A DNA stretch of 64,000 nt from Cephalotus follicularis (lineage: Eukaryota > Streptophyta > Magnoliopsida > Oxalidales > Cephalotaceae). Below, piece by piece: positions 1 through 64,000 of the stretch (its first letter is position 1; every line of letters begins with the position of its first letter). The DNA is taken from positions 1 to 64,000 of the forward strand of contig BDDD01005778.1 in the NCBI GenBank assembly GCA_001972305.1, given 5' to 3'. Under the pieces are notes generated by a model that was not told the origin of the DNA, made no database searches, and saw only the letters and a list, made by a program, of their open reading frames with translations. The position numbers and the translations under genes were made by a program.

Positions 1-270
1 GAGAATGCACCATTACAGATCGAACCACCACCTCAACCCATTCCAGATGAGCATCCTCCAAGACATAGGATGGATGAGATGTTTGAAGTTATCCAGAGCA
101 TGCAAAAGAACATTGAGAGCATGAGGAGGCGTCAAAGGAGATTTTTCAAGAGAACTGCTGACGAAGGCCTTGTTGTATATGATGGTCTGATATCCTCATC
201 GTCTAGCCACGACGATGATCCACCGGATGATGCAGCCACGGATGCAGCCACGGATGCTATGGAGGATTGA
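1..270 (+). CDS. C-terminal end of a hydrophilic ORF, probably the extra (env-like) ORF of a Sirevirus-like Copia
   Basis: The frame is open from base 1 and stops at 268-270, so only the last 89 codons are in the window. The visible part has a proline-rich stretch, a short helical segment rich in Met, Arg and Lys (QSMQKNIESMRRRQRR), then a Ser run and an acidic, Asp/Ala-rich tail. It lies 0.7 kb before a polypurine tract and a Sirevirus-type LTR start on the same strand. That is where some Sireviruses carry an extra ORF after pol, whose product is hydrophilic and often coiled-coil at its end. The assignment rests on position and composition; no catalytic motif is visible. It could instead be an unrelated captured fragment. 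Confidence 0.42.
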   Translation, partial: ENAPLQIEPPPQPIPDEHPPRHRMDEMFEVIQSMQKNIESMRRRQRRFFKRTADEGLVVYDGLISSSSSHDDDPPDDAATDAATDAMED

Positions 271-966
271 GCATGTGCATCATGTCTTTTGTGTTCTGCA
301 TTTTCTGTCTTTTGCATTTCTGTTTTATTTCAGTTTTTAATGCTTGTAATTTGAAAGTTCAATCTGTTTGTGTAATGACTATGTTTTGACTTAATGAAAT
401 GAAGGTTATGTTTTTAATGCTTTGGTGCACTAAATTACAGCTTGATGTAATGTTTATGGTTTAAATGCTTATAGATTATTCAATTAGAAATGCTTGTAGT
501 TTTCAAATGTTTAAACTCATACCTTGTTCAAATTGAAAATGTTTTGGGAGAATAGATTGTATGCTCAAAAAGGGCCTTCAATCTTAAGTTTGGATAAGTT
601 CCTAAATTCCCTTTTAAGATGATAACAAAAAGGGGGAGAGTGCATTTGTTCTTGTTCATAGTTTCAAGGAGAGTGCATTTGTTCTTGTTCATAGTTTCAA
701 AGAGAATGGTTCTTGTTCATAGTTTCAAAGAGAATGGTTAATATGTGCATTTGTTCTTGTTTAAATGACTTTTTTGAAAGAAATAAAATCAAAGAGGAAA
801 TTTAACCCTTCTATGACTAAGGGGGAGATATTAAACTCAGGGGGAGCTATTATGTTTGAACTCAATTGGTTTAAAGTGTCATTTCCTACTTCACATGTTT
901 TTCTTTTGTTAATATTTATAAACTTCATAAATTTATGCTTTAATTGTAACAAATTTTGTCATCATC
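271..966 (+). other. 3' non-coding region of Sirevirus-like element 1, with repeats and extra polypurine tracts
   Basis: AT-rich, without a credible gene. Around 643-760 a block containing GTTCTTGTTCATAGTTTC is repeated three times in tandem. Tracts resembling the final polypurine tract (AAGGGGGAG or AGGGGGAG) occur near 630, 820 and 838, before the functional-looking one at 967-980. Repeated polypurine tracts are, as I recall, a known Sirevirus trait. Confidence 0.6.
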
Positions 967-980
967 AAAAAGGGGGAGAT
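967..980 (+). other. Polypurine tract of Sirevirus-like element 1
   Basis: AAAAAGGGGGAGAT directly abuts the LTR start TGTTGACATT. In this class of element the tract primes plus-strand synthesis during reverse transcription. Confidence 0.75.
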
Positions 981-2211
981 TGTTGACATTTATGTCTCAA
1001 TCCTATGTTTTGATGATAACATATTTGTATTTAACAAAGTTTCTTTTTGTGCCCCCTTTGTAGTTTATTCATAATATATAGAAAGAGTCAAAACTTTTTT
1101 TGACTAAGTCTTCTTTTTACACTTGGCGTTTTGGACACGCCAAAATGGCGCTCGGGTAACGCGCTATAGGGGAGAAAATGCATGGACCGGTGCATTGCTC
1201 GCTGCAGGCGCGCTCCGGCCGCAGAAGTCGATGCCGTTGGTGTCAGTGACCGAGGAAAGAGACCGGCTTTCATCCACAGTAAGACTCTTTCCTTTTCTCT
1301 CCCATTTTTCTCTTCTCTCTCTCTGGCTTAGCCCGACGCTTTACGCGTCACCCACTGTTGTGGCCTTCTCTTCCGCTGCCAGTGGTCTTTGTAGGTGGAG
1401 CCACCTTGGTTCTATCTATTTTAGCCTTAGACTAGGTGTGTTCCGGTGCGTTTTCGGCCGGTTTCGCGCATCTGATTCGACCCTAGCGACCCAGTGCATT
1501 GTGCGCCGTGACTCGGCATTCCGCGCCGATTCATAGTGAGTCTTGCGGTTGGTTGTGTTGGCCATGCTTTGTAGGTGCTGGTTGTGGTCGTGCGGTGTCA
1601 CGGAGATCCTGTTTTCGCCGGGCGGGTTGACTCACCGCCGTCTGTTCTCCAAGTTCCAGGCCGAGTCTTGCCGAGTCTCTGCTACCAGTGGCTTTATCGG
1701 GTGTTTTACATTCACATATGTCGTCACAGGTCAATGACGCATTGACTGAGTCGTACTGAGTCCAAACTCAGTGAGTCGCCGTCGCTGTTCGCCGTTTTCT
1801 AGGGCGCTTCTCGGCGCGTCTCAGCAAGAAATGGGTCGAGCGGATATTTTGGAGTTCGTTGGTGTCTTGGTTGACTTTTTCGTGGACTGGCCGAAAATCA
1901 GTAGTGGGACCGGTAACCGGCAGTTGCTTCAGTAAGCGCGTAGCGGCAAAGTGATGGCACCGCCAACGTTGGAATGGTTCCTAATCTTATGTATTTATTG
2001 TTTACCGAATCAGTTTCGGTTAAGTGGATTTATGCTTGACTGTTTCGTTTTGTTCGATTGAATATTAAATAGAGATCCTAGGCGCATAGATTTTGGTAGT
2101 AAGATGTAAGTGTGACCTCGACTTCGTGTCTTGGTAGTTTTTGAAAATTAAAATTATACACACTTGGATCATAGACCCAAAATCGACCAGCACCCCTCCC
2201 GGGTTCCAACA
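981..2211 (+). mobile_element. 3' LTR of Sirevirus-like Copia element 1 (1231 bp)
   Basis: The LTR starts TGTTGACATTTATGTC, right after a polypurine tract, and ends TTCCAACA, giving TGTTG...CAACA terminal inversions. The following GAGCC (2212-2216) would be the right target duplication; its partner lies left of the window. The element is inserted in the integrase of Gypsy K. The first ~65 bp match the LTR at 7618, but the bodies then differ. The body from about 1120 to 1840 is GC-rich with many CG dinucleotides, so reading frames there are probably compositional. It lacks the TCGA doublets seen in the other Sirevirus-type LTR. Confidence 0.72.
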
Positions 2212-2829
2212 GAGCCAACTTGGTCGCTAAATCCGTGACATGCGTAGGCAGAAAGTAAGCTGATTTTGTAAGTCTGTCAACAATGACCCATACTGCATTG
2301 TGATGATTCCGTGTCAAAGGTATACCAGAAATAAAATCCATAGTCACATGTTCCCATTTCCACTCTGCCAGTGGCAATGGCTGCAACAATCCCACCGGTC
2401 TCTGATGTTCGGCCTTGACCTTCTGGCAAGTCAAGCATTTAGCAACATACTCCGCAATTTCCCGCTTCATGCTAGACCACCAGTAATTCCTCTTCATATC
2501 CTGATACATTTTGGTTCTACCAGGATGGATACTGTACTGAGATTTGTGAGCCTCAGGCAGTAGCTCAATCTTCAACCCATTTTCATCCGGAGGACACACC
2601 CATCCACGAAACCTCAATATACTATCAGGATGCATATGAAAATCGGACTTCGGTCCCAGATTCTCTCGAATCTCCTGCAACTCGAGATCATACATTTGAG
2701 CATTCTTTATCTCGTCAAGCAATGCTGGCTGTACTCGAATACTAGCAATAAAGACTCCAGGTGATTGTGCAAATGGAGTCCATTTTTGGAAATCCTCCAG
2801 CATCCTCCACTGAGACACCATCGTACTGG
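2212..2829 (-). pseudogene. Gypsy element K integrase fragment (pol)
   Basis: Encodes the integrase N-terminal HHCC zinc finger (EAHKSQ, SIHPGRTKMY, then CLTCQ) and the start of the catalytic core with the first Asp (VTMDFISGIP), as in Ty3/Gypsy chromovirus integrases, which insert the cDNA into the genome. The frame runs from the A1 solo LTR at its right edge to the Sirevirus LTR at 2211, where homology stops just after the core's ATKLA stretch. The remaining core, including the second Asp and the Glu, is missing from this side. The upstream RNase H part resumes at 6266, beyond the solo LTR. The fragment itself has no stop; it is broken by insertions at both ends. Confidence 0.9.
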
Positions 2830-3035
2830 CTATCTGTAACGCCCGAGATTTTTGCACAATGTAATATTCCAGTTTTATTGAAATCTTATTATTGAATTAA
2901 TGAGAATGGCATAATTTTTTACTTAAATGATGCTTTCCAAAATTTAAAAGGTTAGATTTTGGAAGAGGGAATGATTGGAATGTTAAAAAAATTCTAAATG
3001 ATGTAATTAGAAGCAAAACGGTGCAGTTTTGGGCT

Positions 3036-3190
3036 AAACGCTTGATGTCCTTGGAAGGCGTCGATGCCTATGGAAAAAAAGGGCGCACGTAAATGCATGT
3101 ACATGCATGTCGATGGAGACGAAGGCATCGACACCCTTGTACGAAAGAGGAAAAGACATCGACGTCTAAAGAAGACGTCGACGTCTTTGA
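3036..3190. repeat. TCGA palindrome array, type I, LTR A1 proximal slot
   Basis: Three doublets of palindromes or half-palindromes centred on TCGA or TTGA. The clearest is ACATCGACGTC followed by GACGTCGACGTCTTT at 3152-3190. Centre-to-centre distances are 19, 18 and 19 bp. The array starts about 200 bp from the LTR 5' end. Confidence 0.8.
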
Positions 3191-3949
3191 AAAGAATATT
3201 AGTCATGTTATGAACTGACAGAATAACGTGCAAGCGGAGAGAATCCAAGACCTTTTGTAGGCACCTTGAGACATGAAGTGGGACGTGTTGGGCATGCATA
3301 ATAGCCTCCTGACCTGCATGAATGAAGAAGGAAGAATAATGTGACAAATGTTTGTATGCATGCAACCTGCAAAGGGAGATGAGAAGGAAACAAAAGGGGA
3401 ATGCAGGAATTGAATGGGGAAGAGGGAGAGAACACGGGAGTGTTCATTTAGTTCAGAAAGAAAGAGGGAGAGGGAGCCATCTACATAAGAACAACCCCAT
3501 CCCCACCCCTCTCTCTCATTTAAAATGCCTAAGGAGAGGAAAGAAAGAAACAGTGAGTGTGAAGAGGGAGTTCCACCATTGATGAGCACTTTGAAGCTTG
3601 GGATCCAAAGCTTGTGGACCAGCAGCAAGGGACAAACTTGGGGCTGTTGTGATCAATTCTTGGAACACAAAGAGGTGGACTTACAAGGTTTCTAACTTGA
3701 AACCAGAGGTAGGGGAATTATATGTACACATTTGAGTTCAAAGCTAATGTTTTGTCATGAATAAAATGCATGAATTGCATGCCTATTTGGAACTGAATTG
3801 GATGTTTGGTTGATAATGTGAACACCTGGTTGTGTGGACTATGTATGCATGTTGATTTCTGGGTGAATCCCATGTTAGACTGCATATATATTAGGGTTGA
3901 ATACTCCTGTTTTGTGGATGGAACGAAAGAGACGGTGTTATGGGTTCTT

Positions 3950-4036
3950 AAACGTCGATGCTCATGGGGTAAGCATCGACGTCTTTATGCGATGAGGCAA
4001 TAGACATCGACGCTTAAAATAAGACGTCGACGTCTT
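3950..4036. repeat. TCGA palindrome array, type I, LTR A1 distal slot, part 1
   Basis: Two doublets: the first near 3951-3985 (spacing 21 bp), the second near 4003-4036 (ACATCGACGCTT then AAGACGTCGACGTCTT, spacing 20 bp). Confidence 0.8.
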
Positions 4037-4231
4037 GTTCAAACATTTGCAGACTGCAATGTTTACTTTTGGACTTTATGGGTTGTCGATGGGTTGATGA
4101 TCTCGTTATGCATATGGATAACCTGTTGTGCATGTTACGCCGTAAGTAATGTATCTGGAATTGCATGCGTGGTTGGAGGATGATTTCTTCCTTGAAATGG
4201 AGATTGGACGAGGTGATACCTCATGGTACCA

Positions 4232-4485
4232 CTTAAACGTCGCCGTCTATGGAAGGCATCGACGTCTTCGGTTGCTATGTATTAGGTCTAACGCATAACG
4301 CGAGGACGTGTTAAGGTTCCCACCTTAAGCATCGACATGTTGTGATGAACATCGACGCCCCAAGGGTTTTGGCTTGTAGGCATCGACGCCTACAGAAAAA
4401 CGTTGACGCGTTTCGTACTGTTACAAGCACTGACATTAGAAATAAACCTCGATGCTTTTGGACAATAAGCATCGACGCCTTTCCT
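4232..4485. repeat. TCGA palindrome array, type I, LTR A1 distal slot, part 2
   Basis: Four doublets with cores TCGA, TCGC or TTGA and flanks GCA/CGT or GCC. Spacings are 19, 20, 20 and 23 bp. The array is more decayed than the one in A2. Confidence 0.75.
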
Positions 4486-4600
4486 CCTGGTTTGAATGGT
4501 TTGACTCAATTTGGACCCATTGGCTCCGGAACGATTCGAGAAATGACTCTAGGCACGTTTGAGCATATGGTTGCATTGCATACTACTGTGAATTGAATTG

Positions 4601-5020
4601 TTGTGATACCGCATGATTTCTTAAATGATTTTGATTTGAGAAATGTGTATATGATGTTGTGTGGAAATATATATATTTTTCAAAAAGGATTGTACAAATG
4701 ATTTCAAATGATTGAAATTATGTATACGAAAATAAGTATTTTTGAAGGATTAAATGCTGTGCAAAAAGACTAGTTATAGATTTTGAATAAATGTAATATT
4801 GTCAAGTACTTTACACATAATAATTTACTTGGAAATGGATTGTGATGGAAATTGCTTAGGTTACTAATCATGGTGTGTAAGGTAACTGGGGGTTTCACAT
4901 TTGTGATACCGCATGATTTCTTAAATGATTTTGATTTGAGAAATGTGTATATGATGTGGTGCGGAAATGTATATTTTCCAAAAAGGATTGCGGAATGGTT
5001 TCACATAATTGAAATTATGT
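4601..5020 (+). repeat. ~120 bp direct duplication within LTR A1
   Basis: The segment starting TTGTGATACCGCATGATTTC at 4601 recurs at 4901 and stays alignable for about 120 bp, with scattered substitutions. The period is about 300 bp. Confidence 0.85.
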
Positions 5021-5216
5021 TATACGGACATGAGTATTTTCGAAAGATCGGAGTACATTTTTTAGTGTATTGTTTTCAAGTATTTTATGATACACTAAAA
5101 CTACTTGAAAAGGATTGAAAAAGGACTCTTATATATTTTAGCAAAATATATATATGTTTCAAGAATTTATACTATAAATCACTTGAAAAGGATAGTGAAA
5201 TTTTGATAACTACTAA

Positions 5217-5535
5217 ATTTTGTTGGGTGAGTAGCTGAAGCTGTAAGCTGTGTTAAAAAAGACTGATGCCCATTTGGGATGTTTTGATTGCAATTATTCA
5301 TTTTTGTTAATTACTTGTGATGGCTTGTTTGGGTTACTAAACTCTGTTGGGTAAGTAGCCAGGAATTCTACTACTGAGCTCTGTTGGGAAAGTAGTTGGA
5401 AGTTCCATATACGGTAACCACTAAACTCTGTTGAGTAAGTAGCTAGGGTTTTCCACGCAATGGTTACTGAGCTCTATTGGGAAAGTAGCTAGGGACTCCC
5501 TTTTGATTACTAAGCACTGCTATGTAAGTAACTGG
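5217..5535 (+). repeat. Degenerate tandem repeat in LTR A1
   Basis: Six copies of a block with core CTGTTGGGTAAGTAG (variants GGGAAAGTAG, GAGTAAGTAG), mostly preceded by TACTAAACT or ACTGAGCT. The units are about 45-65 bp. Alternate copies read AACTCTG...TAAGTAG and AGCTCTG...AAAGTAG. Confidence 0.75.
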
Positions 5536-5760
5536 TTGTTGAGCCTGGGTGTCAGCAACCTTGATCCGGCTTGATGGGTCCTTAGTGACCTGATTGTTTT
5601 ATCTGACCCCTTTGGGGATAGGCTCATACTTGTGTTAATGTAACCCTCGGGTGACACCTGCCTTGTGGATATATTCATGTATATCCTGTGTTATTTATGT
5701 TTTGCATCATGAATGCATTCATTTCATGTCATTCATTACTTGATCCCAAAATGTATTTAT

Positions 5761-5794
5761 ACTTAGCCGAGTGAGGACAAAGGCTAACCCCCTA
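5761..5794 (+). other. Conserved block shared by all A/D-type LTRs
   Basis: Contains GCCGAGTGAGGACAAAGG followed by CTAACCCC. The same block occurs in LTR D near 51459, and reversed in the LTRs at 19546-19578 and 58820-58853, although the sequence around it has diverged. It lies a few hundred bp before the LTR 3' end, where R or U5 would be expected. Confidence 0.7.
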
Positions 5795-6265
5795 CTATTT
5801 CAGATTGACAGAGGTAATCGGACAAGTGCGGTTAAGGCTATTTTTGGGAGCTACTATTTGAAGGTTGCTTAAGATAATTTTGTATTATGATAATCCTACT
5901 CATGTTGGAGAGGATGATAACTAGTATTTCTTCAAATTGGATAATTTGTATTATGGGTTTGAAACAATGATTTGGGTATTTGATTTATATATGTGGACTT
6001 CTCTATGGGAGATATTTATGGTTAAAATGAAGGTTAATTCACACTCCGTTTTGTGAGCAGTTGACAATGATGTTATTTTGTTGTGACACGTAATATGGGA
6101 TGCGTGTCGCGTTTTTATTTTGGCTTATCCTATGAATGCTTTCGCAAACGTATATATATAACCAGTTTGGAAAGTTTAAATTTTTTTCGAAAATCGATAA
6201 GCCGATTATTATGTTAATTGCTACCACTTAAATGTCATTATTGGAAAACGGGGTGAGACACTATC

Positions 6266-7617
6266 ATAGCTTTACGACTCAATGCATCAGCAACAACGTT
6301 TGCCTTACCAGGGTGGTACTGGATGCTACAATCATAATCATTAAAGAACTCCACCCATCTTCGCTGCCTCATGTTTAGTGCATCTTGGCATAACAGGTAG
6401 TTCAGACTCTTGTGATCAGTGAATATCTCAAATTGCGCTCCATACAAATAATGTCTCCATTTCTGAAGAGCAAACACAATAGCGGCCAGTTCGAGATAAT
6501 GCATTGGGTAATTCTCTTCATATGGCTTTAGCTTCTGCGAAGCATAAGAAATCACTCTACCACGTTGCATCAAAACGCAACCCAAACCTCTACCTGAAGC
6601 GTCACTGTACACTGCAAAATCCTCATTACCATCAGGTAATGCCAAGATAGGAGCGAAAATCTACCGATCCTTCAAATCCCGAAAGCTAGCTTCACAATCC
6701 TCATCCCAGACAAACAAGGTCTTCTTCTGGGTCAACTGCGTCAATGGCACGTCTATCCTCAAAAAATTTTGGATGAACCTCCGATAATACCTTGCCAATC
6801 TAAGAAAACTACGTACCTCGATCACATTCCTCAGTTGTGGCCAATCTCGCACAACCTCTGTCTTCGATGGATCAACTGCCAAACCCTCTCTGGATACTAT
6901 GTGACCTAGAAAGATCACATGATCAAGCCGAAATTCGCACTTGCAGAATTTGGCGTACAACTGCTGTTCTCTAAGAATCTGTAAAACTATTCCCAGATGG
7001 TGCGCGTGCTCTTCCTCGTAACTTGAATATATCAATATATCATCGATGAACACCACCACAAACTGGTCCAGGTACGGTCGGAACACGTCATTCATCAATG
7101 ACATTAATGATGCCCGTGTGTTGGTGACACCAAACGGCATTACCAGAAACTCATAGTGTCCATACCATGTTCGGAAGGCAGTCTTCTCAACATCTCCTTC
7201 CCTTACCCTCAGCTTATGGTAACCCGATCTCAAATCAAGTTTAGAAAATAGTCTCGACCCCTGTAACTGATCGAACAATTCCTCGATGTGTGGAAGAGGA
7301 TACTTGTTCTTGATCGTGGCTTTATTCAGCATTCCGTAGTCAATGTAGAGTCTTATTGACCCATCTTTCTTCTTCACAAACAGCACAGGTGCACCCCATG
7401 GGGAAACATTCGGTCGAACAAAGCCCTTATGAATCAGATCTTGCCACTGCAGTTTCAACTCTCTCAGTTATGTAGGAGCCATTCTATACAGTGCCTTAGA
7501 AATAGGTGTTTTACCAGGCACGAGGTCGACGACAAACTCCATACTCCTTTTTGGCGGTAAGGACACTAAATCTGCAAGAAATACATCAGGAAATTCATTT
7601 ACAATGGGAATTTCCTC
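6266..7617 (-). pseudogene. Gypsy element K pol: protease-RT linker, reverse transcriptase and RNase H
   Basis: Reading leftwards from 7617: the linker before RT (a PPKRSMEF stretch), then reverse transcriptase with [25 protein letters not shown] and the catalytic box [12 protein letters not shown], then RNase H with [21 protein letters not shown] and [10 protein letters not shown]. These are typical chromovirus pol blocks; they copy the RNA genome and degrade the template. Two in-frame stops break it, TAA at 7468-7470 and TAG at 6661-6663. The RT and RNase H active-site residues look intact. At the left it meets solo LTR A1; at 7617 it is cut by the Sirevirus-like LTR, so gag and protease should lie beyond that element, outside the window. 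Confidence 0.92.
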
Positions 7618-8748
7618 TGTTGACGTTTATGTCTCAATCCGGGTTTTGATGATAACATATTTGTATTTAACAAAGTTTCTTTTTGTGCAAGTTAGGATAA
7701 AAAGTTGCAAAGTCAAAACATAAAATTGCAGATACAGGTCTAAACGTCGACGGTCACAATGAAACCGTCAGCGCTTTGTGAGACCTTCGATGCCCAAGGG
7801 AAAAGTGTCAATAGTTGAAGCATTTTGAGCAAAGGAGATATTGCTCAAACCGTCGACGCTCTGAAGAAAGCGTCAGCGCTTTAAGCTAAAGTGTCAGAGG
7901 TTAAGTACCCCATATCAGCGGTTAAAACCAGAGAAGTTTGAAGTCAATTAAATTGCACAAAGCGGTGATGATTAGAAGAAAGCATCAGCGCTTTGATCCA
8001 AGGTGTCAGCGGTTAAAGACTCTACATCAGTGGTTAAAACCAGAGACATTGGAAGGCAAATTAATTTGCACAAACCGGTGACGCTCTACACAAACTGTTA
8101 GCGCTTTGTGACAAACCATCGACACCAAGATCAAGACCTTCAGCGCTTTGAGCAGAACTTTATAATTCAAATTTTCAACGAACACATAAGCGGCGACGCT
8201 TTGAGGAACATCGTCAATGCTTTGCGTGGGGGGAACAAATTACTGACAGCATTTTTAATAAGCCATTATTGAAGGAACAAGTCTCAAGACAAAAATAACA
8301 CTTCCTAAGGCTGAAGAAACAAGTTTCAAGAAAAAGCTGCACTTCCCAAAGCAAAAAGCAGCTATTCCCAAGGTCTAAAAAATTATCACTATTAAATCAA
8401 TTCAGCTACAAACAAGAAGACGCAAGAAATAGAAAAAAAGAAGAAGATCATTCAAGCAAGAGATTATCAAGAGGAAAAAACCAAACTTTCATATCAACAA
8501 AAAGTCTGAACAAGATCTATTTTCAGAGCTACTATTCTTCTTGTAATCATATAGCCATATCAAACCTTTGAGAGGTTACACAAAACAAAACATCCTTGTA
8601 ATCCATACTTGTAAAGGGGAGTGAACCCTAAAGTGAGAAACGGGAGTGAACACCGTAGTGATTGAGGTCAATAATAGAAGATTGTAGGGTGCACCGAATA
8701 GCCCCTGTAAAGATATTCGAAGATTGTATTCGGGTGAAATACTAGTGG
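7618..8748 (+). mobile_element. 5' LTR of Sirevirus-like Copia element 2, 3' end missing
   Basis: Starts TGTTGACGTTTATGTCTC, as the LTR at 981 does, and interrupts Gypsy K pol after TCCTC. The body carries a long TCGA doublet array (7740-8225). The end around 8660-8748 resembles the end region of Sirevirus LTRs, but no terminal CA, primer site or gag start follows. Solo LTR I comes next, and beyond it the sequence is already inside gag. A deletion from the LTR end to mid-gag must have preceded that insertion. The left target-duplication partner cannot be checked because the element's right end is outside the window. Confidence 0.75.
7740..8225. repeat. TCGA/TCAG palindrome array, type II, in Copia LTR
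   Basis: About ten doublets with cores TCGA, TCAG or GTGA flanked by CCG/AGCG and CGCTTTG. Measured spacings in order are 21, 21, 20, 21, 20, 21, 20, 21 and 21 bp. Example: ACGTCGACGGT at 7744, then CCGTCAGCGCTTTG. It lies 120-610 bp inside the LTR 5' end, in U3. The spacers between arms vary in sequence but not in length. Confidence 0.85.
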
Positions 8749-9734
8749 TGTAATACCCCGTACCTGTTTTTAGAGGATTATAAATTAAGGCCTTGTTTGG
8801 CACATGGAAAGGACTTAAGTGGGAATTGTGGTAAGTTATTTAAACATGTGGACATGATTAGTTTGCATTATTATATGATATATGGTTAGCTTCTTGGAGA
8901 AGCTTTGTGTTTTTCCCAAGGTGATGATGATAAGATGGGAGTTGGTAAATGGGCTGGCAGTGCCTTCTTGGTTAGTGGAGTTCGACTTTGAGAGAAAGAA
9001 GTGAGAGAGAGCTGGTTTCTTCTTCTTTCCCCGTCTTCTGTGAGCGTTTTGGTTTCCCTCTTTTGCTTTTGAGCTGTGATGGTGAGCTCTCCTCTTCCCT
9101 GGTTTGTGTTGTGTGGTGGCACGTTGTGCTGGAGCCGAGGAAGAGGATGATAGCCTGGTTTGGCTGGTTGTGTTTTCTGTTCATGCATGTGTTATGTCTT
9201 CTTCTCGATCTAATATTAGTTAGCTTGCTGACGAGGAACCTGTTACTGTGATAGAGCATCTTGGGGTTGGTCGACGGTAGCTTAAGGCGATTTGTGAGTG
9301 GGACATTCTCCTCTTTCTTTTACTTGATATTTCGTGTGCCTGTTTTTATCCTCTGGTTGAACGTTTTCTGTGGGATTTGGATCCATGTTACCCTTGTTTA
9401 TGTTGTAATCCTGTTCTTGGCACGTTCTTGGGTTGAATGTATGTTGTTCCTCTGACGGTTGTTGTTTGCGTCAAACGATCTCTTCTTTTTATTCTTGGTT
9501 CCTCTGATATGTGGGATGCACTGGGATGTGCAGACGGGATGCATGGGTTACGGTCAGTGGTAAAGGGTATGTCTGAGGATCAACTCTCCTTAGTATTCTC
9601 ATTGTCTATGATGGGATGCTATGTGGGAACTGCCCCTGGGTTCCAGACGTGGATCTGCGGTGTACTATTGTCTATGATGGTATGCTGAGTGTGAGCGCAG
9701 GGGAGTCCTCCGTTCCTTCCCATTTGGCCGGGGT

Positions 9735-9965
9735 TAGAGAGCTATGGCTCAGATAGATGCTAGCGAGTTGTGGCTCGGATAGATACTAGAGGATGAGGTT
9801 CAGATAGATTCTAGTGGGCAAGGCCTGGATAGGTGGTGTGTGTGTGTTTGGCCTGGTATGGCGACAGACCACGGATACTGTGGTGGATAGCGAGCTGTGG
9901 CTCAGATAGATACTAGCGGACAATGTCCGGATAGATGTTAGAGGGCTGTGGTCTGGATAGATGTG
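9735..9965 (+). repeat. Minisatellite-like repeat in solo LTR I
   Basis: Imperfect ~25-30 bp units of the form TGTGGCTCGGATAGATACTA. Copies run through 9735-9830 and again 9895-9965, separated by a GT-rich stretch. Confidence 0.75.
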
Positions 9966-10789
9966 TGTGTTTTTCCTTGTATGGCTACTGACCACGGGAT
10001 ATTGTGGTGTTGTTCCTCTTCTCTTGTTTATCTTGGGCACAGTTGTTTTACTTATGATGTTATCTTTTGTTGGAATCTTCCGCTTATTGATGTTTTGACT
10101 CTCTTTTCCTTTGGCAGACTCCGAGGAGTGGAGCCTTGTGATATTGCTGAGTTTGTGTTCCTTTTGTTTACCTCTTACTTGTTCTATTTTGTCCAGTGGG
10201 GCTTGATTATATAGTTTCCTTGTGCGTCCAGTGGTTGTGGATGCTCTGGAGAATGCTTGTTCTTGCTCACTAGTCATTTGGACTAATCCCCTCCCAGTTG
10301 TTTTGCAGAGGAAGCTGTCGTGGCTGCCACGGCAGTCTTGTGGGTTGACAAGGTAGTCTGTGGGGGATGAGCAAAGCTGCCGGCTTAACGGGCTTGTCCT
10401 TTCATGCATTCATGGGGGCATATGGGTTTTATTCTTTGTGGTATGGTCTGCGGCCTGAGGAGGAGATGATATTCTTTTGTATGGGTCCTCGGCTTTTGAG
10501 CAGGGGACGATATTTTGTGAACATGATGTATTATTTTTGAAATGATGATATAATACATTCTTGAGATGATTCATTGTGTTTTATGATGAGAATCTTGTGT
10601 TTTTACTTGAAACGTTATGTTACGATCTTCTGCTTGTTTACCGTGAAGGTTACCGGAGGTCGGGCAGGTCGAGGGATCTCCCCGTGGCGGGGGTCAACCT
10701 GTGGGGCTCGTTTCCTGACCTCAGGGTTGTTAAGGGTGGGATGGTTTATGTTGTGGTCTGGCATTGTTGTCGAGCTCTGTCAAAGGAGA

Positions 10790-10960
10790 ACATGTTGTCC
10801 GAGGAGACGTCCGAGGAGAATGTGTTACCCAAGGAGGACATGCCCGCGGAGGTCATGCTCGGGGAGGACATGCCCGGGGAGGACATGTCCGTGGTCAGTC
10901 GTCCAATGAGGACATGCCCGAGGATGGATCGTTCGGGGAAGGCATGTCTAAGGATGGAGG
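10790..10960 (+). repeat. CATG-centred palindrome array on a 15 bp unit
   Basis: Tandem 15 bp units of the form GAGGACATGCCCGGG (at least four in register at 10837-10896), then further copies to about 10960. Several are near-palindromes (GGACATGTCC, GGGCATGCCC). The same motif occurs in both E LTRs. Confidence 0.8.
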
Positions 10961-11332
10961 TGCAGGCCTGGCTTGTGTTATGTCGTGTTGTGTTGTGTGG
11001 TGTTGGCATCCCTTGCCCAGGACCCCTGGAAAGACGTAGTGTTACGTTCTCTGCCCTGGCTCCCTCCCCTGGCATGTTCCTTTAGTGGAACGATGCGTTT
11101 GGACAGTGGTTGTGGTGCGTGTTACCTCTAGTTAAACGGTGAGTTTTGGAATGGTTTTATGTAAGGGATATTTACAGTTATGCCATTTCCTATTTTATTT
11201 CTTCCCTGCCATGTGTTTTGGCGTTGTTTCTTCTGGCATGCGTGGCGCTTTTTGCTTAGAGGAGATGGGAAAATCCTCATTTCTGTCGGGCGATTCGTCC
11301 GAGGTGGTTATCGTGAGGGACGGGTCGTCACA

Positions 11333-11697
11333 AGTGGAATCTGAAGCCAACCATGTCATAATTTGTGCCATAAACTCTAGTGAATTTAATAGAGTTTCAT
11401 CTTGCATTTTTGCTAAAGAAATGTGGGATAGACTCGAAGTTACCTACGAAGGTATAAACCAAGTAAAAGATGCAAAAATAAGTATGTTAGTTCATGACTA
11501 TGAATTGTTCTCAACAAACGAAAATGAGGACATTAAATCTATGTTTTCTAGATTTACGAATATTATTAATGTTTTGCAATCGTTAGATAAAACTTTCTCT
11601 AACAGTGAATTGGTGAGAAAGATTCTTAGGTGCTTGCCAAGATCGTGGCTGCCCAAGGTAACGGCAATCGAAGAAGCCAAGAATCTCAACCTTCTTC
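11333..11697 (+). pseudogene. Sirevirus-like Copia gag, 5' fragment
   Basis: Encodes part of a Copia gag of the UBN2 type: NHVIICAINSSEFNRVSSC, then AKEMWDRLEVTYEG and KISMLVHDYELF. Gag proteins of this group assemble the particle that packages the element RNA. The N-terminal part of gag is absent; the sequence to the left is solo LTR I and, before that, LTR. The fragment ends at 11697, where the Gypsy B complex begins, and gag resumes at 28459, with TCTTC duplicated on both sides. Within this piece the frame is open. Confidence 0.85.
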
Positions 11698-12042
11698 TGT
11701 AACGCCCCTGACCCGAGCCCACTAAAAGCTCAAAGCGAACCTCGAGGATCGATCGCGTTACGTTGGGGGTGAAACGTTACATCCTTTGGTACTCTTCTCT
11801 AAAAGTACATAACATCATAAATTTCATGTCTTGCAACATAATACATAATCTTAAATTCATACTTTACACATAATGTAACGCCCGATATTTTCCTGAATGT
11901 AATATTTTGATTTATGATGTAATCTTAAACTTGGAATAATGAGACTGTTGAGCTTTTGGACTCAAAAGATGCTTGCAAACCCTGCTTATGGACTTAGAAA
12001 TGGAGTGTGTATGTTAAAGCTTGAAACGGCGCTGTTTTGGCC

Positions 12043-12200
12043 AAAAGACATCGACGTCTTTTGGAAAGACGTCGACCCCTTTGTGAGCTAGGGCACACGT
12101 GAATGCATGGGCATGCACGTCGACTCGGGAAGGAGGCATCGACACCTTCTTACGATTGGACAAAGACATCGACGTCCAAGAAAAGACGTCGACGCCTTTG
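12043..12200. repeat. TCGA palindrome array, type I, LTR A2 proximal slot
   Basis: Clear doublets: ACATCGACGTCTTTT with GACGTCGACCCC (spacing 21) near 12047-12083, and ACATCGACGTCC with GACGTCGACGCC (spacing 20) near 12166-12200. A weaker pair lies between them. Confidence 0.88.
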
Positions 12201-12939
12201 CATGAATGGCCAGCACGTTCTTCATCGGCAGAACATCATGCAAGGGGGATTTGTTTAGGGGCTTACCTAACGCCTTTTTGAGTACTTTGTGGTGTGTTGT
12301 GCATGTGGGTGTGTTGCCAGAACATGCCCTCACATGATTCATGCAAGGGGGAATCCTCACCTGCTACCTACACTGTAAAGAATGGTTAAAGAATGTAAAA
12401 GAAATGCAAAAAAGGAGTAGGTGAGAGAGAGTTGGAATGTGGCTGTCAAATGCCAGAAGGAGGATGTCGGGGGAGAGCCTTCTGCATAAAGGACACCCTC
12501 CCCACTTGTCTCTCTCGTTTTACAACACCAGAAGAGAGAGAGAGAGTGAAACAGTGACTGTGTGTATTCCACCATTGTTGAGCTTGGACCTTGGACCTTG
12601 GAGCTACTGGTGCAGCTACGAGACGGACCTGGAGGAGCTGCTGTGACTTCGTGGGATACTAAAAGAGGTGGACTTTTGGTTTCTAACTTGAAGCCAGAGG
12701 TAGGGGAAAGCCATACTGTAATTTTGGGTTTGACATTAATACATGGTCTATGGTTTTGGGGTGTATAAAAATGCATGTTTCTTGTACTGGTTTTGCTACT
12801 GGACTGATGCCATGACATGATAGATATGTTTGGAGTATATGTGTGTTGGTTGTTGCTATGAAAACCCGTTATTATGCATGATTGCGGATTGTTATGACCA
12901 CTGTTCGATGAATCGTGAGGTTGAAGACGACCCCTGTCA

Positions 12940-13222
12940 AAAAGACATCGACTTCTTTATAATGACATCGACGTCTTTTATGTTTTACCAAGTTACTGAC
13001 TGAGAGGGATCGACGTCTTTGGGAAGACATCGACACCCCAGGCTGCTTACCTGGTTTCTGTTGAAAAAGGCATCGACGCCTTTTAGTTAGACATCGACGC
13101 CATTGCATGATACACTGTCGTTTGAGGTTCCTTCTGTAAAAGAACACGCTGACACTGAGGCTTGGATTTCGACGCATGACTCGAAGACATCGACGTCTTT
13201 GGGAAAGACGTCGACGTCTTTG
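12940..13222. repeat. TCGA palindrome array, type I, LTR A2 distal slot
   Basis: Four doublets with spacings 20, 20, 21 and 21 bp. The last contains the perfect palindrome AAAGACGTCGACGTCTTT at 13204-13221. Confidence 0.9.
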
Positions 13223-14159
13223 TTACTGTTTGGAGATTTCTTCATCGGATGACACGGAACGATCCCAATTCTTATTTGGGTGCATTTGAGCATATGTATG
13301 CATTGCATATGTACTGTTTACTGCCTGATTGTGTACCGTTAGAGCATTGTTTAAGATTTCAAAAGCGTTGCTACTTTAGAAATGCAAAAATGAGCTCGGA
13401 ACGAGATATTTTGAGTATGAAAATATGTATTGATCAAATAAACGTATTTTCAACCGAACGGATAAACAATTTACACTACTGAAACTGTTACTGATATTTC
13501 CTACTAAAAATACTTATTTTCAAATGTTGTCAATTTTGGAAACATTTTGGAAAATAACTGCCTGTTGTTGATCAAATCGATCATTACTGTTTACTGTACT
13601 GTTACTGTTTAAATGCACTGTTTGCTCTGTGAATTGAAAACATTTTATTTGAAAACAACATTCAAAGGAATGAGCTCAAAATAGCTCAGTAAGGTGTTTT
13701 TATAGTAAACACATTTCATCATAACATTTTTCTAGTCAATACATATAACTAGAACATTTCGTAAAGCATATCACTTTTCTAATTACAAACTCGTAACTAG
13801 AACATTTCATAAACATAGAAGTCATAAAAACCTTAATGAACCCTTTACACCGCTTCATCGGGGCATTGTGCACTCCCCGACTACTATCCTTACATCACAT
13901 GCAAGCATCTCGCTCCATTAACATTGAGCATCTCGCTCCATTCCCCTTGGATCGCAATCCAAGGGCGGTTCATTCATCATTTACTTTGAGTGATCAGCTC
14001 AAAGCAATCATAAAAATCATTTCATACCATTTCTTTCACAATTCATAAACCTTTTCTCTTCATTTGAGTAATTGATTCAAATGAGTTCATAAAAAAAACA
14101 ATTTTGCATAGCTTTTCTAAAACTGATAATTTATATAGAAATAAGCATTTTCAGATAAA

Positions 14160-14640
14160 ACGTAAAACATAAACATTAAAGTAGACATCTTTATGAATTC
14201 AGAAAGCTCAAGATCATAACAATTGGTTGAGAATTGAATCCGTTATGAATTTTTGAAAGTGGCTGGTTCCATATGAAAATAGGGCATGAGCAGTAAAATG
14301 AAACATCAATTCTTATCAAGAATTCGATAGAATTTCAAGATACATAAAACATAACAGTTAAAGAGTACATCTTAGTGTTTTCAAAACATCCAACCATTTA
14401 ATTTTTCATCAAGAAACGAGCAATATATGATTTAAGGAAGTTTCTGCATAATCCAGGAATAAAACAGTACCCAAACAGCAATATAAAACATGAATTTTCA
14501 TCAAGAAAACGATAGAATCTTGAAACATGCAAAGGATAAAAGTTGAAGAGGACATCCTAACATTTCAGAACTTCCAACCATTGAAAAATTCATCAAGAAT
14601 TGAACAATATATCAATAGAACAATCTTCTACATAATTTTG
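14160..14640. repeat. ~182 bp tandem repeat in the B LTR
   Basis: Three degenerate units. The landmark AACATAACAGTTAAAG (variants) followed by ACATCT or ACATCC recurs near 14165, 14347 and 14532. The same repeat is present at about 26515-26995 in the other B LTR, and two units occur near 62455 and 62637. Confidence 0.75.
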
Positions 14641-15027
14641 AATCAAAACAGAGGAAGCTTTGACATAAATGGGTATAGAATTTCCTTACTTTGCTTTAAA
14701 ATTTCTTTCTCTTTTGTTCTCCCACGAATTCTCCACTTCACTCTCAGCAGGAGCACTTTCCTTCTCAGCCAAAATGACTGAGTTCAACCCTCTTTGTCAT
14801 TAAATAGAAGGATTACTTGGGAGGTAAGTCTTCTCCCCTTCTCACACAACTCAACTCTCTCTCTTGGCAGCCCATGTGATCAAATTCAACCAATCCAGGT
14901 GATGACACTTGTTAGATCATCTGATAACATCTCATATCATCCTCCCCGGGCCTTCCACGAGTCCAAAATTAAAGATTTTCACTCACAAAATGCCAAAAAG
15001 GCAGATTTTGCATTTTGTCTGTAGCTC

Positions 15028-15292
15028 AAAGCGTCGACGTTTTCTCCCTAAGCGTCGCCGGTCACGGGCTTGACCTGAGTTGTCCACTTCTATCCCGACT
15101 AAAGCGCTGACGCTTTCTTACAAAGCGTCGTCGCTTTATGTCTTCATCCAGGTCAACTGACACACTTGACTTTAACGCGTCAATGTTTACAATTAGAGCG
15201 TCGTCCGTTTCCTAAAGCGTCGACTCTTTCAATAAAACTGTCGGCGCTTTAGACATCTTTGTCAACTCTTAACTTTTTAGATTGACGCTTTC
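15028..15292. repeat. TCGA palindrome array, type II, B left LTR
   Basis: Four doublets with cores TCGA, TCGC, CTGA, TCGT, TCAA or TCGG and flanks AAGCG/CGCTTT. All four spacings I measured are exactly 21 bp. It lies 200-470 bp from the LTR 5' end on the coding strand. Confidence 0.88.
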
Positions 15293-15334
15293 AACATGAC
15301 GTTCATTCAAAACAAATAGCCAATTTCAATTTCT

Positions 15335-15415
15335 TCCGGGGGAGCTGCCCCTGAGCCCCTGCCCGCTGACCAGGCAGCGGGACCCCTCGTCCGCTCACCG
15401 GGGAGCGGAACCCAA
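15335..15415. repeat. GC-rich inverted repeat block in the B LTR
   Basis: Contains CCGCTCACCGGGGAGCGG and GGGGGAGCTGCCCC, which can form stable hairpins. A longer version is at about 27685-27775 in the other B LTR. Confidence 0.65.
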
Positions 15416-15500
15416 CGGGTCCCTTGAACTATTTGCCAATTTACACAATAGCAATCATTTTCCATAATTAATATCTTAAATGGAAATTTGGGCCATTACA

Positions 15501-15511
15501 ATCTACCCTCC
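15501..15511 (-). other. Polypurine tract of Gypsy B
   Basis: GGAGGGTAGAT on the minus strand, immediately before the LTR start TGTAATGGCCC. Confidence 0.7.
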
Positions 15512-15571
15512 TTACAAAAATTTTTTCCTCAAAATCTGTTATACATTAGACTTAAAAAGGTGAGGGTACTC

Positions 15572-16874
15572 TTATCTCATGGTGCCTTCCAACTCCCAGG
15601 TGGCTTCTTCAACTTCGTGGTTTTTCCATAAAACTTATACTAACGGAACGATCTTGGTCCGTAAGACTTTTTCTTTGTAATCCAGGATCTCCACTGGTTG
15701 ATCGTTGTATGACAAGTCTTCATGCACTTGAATAGGCTCAACTCTTAGAACATGAGATGGGTTGGCCATATATTTCCGTAGTAGCGATACATGGAATACG
15801 TTGTGTACATGAGATAGACTTGGTGGCAAGGCAAGCTTATACGCAACTTCTCCTATCTTTTCTAAAATCTCATATGGTCAAATGTATCGGGGACTAAGCT
15901 TTCCCTTCTTGCCAAACCGCATCACTCCTTTCCATGGTGATACCTTGAGAAAAATGTGATCTCCCACTTGAAACTGTAGCTCTCTTCGTCTCATGTCCAC
16001 ATAGCTCTTCTGTCTACTTTGCGCCGTTAGGAGGCATTTCCATATCGGCTTCACTCTTTCAGTAGTTACTTGTACCATTTCTGGTCCCAAAAACTTCCGT
16101 TCTCCTACCTCTTCCCAACAGATAGGCGTTCGACATCTTCGTCCATAGAGAGCTTCAAAAGGTGCCATCTGTATGCTAGCTTGGAAACTGTTGTTGTAAG
16201 CAAACTCAATCAGAGTAACATGTTGTTCCCAATTCCCTTGGAAATCTATAACACAAGCACGTAACATGTCTTCCAATGTCTGTATCGTCTGTTCTGATTG
16301 CCCATCTGTTTGCGGATGGTACGCCGTACTAAAATTCAACCTTGTACCCAAAGCATTTTGTAAACTCTTACAAAAGCGTGACGTGAAACGGGGATCTCAA
16401 TCCGAAATGATCGATACTGGTACACCATGTAATCTGATGATCTCTTGTTCATAAATCCTTGCGAGTTGACTCAATGAATGGCTGTCCTTGATTGGTAGAA
16501 AATGAGCCAACTTTGTTAAACGATCCACAATCACCCATATTGCATTATTCCCTTTGCCGGTCCTTGGTAGTCCTGTCACGAAGTCCATACTAATATGCTC
16601 CCACTTCCATTCTGGTATGGGAAGCGACTGTAAGGTTCCTTTCGACAACTGATGCTCAGCTTTCACTTGTTGACAAACAAGACATCTTGACACAAAGTCC
16701 GCAATTTCTCTTTTCATATTATTCCACCAATAGAGAACTCGCAAATCTCTATACATCTTTGTACTTCCACGGTGTACTGAGAAATTTGAACTATGTGCTT
16801 CCTCATTAGTTCCTGGAACGCATAATCTTCTATCGAATCTCAATACGTTGTCGGCTCCCAAGTTGAAGCGCGAT
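15572..16874 (-). pseudogene. Gypsy B integrase and C-terminal chromodomain-like region
   Basis: From right to left: HHCC zinc finger (EAHSSN, SVHRGSTKMY, CLVCQ), core with Asp (MDFVTGLP), Asp (VSIISD) and Glu (DGQSEQ), then the LSPRYI and VFHVSLLRKYM blocks and a chromodomain-like tail (ATWELEG). All three catalytic acids are visible. In-frame TGA codons interrupt it after SIISD (near 16395), where related elements have Arg, and after LSPRYI (near 15880), where the copy at 28260 has Gly. A stop near 15634 is specific to this copy; the stop at 15572 also occurs in the second copy and may be the natural end. The 5' part of pol continues at 21814, beyond a composite LTR. Confidence 0.9.
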
Positions 16875-18348
16875 TGTCACACCCCGTTCAAGAGAAACGT
16901 AACATTAAAGCGGTAAAGGCAATTAACCTAAAACACAGCTCATGCAAAACCATAAAACTTAAAACTTTTCCAAAGTACAACAGTTGCGGAAGCATAACAG
17001 AACATAAGCTGTAAACTTGTAACGTGCATCCCATACCACATGTAACGCCCCTGATCCGAGTCCACTTTATGCTCAAAGCGAACATCGGGGAGTCGGTGCG
17101 TTACGTGGGGGTGAAACCTTTAATCCTTTAGCAATCTTACCCATTGCTAATATTTATCCAATTTCTCATATATATAACTTACAACTTGTCATACTACAAT
17201 TTAAATATTATACTCTCATTGAAATCATCATATTCATAGTCAACATCGTATATCTACACAGGATCTATCATAAAGCATTACACAGCGGAAAACATTAATT
17301 GATAATGTCATAAACTGTTATACAAAAAGAATGTTATTTCATCACATAATTTCTCTTCGAAATATTACTTATGAACTCCTGCTAAAGCTCGACTTTCCTC
17401 ATTCAATCTCTTCTTGGAAAATTTTAGTTGAAAACAAAACATTGAAAGGAGTGAGCACCAAAATAGCTCAGTAAGAATCATAGTCATAAAAGTTATCGAA
17501 ATCCATTATTTTTGATAATCTTTATCAAAACGTTTCCAGATCATACATTTCAAAACAACATTGAAATTTGTCTGTTAGTTTTAATGAACTAGAATATTTC
17601 ATCTCGAAATCCATTTCTCTGATAATTTCATAACATCAAAACATTTCTAAAATCATATATTTTCTGGTATATATAGTCCAGCCATACTTGGAAACATAAC
17701 TTCTTTGAAAACCATTGTCTTGTATTATTTTATAAAGCCAAAACATTTCACATTCATTTCCTTTTCTGTTCATATCTCATGAAACAGAACATTTTATTTC
17801 TTTTCTCATGAATCATAATATTTCATAAATACTGAGGGGTTGTAAAAACGTAAAGAACCCTGTTGAACCTTCGCTTCACCGGGGCATTGTGCACTCCACG
17901 ATTACTATCATTACTAAGCATGCATGCCTGAGAGCACTCTCCGCTCCTTGACATTGATATTTTACTAGATTAATCCCCCCTGGATCGCAATCCAGTCGTT
18001 GTTCATCTCAGTTTGTTGCATTTTCTCATTTGTAAAAATAATCATTTCTTAATACTTCGAGTGATCAGCTCAAAGCATCCATAAATAACTTTGTACAACA
18101 TTTTCTAGAATTTATATTTCAAACAGAAATATTTTAAAATAGTAATATATAATTTCGTTAAGAAATTGGCAATAATTCAACATAGAATTTAAGAATTTAT
18201 ATAAATTAATATAGACATTTACCACGAATATTGGCAGAAATTTAAAATACAGGAACGTAACAATTATAAAAGATATATAAAAATAAGTTATTTAAATATC
18301 GAGCATAAAATTGCTTAATTGAAATATTAAATTAAAATTAACTTCCTC

Positions 18349-18520
18349 CACTCTGTCAGACGGATATACCGATCATATCGATGGGAAAGTTAAATTAAGT
18401 TGAGTTGATAAAATAAACGGTTGCAACGAGCATAAAATAACTTAATTGAAATAATAATTGAAAATTTAACTTCCTCCACTCTGTCAGACGGATATACCGA
18501 TCATGTCGATGGGAAAGTTA
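18349..18520. repeat. ~119 bp tandem duplication in LTR C
   Basis: The segment with CTTCCTCCACTCTGTCAGAC and GGATATACCGATCAT occurs at about 18350 and again at about 18470 with very few differences. Confidence 0.85.
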
Positions 18521-18887
18521 AATTAAATTGAGTTGTAAAATATCAACATAAAATATTTTAGGAAGGTAGGTAAAATACTTTTGAGTAAAAGAATAGAGTT
18601 TCCTTACATTGCTTTATTCTCCTTCCTTCTTTCTCTACGTTGAAGAAATTTCTACACCGAAATCTCCACAAAATTTTCCTTCCTTCCTTTCTCTTCTCTC
18701 TTTCTCTTTCTCTCTTCTCCTTTCTCTCTTCTTCTTTCTCTCCTTTTCTTCCTCTCTTCTGCCGAATGCACTGAGCAAAGGAGCAGTATTTATAGGGGAG
18801 TTTCAGCCGCCTCAAATTTGTCGTTTTCTCCATCAAGTCGCCACGTGTTCTCTTCTTTCACCCATTGCTTGACACGTGTCCTCTTTC

Positions 18888-19130
18888 TTAAAGCGTCGGC
18901 GGTTAATAACTAAGCGTCACCGCTTAAGCCCTAAAGTGCTGCCGCTTCGCCCTCTAAGCGCTTCCAGTTGACGCGTACAAAGGAAAAATAACGCTTGAAA
19001 GCGTCGCCGCTTTCACCATTACACTATAACAAACTGTCGACGCTTTAAGTCACAATTTCTGACTGTCGACGCTTTATGGCATTTCACCAAACTGTCGACA
19101 CTTTAAAATTGGCAGTTGACACTTTGTGGT
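18888..19130. repeat. TCGA palindrome array, type II, LTR C
   Basis: Doublets AAGCGTCGGCGG with AAGCGTCACCGC (spacing 21) and TGCTGCCGC with GCGCTTCC (22), then single ACTGTCGACGCTTT sites spaced more widely. It is about 95 bp upstream of a TATA-like box on the coding strand. Confidence 0.8.
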
Positions 19131-20424
19131 ACAAAACGCACAACGACAGTGCGCACACAACACCATCTTGGAGTAAGTACAGATCCATTCCAAGTCCAAA
19201 ACAAATATCCAAATTAAATATTATGGTCCCTTGAAATATTTACCAATTACACAATAGCAATAGTCTTTCCATAATTAATATCTTTAATGGAAATTCGGGT
19301 CATTACACCGCACGCTACCCCAAATAATCCGACATTGTTAATCGCCCATAAATGGAGCGTGAATTATAGTACAAGATTAAAATCCTTCAGTAACAAAACC
19401 ATAACAACGGTACATCCGAAAACCATAACCAACATAGGTATAATACAAAGCAGGAGAATCAGAAAAAAAATCAAGAACATAACAACTTGATCTTCCTCCA
19501 TGTCAGTCCAACCGGTCCACTGCATCAATCTGTAAAGTAGGGGGTTAGCTTTTGTCCTCACTCGGCTAAGTCATAAAAGCAGTTCGGAATCAACATTAAA
19601 TGCATGTCATGAAATGAATGCATGAATGATGCAGTGCAGTGGAGACCCCAGTTTATATATATACGAAATTATATATGTTAACAGTACGGTAAATATCAGT
19701 GTTACACATATACGAAATATACGTATGCAGTAACAGTACAATAGTAACCCGGCCAGGGCTACATCAACAAACACAGTAATGTCCGTGAGGGACCAACAGG
19801 CAGTACAGTATGTCCACATAGGACCACAACAACAGTCAGTATGTGTAACGCCGCCATCTCCTGGCCCCACGCTACACTCCCACTCCGGCCCCTACATCAG
19901 GCAACCGAGCGAGGCAACAGTACAGTGAGTTACCCAGCCATACTCCTGGCCCCTAGGTCAACCCTCCACTAGTCGGTGCTGGCAGTCTCCGCCATGCAAC
20001 TAGTGGTTCAAGCACAAACACATAGCAATTCACAGAGGAACCAGTGAATTTAAACAGTAACAGTACAGTAAACAGTAGTGATCGATTTGATCCACAACAG
20101 GCAGGTTATTTCCAAACTGTTTCCAAAAGTGACAACATTTGAAATATATATTTTCAATAGAAAATACCTTTAAACAGTTTTAGTAGTGTGAATTGTTTAC
20201 CAGTTCGTTCGAAAATACGTTATTAATCAATACATATTTCCATACTCAAAATATCACATTCCGAGTTCATATATGCATTTCTAAACATCAAAACTTTAGA
20301 AATCATAAACAATTCACAAACAATATACAATCGGGCAGTAAACAGTGCATATGCAATGCATACAAATGCTCAAATGCACTCTAACAGGAATCGGGATCGT
20401 TTCGCATCGTTCTAGGCAACCAGC

Positions 20425-20700
20425 AGTCCAACCAGTCGACTGGAATCCTCACCAGTCGACTGTTCTAGGTCGAGCAGGATGAGTAGTCGACTGGTTCCTT
20501 CTACCAGTCGACTGACCATTAGGCAGTCGGCTGTTGTTCTTCAACAGCCGACTGTTGCAGTACTCTCACATGAGAAAAATTCCCAGATTTCCATCTTCTG
20601 GGCAGCAGGAAGTATGAGCAGTCGACTGCTTTTCATTGGCAGTCGACTGGTATCAATGAGTAGTTGACCGCCTTCCTTCGGCAGTCGGCTGCTTTGCGAA
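20425..20700. repeat. TCGA palindrome array, type III, distal slot
   Basis: Five doublets of CCAGTCGACTGG-type palindromes (variants CAGTCGGCTG and CAGCCGACTG). Spacings are 20, 21, 21, 21 and 21 bp. Confidence 0.92.
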
Positions 20701-21509
20701 CCAGTGGCATGCAAATCGATCTAACCACTCCAAAAATTCAGGGTAAGTAGATAAATCAACCTCAGGGATAGGAATATAATCACAGGTTGTCATATCATTC
20801 ATATAACAACTCATTAACACTCATTTCATCATGCAAGCCAAAGCCATAAGAGGTTCAACATGCATGCATAATAATCACATTGATTCTCAGTAACAAGCAT
20901 AACAGCTCCCAATAACAGTGGCAATTACGTCCTAAAACCAGTAGCTACAAGTCACATAACCAGGCATTGCAATTCATGGAACATGCAGTAAATTTAAACT
21001 CAAAGTGCCATTACAACTTTCCCCTACCTTTGATTCCAAGTTAGGAATCTGTAAGTCCACCCCTTTTCGTTCCAATCAGTGGCTTTTAGAGCTCCCCAGA
21101 AGCTCCAACTCCAAGTCCAGCAGCTCCAAGGACAGCTCCCAACTTGAGCTCCAAGCTTCAACAATGGACAACCACTCTCTTTTCTCTTTTCTTGTGGTTT
21201 CCTCTCTACTGTCTCTGTGATTCTCAATCCAACAGTACCAGGATGAGGGAGAGTGAGTGGGACGGTTTTATGCAGAGCTTTTCCTCTCTTTCTTCTTCCC
21301 CTCCTCACATGGCACTAAATGCCATAACCTTCCTCTCACATGCAAGCACACACAGACAAGGCCAATTTCTCTGCCCCATGAGGTCCTGCATGATTCACAG
21401 GTGTCTCTTCCTTCCATCCTCTTGGCTGCATGAAGCACAGATGGCCTCCTCTTCCACTGTCAGTTATAACATGTGATTCCTGTCACATGAAATAAAACAG
21501 AGCATGATC

Positions 21510-21665
21510 CAGTCGGCTGCCTTTCCCTGGCAGTCGGCTGGTCGCCTGGCAGTCTGTTGCCAAGTGTCACGACAGTTGGCCAGTCGACAGGTTCATCCCA
21601 CCAGTCGACTGCCCCCATATGCAGCCCTCCAGTCGGCTGGCCCTCCATACCAGTCGACTGCCTCC
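21510..21665. repeat. TCGA palindrome array, type III, proximal slot
   Basis: Three doublets, all with 21 bp spacing. They start about 150 bp from the LTR 5' end on the coding strand, the position held by type I arrays in A1 and A2. Confidence 0.92.
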
Positions 21666-21813
21666 AACATAAACACCAAGTAATCACACTTCTAAGTACA
21701 TAAAAGATTTAAAGCAACATCATCCAATTCAGAAACCCATCTTTTATTAATTCCACAATTCAAAGTACAATTACATTGTGAAATTACATTACATGAAAAT
21801 CTCGGGCGTTACA

Positions 21814-23325
21814 TACTTTTCCATTCTTTACTCCCTCTGCTATTTCCTTAAATTCCAAGTCCTCAATCTGACTTTGATTTATTCTTTCCACTAGAGAAGG
21901 TTGTGCTATGACTTGAAATAGGGAAGCCCCTTCTTCTTGTCTTATCACTTCCAAGTTCATCCGTTGGAAATCTCTTATCAAATCTTCCTGTGTAGTGATC
22001 ACCATAGCTAAGTTCCCCTTACTTTTTCGACTTAGGGCATTTGCCACAACATTCGCTTTACCCGGATGGCATTGAATGGTGCAATCGTAATCTTTGATAA
22101 GCTCTAACCATCTCCTTTGCCTCATGTTTAACTCCTTTTGGGTGAAAATATACTTGAGGCTTTTGTGGTCGGTGAAGATTTCACACTTCGCTCCATATAG
22201 ATAGTGTCTCCAAATCTTCAGCGCGAAGATAACTGCGGCCAATTCCAAATCATGCGTAGGATAGTTCTGTTCATGTGCTTTAAGCTGTCTGGAAGCATAG
22301 GCAATCACTTTTCCTTGTTGTATCAGCACGCAACCAAGTCCTTTGTGAGATGCATCACTATACACCACAAAACTTTCTGATTCCGTCGGTAATGCTAATA
22401 TCGGGGCATTCATCAGCCTTTCTTTCAACTCCAAGAAACTCTTCTCGCATTGATCGGACCACTCGAACTTTACATTCTTATGTGTCAACCTTGTGAGTGG
22501 GTTCGCAATACGAGAGAAATTCTCAACAAACCTTCGATAATAGCCTGCCAGTCCCAGAAAACTCTGTATCTCCGCTACTGAGGTAGGTCTCTGCCATTCT
22601 CTTATCGCTTCTGTCTTAGCAGGATCCACAGAGATGCTCTCCCGTGTGATCACATGTCCCAAGAAGGATACCTCTTCTATCCAGAACTGGCATTTGTTGA
22701 ACATAGAGTAGAGCTGCTCCTTCCGCAGTATCTGTAATACACGGGTTAAATTCTCCTCGTGCTCCTCCCTACTCTTTGAGTATACTAGGATGTCATCAAT
22801 GAAGACTATAACGAACTGATCCAAAAATTCATTGAAGATCTTGTTCATCAAACTCATAAACACCGCTGGAGCATTTGTTAATCCAAACGACATTACCAAA
22901 AACTCATAATGCCCATATATTGCCCGAAAAGAAGTTTTCGGTATATCCTCTTTCTTCACTTTCACTTGATGGTAGCCCGATCGAAGATCAATCTTCGAGA
23001 TGAATCAAGCGTTCTTGAGTTGATCAAACAAGTCATCAATCCTTGGTAGTGGGTACTTGTTCTTAATGGTGACTTGATTTAACTCTCGGTAGTCTATGCA
23101 GAGTCTCATTCTCCCATCCTTCTTTTTCACAAACAGTACCGGTGCACCCCATGGTGATACACTCGATCGGATAAATCCTTTATCCAAAAGATCTTGTAAT
23201 TGATCCTTCAACTCTTTCAGCTCAGCCGGTGCCATGCAGTAAGGGCTCTTTGAAATAGGAGTTGTTCCTGGTACCACATCAATAGTAAACTCCACTTCTC
23301 GATCCGGTGGCATACCAGGTAAATC
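21814..23325 (-). pseudogene. Gypsy B reverse transcriptase, RNase H and start of integrase
   Basis: Right to left: the PPDREVEF linker, RT with [15 protein letters not shown], the catalytic box [12 protein letters not shown], then RNase H with [21 protein letters not shown] and [10 protein letters not shown], and the first residues of integrase. In RNase H the usual Asp of the VVADALSR block is Asn here, so a conserved acidic residue is lost. In-frame stops occur near 23326 (TAA) and 23003 (TGA). The frame is cut at 21813 by the composite LTR and resumes as integrase at 16874. Confidence 0.93.
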
Positions 23326-24930
23326 TTAAGAAAAAACATCAGTGAAGTCCTTAACAACATGTAACTCTTCTATCTTGGTCTTCTCTTTATCGGTATCCAT
23401 CACATAGGCAAGATAGCCTTCGCATCCTCTTTCCAACAATCGCTTAGCTTCAATCGGCGATATGATTTTTAAGGGTTCACTGGCTCCCATGCTTCGGAAA
23501 ACAAACTCAAGTTGTTCCGGTATAGCAAACCTAACTTCCTTCTTAAAACAGTCAACACTAGCATGATTCACCGAAAGCCAATCCATGCCTAGTATGATGT
23601 CAAACTTTAGGATTGCTAGAGGTACTAAGTCTACTAGCATCATCCTATCACATAATATTAGGTCACAAGACTTATGTACTTTATTAGCCACTAAAGTATT
23701 ACCACTTCGGGTTTCAACAGCTAAACCTATCTCCAAATCTTGTGATGGGGTACTTAAACATCGTGCAAAAGATAAAGACACAAAAGAATGCGTCGCTACC
23801 GTATCAAACAATACATATGCAGATTTAGAGCATACGGGAAAAGTACCTGTCACCACGTCATTGGGATTTACCACTTCTTCAGCCGTCATGGCATATGTTC
23901 TTGTTGGTGCTCTTTGTTGCTGGGCTCCGTTCCCTCCTTGCCCTCCCGTCTTCGGTCGGGTGCATTGCTTGGACATGTGACCTTCCTGTCCACAGCTGTA
24001 GCATCTGATCGTCCTTTGATTCTGGGCTTGGTTTGGTCCTTGTTGACACTCTTTAGCTAAGTGTCCTTGCTTTCCACATTTGTAACACACTCCCGTCCCA
24101 TACAAGCATTTCCCACGGTGTCTTTTCCCACATTCTTGACAAATTTTTGAGTCCTGTCCTGCATCGGACCTTGCTTTCTTATGCTTACTGTTAGAGGATT
24201 CACCTGTTTTCCTCTTCCCTTGCCCTTGTTCAGCCCGTCTTTGCTGATATCTTTTGTTATCAATTTCTATCCTCAGTGCATACCTCAAAACTGTGTCATA
24301 ATTCTGCAGATCTTGTGCTATTACCAGCCTCCTGATGTAAGATTTTAGACCTTGGCAAAACCTAGTTGCCCTTCTTTCTTCTGTTGATACCAGATGAGTC
24401 GCATAACGAGACATCCTTGCGAAATTTGCCTCGTATTGAGCCACTGTTTCAGACTCACCTTGTTCCAGTTGGAGAAAATCTTCCTCCATTTTATCCTTCA
24501 AGGCTTGCGGAAAATATTTGTTCATAAATATTTCTTTGAACCCTTCCCATGTCTTCGCTTCTATTTCTCGACGCGTCTTGGTTCTCTCAATCATACACCA
24601 CCATTGATCCGCTTCTCCATCTAACTTGTATATTGAAAACTATACTTTCTGTTGGTCTGTGCAATCCATCGCTCTAAAAATCTTCTCATTCCCTTGGATC
24701 CATATTTCTGCTTCCAAAGGATAGGTTGTTCCCGAAAAGATTTTTGGATTGTGCCTCACAAACTGCTCTAGCGTCGGTCTTGAGGGTGGATGCTCTTAAT
24801 GATTATTGCCGTTGTTGTCGGCAATAACTTGAGCCAATCTGTTTAAAATCGCGCTCAGCGAATTATCATCCTCATTGTTTTGTGCATTCGCGTTTCGCCT
24901 TTGTCCTCTTCCTCTTCTCGCGTCGGCCAT
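23326..24930 (-). pseudogene. Gypsy B gag and protease
   Basis: I take the ATG at 24930 because a basic start (MADARRGRGQRR) typical of Gypsy gag follows it. The gag domain (about 24590-24000) ends in cysteine knuckles: CX2CGKX2GHX4C (CYKCGKQGHLAKEC) and CYSCGQEGHMSKQC, preceded by a CQECGKRH variant. Protease follows, with LFDTVATHSFVS, where the catalytic Asp-Thr-Gly has become Asp-Thr-Val, and then ILGMDWLSVNHASVDC. Stops lie at 24796-24798 (TAA) and 24640-24642 (TAG). The changed protease motif and the stops make this copy unable to encode a working polyprotein. Gag packages RNA; protease would process gag-pol. Confidence 0.93.
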
Positions 24931-25193
24931 GTAGTTAGCATTTGTAGGTTAGTTCTTAATCTTAAGCAATTCTACTCATATGCTAGGTAAAGCAGTTAAA
25001 TTCTAATCCTCAAGATCATACAAGGAACTAACAGCTTTATTTATCTTATAAACCTTCATACATTTCCTACACTTCCTTTCACACTTATGTCACATATAAA
25101 CATTTTTACAAAATCTTTCTTATCGTTACCCTAGTCTTCATCACTAGGGATATCATCGTCAGGCAGCTTCTGCTGAATCCGCCTTATCATCAT

Positions 25194-25517
25194 TCAAAGG
25201 TTCTCTCTCACAACAGTCATCACAATATCATTAAGTCCCCAAATATATCTCATAAGTACCTTAAGGCCAGATTTAATCTCTCTGAGGATTTCGTCTTTCC
25301 TTTCTAACTCTTCATGGTACTCTGCCTCCATCTGGTAAATGTGTGTATAGAATTGCTCTCTATTATTTGCAACCATTTGTCTTAACTCTTCCTTTTCTTC
25401 ATGTAATTGTTGGTTTTCAGCTATCAGGGTTGGTACTCGCCAGTGTACCATTTCGGATGACCCGCAACGGGAGAATCCTGTACTAGAATTGGAGTTGGAT
25501 TCGCTCGTTGATGACAT
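25194..25517 (-). CDS. Small coiled-coil ORF between primer site and gag of Gypsy B
   Basis: An intact 107-codon ORF with an ATG (25517) 57 bp inside the internal region. The N-terminus is Ser/Asn-rich (MSSTSESNSNSS). The middle is strongly helical and charged (ENQQLHEEKEELRQMV, then YHEELERKDEILREIKSG), consistent with a coiled coil of about 55 residues, and the C-terminus is hydrophobic. It precedes gag by about 260 bp on the same strand. I recognise no family. An unbroken frame in an element with many broken ones may be chance, or this ORF may be a real leader protein of this lineage. Confidence 0.5.
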   Translation of the reverse strand: MSSTSESNSNSSTGFSRCGSSEMVHWRVPTLIAENQQLHEEKEELRQMVANNREQFYTHIYQMEAEYHEELERKDEILREIKSGLKVLMRYIWGLNDIVMTVVRENL

Positions 25518-25573
25518 CTGAAAAATAGGTTAGTAAATACACGAATCATATCCTCAACATGTATCACAATTAT

Positions 25574-25586
25574 CTCTCTGATACCA
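25574..25586 (-). other. Primer-binding site of Gypsy B (initiator-Met tRNA)
   Basis: On the minus strand TGGTATCAGAGAG begins 4 nt after the LTR end. The first 11 bases match the complement of the 3' end of plant initiator Met tRNA (TGGTATCAGAGC). Confidence 0.85.
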
Positions 25587-25590
25587 TTCT

Positions 25591-27876
25591 TGTAATGCCC
25601 CCGACCCGAGCCCACTAATAGCTCAAAGCGAACCTCGAGGATCGGTCACGTTACGTTGGGTGTGAAACATTACATCCTTTGGCACTCTTCTCTAAAAGTA
25701 CATAACATCATAAATTTCATGTCTTGCAACATAATACATAATCTTAAATTCATAATTTACACATAATCATCTTATATAAAGATGTCATAACCATATCGTT
25801 GGTCTACATATATACAGGATCATCCTTCTACATAAACATATAATACAGCGGAAAAACTTTGTTCTTATTACATATCAAAACATTAATGCAACATCATCGC
25901 ATAGCCTTTCTTTCACAAAAAAACTCCTTCTTAAGAGCTTCCTCTAAGCTCGTAATATCCATTCACTCATTTCCTGAAAACATTTTATTTGAAAACAACA
26001 TTGAAAGGAATGAGCTCAAAATAGCTCAGTAAGGTGTTTTTATAGTAAACACATTTCATCATAACATTTTTCGAGTCAATACATATAACTAGAACATTTC
26101 GTAAAGCATATCACTTTTCTAATTATAAACTCGTAACTAGAACATTTCATAAACATAGAAGTCGTAAAAACCTTAATGAACCCTTTACACCGCTTCACCA
26201 GGGCATTGTGCACTCCCCGACTACTATCCTTACATCCCATGCATGTCCGCGAGCATCTCGCTCCATTAACATTGAGCATCTCGCTCCATTCCCCTTGGAT
26301 TGCAATCTAAGGGCGGTTCATTCATAATTTACTTTGAGTGATCAGCTCAAATCAATCATAAAAATCATTTCATAACATTTCTTTCACAATTCATAAACCT
26401 TTTCTCTTCATTTGAGTAATTGATTCAAATGAGTTCATAAAAAAAATAGTTTTGCATAGCTTTGCTAAAACTGATAATTCATATAGAAATAAGAATTTTC
26501 AGATAAAACGTAAAACATAAACATTAAAGTAGACATCTTTAAAAATTCAGAAAGCTCAAGATCATAGCAATTGGTTGAGAATTGAATCCGTTATGAATTT
26601 TTGAAAGTGGCTGGTTCCATATGATAACAGGGCATGAGCAGTAAAATGAAACATCAATTCTTATCAAGAATTCGACAGAATTTCAAGATACATAAAACAT
26701 AACAGTTAAAAAGGACATCTTAAGGTTTTCAAAACATCCAACCATTTATTTTTTCATCAAGAAACGAGAAAGATATGATTTAAAGAATTTGCTGCATAAT
26801 CTAGGAATAAAACAGTACCCAAACAGCAATTTAAAACATGAATTTTCATCAAGAAAACGATAGAATCTTGAAACATGCAAAGCATAAAAGTTGAAGAGGA
26901 CATCCTAAAGTTTCCAGAACATCCAACCATTAAAATATTTATCAATAATTGAACAAGATATCAATAGAACAATCTGCTGCATAATTTTGAATCAAAACAG
27001 AGGAAGCTTTGACATAAATGGGTATAGAATTTCCTTACTTTGCTTTAAAATTTCTTTCTCTTTTGTTCTCCCACGAATTCTCCACTTCACTCTCACCAGG
27101 AGCACTTTCCTTCTCAGCCAAAATGACTGAGTTCAACCCTCTTTGTCATTAAATAGAAGGATTACTTGGGAGGTAAGTCTTCTCCCCTTCTCACACAACT
27201 CAACTCTCTCTCTTGGCAGCCTATGTGATCAAATTCAACCAATCCAGGTGATGACACTTGTTAGATCATCTGATAACATCTCATATCATCCTCCCCTGGC
27301 CTGCCACGTGTCCCAAATTAAAGATTGTCACTCACAAAATACCAAAAAGTTAAATTTTGCATTTTGTTTGTAGCTCAAAGCGTCGACGTTTTCTCCGTAA
27401 GCGTTGCCGGTCACGGGCTTGACCTGAGTTCTCCACTTCTATCCCGACTATAGCGCTGATGCTTTCTTAAAAAGCGTCGTCGCTTTAAGTCTTCATCCAG
27501 GTCAACTGGCACACTTGACTTTAACGCGTCGACGTTTACAATTAGAGCATCGTCCGTTTCCTAAACCGTCGACTCTTTCAATAAAACCGTCGGCGCTTTA
27601 GACATCTTTGTCAACTCTTAACTTTTTAGATTGACGCTTTCAACATGACGTTCATTCAAAACAAATAGCCAATTTCAATTTCTTCCAGGGGCGCTGCCCC
27701 TGAACCCCTGCCGGCTGACCAGGCAGCGGGACCCCCCGTCCGCTCACCGGGGAGCGGAACCCCCGAACCCCCCGAGCGTAGGGTCATACAACGGGTCCCT
27801 TGAACTATTTGCCAATTTACACAATAGCAATCATTTTCCATAATTAATATCTTAAATGGAAATCTGGGCCATTACA
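25591..27876 (-). mobile_element. Gypsy B middle LTR (2286 bp, uninterrupted)
   Basis: The plus strand reads TGTAATGCCCCCGACC to GGGCCATTACA. It is 5' LTR for the internal region to its left (a primer site abuts it) and 3' LTR for the pol fragment to its right (a polypurine-like tract abuts it). It contains the ~182 bp repeats (26515-26995), a TCGA array and a GC-rich hairpin block. Confidence 0.92.
27378..27640. repeat. TCGA palindrome array, type II, B middle LTR
   Basis: The same layout as 15028-15292, with a few substitutions such as AAGCGTCGACG to AACCGTCGAC. The doublet spacing is unchanged. Confidence 0.88.
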
Positions 27877-28349
27877 ATCTACCCTCCTTACAAAAATTTT
27901 GTCCTCAAAATTTGTTATACATTAGACTTAAAAAGGTGAGGGTACTCTTATCTCATGGTGCCTTCCAAGTCCCAGGTGGCTTCTTCAACTTCGTGGTTTT
28001 TCCATAAAACTTATACTAATGGAACGGTCTTGGTCCGTAAGACTTGTTCTTTGTAATCCAGGATCTCCACTGGTTGTTCGTTGTATCACAAGTCTTCATG
28101 CACTTGAATAGGCTCAACTCTTAGAACATGAGATGGGTTGGCCCTATATTTCCGTAGTAGTGATACATGGAATACGTTGTGTACATGAGATAGACTTGGT
28201 GTGCAAGGCAAGCTTATACGCAACTTCTCCTATCTTTTCTAAAATCTCATATGGTCCAATGTATCGGGGACTAAGCTTTCCCTTCTTGCCAAACAGCATT
28301 ACTCCTTTCCATGGTGATACCTTGAGAAAAACGTGATCTCCCACTTGAA
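27877..28349 (-). pseudogene. Second copy of Gypsy B pol 3' end
   Basis: Repeats the sequence at 15501-15975: polypurine-like tract, chromodomain-like tail, and the block [15 protein letters not shown] to LSPRYIGPYEIL. Here Gly follows LSPRYI, where the other copy has a stop. A frame change after KLAL (extra T/G near 28201) separates it from the VHNVFHVS block. It ends abruptly at about 28349 in LTR sequence, so the remaining internal region was deleted. Confidence 0.88.
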
Positions 28350-28458
28350 ACCCCTGGGCGTAGGATCATACTACGGGTCCCTTGAACTATTAGCCAATTT
28401 ACTCAATAGCAATCATTTTCCCTAATTAATATCTTAAATGGAAATTTGGGTCATTACA
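28350..28458 (-). mobile_element. Terminal fragment of a third Gypsy B LTR
   Basis: 109 bp matching 27770-27876 (GGGCGTAGGATCATAC to GGGTCATTACA). It forms the outer right end of the B complex and is followed by the target duplication TCTTC. Confidence 0.88.
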
Positions 28459-29333
28459 TCTTCCCTTGGAGGACCTTCTAAGGTCACTCATGTCCCACGA
28501 GCTAACGATGCAAAAGAGAGACGATGACGAAGAAAAGGAGAAAAAGAAGAAAAAGGTGGTAGCTCTAAAATCATCCACAAATGAAGATTCCGATGATGAT
28601 GAAGATAATTTCGATGATGAAGAACTTGCCCATTTCACAAGGAAGTTCAAGAAATTTCTATCCAACAAAAAGAAGTTTGGTGGAAAACTAAACAAGAAGT
28701 TCCACCAAAAGGGAGAGTTGAGTAAAAAGGAAGAAGTCATTTGTTTCGAATGCAACAAGCCGGGGCATTACAAGAGCGATTGCCCCTGATTAAAGAAAAA
28801 GGAATTCATGAAGAAGAAGAAAGAAATGGTCGCTACTTGGGATGATAGCGATGAATCAAGCTCGGATAAGGACACACAGGAACAAGTGGCTCAATTGGCA
28901 TTGATTGCCTTCGAGGAAGAAGAGGAGGAGGAAAGTGAAGAGGTAACTTATCATGAACTTGTTATTATGTGTGAAAAATATAGTTCTATGATTGCTTCTC
29001 AAAAGAAAAAGGTCAAAACTTTGACAAATGAAAATGATGAACTAAAAACAATTGATTTGCTAAGGAAATCAACTCTAAGGATGTAGAAATAGATTTTCTA
29101 GAAAATGAAGTAGCCCATTTAGAAGAAGAAAATAAAAATCTTAAGGTTGAAATAAATGCCTTAAAGAAAACCTTTTCAAAGTTTTCTAGTAGTAGTGAAA
29201 AGCTAGAAAACCTTTTAGGGATGCAAAGATGTGTCTTTGACAAAGCGGGTCTAGGATATGAAGAGATGACAAATGTAAAGTTATATCAAAATTTATTTGA
29301 AATAAAAGAAATGATAGAAAAGAATAAAGCATA
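28459..29333 (+). pseudogene. Sirevirus-like Copia gag, continuation
   Basis: Continues the gag cut at 11697, with the gag C-terminal part LEDLLRSLMSHELTMQ, a long Lys/Glu/Asp-rich linker and a retroviral-type knuckle CFECNKPGHYKSDC (CX2CX4HX4C). A stop follows the knuckle (28787-28789), then a lysine-rich stretch, MVATWDDSDESSSD and a coiled-coil-like region (KVKTLTNENDELK). A frame change lies near 29065. Such acidic, coiled-coil gag extensions are common in Sireviruses. Confidence 0.85.
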
Positions 29334-29363
29334 AAAAGTCTCTTTTAAGAAAAAAAAATTGTA

Positions 29364-29822
29364 AAAGTCTCCTGTGAGTATTGTGGTAAAATAGGACATT
29401 CATCTTCTTCTTGTTTCCATAAAAGAAATGCCATGGATAACAGAACTGTGAATAATTCTTGTAACCTTTGTGGCAAGTATGGACATGTATCATCCTCTTG
29501 CTTTAACAAGAAAAATGCTATGTTCAAGAAAATTGTAAATACTTCTTGTATTCATTGTGGTAAATTCGGACATAAATCATCATTATGCTTCTATAAGAGA
29601 AATGTCATACAAAATAGAAATATCGTGAACAAAGGAAAAATAAATGTATCTTGTAATAATTGTGGCAAACTAGGACATGTTTCTACCTCATGCTTTTATA
29701 AAATAAATATCTTGCATGATTCAAACTTTATTAGAATTAAGAAAAGTTGGGTTCATAAAGGAACCATCGTGACTAACCCCAAGGGACCCAAAATTAGTTG
29801 GGTACCTCAAACAAACACTTAA
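29364..29822 (+). pseudogene. Four-fold zinc-knuckle repeat region of Copia gag
   Basis: Four tandem units of about 35-45 residues, each with CX2CGKX2GHX4CF (CEYCGKIGHSSSSCFHKR, CNLCGKYGHVSSSCFNKK, CIHCGKFGHKSSLCFYKR, CNNCGKLGHVSTSCFYKI), followed by Lys/Asn linkers. The frame is open through all four and stops at 29820-29822. Such knuckles bind nucleic acid. With the knuckle at 28755 the element has five. The region lies between the gag coiled coil and protease. Confidence 0.85.
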
Positions 29823-29837
29823 ATTTATTTTTTGTAG

Positions 29838-31338
29838 ATGTGCTTGAAGGCACTATCGAAGAAAACGCAATGGTACTTCGATAGTGAATGCTCCAAGCAT
29901 ATGATGGGTGACAAAATTCTTTTTGTCAATTTTGAGTCAAAGGAAGGAGGAGATGTCACCTTTGGAGATAATGCTAAAGGAAAGATTATGGGTTTTGGCT
30001 CCATAGGTAACACTGAAACCTCTATTCATAATGTATTATATGTGGATGGACTAAAACACAATCTCTTGAGCATAAGTCAATTATATGACAAGGATTGTAA
30101 AGTCACTTTCGAAAAATATGTTTGTAGAGTAATAGACATCAACAATGACCAAACTAGGTTTCTTGGACATAAACAAGGAAACGTATATGTTGTAGATTTA
30201 AATGACCTACAAAATGTTAAATGTCTAGTTTCCTTAAATGTAGACAGTTGGCTATGGCATAGGAGACTAGGTCATGTAGGTATGTCAAACATTACAAAGC
30301 TTTTAAAACATGAACTAGTTAAGGGTCTTCCCAAACTTAGCTTTGAAAAGGATAAAATTTGTGACGCATGTCAATATGGAAAACAAACTAGGGCATCCTT
30401 TAAAAGCAAAGACATAGTTTCTACAACTAGGCCATTGCAACTCTTGCATATAGATTTATTTGGTCCTATAGATATTAGAAATCTATGTGGTAAATCTTAT
30501 GCCATGGTCATAGTAAATGATTATTCTTGATATACATGGACTATTTTTCTTGCCCATAAAAGTGAAGCTTTTAAAGAGTTTTCAAGTTTTTATAAAATTG
30601 TTCAAAAAGAAAAAGACACTTCTATCTTTAAAATTAGAAGTGATCATGGAAAGGAATTTGAAAATAATCTTTTTGAAAACTTTTGTAATGAAAACAGATT
30701 TACACATGAGTTCTCCACTCCTAGAACACCTCAACAAAATGGGGTTGTTGAAAGGAAAAACAGAACTCTACAAGAAATGTGTAGAACCCTTTTAAATGAA
30801 AATAACTTGCCAAAATATTTTTGGGCAAAAGCTATAAATACTTCATGTTATATCCTAAATCGTATATCTATAAGGCCAAATCTCAAAAAGACTCCATATG
30901 AATTATGGAGGGGGAGAAAGCCTAACATTGATTACTTTCATGCATTCGGATGTAAATGCTTCATCCATAACAATGGAAAGGACTATCTCGGTAAGTTCGA
31001 CTCCAAAGTCGACGAAGGTATCTTTCTTGGCTATTCAAGTTCTAGTAGAGTATATAGGTGTTTTAATAAAAGAACCTTGCTTGTAGAAGAATCCATGCAT
31101 GTAATATTTGATGAAACTAACCCGAAACTTCCAAAAGAAGTTATCAATGTTGACTCCTTACATTTAATAGAAAATAAAATTGATGAACTAAATCTAGATG
31201 ATAACAAGAAAGAGGAATGTATAAATGAAGAATCATCTCAAAGCTATGAAGAAGCTTTACATAACAACACATTAAAGGTAGTAAGAGGTCACCCCCACGA
31301 GTTTATCTTAGGTAATCCTAGATTAGGAGTAACTACTA
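29838..31338 (+). pseudogene. Sirevirus-like Copia pol: protease end, integrase, start of RT linker
   Basis: Protease-type motif WYFDSECSKHMMGD (family usually DSGCS: Gly is Glu here), then the gag-pre-integrase zinc finger (WLWHRRLGHVGM, CDACQYGKQ), and integrase core with Asp (LHIDLFGP), Asp (RSDHGKEF) and Glu (QQNGVVERKN). All three catalytic acids are present. One in-frame TGA at 30528-30530 interrupts the core, where related proteins have Arg; after it the frame stays open to the end of the fragment. It ends at 31338 in the region just before RT, cut by the LTR of element E. RT and RNase H should lie beyond the window. Confidence 0.93.
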
Positions 31339-31799
31339 CGACACGCCCCATTCTCGAGCACCCCCACTCGAGGACGGCCATGCCAGGTGCAAGGATCCCT
31401 TACCTGGATCCCTAACCAAAACCCCATCAAACAAAGGCTAACACTAAGGCCAGGGCAGGCGTTAAAAACATGCTGCCGAGGAGAGCCGTGCTTCCCAAGC
31501 CAAACACACCTAAGGCATAAAAACAAGAAATGCCTGAAGAAACACACGACAGAGAAGGGACACAGAAGGAATGGAAAAACTGTAATTAACCCTTACATAA
31601 AACCATTCCCAAAACTCACCGTTTAACTAAAGGGACACACGACAACCACTGCCCAAACGCACCGTTCCACTAAAGCAACATGCCATGGGAGGGAGCCAGG
31701 GCAGAGAACGTAACACTACATCTTGCCTGGGGTCCCGGGCAGGGGATGCCAACACAACCCAACGCAACATGACGTAACACAAGCAAGGCCTGCACCCCA

Positions 31800-31890
31800 T
31801 CCTAAGACATGCCTTCCCCGGATGAGCCATCCTCGGGCATGTCCTCATTCGACGACAAACTTCGGGCATGTCCTCCCTAGGCATGACCCA
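31800..31890. repeat. CATG-centred palindrome array, E left LTR
   Basis: CGGGCATGTCCTC-type sites whose CATG cores are 31, 29 and 15 bp apart, about multiples of 15. It corresponds, in reverse, to 10790-10960. Confidence 0.75.
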
Positions 31891-33267
31891 TACAAACAAG
31901 GATATGCTGAGGCATAAGAAAACGACAACGTTTAACATGAGCTAAGCCTGGGATCAACACAAGGGCCCGGGGACAAACGCCAAGCGTGGGACAACTACCC
32001 GGGTCCCACCAACACTCAAATTACACTACGAAGGTGAAATCTCACCCCGACCCAGCGCCCATGCGATCCACCAGGGCTCACCCACCAAAACATCTCCAGG
32101 GACCGAGTTGGTCCGAGGTCGGGAGGATGGGCAAAACTAAGGAAAACTGCTTACTCCCACTTAATGCCTGCGGCATGCCCGGGAACGCCACCAGACCTCA
32201 GCTTAGGGTCAACCAACTCGAGCGGAGAAGTCAACCTAAGGTTTGACTAACCATGAACATAGCCACCCCTCCCCCGACATCTAAGCAGAGGTGCCACGCA
32301 CAAAGGCCTCGGGGAGAAACACTGAAGTTTCACCCAGGCCAGGGCTGAGGAGACCTGCTCCTCTGCCCAGGGTCAAACAACCCCCGAACTCATACATCGT
32401 CCCTTCATGCCTAAACACTTAGGATAAACAGCGCCAGGGCTAGGAAAACAGCTCAAAACAAGAAAATATATAAAACAAGCGAATTATATACATGGTCCCG
32501 GGCAAAATTCCAAGGACCCACAACATCCAAAAAGCATATACATGTTTACAAGAAGAAGGTTTTACAAATATAGACATCAACAAGTCTATACAAAAACCCC
32601 ATGAATGTCCCCAAATGCATGAAGGTGCCCGTGGCCAAGAGCCATCCTAAGGTGCTGCGTCCGACGTCTACCTCTTTCAACACGCTGTCCTTAGTGGATC
32701 TCAAGAACCCTGCTGCCCCGCTCCCTTTGCACACAAAATTGAGAGGGGATTAGTCCAACTGACAAGTGAGTAAGATCAGGGAATATCCTGGGCAAACCCA
32801 CTTCCACCGGGGTGCTAAGAGCCAAGGTGGAACGTGCCCTGCCCCAATTGGGCCAAAGGACAACCCATATCCCCCGCTCAATAAAACAAGGCAGAGGTGA
32901 AAATATGCAAGGATATCGATAAAAAGGAAAACCTGAGGAGACGGCAGAGCTACAAACTCAATGACCGACCTCAAAGAAAGAAGATAAACAATTGTTTATA
33001 TGTCAGAACATGCCAGGGATCCAAGGATCAACTAAAGATCAACTCTAAGGATCAAAAATTATCAAGGGGACTACTGGTACTATATTAATCACAAGCACAT
33101 TCCACACACGCACATGCACACATCAAACTCACACACTTCCATAGCAGGAACAACCTCGGCAAGCACAAATAACAACTCCGTTGACGTTCCATCAACACGG
33201 TCACGGGCTACAGGACCGTACACATCCCTCATATACACATATAGATACCCACTTCCAGAGTACCGCA

Positions 33268-33460
33268 TGAACATCGGTAGAAGGGCTTCGCAAGCACTCC
33301 TTCCCCGTCAATCACACGTTGGCGCACCTCACTCCATGAACATCGATCGAGGGGCTACGCAAGCCCACCCCCGTCGACAATCATGAGCTTAGCACTGCAC
33401 CAGGTGAACCTCAATCGAGGAGTTACCTCGTCAGTAATCACATAGTGTTACTATCGTCCA
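33268..33460. repeat. ~75 bp tandem repeat in E left LTR
   Basis: Three degenerate units of the form TGAACATCGATCGAGGGGCT followed by ACGCAAGC and a CCGTCGACAATCA-like end. The same units are in the right LTR near 52868-53050. Confidence 0.7.
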
Positions 33461-34414
33461 AGGGACCCGCGAATCACCGCTCAGCTCCACCCTTGACGCG
33501 ATGACAGAGGAGAACATCAGCTCAGAGGTAAGTGTACACGACTTAGACTATCTCGTGTCGACAATCTCATACACAACCAAGAAACCAGTACCTGAGGATA
33601 ACAACGCATGATATCATATAAAGCATGAATACTTAAACAAAAAGGGGAAACAACAAGTTCAACCCACGCATTGAGCCCTCAACTCGGAAACAATAGTATT
33701 CACATGCAATATCAACAAGATGATATAAGAAGAAATCCTAGTCCAAGATAATATCATGGAAGGGCATATAAATAATAAACTCTCAGTTATCAATTGATAG
33801 AAAGAAGAACATCCCACTCACTAGTATCAATAGCTTCCTCGGCTAGCTTCCTTGTTGTGTGGACTCCATGCCTAGATCTTCCTCTGCAAGACTAACACAC
33901 AACAATGCTTAACTACCATGAACAACATCTATGAAGCTATGCATGAACCACATACATCCATCAAAACCAAGGCAAAGCACTTCCTCGGCCTCAAAGATCG
34001 TGCCTACACCAACCATGCGACGCACCAAAACGTACTAAGGAGGACACTCACCAGCTAGACGCGTAGACAGGTGAAAGAATGTCCTAACCTCAAACAACGA
34101 TCAAAGCTTCAGAAGAAAGATTAAAGATGAAATCTCACTCTCCCAAAATGCTTCTTCAGGCTTGAGATGATAGATATGATGTCTACCGAAAGTCAACTGC
34201 CAAACTTCCTAAGCAAGCTTTGCACATATTCAAACACCAACTAAACATCTCTTATCTCTTAACGACAACAACCACTGGGCCTGCACCAAGCCCAAGCCAA
34301 ACTAACACTATCCAAGACGAGAAGCCCAAGCCAACAACAACCAAGGAGAAAGGAAAAAGAAAATTTCCCCAAGCCCAAACATCAACTGACCCAAAATTAA
34401 TGCGGGTCGTTACA

Positions 34415-34430
34415 TCCTCTCCCCCTTAAG
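34415..34430 (-). other. Polypurine tract of Gypsy E
   Basis: CTTAAGGGGGAGAGGA on the minus strand, directly before the LTR start. Confidence 0.75.
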
Positions 34431-34441
34431 GAATTTTGTCC

Positions 34442-35800
34442 TCAAAATTCCAGCTCTAGTCCAGGGAACAAGTAAGGGTAACGCTCCCTCATTTGGTCCT
34501 CACGTTCCCAGGTAGCCTCTTCTGCTACATGGTTTCTCCATAAGATCTTCACCAAGGGAATGGTCTTATTCCTCAAAACCTCTTCTCGGCGGTCTAAGAT
34601 TTGCTCTGGGGCTTCCTCATACGCCAACACTGGTAAATCCTCTCCGCACAACACCACTGGCTCGGTCAACACATGGGAAGGATCAACAACGTATTTCCTT
34701 AGCACAGATACGTGGAACACGTCATGCACCCTGGCCATCCCCTCGGGCAACGCCAGGCGATAAGCCACTGGTCTAATCCTTTGCACAAACTCAAAGGGAC
34801 CTATGTACCTTGGGCTAAGCTTCCCACGCTTGCCAAAATGAACAATCCCCATGTAAGGTGATACCCTGAGGAAAACCTTGTCACCTACAGAGAATTCAAA
34901 GTCCTTACGATGCTTGTCTGCGTAGCTCTTCTGCCTACTCTAGGCCGCACGCAAATGATCTCGGATCACCTTCTCTGCTGCGTCTTGTACCAACTTTGGT
35001 CCTAACAACTGGTGTTCTCCCACCTCATTCCAACACAAAGGAGTTTGACAACGTTTGCCGTACAACGCCTGATAAGGAGCCATACCAATGCTCGCCTGAT
35101 AGCTGTTGTTGTAGGCGAACTCGATCGAAGTCAAATGGTCATCCCAACTTAATCAAAAATCCATGACACAGGCTCTCAACATGTCCTCAAGAATCTGGAT
35201 AGCACGCTCAGGCTGCCCATCAGTCTAAGGATGGTACGTTGTACTGAGTCGCAACTCCGTACCCAATGTCCTCTGTAGGCTCCGCCAGAATCTTAATGTG
35301 AACCTCGGGTCTCTATCCGAAACAATGCTGTTGGGGATCCCATGTAACCTGATCACACCGTCCACATACAACCGAGCTAACTTGTCCAAACTGAAGTCCT
35401 TCCTTATAGGTATGAAGTGAGCAGACTTGGTCAAATGATCGACAATCACCCAGATTGCATCATGCTTACTCCTTATCCGAGGAAAACCGGTGACAAAGTC
35501 CATCGATATGTTGTCCCATTTCCATACTGGAATAGGAAGCGGTTGAAGAAGACCTGAAGGCTTTTGCCGCTCAGCCTTCACCTACTGGCACGTCAAGCAC
35601 CTTGCCACGAGCCTGGCAGTCTCATGCTTCATGCCCCACCACCAAAAAGACTGCCTTAGGTCACGATACATATTTGTACTTCCAGGATGCATTGACCAAG
35701 GAGAACGATGAGCTTCTTCCAGGATCTCTTGGTTGATCATCTCGACATGTGGCACACATATCCTCTTCCCAAACATCAGAGCACCATCACCCATGATGTG
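34442..35800 (-). pseudogene. Gypsy E integrase with chromodomain-like tail
   Basis: Contains the CLTCQ end of the zinc finger, the core Asp (MDFVTGFP) and Asp (NSIVSDRDPRF), the integrase C-terminal block LSPRYIGPFEF, VFHVSVLRKYV and a tail with VKILWRNHVAEEATWE, as in chromoviruses, where the tail helps direct integration to chromatin. In-frame stops lie near 35581 (TAG), 35225 (TAG), 35134 (TGA) and 34938 (TAG). Most look like CAG-to-TAG or similar transitions. The 3' tail is open to its natural end. Confidence 0.92.
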
Positions 35801-37240
35801 GAAGTCAGTCCGAGAACCCTTTCTAACTTGTTTCAACAACTTGGCCAACCTCCAGTCCTTCTCTTGCAATCCCTGGATCTGCTCTTCCCAAACAGATCTC
35901 ACTTGCAGAGAAGCCAACACTGCTCCACTGTCCCCGGCAGACAGCTCTGCCCTCGAAGACCTCAACAGTTCCAACATCGGCAAGTAAACCAACCGTACAT
36001 GATCCAAGGAAGCGGAAGACTTCCTGCTCAACGCATCAGCAACCACGTTGGCCTTACCAGGATGATACTCGATGGTACAATCATAATCCCTGATGAGCTC
36101 GATCCATCTCCTCTGCCTCATGTTCAAATGTGGTTGAGAAGACAAATACTTCACACTCTGGTGGTCAGTAAAGATATGGCAGACTTCACCATATAGATAA
36201 TGATGCCATATCTTCAAAGCAAACACCACCGCAACTAACTCCAAGTCATGCGTAGGGTAATTGAGCTCATGAACCTTCAACTACCGAGAAGCATAGGCAA
36301 TAAGCTTCCCTTCTTGCATCAACACACAACCAAGGACATGCAAAGAAGCATCACTGTAAACTACAAAACCAACCCCCAGAGAAGGAAGGGTCAACACCGG
36401 AGCTGACGTTAACCTATCCTTCAGCGTCTGGAAGCTCTTCTCAAAGTCCTCTGACCAAACAAACTTCACATCCTTCCTTGTCAACTTCAACAGAGGAGCT
36501 GCTATTGCCGAGAATCCGTCCACGAATCTTCGGTAGTAGCCAACAAGTTCAAGGAAACTGCGCACTTCAGGTATGCTCTTAGCTCTTTCCCAGGCCAACA
36601 CAGCTTCAACCTTTCTCGGGTCCACTTCAACACCTTGGCCCGAGATCACATGGCCCAAAAACACAACCCTGTCCAACCAAAACTCACACTTACTGAGCTT
36701 AGAATACAACTCATGGTTTCTCAAGGTCTGTAAAACAATCCTCTGGTGTTCCTCATGCTCAGCCATACTCCACGAGTATACCATCACGTCATCTATGAAC
36801 ACCACCACAAAGGTGTCCAAGAAGGGTTGGAACACTCAATTAATTAAATCCATGAAAACGGCCGGTGCATTGGTTAAACCAAATGACATAACTGAGAACT
36901 CATAGAGACCATAACTAGATCTGAAGGCTGTCTGCGGAACATCCTCTTCCTTCACCTTCAACTGGTGATATCCAGACCGAAGATCTATCTTAGAGAACAT
37001 ACAGGCGTCTCACAACTGATCAAACAAGTCATCGATCCTTGGCAACGGATACTTGTTATGCACATTGATCTTGTTGAGTTGCCAATAGTCGATACACAAG
37101 CACATAGCTCCATCCTTCTTCTTCACAAACAGGACTGGAGCAACCCATGGAGAACTACTAGGTCAGAGAAATCCTTTATCCAACAAGTATTCCAACTATA
37201 CCTTTAGCTCTTTCAACTCTATAGGTGCCATACAGTAAGG
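35801..37240 (-). pseudogene. Gypsy E reverse transcriptase and RNase H
   Basis: Reading leftwards: the RT N-terminal half (about 37200-36840) in which several stops and changes break the frame, then the catalytic box [25 protein letters not shown], and RNase H with [21 protein letters not shown] and [12 protein letters not shown], followed by the linker to the integrase zinc finger ([14 protein letters not shown]). The TAG at about 36280 and the TGA at about 36835 interrupt it. The RT and RNase H acidic residues I can see are intact. Confidence 0.92.
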
Positions 37241-38177
37241 AGCAAGGGATATAAGAGCCGCACCAGGGATCAACTCAATCTCAAAGTCTATTTCCCTGTC
37301 CGGAGGAGGGCCTGGTAACTCGTCGGGGAAGACATCGGGAAACTCACAAACCACCGGTATGTCCCCTACCTCTGGCTTAGACATCCGACTATCCACCACA
37401 TGAGCTAAGAATCCTTGCACACCTTTACCCAAAGCCTTACGTGCAACCATAGCTGAGATCAACTTCAGAGGTGCTGAGCGCTGCTCGCAAACTAACTCCA
37501 TGCCTGAGTCATCATGCAAACAAAAGGAAACAACCTTACGCGAACAATCAACCACTGCTCGGTGCCTTACCAGCCAATCCATGCCCAGGATGGCATCAAC
37601 ATCCTCAATCTTGAAGGGGGTAAGGTCGGATACAAAACTTCGTCCCTTGATCACAACATCAGAACCTCTGTAGACTCGTTCTACACGATAACTCTAGCCC
37701 GTAGGAACAAATACAATGATCTCTTTGTCCAAGGAACTTAACGCTCCACATGCATGTATGCAAAATGCATTGGCAATAAAAGATAAAGAGGCTCCCGTGT
37801 CAAACAAAACCGTGGCATCTCTGCCGAAGATAAGAGCCTTATCTATAGCCACGCCCGCAGATCCGAGAGCATCTTCTCTGTTAAGATCCTAGACTCTAGT
37901 TGTTGCCACTGGTCTACCCTGCTGACGACTTCCACTAGCCATGGATGATCCCACTTGCGAAGCCGTTGATCCACCTCTGGCTCCCGTAGGTTGTCTATTA
38001 GAAGCAGTTGATCCAAGTGTCGTCGAGGTCTACTGAGCTTGTGGACAATTCATCTTGATGTGCCCAACCTGGCCACACTAGAAACATCCACGGGTATCTG
38101 CCTTATGGTTGCCAAAGTGGAAGCGACCACACTTCTGGCACTTGGGATGCTGTTGAGAAACTGATGAACTCTGGTGT
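37241..38177 (-). pseudogene. Gypsy E protease and gag C-terminus
   Basis: The protease catalytic motif DTGAS is at about 37788-37803 (minus) and looks intact. It is followed by GMDWLVRHRAVVDCSRK and the linker ELPGPPPDREIDFEIE before RT. Upstream, the gag C-terminus has an irregular knuckle CQKCGRFHFGNH. The frame is open at 37196-37654 but broken around 37655-38080. Gag is split at 38177 by element F and resumes at 47227. Confidence 0.85.
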
Positions 38178-39629
38178 TGTTTAGCATAAAAATGTGTTAT
38201 TTTTAATGATCTATTTGTTATATTTTTATGCTTGGAATAGACTACTTTGGTTGTGTTATATTGATTTTCAGGTACAAAGAGCAAAAGGACCAAAGTGCAA
38301 GAATACTACCCAAAGTTGTGCAAATTGGAGCTTTAAAGTGTAAAGATTGAAGAATTGACAAATTCTGCAGAAACAGAGTGAAAAGCGTCGATGTCTTTCA
38401 AAGGGGTCGACGTCTTTTCTGGGTTTGTAGTAAACGCATCGATGCCTTTTGTTGAGGATCGATGTCCTTTATGGGATTGCAACCTACCTTCAAAGGCTAT
38501 GAAAAACGCATCAACGTCTTTCATGAAAGGGATTGACGTCTTTCTGAAAATTCGACTTGTAAATTTTGGATCAAAACGCATCGACGTCTTTCATCACAGG
38601 GATCATGTCCATTACGCGCATCTTAGCAAAACGGAATTTTTTTACAAAACGCGTCGATGTCCAACCAAAAGCGTCGATGTCTTCTTCTGCAGCAGAAATA
38701 GAAAGTTAGATTTTTTTTGCCATATTTTGTAACTAGGATTGCTTTATTTCCATTTTTGATCAGTTTTGTAGTATAAAAACAATACAAGGCTGGCCAAATT
38801 ATAGAGAGGAGTGGTAGAGGCTGGTAGAAACCCTATTTTTCTTCTTTGTCAATTTTAGTTTATTTCACAATGTTTAGTAGATAAACTCTTCAAGGTTTTA
38901 GGGTAGAACAAAGCCTAGATTGTTATTGTTTCAATTCCATCAATAAAAATTCTTGAATGTGTGATTTGTTCTTCAAATATTTCTGCCTTCACACACACTT
39001 TGTCTGTCTGATTAAAATCCACAAACATCTTGTCGGTGAAACTGAAAGTTGGTGAATAAATGGTGCTCAATTCAATCAACGGAGTCTACTCATACGATTT
39101 GTCACAACGAACACACTTCGTATAGACCTAGCATGTCTACTCATACGTCTTTCTGTAGTTTCCGTACTTCATATAGACCTAACATGTCTACTCATACGTC
39201 TTGTCATCACCGTCGCACTCCATATCGACCTAGCTACCGCTGGTTATCATGGTATGATCGTTCAATTAAATGGAATTGTTCAATACAATCTACGGTGAGT
39301 TTCTATACCCTAAAACCGCTTCTTAATTATATATTTTCTTCACTTTTATTCATTGTTTTGATTCGTTTTAAAATTTCATGCTTTATTTCTTGGTATTTCG
39401 AATTCAGTGTTTTTAACTATCGAAGTCTTAATTTCCTGTTTTGATTATTTATTTTATTTTGCATAATCAGGAGTAGTTTTTGATAGTTTATTTCAAATTT
39501 GGTATACTTCGCCTAGGTTGGATAGATTACAACTAGTTTAACGTTTCCCTGTGTTCGACCCATTACTGCATGATCCGTGCACTTGCGGCTATAAATTTTA
39601 AAACATCATTATTCTTTTTACAGTGAACA
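38178..39629 (+). mobile_element. Element F 5' LTR
   Basis: Begins TGTTTAGCATAAAAATG and ends CAGTGAACA. A TATA-like GTATAAAAAC is at about 38771, after the palindrome array. A TCTACTCATACGTCTT repeat with GTATAGACCTAGC spacers lies at about 39084-39235. ORF-like stretches inside are not coding. Confidence 0.93.
38385..38695. repeat. TCGA palindrome array, type I, F 5' LTR
   Basis: Five doublets of the type GCGTCGATGTCTTTC ... GTCGACGTCTTTT. Spacings are 19, 20, 22, 22 and 20 bp. It ends about 80 bp before the TATA-like box. The copy in the 3' LTR is at 45978-46290. Confidence 0.85.
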
Positions 39630-39635
39630 GGTTTT

Positions 39636-39648
39636 TGGCGCCGTTGCC
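39636..39648 (+). other. Primer-binding site of element F
   Basis: TGGCGCCGTTGCC, 6 nt after the LTR end and followed by GGGGAAACG. As I recall, this is the Asp-tRNA-type site of the Athila/Tat group. Confidence 0.8.
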
Positions 39649-39932
39649 GGGGAAACGTTTTAAATTAGTTTAAATTTATTCGACTGATTCGTAGTATCTA
39701 TTTGTGTTTTATTTTTCTGTTTTTGTGTTTCTTTTTACTTTGTTTGCTTAGTTTAATTAGGGAATTGCATAAGCTTTAAAAACAAATTCTAATAATCTTT
39801 GCGTAAGCTTTAAACAAACCCTAATTTCGCTAAGTCAATTCTCTGCATAAGTTTTTAATAATTTAGTTTAATTTAGGCCTTGACTAAAAAAAACGTTTTT
39901 ACCATTAGTTTACAATTCCATTAAGTTAGTTT

Positions 39933-40549
39933 ATGACTGAGTGGGTACGTGGCACAAATAACCGACTTGAGCGAAATAATCAACACCCACAAATGGCGGA
40001 CGAACGCCCACTCCAAACTTTGCGCGATAGATTCTATCCCGAGAGGACAGCGCAACCATCCTGTATCCTGTTGCCTGCACCTAACGGGAACAATTTTGAG
40101 TTAAAATCACAATTCATTAGCATGCTCCCACACTTTCATGGTTTACCAAATGAGGATGCATATATCTTCCTTCGCGAGTTCGAGGAGGTATGCGCCCTCA
40201 TGAAACTTCAACAACTCTCGGATGACGCAATTAAATTACGTTTCATAAATTTTTCGCTGAAAGATGGAGCTAAAAAGTGGCTCTACAGTCTCCCCAATGG
40301 TTCTATTTCTACATGGGACCATTTCACTGTTTCGTTCCTAAAGAAATTCTTTCCACTTCATAAAACCAATAAACTTAGGAACGACATTCTCCAGTTTCAT
40401 CAAAAACCCAATGAATCATTTTCTAGGTGTATGGAACGTTTCAAAGACCTTCTTTTAGAGTGTCCTCATCATGGTTTAAACATGTGATATTTATGCCAAA
40501 ACATCTACGAAGGCATTGATTACCAGACCAAGCAATTGGTCGAATCTAT
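39933..40549 (+). pseudogene. Element F gag, N-terminal part
   Basis: 184 codons with the gag core: PHFHGLPNEDAYIFLREFEE, then FSLKDGAKKWLYSLP and FFPLHKTNKLRNDI, typical of Athila/Tat gag (retrotransposon gag family). A TGA at 40485-40487 stops it where relatives have Trp. A further frame change around 40550 separates it from the rest of gag, where the motif YTDENEAW continues. It would form the capsid of the particle. Confidence 0.9.
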
Positions 40550-43500
40550 GTGTCCGATGGGTTCACCTCGTACACGGATGAAAACGAGGCATGGAATTTT
40601 ATTTTAGATTTGGGTAAGCAAACTAGAGAGTGGGAGTCAACCCAAGTTTTTGAGAGAGCGTTTCCAAGTAAAGGGTACGTTATAGAAGGAGCAATTGCTA
40701 AGGAGGCACAGCTGGAAAGTCGTGTAACTAGATTAGAGTTGTTTCTTAGGGGTTCCCCACAAGTCAACCAAATCGATCATAGCACCCCTATGTGTTCTTG
40801 GTGTCAATCCCCAAATCATGTTTTTGAAGAATGCCAAATTTATATTGACAATCAGTATGCTCCTGAGAATGTGTCTGCTATGAATCAATACAACCCGTAT
40901 AGTAACACATACAATCCGGGTTGGCGAAATCAACCAAACTTCTCATGGAGTCAAGGGCAAAACATGCGAGGACAATCAAGCTTTTCGGGGCAGCCTTCTA
41001 GCGTTGGTGCCCCACCTTCACATTTTTTGGAACAACCTTCGAGCTTCCCTAGCCAGTTTGTACCACAACAGACATTTCCAAGGTTCTCCCAAAATTCGAA
41101 TACTATTCGACCATCCTTTCCACCACAAAATCAATTCTCAAATCAACAAATATCTGGATTGTCGAACCAAAGGGAGGATCCATCTAGGATTTCATCGCTA
41201 GAAAAGAGCATGGAACTTCTTATGAGCACTGTGATGACTAGTCAGCATAACATGAAAAAACAAATTTCACAACTAGCATCCGCTCTACACGAAAGAGAAA
41301 AAGGAAAAATGCCCTCCCAACCTGACCCGAATCCTAGGACTGCCTTCAACCATTCCGCTCAAATCCAACAACCATTAAATCAGCAAAATTCAGCTTCCTC
41401 ATCTAGTCCATCAAAACAAGTTTTTGCCGTAAGAAGTGGAAATGAATACCATCCAGTGGATCAAACGGAGAATGTAAGCGAGCAAATGGAGGAATCCTTG
41501 GCGCAAGAAAAACCACACGAGTTATTGATTGACCCATCGGAGCAATCAATACAATTAAATGTGCACGATGAATTGAGGAAAGAGAAAGATGAAGAGAAGA
41601 AGAAACAACCGGTCGAGGCACCAAAGCGTTCATTTGACCCACCAGCTCCCTTTCCAAAAAGATTTCAAAGCAAGAAAGCCCCAGCAATGGAGAAGATCAT
41701 CGAAACATTTAAGCAAGTCCAAATCAATATTCCATTGCTTGAAGCCATTGAACGGGTGCCCTCTTACACAAAAGTCCTTAAAGACTTATGCAATAAAAAG
41801 AGGATCCTTCAGACTCTGAAAAAGGCTTTCTTGGCAGCCAACAATAGTGCACTATTCTCGCAACCCACGATGCGAAAGTATAAAGACCCTGGCTGCCCGA
41901 CAATCTCTTGTGTTATTGGAAACACGAAAATTGAGCATGCCTTGCTCGATTTAGGAGCAAGTGTGAATTTGTTGCCATCATCGGTTTATGAGAAGCTCGG
42001 ACTAGGAGAGTTAAGACCAACCACGATGACATTGCAATTAGAGGATAGGTCTGTGAAGGTGCCTCGAGGGAAAATCGAGGATGTGTTGATAAAGGTTGGA
42101 GAGTTTTTCTTTCCTGTCGACTTCGTCGTCTTAGACACCCAGCCTGTTGCAAACTTAAATGATCAAATTCCAATTATCCTTGGTAGACCTTTCCTGGCAA
42201 CCAGTAATGCGCTAATCAATTGTCAAAATGTTCTGATGAAATTAAACTTCAGAAATACATCCGTGGATTTTAATGTTTTCCGATTGGGTAAGCATTCCGC
42301 CGATTTTGATGAATTGATTGCAATCCATGCATTTCCCGATTATATTGATACACACTTCCACATTGATTTTGATGGAAATTTTAATGATTGCATGCGGGAT
42401 TTAGAGGATGTCGATAGAGGTGATTTCGTTGATGCATTTAGTATGCATCCATTAGAGCCAGTGGGCCCCTTGTCCACATCCTTACCTAAACGATCAATTG
42501 AGGAGCCTCCGAAACTTGAACTCAAAGAATTTCCCTCTACATTGAAATACTCATTTCTCGGTGAAAACCAAACTCTTCCTATTATCATTTCATCTGATCG
42601 TACTCCCAGTCAGGAAGAGGAGGTTATTGACCTACTCAAAGAGAATAAAGAGGCAATTGGTTGGACGATGGCTGACATCAAAGGAATTAGCCCTTCCATT
42701 TGCGAGCATCGTATAAATCTCATAGAAGGATCCAAACCTTCTAGAGAACCTAAGCGAAGAGCAAATCCCTTGATGAAAGAGGCCATACAAAAAGAAATCT
42801 TGAAGTGGCTGGACAATGGGGTCATTTATCCCATTTCGGATAGTCAATGGGTGAGTCCAGTCCACGTTGTCCCAAAGAAATTCGGAGTAACGGTAGTGCA
42901 ATCCTCCACCGATGACTTACTTCCTAAAAAAATCCAAACTAGATGGAGGGTGTGCATTCACTACCGAAAGTTGAATACAGCAACCTGGAAGGATCATTTT
43001 CCACTTCCGTTTATCGATCAAATGCTAGATAGGTTAGCTGGTCATGAATATTATTGTTTTCTCGATGGGTACTTCAGATACAATCAAATTCTCATCGCTC
43101 TGCAAGATCAAGAGAAAACCACGTTCACATGCCCTTTCGGAACATTTGCTTACCGACGCATGCCGTTTGGCATTTGCAATGCTCCCGCTACCTTCCAAAG
43201 GTGCATGATGAGTATTTTCTCTGACATGGTGGAAGACTTTCTTGAAGTATTTATGTATGACTTTTCTGTGCATGGTTCCTCATTTTCTCAATGCCTTCAT
43301 CATCTAAAATTAGTACTCGAAAGAAGTCGAGAGAAGAATTTGGTGCTTAATTGGGGAAAATGCAATTTTATGGTGAAGAAGGGGATCGTTCTTGGACATA
43401 TAGTGTCAAAAGAAGGAATTCAAGTAGATAAAGCGAAAATTGAAGTCATCAAGCATTTTCCACCACCTCGTAATGTGAAAGATATCCGAGCATTCCTCGG

Positions 43501-43660
43501 ACATGCTGGTTTTTATCGAAGGTTCATCAAGGATTTTAGCAAGGTAGCACGCCCCTTGACTTTGCTCCTCGCAAAAGATCAAGATTTTGTTTTCTCTGAC
43601 GAGTGCCTTGTAGCATTTAACCGCTTAAAGAAGGATCTTGCTTCCGCTCCTATCATATAG
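40550..43660 (+). pseudogene. Element F gag C-terminus, protease and reverse transcriptase (1036 codons)
   Basis: Domains in order: gag end with a knuckle (residues ~80-95, CSWCQSPNHVFEEC), a long Gln/Ser/Asn-rich linker (to ~330), an Athila-type aspartic protease at ~455-550 (HALLDLGASVNLLPSSVYEK, where relatives usually read DLGAS, then PIILGRPFLATS), and RT from ~700 to the end (ISDSQWVSPVHVVPKK, RRMPFGICNAPATFQ, GHAGFYRRFI). The RT catalytic box reads VFMYDFSVHG, with Tyr replacing the first Asp of the usual MDDFSV, so the active site is broken. The palm motif also has FLDGYFRYNQI in place of GYSGYNQI. It ends with a TAG at 43658-43660, before RNase H. Confidence 0.93.
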
Positions 43661-44140
43661 GCACCAATTTGGATTGAGCCTTTAGAGATCACGTGCGACG
43701 CTTCCGATAGTGCCATTGGAGCTATTCTCGGCCAAAGAATGAATAAACTGCCTCACGTCATTTATTATGCAAGTAGGACCTTTTCGATGCGCAATTGAAT
43801 TACACGACCACTGAGAAGGAATTCTTAGCTGTGGTCTTTGCACTTGAGAAATTTCGTTCATATCTTTTAGGATCACATGTCATCGTGTCTACTGATCATG
43901 CTGCGATTCGGCATCTCATGAGTAAAAAGGATGCAAAAGCGCGTCTTATCCGGTGGGTTCTGCTCCTTCAAGAGTTTGACGTTGAAATTCGAGACAAGAA
44001 AGGAACCGAGAATTTGGTATCCGACCATCTATCCCGACTTTCCAATACACCCGAGGTCCATGGTTTGATTAATGAAAGTTTTCCTGATGAGCAGATTTTG
44101 CACGTTGAGAGCGAACCATGGTATGCGGACATAGTGAATT
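43661..44140 (+). pseudogene. Element F RNase H
   Basis: Begins in the same frame as RT after the stop (CDASDSAIGAILGQR) and shifts frame at about 43785-43795. It then runs as [31 protein letters not shown] and [11 protein letters not shown]. The acidic residues CDAS, TDH and VSDHL are visible. It would remove the RNA strand during copying. Confidence 0.9.
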
Positions 44141-45418
44141 ATCTTGTTATGGGAAGTGTACCCTCAGAATGGTCTGCTCAAGTTAAGCATAGGTTTCTGT
44201 CGCAAGCAAAAAAAATTTTTTTGGGATGATCGTTATCTTTTTAAAGCATGTCCGGATTTAATTTTGCGACGATGTGTTCCTGATCATGAGCATCGCTCAG
44301 TTCTGTCTTTTTATCATGATCAGGCATGTGGTGGTCATTTCGGCCCAACGAAGACAGCGGCTAAGGTTTTACAATATGGTTTTTATTGGCCGACTATTTT
44401 TAAAGATGCATTTCAGTACTGTAGGGCTTGTGCTTCATATCAAGCTTTAGGCCGTGTGACGAAACGAAATATGATGCCTTTGACACCGATTTTGACGGTT
44501 GAGATCTTTGATGTTTGGGGTATTGATTTTATGGGTCCGTTTCCCAATTCATTTGGGAATTTATACATCCTTCTAGCTGTTGATTATGTTTCAAAGTGGA
44601 TAGAGGTGATTCCTTGTCGAACCAATGACAACTCCGTCGTTGTTAAATTTCTCAAGGGACATATTTTTTTCTCGCTTTGGCACCCCACGTGCCATTATCA
44701 GTGATAGAGGTACTCATTTTTGCAATCGTTCGTTTGAAGCCCTTATGAAAAGATATGGGATCACTCACAAGCTCGCCACACGATATCACCCCCAAACTAG
44801 TGGGCAAGTTGAGGTATCCAATCGCCAAATCAAGCAAATCCTCAAAAAAATAGTCAACCCCAATAGAAAGGATTGGTCCATGCGACTTGTGGATGCTTTA
44901 TGGGCTTATCAAACCGCTTTCAAGACTGATCTTGGTCAATCTCCTTACCGTCTTGTGTATGGTAAAGCTTGTCATCTTTCTGTGGAGTTAGAACATCGAG
45001 CCTTTTGGGCTATTAAGCTATTCAATTTTGATCGTTCTGCTGGGAGTAGTCATCGTGCCCTTCAATTATCTGAGTTAGAAGATATTCGAAATGACGCATA
45101 TGACAATGCGAAGATTTCCAAAGAAAAGACCAAAGCCTTTCATGATGCGTGGATTTTGCGGAAAAATTTCGAAGTAGGAGACAAGGTTCTTTTATATAAT
45201 TCACGTTTACATTTGTTTCCTAGAAAATTGTGGTCTCGTTGGATGGTCCTTATATTGTTAAAAATGTTTTCTCACATGGTGTTTTTGAGATATGTAAGCA
45301 AGGTACTGAAGATGTGTTCAAGGTAAATGGGCAGCGATTGAAGAAATTTTTAGAGATTCCAGCTGCGCCGATGAAAGAGGCCATGGACTTGCATGAGCCT
45401 CTTTATGAGCCTCCATGA
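44141..45418 (+). pseudogene. Element F integrase
   Basis: Frames overlap here because of two or more shifts, one in the A/T run at about 44208-44222 and one at about 44665-44690. The zinc finger is visible ([18 protein letters not shown]), then the core Asp (WGIDFMGPF), Asp ([10 protein letters not shown]) and Glu (SGQVEVSNR), and the tail ([16 protein letters not shown]). A third shift lies near 45220, in the C-terminal block, and a stop closes the region at 45416-45418. All three catalytic acids are present, but no single frame spans the domain. Confidence 0.9.
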
Positions 45419-45760
45419 TGATATTCGGTAAACCCTACCCCTTTGTTCTTTATTTTCAAGTATGGGGGTGTTCTATGAATTTTTTAGTATAGATACATTT
45501 TACCTGTTTTTAAAGTTTTGATGAACTGAATTTTGTGTGTTTATTCACTGGAAAACACTCACGAGACCAAACTCGTCCACTAGGGCCACCTAGGGGTTTA
45601 AAGAGTTGTTGCATAAGCTAAATGCAATCGTGATTCCTACGAAAGTGAGTTAGGTTTTTCTTTATGTTCTTGTGTGTGCATTTAGTTTTTATTTTTGTGT
45701 TTGCGTGTGTTTTCTTGTTTTAACTTTCCATTTGGTTTGCTTGAGGACAAGCAAAGTTTA
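45419..45760 (+). other. 3' non-coding region of element F
   Basis: AT-rich, with no frame of note and no env-like ORF. TATGGGGG-like tracts near 45460 and 45764 are candidate polypurine tracts. Confidence 0.6.
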
Positions 45761-45774
45761 AGTATGGGGGAATT
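45761..45774 (+). other. Polypurine tract of element F
   Basis: AGTATGGGGGAATT directly before the 3' LTR start TGTTTAGC. Confidence 0.7.
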
Positions 45775-47226
45775 TGTTTAGCATAAAAATGTGTTATTTT
45801 TAATGATCTATTTGTTATATTTTTATGCTTGGAATAGACTACTTTGGTTGTGTTATATTGATTTTCAGGTACAACGAGCAAAAGGACCAAAGTGCAAGAA
45901 TACTACCCAAACTTGTGCAAATTGGAGCTTGAAAGTGTAAAGATTGAAGAATTGACAAATTCTGCAGAAACAGAGTGAAAAGCGTCGATGTCTTTCAAAG
46001 GGATCGACGTCTTTTTTGGGTTTGTAGTAAACGCATCGATGCTTTTTGTTGAGGATCGATGTCCTTTCTGGGATTGCAACCTACCTTCAAAGGCTATGAA
46101 AAACGCATCAACGTCTTTCATGAAAGGGATTGACGTCTTTCTGAAAATTCGACTTGTAAATTTTGGATCAAAACGCATCGACGTCTTTCATCACAGGGAT
46201 CATGTCCATTACGCGCATCTTAGCAAAACGGAATTTTTTTACAAAACGCGTCGATGTCCAACCAAAAGCGTCGATGTCTTCTTCTGCAGCAGAAATAGAA
46301 AGTTAGATTTTTTTTGCCATATTTTGTAACTAGGATTGCTTTATTTCCGTTTTTGATCAGTTTTGTAGTATAAAAACAATACAAAGCCGGCCAAATTATA
46401 GAGAGGAGTGGTAGAGGCTAGTAGAAACCCTATTTTTCTTCTTTGTCAATTTTAGTTTATTTTACAATGTTTAGTAGCTAAAATCTTCAAGGTTTTAGGG
46501 TAGAACAAAGCCTAGATTGTTATTGTTTCAATTCCATCAATAAAAATTCTTGAATATGTGATTTGTTTATCAAATATTTCTGCCTTCGCACACACTTTGT
46601 CTGTCTGATTAAAATCCACAAACATCTTGTCGGTGAAGCTGAAAGTTGGTGAATAAATGGTGCTCAATTCAATCAACGGAGTCTACTCATACGATTTGTC
46701 ACAACGAACACACTTCGTATAGACCTAGCATGTCTACTCATACGTCTTTCCACAGTTGCCGTACTTCGTATAGACCTAGCATGTCTACTCATACGTCTTG
46801 TCATCACCGTCGCACTCCATATCGACCTAGCTGCCGCTGGTTATCAAGGTATGATCGTTCAATTAAATGGAATTGTTCAATACAATCTACGGTGAGTTTC
46901 TATACCCTAAAATCGCTTCTTAATTATATATTTTCTTCACTTTTATTCGTTGTTTTGATTCGTTTTAAAATTGCATGCTTTATTTCTTGGTATTTCGAAT
47001 TCAGTGTTTTTAACTATCGAAGTCTTAATTTCCTATTTTGATTATTTATTTTATTTTGCATAATTAGGAGTAGTTTTTGATACTGTATTTCAAATTTGGT
47101 ATACTTCGCCTAGGTTGGATAGATTACAATTAGTTTGACGTTTTCTTGCGTTCGACCCGTTACTGCATGATCCGTGCACTTGCGGCTATAAATTTTAAAA
47201 CATCATTATTCTTTTTACAGTGAACA
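45775..47226 (+). mobile_element. Element F 3' LTR
   Basis: 1452 bp, collinear with the 5' LTR without indels that I could see and with about 40 substitutions, many of them transitions. It has the same palindrome array (45978-46290). Confidence 0.93.
45978..46290. repeat. TCGA palindrome array, type I, F 3' LTR
   Basis: The same five doublets as in the 5' LTR. One arm reads GGGATCGACGTC here where the 5' copy has GGGGTCGACGTC. The spacings are the same. Confidence 0.85.
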
Positions 47227-48258
47227 GGTGCCTGCTCTGCTGCGCACCACAGGCTGTGGGAGTACTCATCTGCTGCGAAGAAAACGTCTCCTGGCCATCA
47301 GACAGTTGGCCTACCCCCGGTTTCCACCGTCAGCTTGCTTGTAGGGTACCATTTCCTTCGTTTCCCTTGTCCTCGGGAGAAACCCTCCCCTTGAGCAGCT
47401 TGTTGTCCATCTCTCTTCTGTCCCTTTTCCTGACGATTCCTATGCTCCGTAACACTTTGCTCAACCCTCTTGGCAGATTCCACCAAATCTCCAAAGATAG
47501 TCCAGTTGGTTGCTACCGCTGTATGTCTCACCTCGGGATTTAACCCATCAAAGAATTTCTCACACCTCTCCTCTTGGTCTGCAACCAAAGCCGGAGCAAA
47601 ATGATCCAACTCCATAAAGCGGTATTCATACTGGGTCACGGTCATACTCCCCTGACGCAAGTGCAGAAACTCTCTCCTCTTCCCCTTCACGAAGGTAGCC
47701 GGGAAGAAGTACTAACGACACTCTCACTTGAAAACATCCCAAGTGATCATTGCAACATTAGTATGCCTAGCTTGGAGAGCTTCCCACCATCGAAGAGCAT
47801 TCTTCCTTAACAAGAAGACGGCAAGTCCGACGCGTGAGTCGTCAGAAACTCCCATCTGTACAAAGATCATCTCAAGATGATTCAACCATGGCTCTGTATC
47901 CGCTGGATCATCCGTTCCCTCAAAGGTTGCAGCGCCTAAACATTGTAGACGTTCAATCGGTAAAGCTTGAGGTTGAGAACCACTCAAAGCTTTTGCTATC
48001 ATCGTAGCAAACTGCATCCACTCTGCTTGACCACTAGTACCAATCGAAGGATGTACCTGCGCTACCGGGACCTCAGCTGCCATAGCCAGTCCGGTCTCTT
48101 GTCCAACCATCCCAGGGTTAACCTGCACACCAGGTCTAACAGGAGGCAGTTCTTGATGGAGAGGTCTCTCTTCCTCTACCCTGACCACGTTCTCTGGCTG
48201 GGGAGACCCCTCGTCCCCTACCCAAGCCACATCCTCGAGTCTGACGTGGAGGCACCAT
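47227..48258 (-). pseudogene. Gypsy E gag, N-terminal and central part
   Basis: The likely start is the ATG at 48258, followed by a basic MVPPRQTRG-type sequence as in Gypsy gag. The frame then changes near 48200 to the one containing MIAKALSGSQ, FEGTDDPADTEPWLNHLEMIF and FLLRKNALRWWEAL, the conserved gag core. A stop lies near 47712, then YEYRFMELDHFAP and RRFFDGL-like blocks (KFFDGLNPEVRH) follow and the region ends in a basic Gln-rich stretch. It is cut at 47227 by element F; the C-terminus is at 37901-38177. Confidence 0.9.
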
Positions 48259-48368
48259 CTACCTTCACATGCAAGGTTAGGGCATCACTAACATATATAA
48301 GACATGAAATGCAATGCATTCATACCTCCAAAAGTCTCCAAAGAAAACACTAGGAAACTAAACCAGTC

Positions 48369-48380
48369 TCTCTGATACCA
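48369..48380 (-). other. Primer-binding site of Gypsy E (initiator-Met tRNA)
   Basis: TGGTATCAGAGA on the minus strand, 6 nt inside the LTR end. Confidence 0.85.
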
Positions 48381-48844
48381 AAAAGCTGTCACGCCCCGTT
48401 CCCGAGCACCCCCGCCCGAGAATGGCCGTGCCAGGTGGAAGGATCCCTCACCTGGATCTCTAACCAAAACCCCATCAAACAAAGGCTAATGCTAAGGCCA
48501 AGGCAGGCGTTAAAAACATGCTGCCGAGGAGAGCCGCGCTCCCCAGGCCAAACGCACCTAAGGCATAAAAACAAGAAATGACGGAAGAAACACACGGCAG
48601 AGAAGGGACAAAGAAGGAATGGCAAAACTGTAATTAACCCTTACATAAAACCATTCGGAAAACTCACCGTTTAACTAAAGGGACACACATGACAACCACT
48701 GCCCAAACGCACCATTCCACTAAAGGAACATGCTAGGGGAGGGAGCCAGGGCAGAGAATGTAACACTACGTCTTGCCTGGGGTCCCGGGCAGGGGATGCC
48801 AACACAACCCAACACAACATGGCGTAACACAAGCCAAGCCTGCA

Positions 48845-48955
48845 CCCCATCCTAAAACATACCTTACCCGGACGAGCCATCCTCGGGTATGTCCTCATTG
48901 GACGACTAACTTCAGACATGTCCTCCCCAGGCATGTCCTCCCCAGGCAATACCCA
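48845..48955. repeat. CATG-centred palindrome array, E right LTR
   Basis: CATGTCCTCCCCAGG occurs twice in tandem (15 bp period) at about 48917-48947, with weaker upstream copies, some mutated from CATG to TATG. Confidence 0.75.
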
Positions 48956-49445
48956 TACAAACAAGGATATGCACGGGCACAAGAAAACGACAACGTTTAA
49001 CATGAGCTACGCCTGGGATCAACACAAGGGCCCAGGGACAAACGCCAAGCGTGGGACAACTACTCGGGGTCCCACCAATACTCAAATTACGCTACGGAGG
49101 TGAAATCTCACCCTGGCCCAGCGCCCATGGGATCCACCAGGGCTCACCCACCAAAACATCTCCAGGGACCGAGCTGGTCCGAGGTCGTGAGGATGGGCAA
49201 AACAAAGGAAACTTGCTTACTCCCACTTAATGCCTACGGCATGCCCGGGGACAACACCCGAGGATACCACCAGACCTCAGCTTAGGGTCAACCAACCCGA
49301 TGTAATAACCGCGATTTCAACTAATGTATATTGTACAATGATGAATAAAATATGCATTTTTTTGAGATTTTATGAAGGGTTATCTTTTGAATAGAATGGA
49401 ATTGGGATAAATTCTTAAATGAAAGTAGAGAAATAAAGTTCTGGT

Positions 49446-49585
49446 GCTAAACCGTCAACACTTAACGCCATACCGTCGACGCTTTGATCCCAGACACGTG
49501 TACAAAACGCGCAGTTGAGAGGTGGGTTATAACGCACAAACCGTCGACGCCAAAGAGAAGCCGTCGACGCTTTGAACGGTGTCAG
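49446..49585. repeat. TCGA palindrome array, type II, LTR D proximal slot
   Basis: Doublets CCGTCAACACTT/CCGTCGACGCTTTG (spacing 21) and CCGTCGACGCC/CCGTCGACGCTTTG (spacing 20), about 145 bp from the LTR start. Confidence 0.9.
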
Positions 49586-50523
49586 GACTATGATACACGC
49601 CTGTTAGAACAAAGCAGTGGTGCCAAATGGTTCCTTGCAAGATTGAGAGTCCAGCGACGTGTCAGCCATGCAAGGGAAACATTACCAGCTCTGTATAATG
49701 CCAGACTAAGGAGTCTTGCATGTGCTATTCCACCTGCAAGTCTGCATACCTGCAATCACAGCAGAAAAATGTGAGAAAGAAACAAGAGTGAAGGCATGCA
49801 TGAGGGAGAGAGAAATTGTCCACAATGAAAGTTAGACAAACTGAGGAATTAAAGTCCCAAATTTGAGCCTTTATATCAGTTGATACATGAGCTGATTGAG
49901 TGTTAGAAACACTGAGAAATAGAGAGACAATATGGGCAGTTGCTAGAGGAATGGCTAGAGGTTGCATAAGGAACTTAAAGTTCAAAGTGGAGCTTGGAGC
50001 ATCACCTAGGAATTGGTAAGTCACTAGTGCGAAGTACACTTGTTGTAGTTAAGTTGATGGTTATGTAAACATGTTGATGTCAATAATACACCTACAGATT
50101 GAACATGCAAATCGGTAATTGGATTGTGGAAGTAATTTGAAAATGGAGAATTGATTTAAAGGAGATTAGAGGCTTAGATGTTCTAGTAATCCTTTTGATT
50201 CAAACCAGATAATGATAATAGTAGCTAATTTGTATATACATACTTATTTCATGGTTATATCTTCTGTTGAAAATGCAAAATATAGAATGAAAATTGCTGG
50301 GATTGAAAGATTGAAAGGAAGGTGAAGAACATTGGACATAGAGAGAGAAAATAATTCAATTTGATTTCGGGATTGCTTTTAAGGTAGGGGTTTTGACATG
50401 TTTTTGAACATATAACATGTATAATGTGTAGTGATGGTTGAGATTTGATTGCATGTTGATTTGGACTGAGATTGAATGAAATTATGCATGCTCTGTTTTG
50501 TTGTTGCTCTTGGAAATTGCTAA

Positions 50524-50690
50524 GAACGCCAGAAGCGCCGACGCTTAGGTTCAGACAGTCGACGCTTTGGTGTGTAAAAATAGCATGTTAAGACTTAGAA
50601 TGTCGATACTTTACGCTTTGATAGTGTGTCCAGTAACGACGCTTAATCTCCAACCATCGACTCTTACAGTGAAACTGTCGACGCTTTAGG
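50524..50690. repeat. TCGA palindrome array, type II, LTR D distal slot
   Basis: Doublets GCCGACGCTT/AGTCGACGCTTTG (21) and CATCGACTCTT/TGTCGACGCTTT (21), with decayed sites between them, about 1.2 kb from the LTR start. Confidence 0.88.
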
Positions 50691-53530
50691 ACAGTAATTG
50701 TGGGAGTGCTTAATTGATTGATTGAATTGGTTGTGGTTGTGAATATCCTTGAACTGCTATATTGTTAGCTGCCATTACTGTTTATTAAAGAAATTACTAC
50801 TATTTTATATAAATTTCAAGGATTATACCAACTTAATGCTTTAAACACAAAGAATGTTTTTCGACAAACGGATTCAGAAAGAAAATATTATTGTTATACA
50901 AATTTCCATTTTCCTCTCATAAGAGGTACTGTTATTGTTTAGTTCTCCAAGAGAACCACTGATTGAATTGTTATGTTTTCTAAAAATGAAAACTACCACT
51001 ATATTGCATATTATAGATATATGTAATATTTTCATTGAATGGATTGAATTGATTGTCTATGCTATTGCCGTTAGCCGAGTGATGGTAGATGTCACTGGCT
51101 ACGGAGGTGGTCCTATGTGCCAGGAGTTGGCTAGAGTATCCACCCAAAAGATCTGCAATGCAGATCTTGATTGTTAAACTGCCCGCTAATGCCGGTAGTA
51201 ATTGACCTGATCTATCATCTTTAGAGTGTAGAGTGACAGTTCGGTGGTGCACAGTTGGTGCTAGGAGTTAGCGACATGTGACACCCAAACCACTGTATTG
51301 ATTGATTGTACCCTTGCGTGGTATTCTTGAATTGTATTGTCTATGGCCACTTGGCATGATTGCTCATATATATTGGAATACTTATTGATATATGTCATTT
51401 CAATAAACTGTCATACATGTTTACAATTATATATTCATTCTCATGCATTATTTCCTACTTAGCCGAGTGAGGACAAAGGCTAACCCCCTACAATTTCAGA
51501 TTAAGTGAAGGCGTCGGGGAGGTGCTGCTGAAGCTTTCAGAGAGCTTCTATTTTGGTTAGGTTGTTAATTTATGTTTTGTATTGTAATGAATGTTCACAC
51601 TCCGTTGTTGTTGATTACTTTTCCGTATGTAAAAGGATAATTGTTTGTACTGTATAAGCACGTAGTATGGGCTGCGTGCAGATAATTTTATAATCCGGCA
51701 AAAAATGGAATGCTTCCGCTTATTTTTTTTTTGAATGTTGTTTAACGATTGAACGTTGGATTATTGTTTATAACTGATATCACCACATATGCTTGTCTTA
51801 ATAGAAAATGGGTTGTGACACCCGAGCTGCGAAGTCAACCTAAGGTTTGACTAACCATGAACATAGCCACCCCTCCCCCGGCATCTCAGCAGAGGTGCCA
51901 CGCACAAAGGCCTCGCAGAGAAACACTGAAGTTTCGCCCAGGCTAGGGCTGGGGAGACCTGCTACTCTGCCCAGGGTCAAACAATCCCCAAACTCATACG
52001 TCATCCCTGCATGCCCAAACATTTAGCATAAACAGCACCAGGGCTAGGAAAATAGCTCAAAACAAGTATATAAAACAAGGGAATTATATACACGGTCCCG
52101 GGCAAAATGTCAAGGACCGACAACATCCAAAAAGCATATACATGTTTACAAGAAGAAGGTTTTACAAACATAGACATAACCAAGTCTATACAAAAACCCC
52201 ATGAATGTCCCCAAATACATGAAGGTGCCCGTGGCCAAGAGCCATCCTAAGGTGCTGTATCCGACATCTACCTCTTTCAACACGCTGTCCTTAGTGGATC
52301 TCAAGAACCCTGCTGCCCCGCTCCCTCTGCACACAAAACAGAGAGGGGATTAGTCCAACTGACTAGTGAGTAAGATCAAGGAATATCCTGGGCAAACCCA
52401 CTTCCACTGAGGTTCCAAGAGCCAAGGTGAAACGTGCTCTACCCCAACTGGGCCAAAGGACAACCCATATCCCCTGCTCAACAAAGCAATGTAGAGGTGA
52501 AAATATACAAGCATATCTATAAAAAGGAAAACCCAAGGAGATGGCAGAGCTACCAACTCAATGACCGACCTCAAGGAAAGAGGATAAACAACAGTTTATA
52601 TGTCAAAACATGCCAGGGACCCAAGGATCAACAAAAGATCAACTCCAAGGATCAACAATTATCAAGGGGACTACTAGTACTGTATCAATCACAAGCACAT
52701 TCCACACACGCACATGCACACATCAAACTCACACACTTCCATAGTTGGAACCACCTCGACAAGCACAAATAACAACTCCGTTGACGTTCCATCAACGCGG
52801 TCATGGGCTACATGACTGTACACATCCCTCATATACACATATAGATACCCAGTTCCAGAGTACCGCATGAACATCGATAGAAGGACTTCGCAAGCACTCC
52901 TTCCCCAAAAATCACACGTTGGCGCACCTCACTCCATGAACATCAATCGAGGGGCTACGCAATCCCACCCCCGTCGGTAATCACGAGCTCAGCACTACAC
53001 CAGGTGAACCTCGATCGAGGAGCTACCTCGTCGGCAATCACATAGTGTTAGTATCGTCTAAGGGCCCCGCAAATCACCGCTCAACTCAACCCTTGACGAG
53101 ATGATAGAGGAGAACATCGGCTCAGTGGTAAGTGTATCACCACGTAGACCATCTAGTGGCGGCAATCTCATACATAACCAAGCACCAGTACCTAGTAACC
53201 AGTACCCGAGGATAACAAATGATATCAAATAAAGCATGAATACTTAAACAAAAAAGAGAAACAAGAAATTCAACCCAGGAATTGAGCCCTCAGCTCGAAA
53301 ACAACAGTATTCACATGCAATATCAACAAGATGACAAGAGAAGAAATCCTAGTCAAAGATAATATCATGGAAGGGCATATAAACAATAAACTCTCAGTTA
53401 TCAATTGATTGAAAGAAGAACATCCCACTCACTAGTGTCAGTAGCTTCCTCAGCTAGCTTCCTTATTGTGCGGACTCCGTGCCTAGATCTTCCTCTGCAA
53501 GGCCAACACACAACAACGCTTAGATACCAT

Positions 53531-53939
53531 TGTGACACCCCACTTAAGAGTGGGCAAGAGGAAAGGGCTATCCATGAGATGAAGCCACCAAGAGGAAAGG
53601 GCTATCCATGAGATGGAGCTGCCCTTGTGACAGGAATGAACCGGATCCATCGAAATGGGGGAAAGTATGGCTGTGCTATATAAGAAATGATCCTTAAACC
53701 TAATTACATGAGGCGCATTTTGATGGATTGGCTGAGGAGTTAGTGGAAAATCCAAGGTTAAGCGTGCTACGCTCAGAGCAAAACCAGGATGGGTGACCTC
53801 CTGGGAAGTCTGACCAATCCATTAACTAGGACAAAACCGTGATGGTCCACGTGGAAACACAGATGTATGGGCTCTGTATGTTCTGCGTGGGAAAAAAAAG
53901 CGGACAATTTCTCATGTGGTTAAGGATTGGGTCATTACA
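53531..53939 (+). mobile_element. Cassandra-type TRIM solo LTR (409 bp)
   Basis: TGTGACACCCCAC...GGGTCATTACA, with a perfect target duplication ACCAT (53526-53530 and 53940-53944), inserted in the E right LTR. It contains a 5S rRNA-derived segment, the hallmark of Cassandra terminal-repeat retrotransposons in miniature, which are non-autonomous and rely on other elements' proteins. A 24 bp stretch with GGAAAGGGCTATCCATGAGA is duplicated at 53562 and 53593. Confidence 0.93.
53751..53810 (+). other. 5S rRNA-derived segment within Cassandra LTR
   Basis: AGGTTAAGCGTGCT and GGATGGGTGACCTCCTGGGA match the 3' half of plant 5S rRNA, with changes in the middle. The 5' half is not recognisable. This part includes the internal promoter (A and C boxes), so polymerase III signals may have been captured. 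It is not a functional 5S gene. Confidence 0.9.
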
Positions 53940-54206
53940 ACCATGAACAACATCTCTGAAGCTATGCATGAACCACATACATCCATGAAAACCAAGGTGA
54001 AGCTCTCCCTCGGCCTCAAAGATCGTGCCTGCACCAACCATGCAACGGACCAAAACATACTGAGGCGGACACTCACCTGCTAGACGCATAGACGGGTGAA
54101 AGAAAGTCCCAACCTCAAACAGCGATCAAAGCTTCAGAAGAAAGATGAAATATGAAAGCTCACTCTCCCAAAATGCTTCTTCAGGCGTGAGATGATAGAT
54201 ATGATG

Positions 54207-56976
54207 TGTAACACCCCCGGACTGCGGGAGTCGTCACAGGTCATACTACAGAACTTATCATAACATAGCATAACTTATCTAAACATAGGCATAACTTTAG
54301 CTGAACATAAACATTTCTTTATTAGCCAAAACGTGGCGATCATAGCATAACTGAAAAAATTTTCCAAACTTAAAACTTAACATATTTCAATAGTCAAATA
54401 CCAAAACATAAACTAAAATAACATATTGTTCATGACCACTACAATAGAAGACACATATAGGGATCACACTCCTACGGATCCACGACATAAGGTGGCCAAC
54501 TCTCATTCACACATTCCCCCGCTGCTTCTGGTAACCTGCCGCATGGAAAACAAAAACGCGATTGAGAAAACCTCAGTACGGATAAAGAAAGTAAAAGCAG
54601 TAAATAATAAGTTTAAAAGCAGTCAGATCTCAAGAAAATTCATAACAGAAATCTTAAGCAATTAAAACAGTTTAGTCATATTCGAATTTCCATAAAATAC
54701 CAATTTCATATCTTTCGAAACATTTACGAAACATTTCAAAAACATCATTTCATGATTGATAAAGTTATACTGAGCCACATATCATATCACATTTCATAAC
54801 ATATATCGGCAAGGGAGGCGCTAATTCCACATGCCCATTAGAATTGAAGTGTACGGCACTACACACGTCAATTCTCACATATCATTTCACATCACATATC
54901 CATATACTATACATAGCAGATCCATAAATCCACCACATGGGATTTATTCATAACATTCAGAGACGTCGTAGACTAATCACACCGCTACGGAAGTGTCATG
55001 TCCTCGTGCCAGGCCTACGACATGCCTATGGTATGCCCCATAGGTGGGTACAATACTCAGTATTCAATCATTTCGAAAACATCACTTTAAAACACATAAA
55101 TATGCCTTCTCAAAACATATTTGAAAATCGTTCACAACGATAACATACATTTCATAGTCAAAATATCAACTCATTTATTTTTCGTTATGAAGAGATGATC
55201 ATTTTATAACATATCAGAACGTATCATAGCAATAAGAATAAAGCCGAGAACATTCAAATTTTGTAAAGGTCAAAAACCGACTTTATTTTTAAAACACATC
55301 AAAACCATATAACATAACCAAGTTCTTAGACGAAGAAACATAGCATAAAACAAAACTAATTTCAGTTCGATAAAACCAGATAGTCAAAGAACGATACAAA
55401 TCCATACCTTATGCGTTCACAGAAGCACTTATGGAAAGATTGTTAACTTAAACTCCCCTTTGAAGAACAACAATCTAAATGATACAAAACCATTCATATA
55501 AGGGTCTAGGAAATATTAGAGACATAAAACAGACTCCTTACGGCGTTTAGAAAAGACCCGGTTCGATTCGACAAACAAATGAATCAAAACAGTAATTTTC
55601 TGGGCAAAACAGCTGACTGTTACAGGGCTCTAGTCGACTGTTGGAAGCTTGGCAGTCGATTAATCATAAGGACCAGCCGACTACTCAAACCAGATTGCAG
55701 GCAGTCGACTATGATAGAGGTCCAATCGACTGTGCATAGCAAGGAAGTCGACTATTTCATATGGCAGCCGACTACACAACACAAGACAGTCGACTGTTTT
55801 CAATAGGCAGTCGACTACACAACCAAACCAGCCGACTGTCCACAAGAATAGCCGACTGTTCTGGATGACAGAACAACAGAAACACAACATTTTCATGGAA
55901 AAACTTGTCCAAATGAGTATAACTTTACACCAAAGACATATGAACATATACATATGTCATTGTATGATGTTTAGATGACGCAAGAACACATAATTGACAT
56001 TACCATGTGACCAGTGACTAAATACAAGAAAAGAGACCAAGTGGCATCTAAAGAAAACCTACATATAACAAACCAATCAGCTATCCAAAGTCACATTCAG
56101 TTTCTGAGATTAGATTACAACATAAACAGATGCCAAAGGACTGATCAACTGGTCCATAACCTATGACATAGATTTAAGTGGTTGTAATCACAACTCTAAC
56201 AACCTATATGCATAAGAAAACCAACAACAATGTGAAACAATTCATCACAGCAAGGATTACTAACCTGTAATGATTTAACAGACACTGAAAAATAGTAGGA
56301 AGAACACCTCAATGCCAGGGCAATCGGTTGAGCAATAGGAAGCCAAAGAGAAGAAAACAAAAAGACATGAGCAGCCTTAAATCGATAAAAGAATAACATA
56401 ATTCTTACATCCGATATAAGAAGAACAAACCTTATATTGATGAAGAACTGATCAAAGAACACAAACAAGCTACTAATTTGCAGGATTCAGCAGTGACTTT
56501 GCAGAAAAGAGGGAGGCAAAATATAAACATGGCAATGCCACTCATAAACGGAAATAGGAGAAAAAGTTGATTACATATGGAAGAAGAGAAGATTTTCAAG
56601 CAATGAGAATGGAAAAATAAGATTGAAAGCGTGTGGAATTCATAAGGGAAAGAGGGAGTTATGGGAGAAAGAGGGAGAAGAAAGGAAAGAAAAGGAGAAA
56701 GAAAAAGAAAGAAAGAAAAATAAAATAAAATAAAATAAAAGAATTTTAAAATAAAAAGGGAATTATTTTGATAATTTAAAATTTATAAACATAGGCCCAA
56801 GCCAACATTGCATTAACATATCCAAAAATTCAGGCTAGTATCAAACAGCCCAAATCACATAAGCCCAAAACATAGGGCAATGGACTTTAAAACAAAACAA
56901 TATTAAAAGCCCAAAAACATCATATATATATATATATAATATCCATAAAGCACACACGAACAAGCAGGGTATTACA
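54207..56976 (-). mobile_element. Gypsy G left (3') LTR (2770 bp)
   Basis: Plus strand TGTAACACCCCCGGACTGC to GCAGGGTATTACA, followed by a polypurine tract (GGGTGGTGGA on the minus strand) and pol 3' end. It begins inside the E right LTR after TGATG. A type III palindrome array lies at 55608-55860, a purine-rich stretch at about 56640-56735 and a short TA repeat near 56922. No gene is visible. Confidence 0.9.
55608..55860. repeat. TCGA palindrome array, type III, LTR G
   Basis: Six doublets of CAGTCGACTG-type sites (variants CAGCCGACT, AATCGACTG). Spacings are 21, 21, 21, 20, 21 and 20 bp. It lies about 1.1-1.4 kb from the LTR 5' end, unlike the B, C, F and Copia arrays. Confidence 0.9.
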
Positions 56977-57036
56977 TCCACCACCCTTAAAAAGGATTTC
57001 GTCCTGAAATCACAATATACACATACCTCAAGCAAA

Positions 57037-57654
57037 CTAGTGCGGATATCGCTCCCGAATATGCTCCTCCAGCTCCCAAGTGGCCTCACGTTTGGGATGA
57101 TTCCTCCACAGAACTTTCACAAAAGGAAAGGTCTTGCTACGTGTCACCCGCTCCTGCCAATCCAAAACAGCCTCGGCCTCCTCGTCACAAGATAGGTCCT
57201 CCAGAATACCGTCCAACGGATAGTGAACCACATGCAGGGGATGATACTGATAACCCCTCAGCAAAGACATGTGGAACACATTCTGGACATGTGCTAACTG
57301 CGGAGGCAAAGCTAAACGATAATCAACCGCGCCTACCTTCTCCAAAACTTCGAAAGGCCCGATAAACCGTGGACTCAACTTTCCCTTCAGCCCAAAACAT
57401 CAGACTCCTTTCCAAGGTGAAACTTTCAAGAACACATGTTCATCTACCTTGAACTCCAAGTCCCTCCGATGTCTATTCGCATAACTCTTCTGTCGAGATT
57501 GAGCCTCTTTCAATCTCTCACTTGCTATTGCCACTTTCTCCTTAGTGATCTGCACTAGCTCGGGTCCCTCGATACCTCGCTCGCTATCCTCATCCCAACA
57601 TGTCGGAGCTCGACACTTCCTTCCATAAAGAACTTCAAACGAAGCCATACCGAT
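57037..57654 (-). pseudogene. Gypsy G integrase C-terminal part and chromodomain-like tail
   Basis: Contains the end of the integrase core (MASFEVLYGRKCRAPTCW), RQKSYANRHRRDLEF, the LSPRFIGPFEVLEKVG block, VFHMSLLRGY and the tail VKVLWRNHPKREATWELEEH. A TGA near 57397 interrupts it after SPWKGV. At 57655-57659 (ACTAG) it is cut by D-family LTR sequence. The rest of G (upstream pol, gag and 5' LTR) is not found to the right within the window. Confidence 0.92.
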
Positions 57655-57659
57655 ACTAG

Positions 57660-58237
57660 TGTAATGACCGCAAATTCAATTAATGTATATTGATTTCCAT
57701 GTTTAAAATAAATATACATTTTAATTGAATTATCTGCCCAATTATCATAATTTTGTAATTGGTAATTGCTTGGGAAGAATTGGGAGGCAATTTGGGGGAA
57801 TTCCACTTAAGAAACCCTAAAAATAGTCTTGACAGCCGACTGTCACAGGGGAACAGTCGACTGTCTGAGTCGTGCTATGGACAGTCGACTGCCCAATGGT
57901 TCCAGTCGACTGGAAATTCGACAGAACATGTGTCTGTGCAGGTGTTAAACTGAGCTTGAGCGTGGTATGCTTAATGACAGGTGTCGTGGGCATGCACAAA
58001 CGGCCAAGACATGCAGAGATAACCCTTGCATGTGCTCTGCAAGCCACAAACCTGCAACCTGCAAAAATCAAAGAGAGAAAGGTGAGTAATGACAAGGAAA
58101 AGAAGCATGCATGTGAGAGAGAGAGAAGGAAGGAAGGAGGCTGAGTAAATGCTCTGGCGAATTCAAAGGTTTCTAACCTCTATATCAGCTGTCCAAAGGC
58201 TGAACCTGAGTGTTGGAAACCACTGAATTGAAGGGAA
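57660..58237 (+). mobile_element. D-family LTR, 5' fragment (plus orientation)
   Basis: Starts TGTAATGACCGCAAATTC and follows LTR D to about 58237, where it breaks off and oppositely oriented gag sequence begins. A type III palindrome array is at 57833-57915. The break position is accurate to about 10 bp. Confidence 0.85.
57833..57915. repeat. TCGA palindrome array, type III, D fragment proximal slot
   Basis: CAGCCGACTG/CAGTCGACTG (21) and CAGTCGACTG/CAGTCGACTGG (21), about 173 bp from the LTR start. Confidence 0.92.
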
Positions 58238-58401
58238 TTGTGCTGGAAGAGGTCAGCCATGCGGTCAAAAATACTCCTCTCGTCTTGCACTGGAGGAATA
58301 TTTACTCCTTCATTCACTGGCGGATCATTTCCATGCACTGGCGAAGTATTGACTCCTTCGTCGGCTCTACGCCTTCCCCTTCTGCCTCTTCGTAGATCCA
58401 T
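58238..58401 (-). pseudogene. Gag N-terminus of a D-family Gypsy element
   Basis: From the ATG at 58401: MDLRRGRRGRRRADEG, a basic start as in other Gypsy gags, then a short tandem repeat (VNTSPVHGNDPPVNEG, VNIPPVQD) and FDRMADLFQ. It is truncated at the junction with the opposite-strand LTR fragment, so only about 55 codons remain. The upstream leader (58402-58507) has a primer site next to the LTR. It is the only internal sequence of the D family seen here. Confidence 0.75.
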
Positions 58402-58492
58402 TCTGTTTCCTATATGGAATGACATACTCATCAGGAAACAATACACTTAATTACCAAGAAACTTATCCCTGCGATAACTTATTTAAAGATAA

Positions 58493-58504
58493 GCTCTTAT
58501 ACCA
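58493..58504 (-). other. Primer-binding site of the D-family element
   Basis: TGGTATAAGAGC on the minus strand, 3 nt inside the LTR end. It is one base off the initiator-Met site TGGTATCAGAGC. Confidence 0.8.
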
Positions 58505-59784
58505 TGCTGTCACACCCCGTTTTCCACAAGACAACATATATGGATATATCAATTATAAATAATAATCCAGCATTCAACATTAAATGAAAGCGGACGCATT
58601 CCATTGCCGAATTATAAAAATTATCCGCACGCAGCCCATACTATGTGCTTACACAATACAAAACAAGTTATCTTTTACTTATAGGAAATGTAAAAATAAC
58701 AAACAGAGTATGATCGTCATTACAATACAAGACATAGTAAATAACAACCTTAAACAAGATAGAAGCTCTCCAATAAAGCTTCAACAGCGCTTGACCAACA
58801 CCGTCGTCAATATGAAATTGTAGGGGTTAGCCTTTGTCCTCACTCGGCTAATAGGAATAAAGCAGGAGAAAGAATATATAAATGTAAACATGTATGACAG
58901 TTTATTTTTGAAATAGCATATATAATAAGTATTTCAATATATGTGAGAATTCATGCCAAGTGGCCATAGACAATACAATTCAAGAATACCGCACAAGGGT
59001 AAAATCAATCAATACAGTGGTTTGGGTGTCACATGTCACTAACTCCTAGCACCGACTACGCACCACCTAACTATCACCCTACACTCCAAAGATGATAGAT
59101 CTGGTCAATTCTGCCGGCATTTAGCGGGTAGATAACAAATAAGATCTGCATTGCAGATAACTTTGGTGAAAGCTCTAGCCAACTCCTAGCATATAGGACC
59201 ACCCTGTAGCTAGTGATTTCTCCAATCACTCAACTAACGACAATTACATAGACAAACAATTCAATCGATTCAATAGCAATATTACATATATCTATAATAT
59301 GCAATATTGTAGTAGTTTCTTTTGGAACATTTAACAGTTCAGTGACCGTACCTCTCTTTTGGAGGAAACAGTATTCAATACAGTAGTGGTAAGAAAATTA
59401 GTAAATCATTTGACAGTATGTTTTCGTTTTGAAACCATAGTTAAAATCCATATTTGTGCTTATAGCACTAGTTTGTACAATCCTTGAAATTAAGTGAGAC
59501 AATAGAGTTTTGAACACTTCGTAAACATACATTATCTTATAATAGCAGTATAATATAGCAGCTTAACAACAGGAACAATAGCAATTCAAGGATTCGATAA
59601 AGTATCTACGCACAACCATAGTCGTTCTTACGCAATTCATACAAGGGATGCATAAGTTGTTTAGTATTTGAAATATAACTACCTACGGCAAGGATTGAAT
59701 GTTACAATCATCCTATATGGAGGTCAGGGTAATTACATATCACTTAGGCCTAAACAGCAGCTAATATCAGTAATTTGCCTCTTA

Positions 59785-59885
59785 ACAGTCGGTTTTTCAT
59801 AAGAATAGCCGGCTGTTTTCATTAAGCAGTCGACTATTTTCCTTAACAGTCGGCTGTTTACATTGAGCAGTCAACTGGTTTTGTC
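59785..59885. repeat. TCGA palindrome array, type III, D 5' LTR distal slot
   Basis: CAGTCGG/AGCCGGCTG (20) and CAGTCGACTA/CAGTCGGCTG (20), then a single CAGTCAACTG. Confidence 0.85.
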
Positions 59886-60783
59886 CAGAAAACGTCAGGC
59901 AGTGGTTTAGCAGAAATAGAGTATGCATGTACAATGTCCAATTCAATCCAATTAATAACATGCAATCACAGAGAAATTATCCAGATATGTTATACATATA
60001 TATCTTCAAAAACATGTCAATACCCCTACCTTAAATGGTATCCCGAAATCAAATTGAGTTGATTTCTCCCCTTAGTGTCCAATGCTCTTTCACTCCAACA
60101 ATCCTCCAATCTCAAAAATTAATCTATACAGTTGCATGTCTATAGGTATATGCATCAAAACCAGTAAGTTTTATTTGTTTTCTAATCATGATAACAACTA
60201 TAATCCCATCAGTAGCTTATCATAATCTCTTAAGCTTGTAATCCCACTTTTAACCAATTCTCCAATTCCTTACAATCCTTACTATAGAGACATGTTAACA
60301 GTCGATATACAACTGTAATAAGTAGGTTATATCTAGCTATTAGCCATAACAACAGCCAGTGAGCTCGAATTAGAGACTTACCAAGAAGATTCAAGCTTTA
60401 ACTTCCACTTTGAACTCCCCACATCAACATGGAATCTCTAGAATTGTCCCTCTCTCTTTTAGTGTTTTCTAACATTCTAATCACTTATGCAATTTCTGTT
60501 ATAAAGGAATTCGTATCCCAATTCTCGTTTCATTCATTTACTCCATTGTTCAACCTTTCCTCTTTCTCTCTCTCACATGCACCTCTTCTCACCCTTTTGT
60601 CTTCTGTTTTGCAGGTTGCAGGTCTGCAGATGGGATAGAGCACATGCAAGACACCACTCTTGCAGGTTGCACACCTGGTGGCACGCATCTATCATGCAAG
60701 ACACATTTAGGCCGCCACTGCTCTGTCTCACACGCCATGCACAGACACCTGTGTTTGCCAGACCAGCCAGTTGTTAACCTGTG

Positions 60784-60850
60784 ACAGTCGACTGTCCTTA
60801 CTGATGCCAACGAGTCAACTGTTGCCTTACAACAACCGGCTGTTCATTCA
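60784..60850. repeat. TCGA palindrome array, type III, D 5' LTR proximal slot
   Basis: CAGTCGACTGTCC, GAGTCAACTGTT and CAACCGGCTGTT. The spacing is wider here (27 bp for the first pair). LTR H is inserted inside this array; its other side continues at 63383-63425 with CAGTCGGCTG. Confidence 0.8.
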
Positions 60851-61017
60851 TAAACCTGTCACAACCCATTTTCAAGAAGACAACATTAAAGCGATAAAGG
60901 CAATTAACAAATAAATACAGCTTATGCAAATACCATAAAATTTAAACTTTTCCAAGGAACACCAGTTGCGGAAGCATAAAAATTCATAAGCTGTAAACTC
61001 GTAACGTGCATCCCATA

Positions 61018-62690
61018 CTGTAGCGCCCGCGACCCGAGTCCGCTTTAAGCTCAAAACGAGCTCCGAAGATCGGTGCGTTACGTGGGTGTAACCTTAATCA
61101 TCAAATCGTTTAATCATTCGACGATCCATTTCATACCATTTAATCTTGACTTAGATTTAAAATCTAACATTATTACTTAATAACTTCACAGGATCGCATG
61201 TACTTACAACTTTGAAACACTAATTTCAAAATATCTTATTCTCATTATCATGAGCGTTTCTAAGATCCTTCATTTGTACATTACTTAACATGTGACCTTT
61301 CATAGCGGGAAATATAAACTTATCACATCATAAAACAATCATAATCTCACCTTTATCATTAACATCTCATACACTCAAGTGAGTTTAATAACTTTTGATA
61401 TCATCATCTTACATAAAAACATCATAACCTATAGCATTTGTTTCTATACTATAACATCTATACATCGTCTATCATAAAACATTACGCAGCGGAAAACATA
61501 CACATATGACATAAAACATAACTTCATAGCATATACTTCCTTTCCTTACTCTTCTTTTGCAAACTTCCTCTAAAGCTCGCAACTTCACGTTCGACATTTC
61601 CTGGAAGATTTATTTAAAAACAAGACATTGAAAGGAGTGAGCTTTTAAGAGCCCAGTAAGAATCATAGTTATAAAACGTTATCAAAATACGTTATTTTTG
61701 ATAATATTTATCAAAACATTTCAACATCATACATTTCATAATATCTTTGGAAATCATTTTCTAGTTTTATAAAAAAAACAGAACATTTCTAAAATCATAC
61801 CTTTTCTGGTATATATAACCAGCATACTTGAAAACAATCAAAACGTTTTCCGTTTATACATTCTTGTGGCATATATCTAAGCCAAACTTGAAAACATACT
61901 TTCATTGAAAACCATTGTCTGGTCATAACCGGAACCTTTCATAAAACTTGTGGTTTAAAAACCCTTAATGAACCCTTTACACCGCTTCATCGGGGCATTG
62001 TGCACTCCCCGACTACTATCCTTACATCACATGCATGTCCGTGAGCACGCTCGGCTCCATTAACTTTGAGCAATCTCGCTCCATTACCCTTGGAAGATCG
62101 CAATCCAAGGGTGGTTCATTCATCATTTACTTTGAGTGATCAACTCAAAGCAATCATAAAATCATTTCATAACATTTCTTTCACAATTCATAAACATTTC
62201 TCTTCATTTGAGTAATTAACTCAAATGCATTCATAAAACATTTCATAAAACATTTATAAAATAGCTTTGTACAACACTTCTAAAACTGGTTTCTCATATA
62301 GAAACATTAATTTCATTTCATTTTACAATCCATAAAGCATTTTCATTACTTTGAGTAATTTAACTCAAAAATCTTTATAAAACAGTTTTGCATCACTTCA
62401 CTAAAATAGATATTTCATATAGAAATAATCACTGTCATAGAAAACTTAAAACATAAAAGTTAAATTATACTTCTCAATGAATCTATAGAGATAAAAATCA
62501 TAAAATTCCATTGAGAAACGAAGCTGCAGTGAATTTTTAAAGTTGCAGTTTCCTTTTGAAAACAGTACCTGAGCAGTGGAAGAAAACATGGATTTTCATC
62601 AAGAATTGGATAGAATTTCGAGATGCATAAAACATAACAGTTAAAGTAGACATCTTGAGGTTTTCAAAACATTAAACCATTACGTTTCTT
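61018..62690 (-). mobile_element. Truncated B/C-type LTR inside LTR H
   Basis: Starts TGTAGCGCCCGCGACCC and contains the B/C landmark GGGCATTGTGCACTCCCC (61994) and two ~182 bp repeat units. It stops near 62690 in A-type sequence, so its palindrome array and terminal part are missing. Confidence 0.8.
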
Positions 62691-63037
62691 CTCTCTTTCT
62701 TGCAGGTCACAGGTCACAGTGTTTTGAACACTTCACCCTCTCTTGCATGCATTACTTAGGTTCGTTTTTCTGCATTTGTCTCCGTCTTATGCCAGACTAT
62801 GCCACCTTCACTCTATCCAACATCTGCATGCACACATGTCCTTCCTCCCCCTTTCATTTATTACATGCATATCCAAGTGTCACTGAAATTCTCACAACTC
62901 AGATATTGCAGGTTCAAGGAGCTGTATTGCATGCTCAACACATCCCAACTCATGTCCTAAAGTGCCTGCAAGAGACCTCAAAATACTCCATTTGCACGTT
63001 ACTCTGTCAGCTGAGGAACGTGCCCGATATTCGCCTC

Positions 63038-63190
63038 AAAGCGTCGTTGTTTTCAAGAAAGCGTCGACTCTTTGGACATCACGCGTTATGGCATCGATGC
63101 TCTATCCCACGTCGACACTCAAGTGCCTTTCTTACTTAAGTGTGCGTTTTAAATGCTTAGGCGTCGATGCTTCACTCAAAGCGTCGGTGC
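63038..63190. repeat. TCGA palindrome array, type II, LTR H
   Basis: AGCGTCGTTG/AGCGTCGACTC (20), CATCGATGC/CGTCGACAC (18) and GCGTCGATGC/AGCGTCGGTGC (20), about 190-345 bp from the H 5' end. Confidence 0.82.
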
Positions 63191-63571
63191 TTAGCCTCCA
63201 AAACTGTATCGTTTGACTAGATTTGCAATATTAACAATTCATTAGCATTCTTCCTCCAAAATCAACATTACTAGAGTTTGGAAAACATCATCAAATTCAA
63301 AAAATCCATCCTTTTATTAATTCCACAATAAAAGTACATTTACACTGTGAAATTACAACATATGAAAATCCCGGGCATTACAAACCCAACCAGTCCATTG
63401 TTACCTTGTGACAGTCGGCTGTTAGGTGTTGATTTTTGTTACTTAAGTTTATTCCCTCAATTAAATCCATAGCCACCAATCATATAACAAATGGGATATT
63501 AAATCTCCATATAATGCATATTTTATTCATCAAGTGTACAATATACATTAATTGAAATTGCGGTAATTACA

Positions 63572-63695
63572 TTACTATTGGTTGAATCTCTTGTGTTGAT
63601 GGTGGCTCAATAGTTCTTCTCTTCTTCTTTTCCCCAAGATGCTTCTTCTTTGTTCTTGAGCCTTGTCCAACCTCAATGTTCTCAGTTCTCGGCAT
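63572..63695 (-). CDS. Start of an unidentified basic protein
   Basis: An ATG at 63695 opens a frame of about 41 codons (MPRTENIEVGQGSRTKKKHL, then Lys/Arg-rich, then Pro/Thr/Gln) that runs into the D-family LTR at 63571. The protein is strongly basic, like a nuclear targeting stretch, and I recognise no family. It lies about 120 bp downstream of a TATA-like box. It may be the N-terminus of a retroelement ORF or of a host gene broken by the LTR. The left continuation is not found in the window. Confidence 0.4.
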
Positions 63696-63814
63696 ATTTG
63701 GTGATTTGGTGTGTTGTAGAACTAATTTTTTGGAAGGAAATCGTCTTGTAAATCGCCAGAGCAGTGATTTTGAAATTTAGGGATTTAAATTTAGCGCTAA
63801 CAGATGAGGAAATC

Positions 63815-63823
63815 TTTTTTATA
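63815..63823 (-). promoter_or_regulatory. TATA-like box upstream of the 63695 ORF
   Basis: TTATAAAAA on the minus strand. The palindrome array begins about 10 bp upstream and the ATG is 120 bp downstream. Confidence 0.55.
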
Positions 63824-63829
63824 ACCCGA

Positions 63830-63990
63830 CTAAAGCATCAACGCTTTTATTTTAAGCGGTGTCGCTTCGTTAATTTTTAAATTTCGAGCACTAATTTTAG
63901 TGCTAAAGTGCTGACGCTTTTAATTCAGGCATCGACGCTTTGCATATTTTGCAAAATTCTATTTCTAAGTGCAGTGTTAAGTGCTGACGC
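63830..63990. repeat. TCGA palindrome array, type II, at window end
   Basis: CATCAACGCTTTT with AAGCGGTGTCGCTT, TGCTGACGCTTTT with GCATCGACGCTTTG (spacing 21), and TGCTGACGCTTAC. It probably continues past the window. The surrounding element is not identified. Confidence 0.8.
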
Positions 63991-64000
63991 TTACTTTCCA

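Follow-up and report, generated by a model that had tools for sequence, protein, structure and literature searches.

Palindromes centred on YCGR recur at a 20–21-bp pitch in long terminal repeats of Cephalotus follicularis and may be sites for a dimeric activator

Long terminal repeats (LTRs) of both gypsy and copia elements in Cephalotus follicularis carry arrays of short palindromes, centred on TCGA or more generally on YCGR, whose two site types share a pitch of 20–21 bp. We analysed a window, the whole stretch of 64,000 nt at positions 1–64,000 of contig BDDD01005778.1 (GCA_001972305.1, forward strand), together with an independent 200-kb sample from preset places in the same 1.58-Gb genome, of which 14,285 bases were N. 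The window contains 250 TCGA tetramers. With four duplicated stretches masked and 200 shuffles as control, RTCGAY occurs 107 times versus 35 in the shuffles, and 20 pairs of RTCGAY lie 20–21 bp apart versus a shuffle mean of 0.06 and a maximum of one in any shuffle; YTCGAR, RTCGAR and YTCGAY form no pair at this distance in the masked window. The sample, with related arrays kept, gave 41 such pairs versus 0.46 under an even spread. Across the whole genome, one fixed doublet pattern (distance 20) matched 7,721 times on one strand and 7,786 times on the other, some places matching on both, whereas the reversed pattern matched 12 and 15 times. The doublets at about 21 bp described in the initial annotation are real and extend beyond the window.

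TCGA, taken there as the core, ranks first in a sequence-blind scan for perfect 12-bp palindromes (9 versus 0.4), but YCGR is the better fit. A symmetric-matrix scan of the window returned 124 sites (109 non-redundant) with two types of half-site, CAG-YCGR (type B) and RCR-TCGA (type A/C), both seen again in the sample. Among 37 type B cores, 19 are TCGA, 7 TCGG, 7 CCGA and 2 CCGG, and nearly all site cores of either type contain a CpG. A split of the second type into classes A and C was dropped; two matrices gave the same consensus and the labels mixed within LTRs, so A/C was handled as one type. The type is constant inside an LTR, 36 of the 37 B sites falling in L3, L6, L8, L9 and L10, with none in the other listed LTRs (features below). 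Viral contigs searched for doublets gave no match for class A and one for class B.

Doublets were expected to be denser in LTRs than elsewhere, and 49 of 50 lie inside the listed LTRs, which make up 46% of the window; this agreement is partly circular, because some LTRs were delimited by their arrays. LTR-like repeats at 31342–34185 and 48390–54210 were left out of the list. The first site lies 131–286 bp into 12 LTRs and first arrays span 131–577 bp, with TATA-like boxes downstream of the first array in L1–L5 and E3, the LTRs inspected by eye for this feature. At least eight sites occur in 5 of 15 site-bearing LTRs (L1, 15; L2, 13; L3, 15; L9, 10; E3, 8), and the remaining 10, several of them truncated, have 1–7 each. 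L9 is an exception in position, its array lying over 1.1 kb away from both ends, with none near the start.

2835–6260, plus strand: solo LTR L1, ends TGTAACGCCC and GGGGTGAGACA, 15 matrix sites, all A/C; inserted inside a minus-strand Ty3 pol (E1) and bordered at each end by the 5-bp target duplication CTATC, RVT_1 and integrase ORFs flanking it on either side
3036–3195, plus strand: first A/C array of L1, upstream of a TATA-like CATAAG near 3486 (by eye)
3941–4490, plus strand: second A/C array of L1, downstream of a splice-donor-like AG/GTAGGGG near 3711
7618–8748, plus strand: copia LTR CopC, 7 A/C sites, several with TCAG cores; its Sirevirus-like start is common to the L010 LTRs, which are preceded by a GGGGGAG-AT/TG junction
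11874–13634, plus strand: truncated LTR L2, related to L1, 13 A/C sites, arrays at 12037–12206 and 12934–13228; a site at 13369 is barely above the matrix threshold
13635–15500, continuing at 11698–11873, minus strand: main part of the 3′ LTR of E2, 7 A/C sites at 15035–15242
25591–27876, minus strand: 5′ LTR of E2, 94% identical to 13635–15500, 6 A/C sites at 27384–27591
17041–19307, minus strand: solo LTR L4 of the E2 type, flanks CCACA and CCGCA (one mismatch)
18895–19130, minus strand: A/C array of L4, upstream of a TATA box near 18787–18794
19308–21813, last piece 16875–17040, minus strand: LTR L3, related to L1 and L2, 15 of 15 sites type B; flanks mismatched (GCGAT and TACTT)
21514–21655 and 20437–20686, minus strand: arrays of L3, the former upstream of CATAAAA near 21270
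38178–39629, plus strand: 5′ LTR of E3, an Athila-like Ty3 element, 8 A/C sites at 38389–38675, upstream of TATAAAA at 38772–38778
45775–47226, plus strand: 3′ LTR of E3, the same 8 A/C sites at 45986–46272; the LTR pair is 97.3% identical, a purine tract and primer site were read, and the coding part holds gag, protease, RT and integrase
49301–51820, plus strand: LTR L5, A/C arrays at 49456–49565 and 50539–50679 with a TATA-like box at 49872–49877 between them
54207–56976, orientation unsettled and limits by eye: probable LTR L9, 10 of 10 sites type B at 55614–55853
57660–58250, plus strand: LTR fragment L8, 4 B sites at 57837–57907
58508–60856, minus strand: LTR L6, start missing, homologous to L5, B sites at 59810–59872 and 60789–60837; then primer-site-like TGGTATAAGAGC
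62691–63382, minus strand: LTR start L7, related to L1 and L3, 5 A/C sites at 63045–63185
63383–63573, minus strand: LTR fragment L10, related to L5 and L8, one B site at 63416
63839, 63912 and 63933: A/C sites near the window edge, the last two 21 bp apart and the sole doublet outside the LTR list

The distance distribution, for which the initial annotation had proposed a check against flatness, is not flat. Matrix sites in the window are separated by 19–23 bp in 45 cases (25 at 21, 13 at 20, 4 at 19, 2 at 22 and 1 at 23) and by 28–33 bp in 12, with none at 10–18, 24–27 or 34–39 bp, and the nearest neighbour lies at 18–23 bp for 82 of the 109 sites. Between 18 and 74 bp, inter-site distances tend to fall close to multiples of roughly 10.3 bp. 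For window distances between 14 and 110 bp, phasing reached R 0.535 at 10.4 bp and, for those between 36 and 110 bp, R 0.413 at 10.7 bp, values attained in neither case by any of 500 jittered sets; the sample gave R 0.376 at 10.3 bp and, for 36–110 bp, R 0.253 (p 0.003). When distances of 24–110 bp were divided by 21, excluding those at most 3 bp from a multiple, the remainder was 7–10 in 58 of 82 cases in the window and 31 of 57 in the sample, the range expected for separations of three, five or seven turns at about 10.25 bp each. At distances above 36 bp, raw RTCGAY sites are weakly phased (p 0.01–0.07 for periods of 10.25–11 bp), and type B has three 28-bp gaps that are off phase.

The picture of isolated doublets with free spacers needs some revision: doublets are present, but so are longer rows of at least three sites at a 20–22-bp pitch, and although spacers disagree at most positions, adjacent ones resemble each other above the random level (0.386 versus 0.273, n=69), so tandem duplication contributes part of the pitch. 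Both the rows and the alike spacers would be expected if a palindrome and its spacer had been multiplied as one unit of some 21 bp by slippage or unequal exchange, and the pitch inherited rather than selected. We consider this unlikely, given that mostly dissimilar spacers nevertheless fall at 19–23 bp with none in the adjoining ranges, that distances close to 31 and 52 bp fall outside the multiples of 21, and that the two site types have the same pitch. Moreover, L1 and L2, 75% identical there, retain corresponding site distances of 67/67, 31/30 and 19/20 bp.

Partner sites are related as direct rather than inverted repeats. Across 109 doublets the match was 0.641 direct versus 0.594 inverted, the direct comparison being better in 52, the inverted in 23, with 34 ties; the gap is narrow when the window is taken by itself (0.674 versus 0.657). 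Where both cores are asymmetric, nine doublets have them in the same direction and one has a complementary pair, and at the ±3 positions 17 are direct versus 5 inverted. This comparison weakened, and left in second rank, the alternative that the two palindromes of each doublet base-pair into an RNA or single-strand hairpin, this structure being selected for small-RNA production, RNA packaging or dimerisation, a reading that we now find about as improbable as multiplication of the unit. Folded as RNA, five chosen arrays do surpass most shuffles (z −7.2, −2.4, −4.9, −3.6 and −4.0, with 0, 5, 0, 1 and 0 of 200 shuffles folding as well), and excerpts of two papers describe the palindrome-rich parts of Sirevirus LTRs in maize as small-RNA hot spots for which structure is predicted (PMC5311732, PMC10760457). 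Outer columns of A/C sites also co-vary (−6/+6, 0.58 versus 0.44; −7/+7, 0.72 versus 0.67), a pattern that mixed subtypes or a stem could produce. By comparison, no co-variation was seen at B sites in the columns free to vary (±2 and ±6 to ±8), the search pattern having fixed one side of the others, and phasing at three, five and seven turns is not predicted by RNA stems.

Site types are both shared between unrelated elements and exchanged between related ones. The A/C type is common to E2 (gypsy, chromovirus-like), E3 (gypsy, Athila-like) and the Sirevirus-like copia LTRs; the reverse transcriptases of E2 and E3 are 38% identical, and the E3 LTR had no match among the other window LTRs. As the B-type LTRs are without an identified coding part, sharing across lineages is shown for A/C alone. 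Conversely, L2 (A/C) and L3 (B) have homologous flanks, 73–85% identical, with arrays of different type at the same place, as do L5 (A/C) and L6 (B) at the same range of identity. Such homologous LTRs with swapped types offer ready-made comparisons for asking why retrotransposon promoters turn over so rapidly.

Our preferred reading, which we regard as evenly poised between right and wrong, is that the arrays are LTR enhancer sites for a dimeric, probably host-encoded activator. Arrays in the LTR U3 would be of enhancer type, with a second array downstream of the promoter in some long LTRs; each quasi-palindrome of 10–16 bp centred on YCGR would receive one dimer of a DNA-binding protein; sites two (also three) turns apart would set adjacent dimers on the same side of the helix and permit joint binding; and dimers so bound would activate the LTR promoter. 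Paired dimers on one helix face, as initially proposed, are favoured by the phasing near 10.3 bp and by the direct register, although the protein itself is deduced. The sequence itself shows the sites, their symmetry, spacing and phasing, their place in the LTR, and the sharing and switching of types; binding, host dimer and activation are what we infer. The use of A/C by unrelated elements, together with the exchange of A/C and B between homologous LTRs, points to a protein most likely encoded by the host, with at least two specificities. A wider version, offered tentatively and considered more likely wrong than right, is that two unrelated gypsy lineages and Sirevirus-like copia all draw on a single host dimeric-activator system with two or more half-site specificities, and that their LTR families switch type at a fixed place while keeping the two-turn pitch; if true, the regulatory code would be held in the spacing, with the letters exchangeable. 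The common spacing rule, the shared type and the thousands of doublet matches should make the binding protein findable.

The arrays might instead be tied to silencing, binding either an element-encoded anti-silencing protein or a host protein that recruits repression. VANDALs are DNA transposons with their own VANC gene, and VANC is an anti-silencing protein that recognises family-specific short target motifs in non-coding transposon parts; the arrays here are likewise short, family-specific motifs repeated in non-coding element parts. In favour of the silencing reading, LTR-specific arrays that switch type coherently resemble an arms race, and nearly all cores contain a CpG. We nevertheless regard it as quite improbable, for E2 and E3 show only gag-pol domains and no VANC-type gene was seen (30 of 58 ORFs of at least 110 aa scanned), solo LTRs are without an internal part, and the A/C type is common to unrelated elements. 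Retention of arrays directly upstream of promoters would also be odd for a repressor target.

As to the identity of the dimeric activator, the protein is perhaps bZIP-like, by analogy with the zinc deficiency response element RTGTCGACAY, described in excerpts of PMC9643250 as a 10-bp TCGA palindrome bound by a group F bZIP dimer and present twice in the ZIP4 promoter. Both systems have palindromes centred on GTCGAC, but the TG flank of the zinc element is replaced by AG in type B and by C in A/C. The exact consensus occurs 0 times in the window and twice in the sample, so the bZIP suggestion is one of analogy.

The initial statement that no element of this form had been described was too strong: the arrays are a variant of known palindromic LTR arrays and are not wholly without precedent. 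According to excerpts of PMC2829016, Sireviruses (Ty1/copia) carry RM boxes, short palindromes present in at least eight copies per element, whose sequence varies between elements, in clusters starting 200–400 bp inside the LTR and ahead of its TATA box; the arrays are said to form CpG islands, the motif is called Sirevirus-specific and no common binding protein is identified there. Two of its 13 motifs are centred on TCGA (Vitis CGGTCGACCG and Tnd-1 ACAATCGATTGT), and the Vitis motif occurs 0 times in both window and sample. The arrays here resemble RM boxes in their early position before the TATA box, in part nearer the LTR end, and, in the 5 LTRs with at least eight sites, in copy number. 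They differ in the CGG-CCG signature, which is lacking from our mostly TCGA, TCGG and CCGA cores with CAG or RCR half-sites. That signature is also absent from Tnd-1 (PMC2829016, excerpts). Further differences are the 20–21-bp pitch with helical phasing, which the excerpts do not mention for Sireviruses, the presence in some LTRs of another array past the promoter, and the type switching between homologous LTRs. Regulatory LTR palindrome clusters of high sequence variability and rapid evolution are also reported in excerpts of PMC5311732 and PMC10760457, but with the consensus CACCGGAC-NNN-GTCCGGTG and read through structure and small RNAs, unlike here. Our literature search met no paper matching TCGA palindromes in LTRs with spacing, nor one on helical phasing in LTRs, and for the class B 10-mer the titles among the matches listed look unrelated. 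Carriers here include Ty3/gypsy elements (E2 and E3) beside the CopC and L010 LTRs, Sirevirus-like by their GGGGGAG-AT/TG junction, and one spacing rule with one shared site type spans gypsy and copia LTRs of a single genome; such arrays had been reported as a peculiarity of Sireviruses.

Of the TCGA palindromes in the window (250 occurrences of the tetramer), those in RTCGAY strings are paired at a set distance: with four duplicated stretches masked, 20 pairs lie 20–21 bp apart versus 0.06 in 200 shuffles, and the YTCGAR, RTCGAR and YTCGAY contexts give no pair. Other tetramers show a weaker excess over shuffles (CATG, 10 versus 2.4; TGCA, 9 versus 2.4; ACGT, 3 versus 0.5) or at most 4 pairs, and the TCGA core ranks first in a sequence-blind palindrome scan. 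RTCGAY pair distances peak at 18–22 (27 pairs), 28–32 (11), 42–44 (5) and 48–52 bp (18), with none at 23–27, 33–41 or 45–47 bp. In a sample of twenty 10-kb stretches of the same genome, picked by place rather than motif, there were 41 RTCGAY pairs at 20–21 bp versus 0.46 under an even spread, a weaker null than shuffling, and 0, 1 and 0 pairs in the other three contexts; this count includes two LTRs of one element (stretch L010) and similar arrays in stretches L013 and L027. One exact doublet pattern matched the 1.58-Gb genome 7,721 and 7,786 times per strand versus 12 and 15 times for the reversed pattern, some places matching on both strands. The pairing of TCGA palindromes at about 21 bp claimed in the initial annotation is thus confirmed, and shuffled sequence did not approach the observed density.

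Symmetric matrices located 124 sites in the window (109 without duplicated stretches). Their distances of 14–110 bp (n = 166) fit best to a period of 10.4 bp (R 0.535) and those of 36–110 bp to 10.7 bp (R 0.413), values reached by 0 of 500 jittered sets in either case. Long-range phasing was weaker for raw RTCGAY strings (p 0.01–0.07 for periods of 10.25–11 bp); in the sample, R was 0.376 at 10.3 bp and 0.253 for 36–110 bp (p 0.003). To tell helical phasing from repetition of a 21-bp unit, distances within 3 bp of multiples of 21 were excluded; of what remained, 58 of 82 window distances and 31 of 57 sample distances leave 7–10 modulo 21, as three, five or seven turns do when the pitch is about 10.25 bp.

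The window appears to be plant DNA consisting mostly of nested LTR retrotransposons. Among its 58 stop-to-stop ORFs of at least 110 aa, the 30 covered by domain scans include Ty3/gypsy pol and copia pieces. LTRs were mapped from their terminal sequences, target duplications and similarity to one another.

Retroelement features in the window (coding parts from domain scans)
near 2–7.5 kb, minus strand: Ty3/gypsy pol pieces, element E1
2835–6260: L1, complete solo LTR, CTATC at either side
11136–11699, plus strand: copia gag, on one side of the apparent E2 interruption
15.9–24.6 kb, minus strand: Ty3/gypsy pol pieces, element E2
28430–31412, plus strand: copia zinc-knuckle and integrase parts, on the other side of the apparent E2 interruption
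near 34.4–37.7 kb: Ty3/gypsy pol pieces with chromodomain
39.9–45.3 kb, plus strand: Ty3/gypsy pol pieces, element E3

L4 is a second complete solo LTR, both LTRs are present for E2 and for E3, and L2, L3 and L5–L10 are LTRs or fragments with no coding part linked to them. The copia parts around E2 probably belong to one plus-strand element, which appears to be interrupted by E2 and nested LTRs (11136–31412). We class E2 as chromovirus-like from the similarity of its integrase region to that of the element with the chromodomain; the scanned ORFs of E2 showed no chromodomain. Reverse transcriptase identity to E2 is 58% for E1 and 38% for E3, which has TTTTTGGCGCCGTTGCCGGGGA downstream of its LTR and which we take to be Athila-like from its primer site and reverse transcriptase motif. 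Both E3 LTRs contain a 51-bp tandem repeat of about three copies (39084–39232 and 46681–46831) downstream of the TATA box.

The sites are of two types: class B, with consensus CAG-Y-CG-R-CTG and uninformative flanks, and the longer A/C, with RCR half-sites and A-rich outer flanks. A visual split of A from C did not hold: both matrices arrived at a common consensus, and the two labels occur together in single LTRs; two types are therefore counted. Among the half-sites of doublets, CAG has the highest enrichment (25-fold in the window and 18-fold in the sample), followed by GCG, ACG, ACA and GCA, and GTG and CCG are two- to threefold enriched in the sample. All but one of the 37 class B sites fall within L3, L6, L8, L9 and L10, where there are no A/C sites; the other, at 37386, is isolated and weak.

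In 12 LTRs the first array begins 131–286 bp into the LTR; no array was found near either end of L9, and L6 is missing its start. TATA-like boxes, recognized by eye, follow the first arrays in L1–L5 and E3. Further arrays lie beyond the promoter in L1, L2, L3, L5 and L6, in the first three of these after a conserved splice-donor-like AG/GTAGGGG. Between first-array doublets, L1 (3083–3110) and L2 (12094–12120) have CATGCATG-type repeats and an ACGT box, which reads CACGTG in L2; these features resemble G-box and RY elements; L5 has ACACGTGT near 49494. The listed LTRs, 46% of the window, hold 49 of the 50 matrix-scan doublets and 30 of the 30 raw-scan doublets, duplicated LTRs counted; these counts agree with the location in LTRs described initially, but the contrast is overstated and partly circular because some LTRs were delimited by their arrays and LTR-like repeats at 31342–34185 and 48390–54210 are unlisted.

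Comparisons of homologous LTRs indicate that site position and spacing persist while the letters change. L2 (A/C) and L3 (B) have in common an 85% identical block, starting 43 and 33 bp past the last array site that is clear in each (the block includes a weak L2 site at 13369) and preceded by a 73% identical donor region; the arrays in between do not align. Blocks of 74% and 79.5% identity flank the second arrays of L5 (A/C) and L6 (B), with 41 and 42 bp between the same block end and the first site of the array, and L1 and L2 keep their site distances in a 75% identical block (67/67, 31/30 and 19/20 bp). The A/C type is common to elements with dissimilar LTRs, occurring in E2, in E3 and, on the copia side, in the LTRs CopC and L010; none of the LTRs with class B sites was tied to an identified element. 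The CopC LTR contains a 112-bp tandem repeat (1.9 copies, 7863–8081) that duplicates some sites, several with TCAG instead of TCGA, and an ORF matching Transposase_32, a putative plant transposon protein (L010:8326–9738, E 2.3e-22), adjoins the array near L010:9838.

Spacers had been said to differ while keeping their length. The narrow length range stands, and since it persists despite spacer divergence we infer that length is held by selection; adjacent spacers are nevertheless somewhat similar (0.386 versus 0.273), so duplication helped build the rows. Selected hairpins between partner palindromes, for which inverted matches should exceed direct ones, are an improbable explanation: five folded arrays beat their shuffles, as rows of palindromes would, yet across 109 doublets from window and sample the partner match was 0.641 direct and 0.594 inverted (a small gap in the window alone, 0.674 versus 0.657), direct matching was better in 52 and inverted in 23, with 34 ties, and asymmetric cores ran in the same direction in 9 and were complementary in 1. 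Class B sites showed no co-variation in columns free to vary; in A/C sites the −6/+6 columns co-vary and the −7/+7 columns do so weakly, perhaps because of mixed subtypes.

We give about an even chance to the arrays being enhancers that serve a dimeric activator, encoded by the host and of at least two specificities, whose dimers would bind next to each other on the same helix face. A single such system, with at least two half-site specificities, common to unrelated LTR retrotransposons and switching type at a fixed place and two-turn pitch, is a distinctly more doubtful proposition. Confidence in both is limited because class B has not been linked to any identified element and because there is some circularity in the LTR contrast. 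Plant dimers on a TCGA palindrome are exemplified by group F bZIPs on the zinc deficiency response element RTGTCGACAY (PMC9643250), which a Brachypodium bZIP motif resembles (PMC5894230); no exact RTGTCGACAY occurs in the window, and the sites are thus not assigned to that element.

The initial view that no element of this form had been described holds only in part. PMC2829016 reports palindromic repeated motifs from 13 Sireviruses, positioned before the TATA box of the LTR; a single one lacks the CGG-CCG core, and the motifs are termed Sirevirus-specific. The arrays here probably work like them. Palindromic LTR arrays themselves are therefore known; apparently new here are the gypsy carriers, the departure from the CGG-CCG signature and the 20–21-bp pitch, and the listings of a literature search whose coverage left out most subscription journals and a 2016 maize paper showed neither that pitch nor gypsy LTRs with such arrays.

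Within an array, the asymmetric class B cores tend to share an orientation, TCGG outnumbering CCGA 5 to 1 in L3 (20433–21655) and 7 to 0 at L013:5839–6336, and CCGA outnumbering TCGG 5 to 0 at L019:1373–1514, 7 to 0 at L021:8066–8556 and 4 to 1 at 55631–56321; class B sites may possibly have a polarity.
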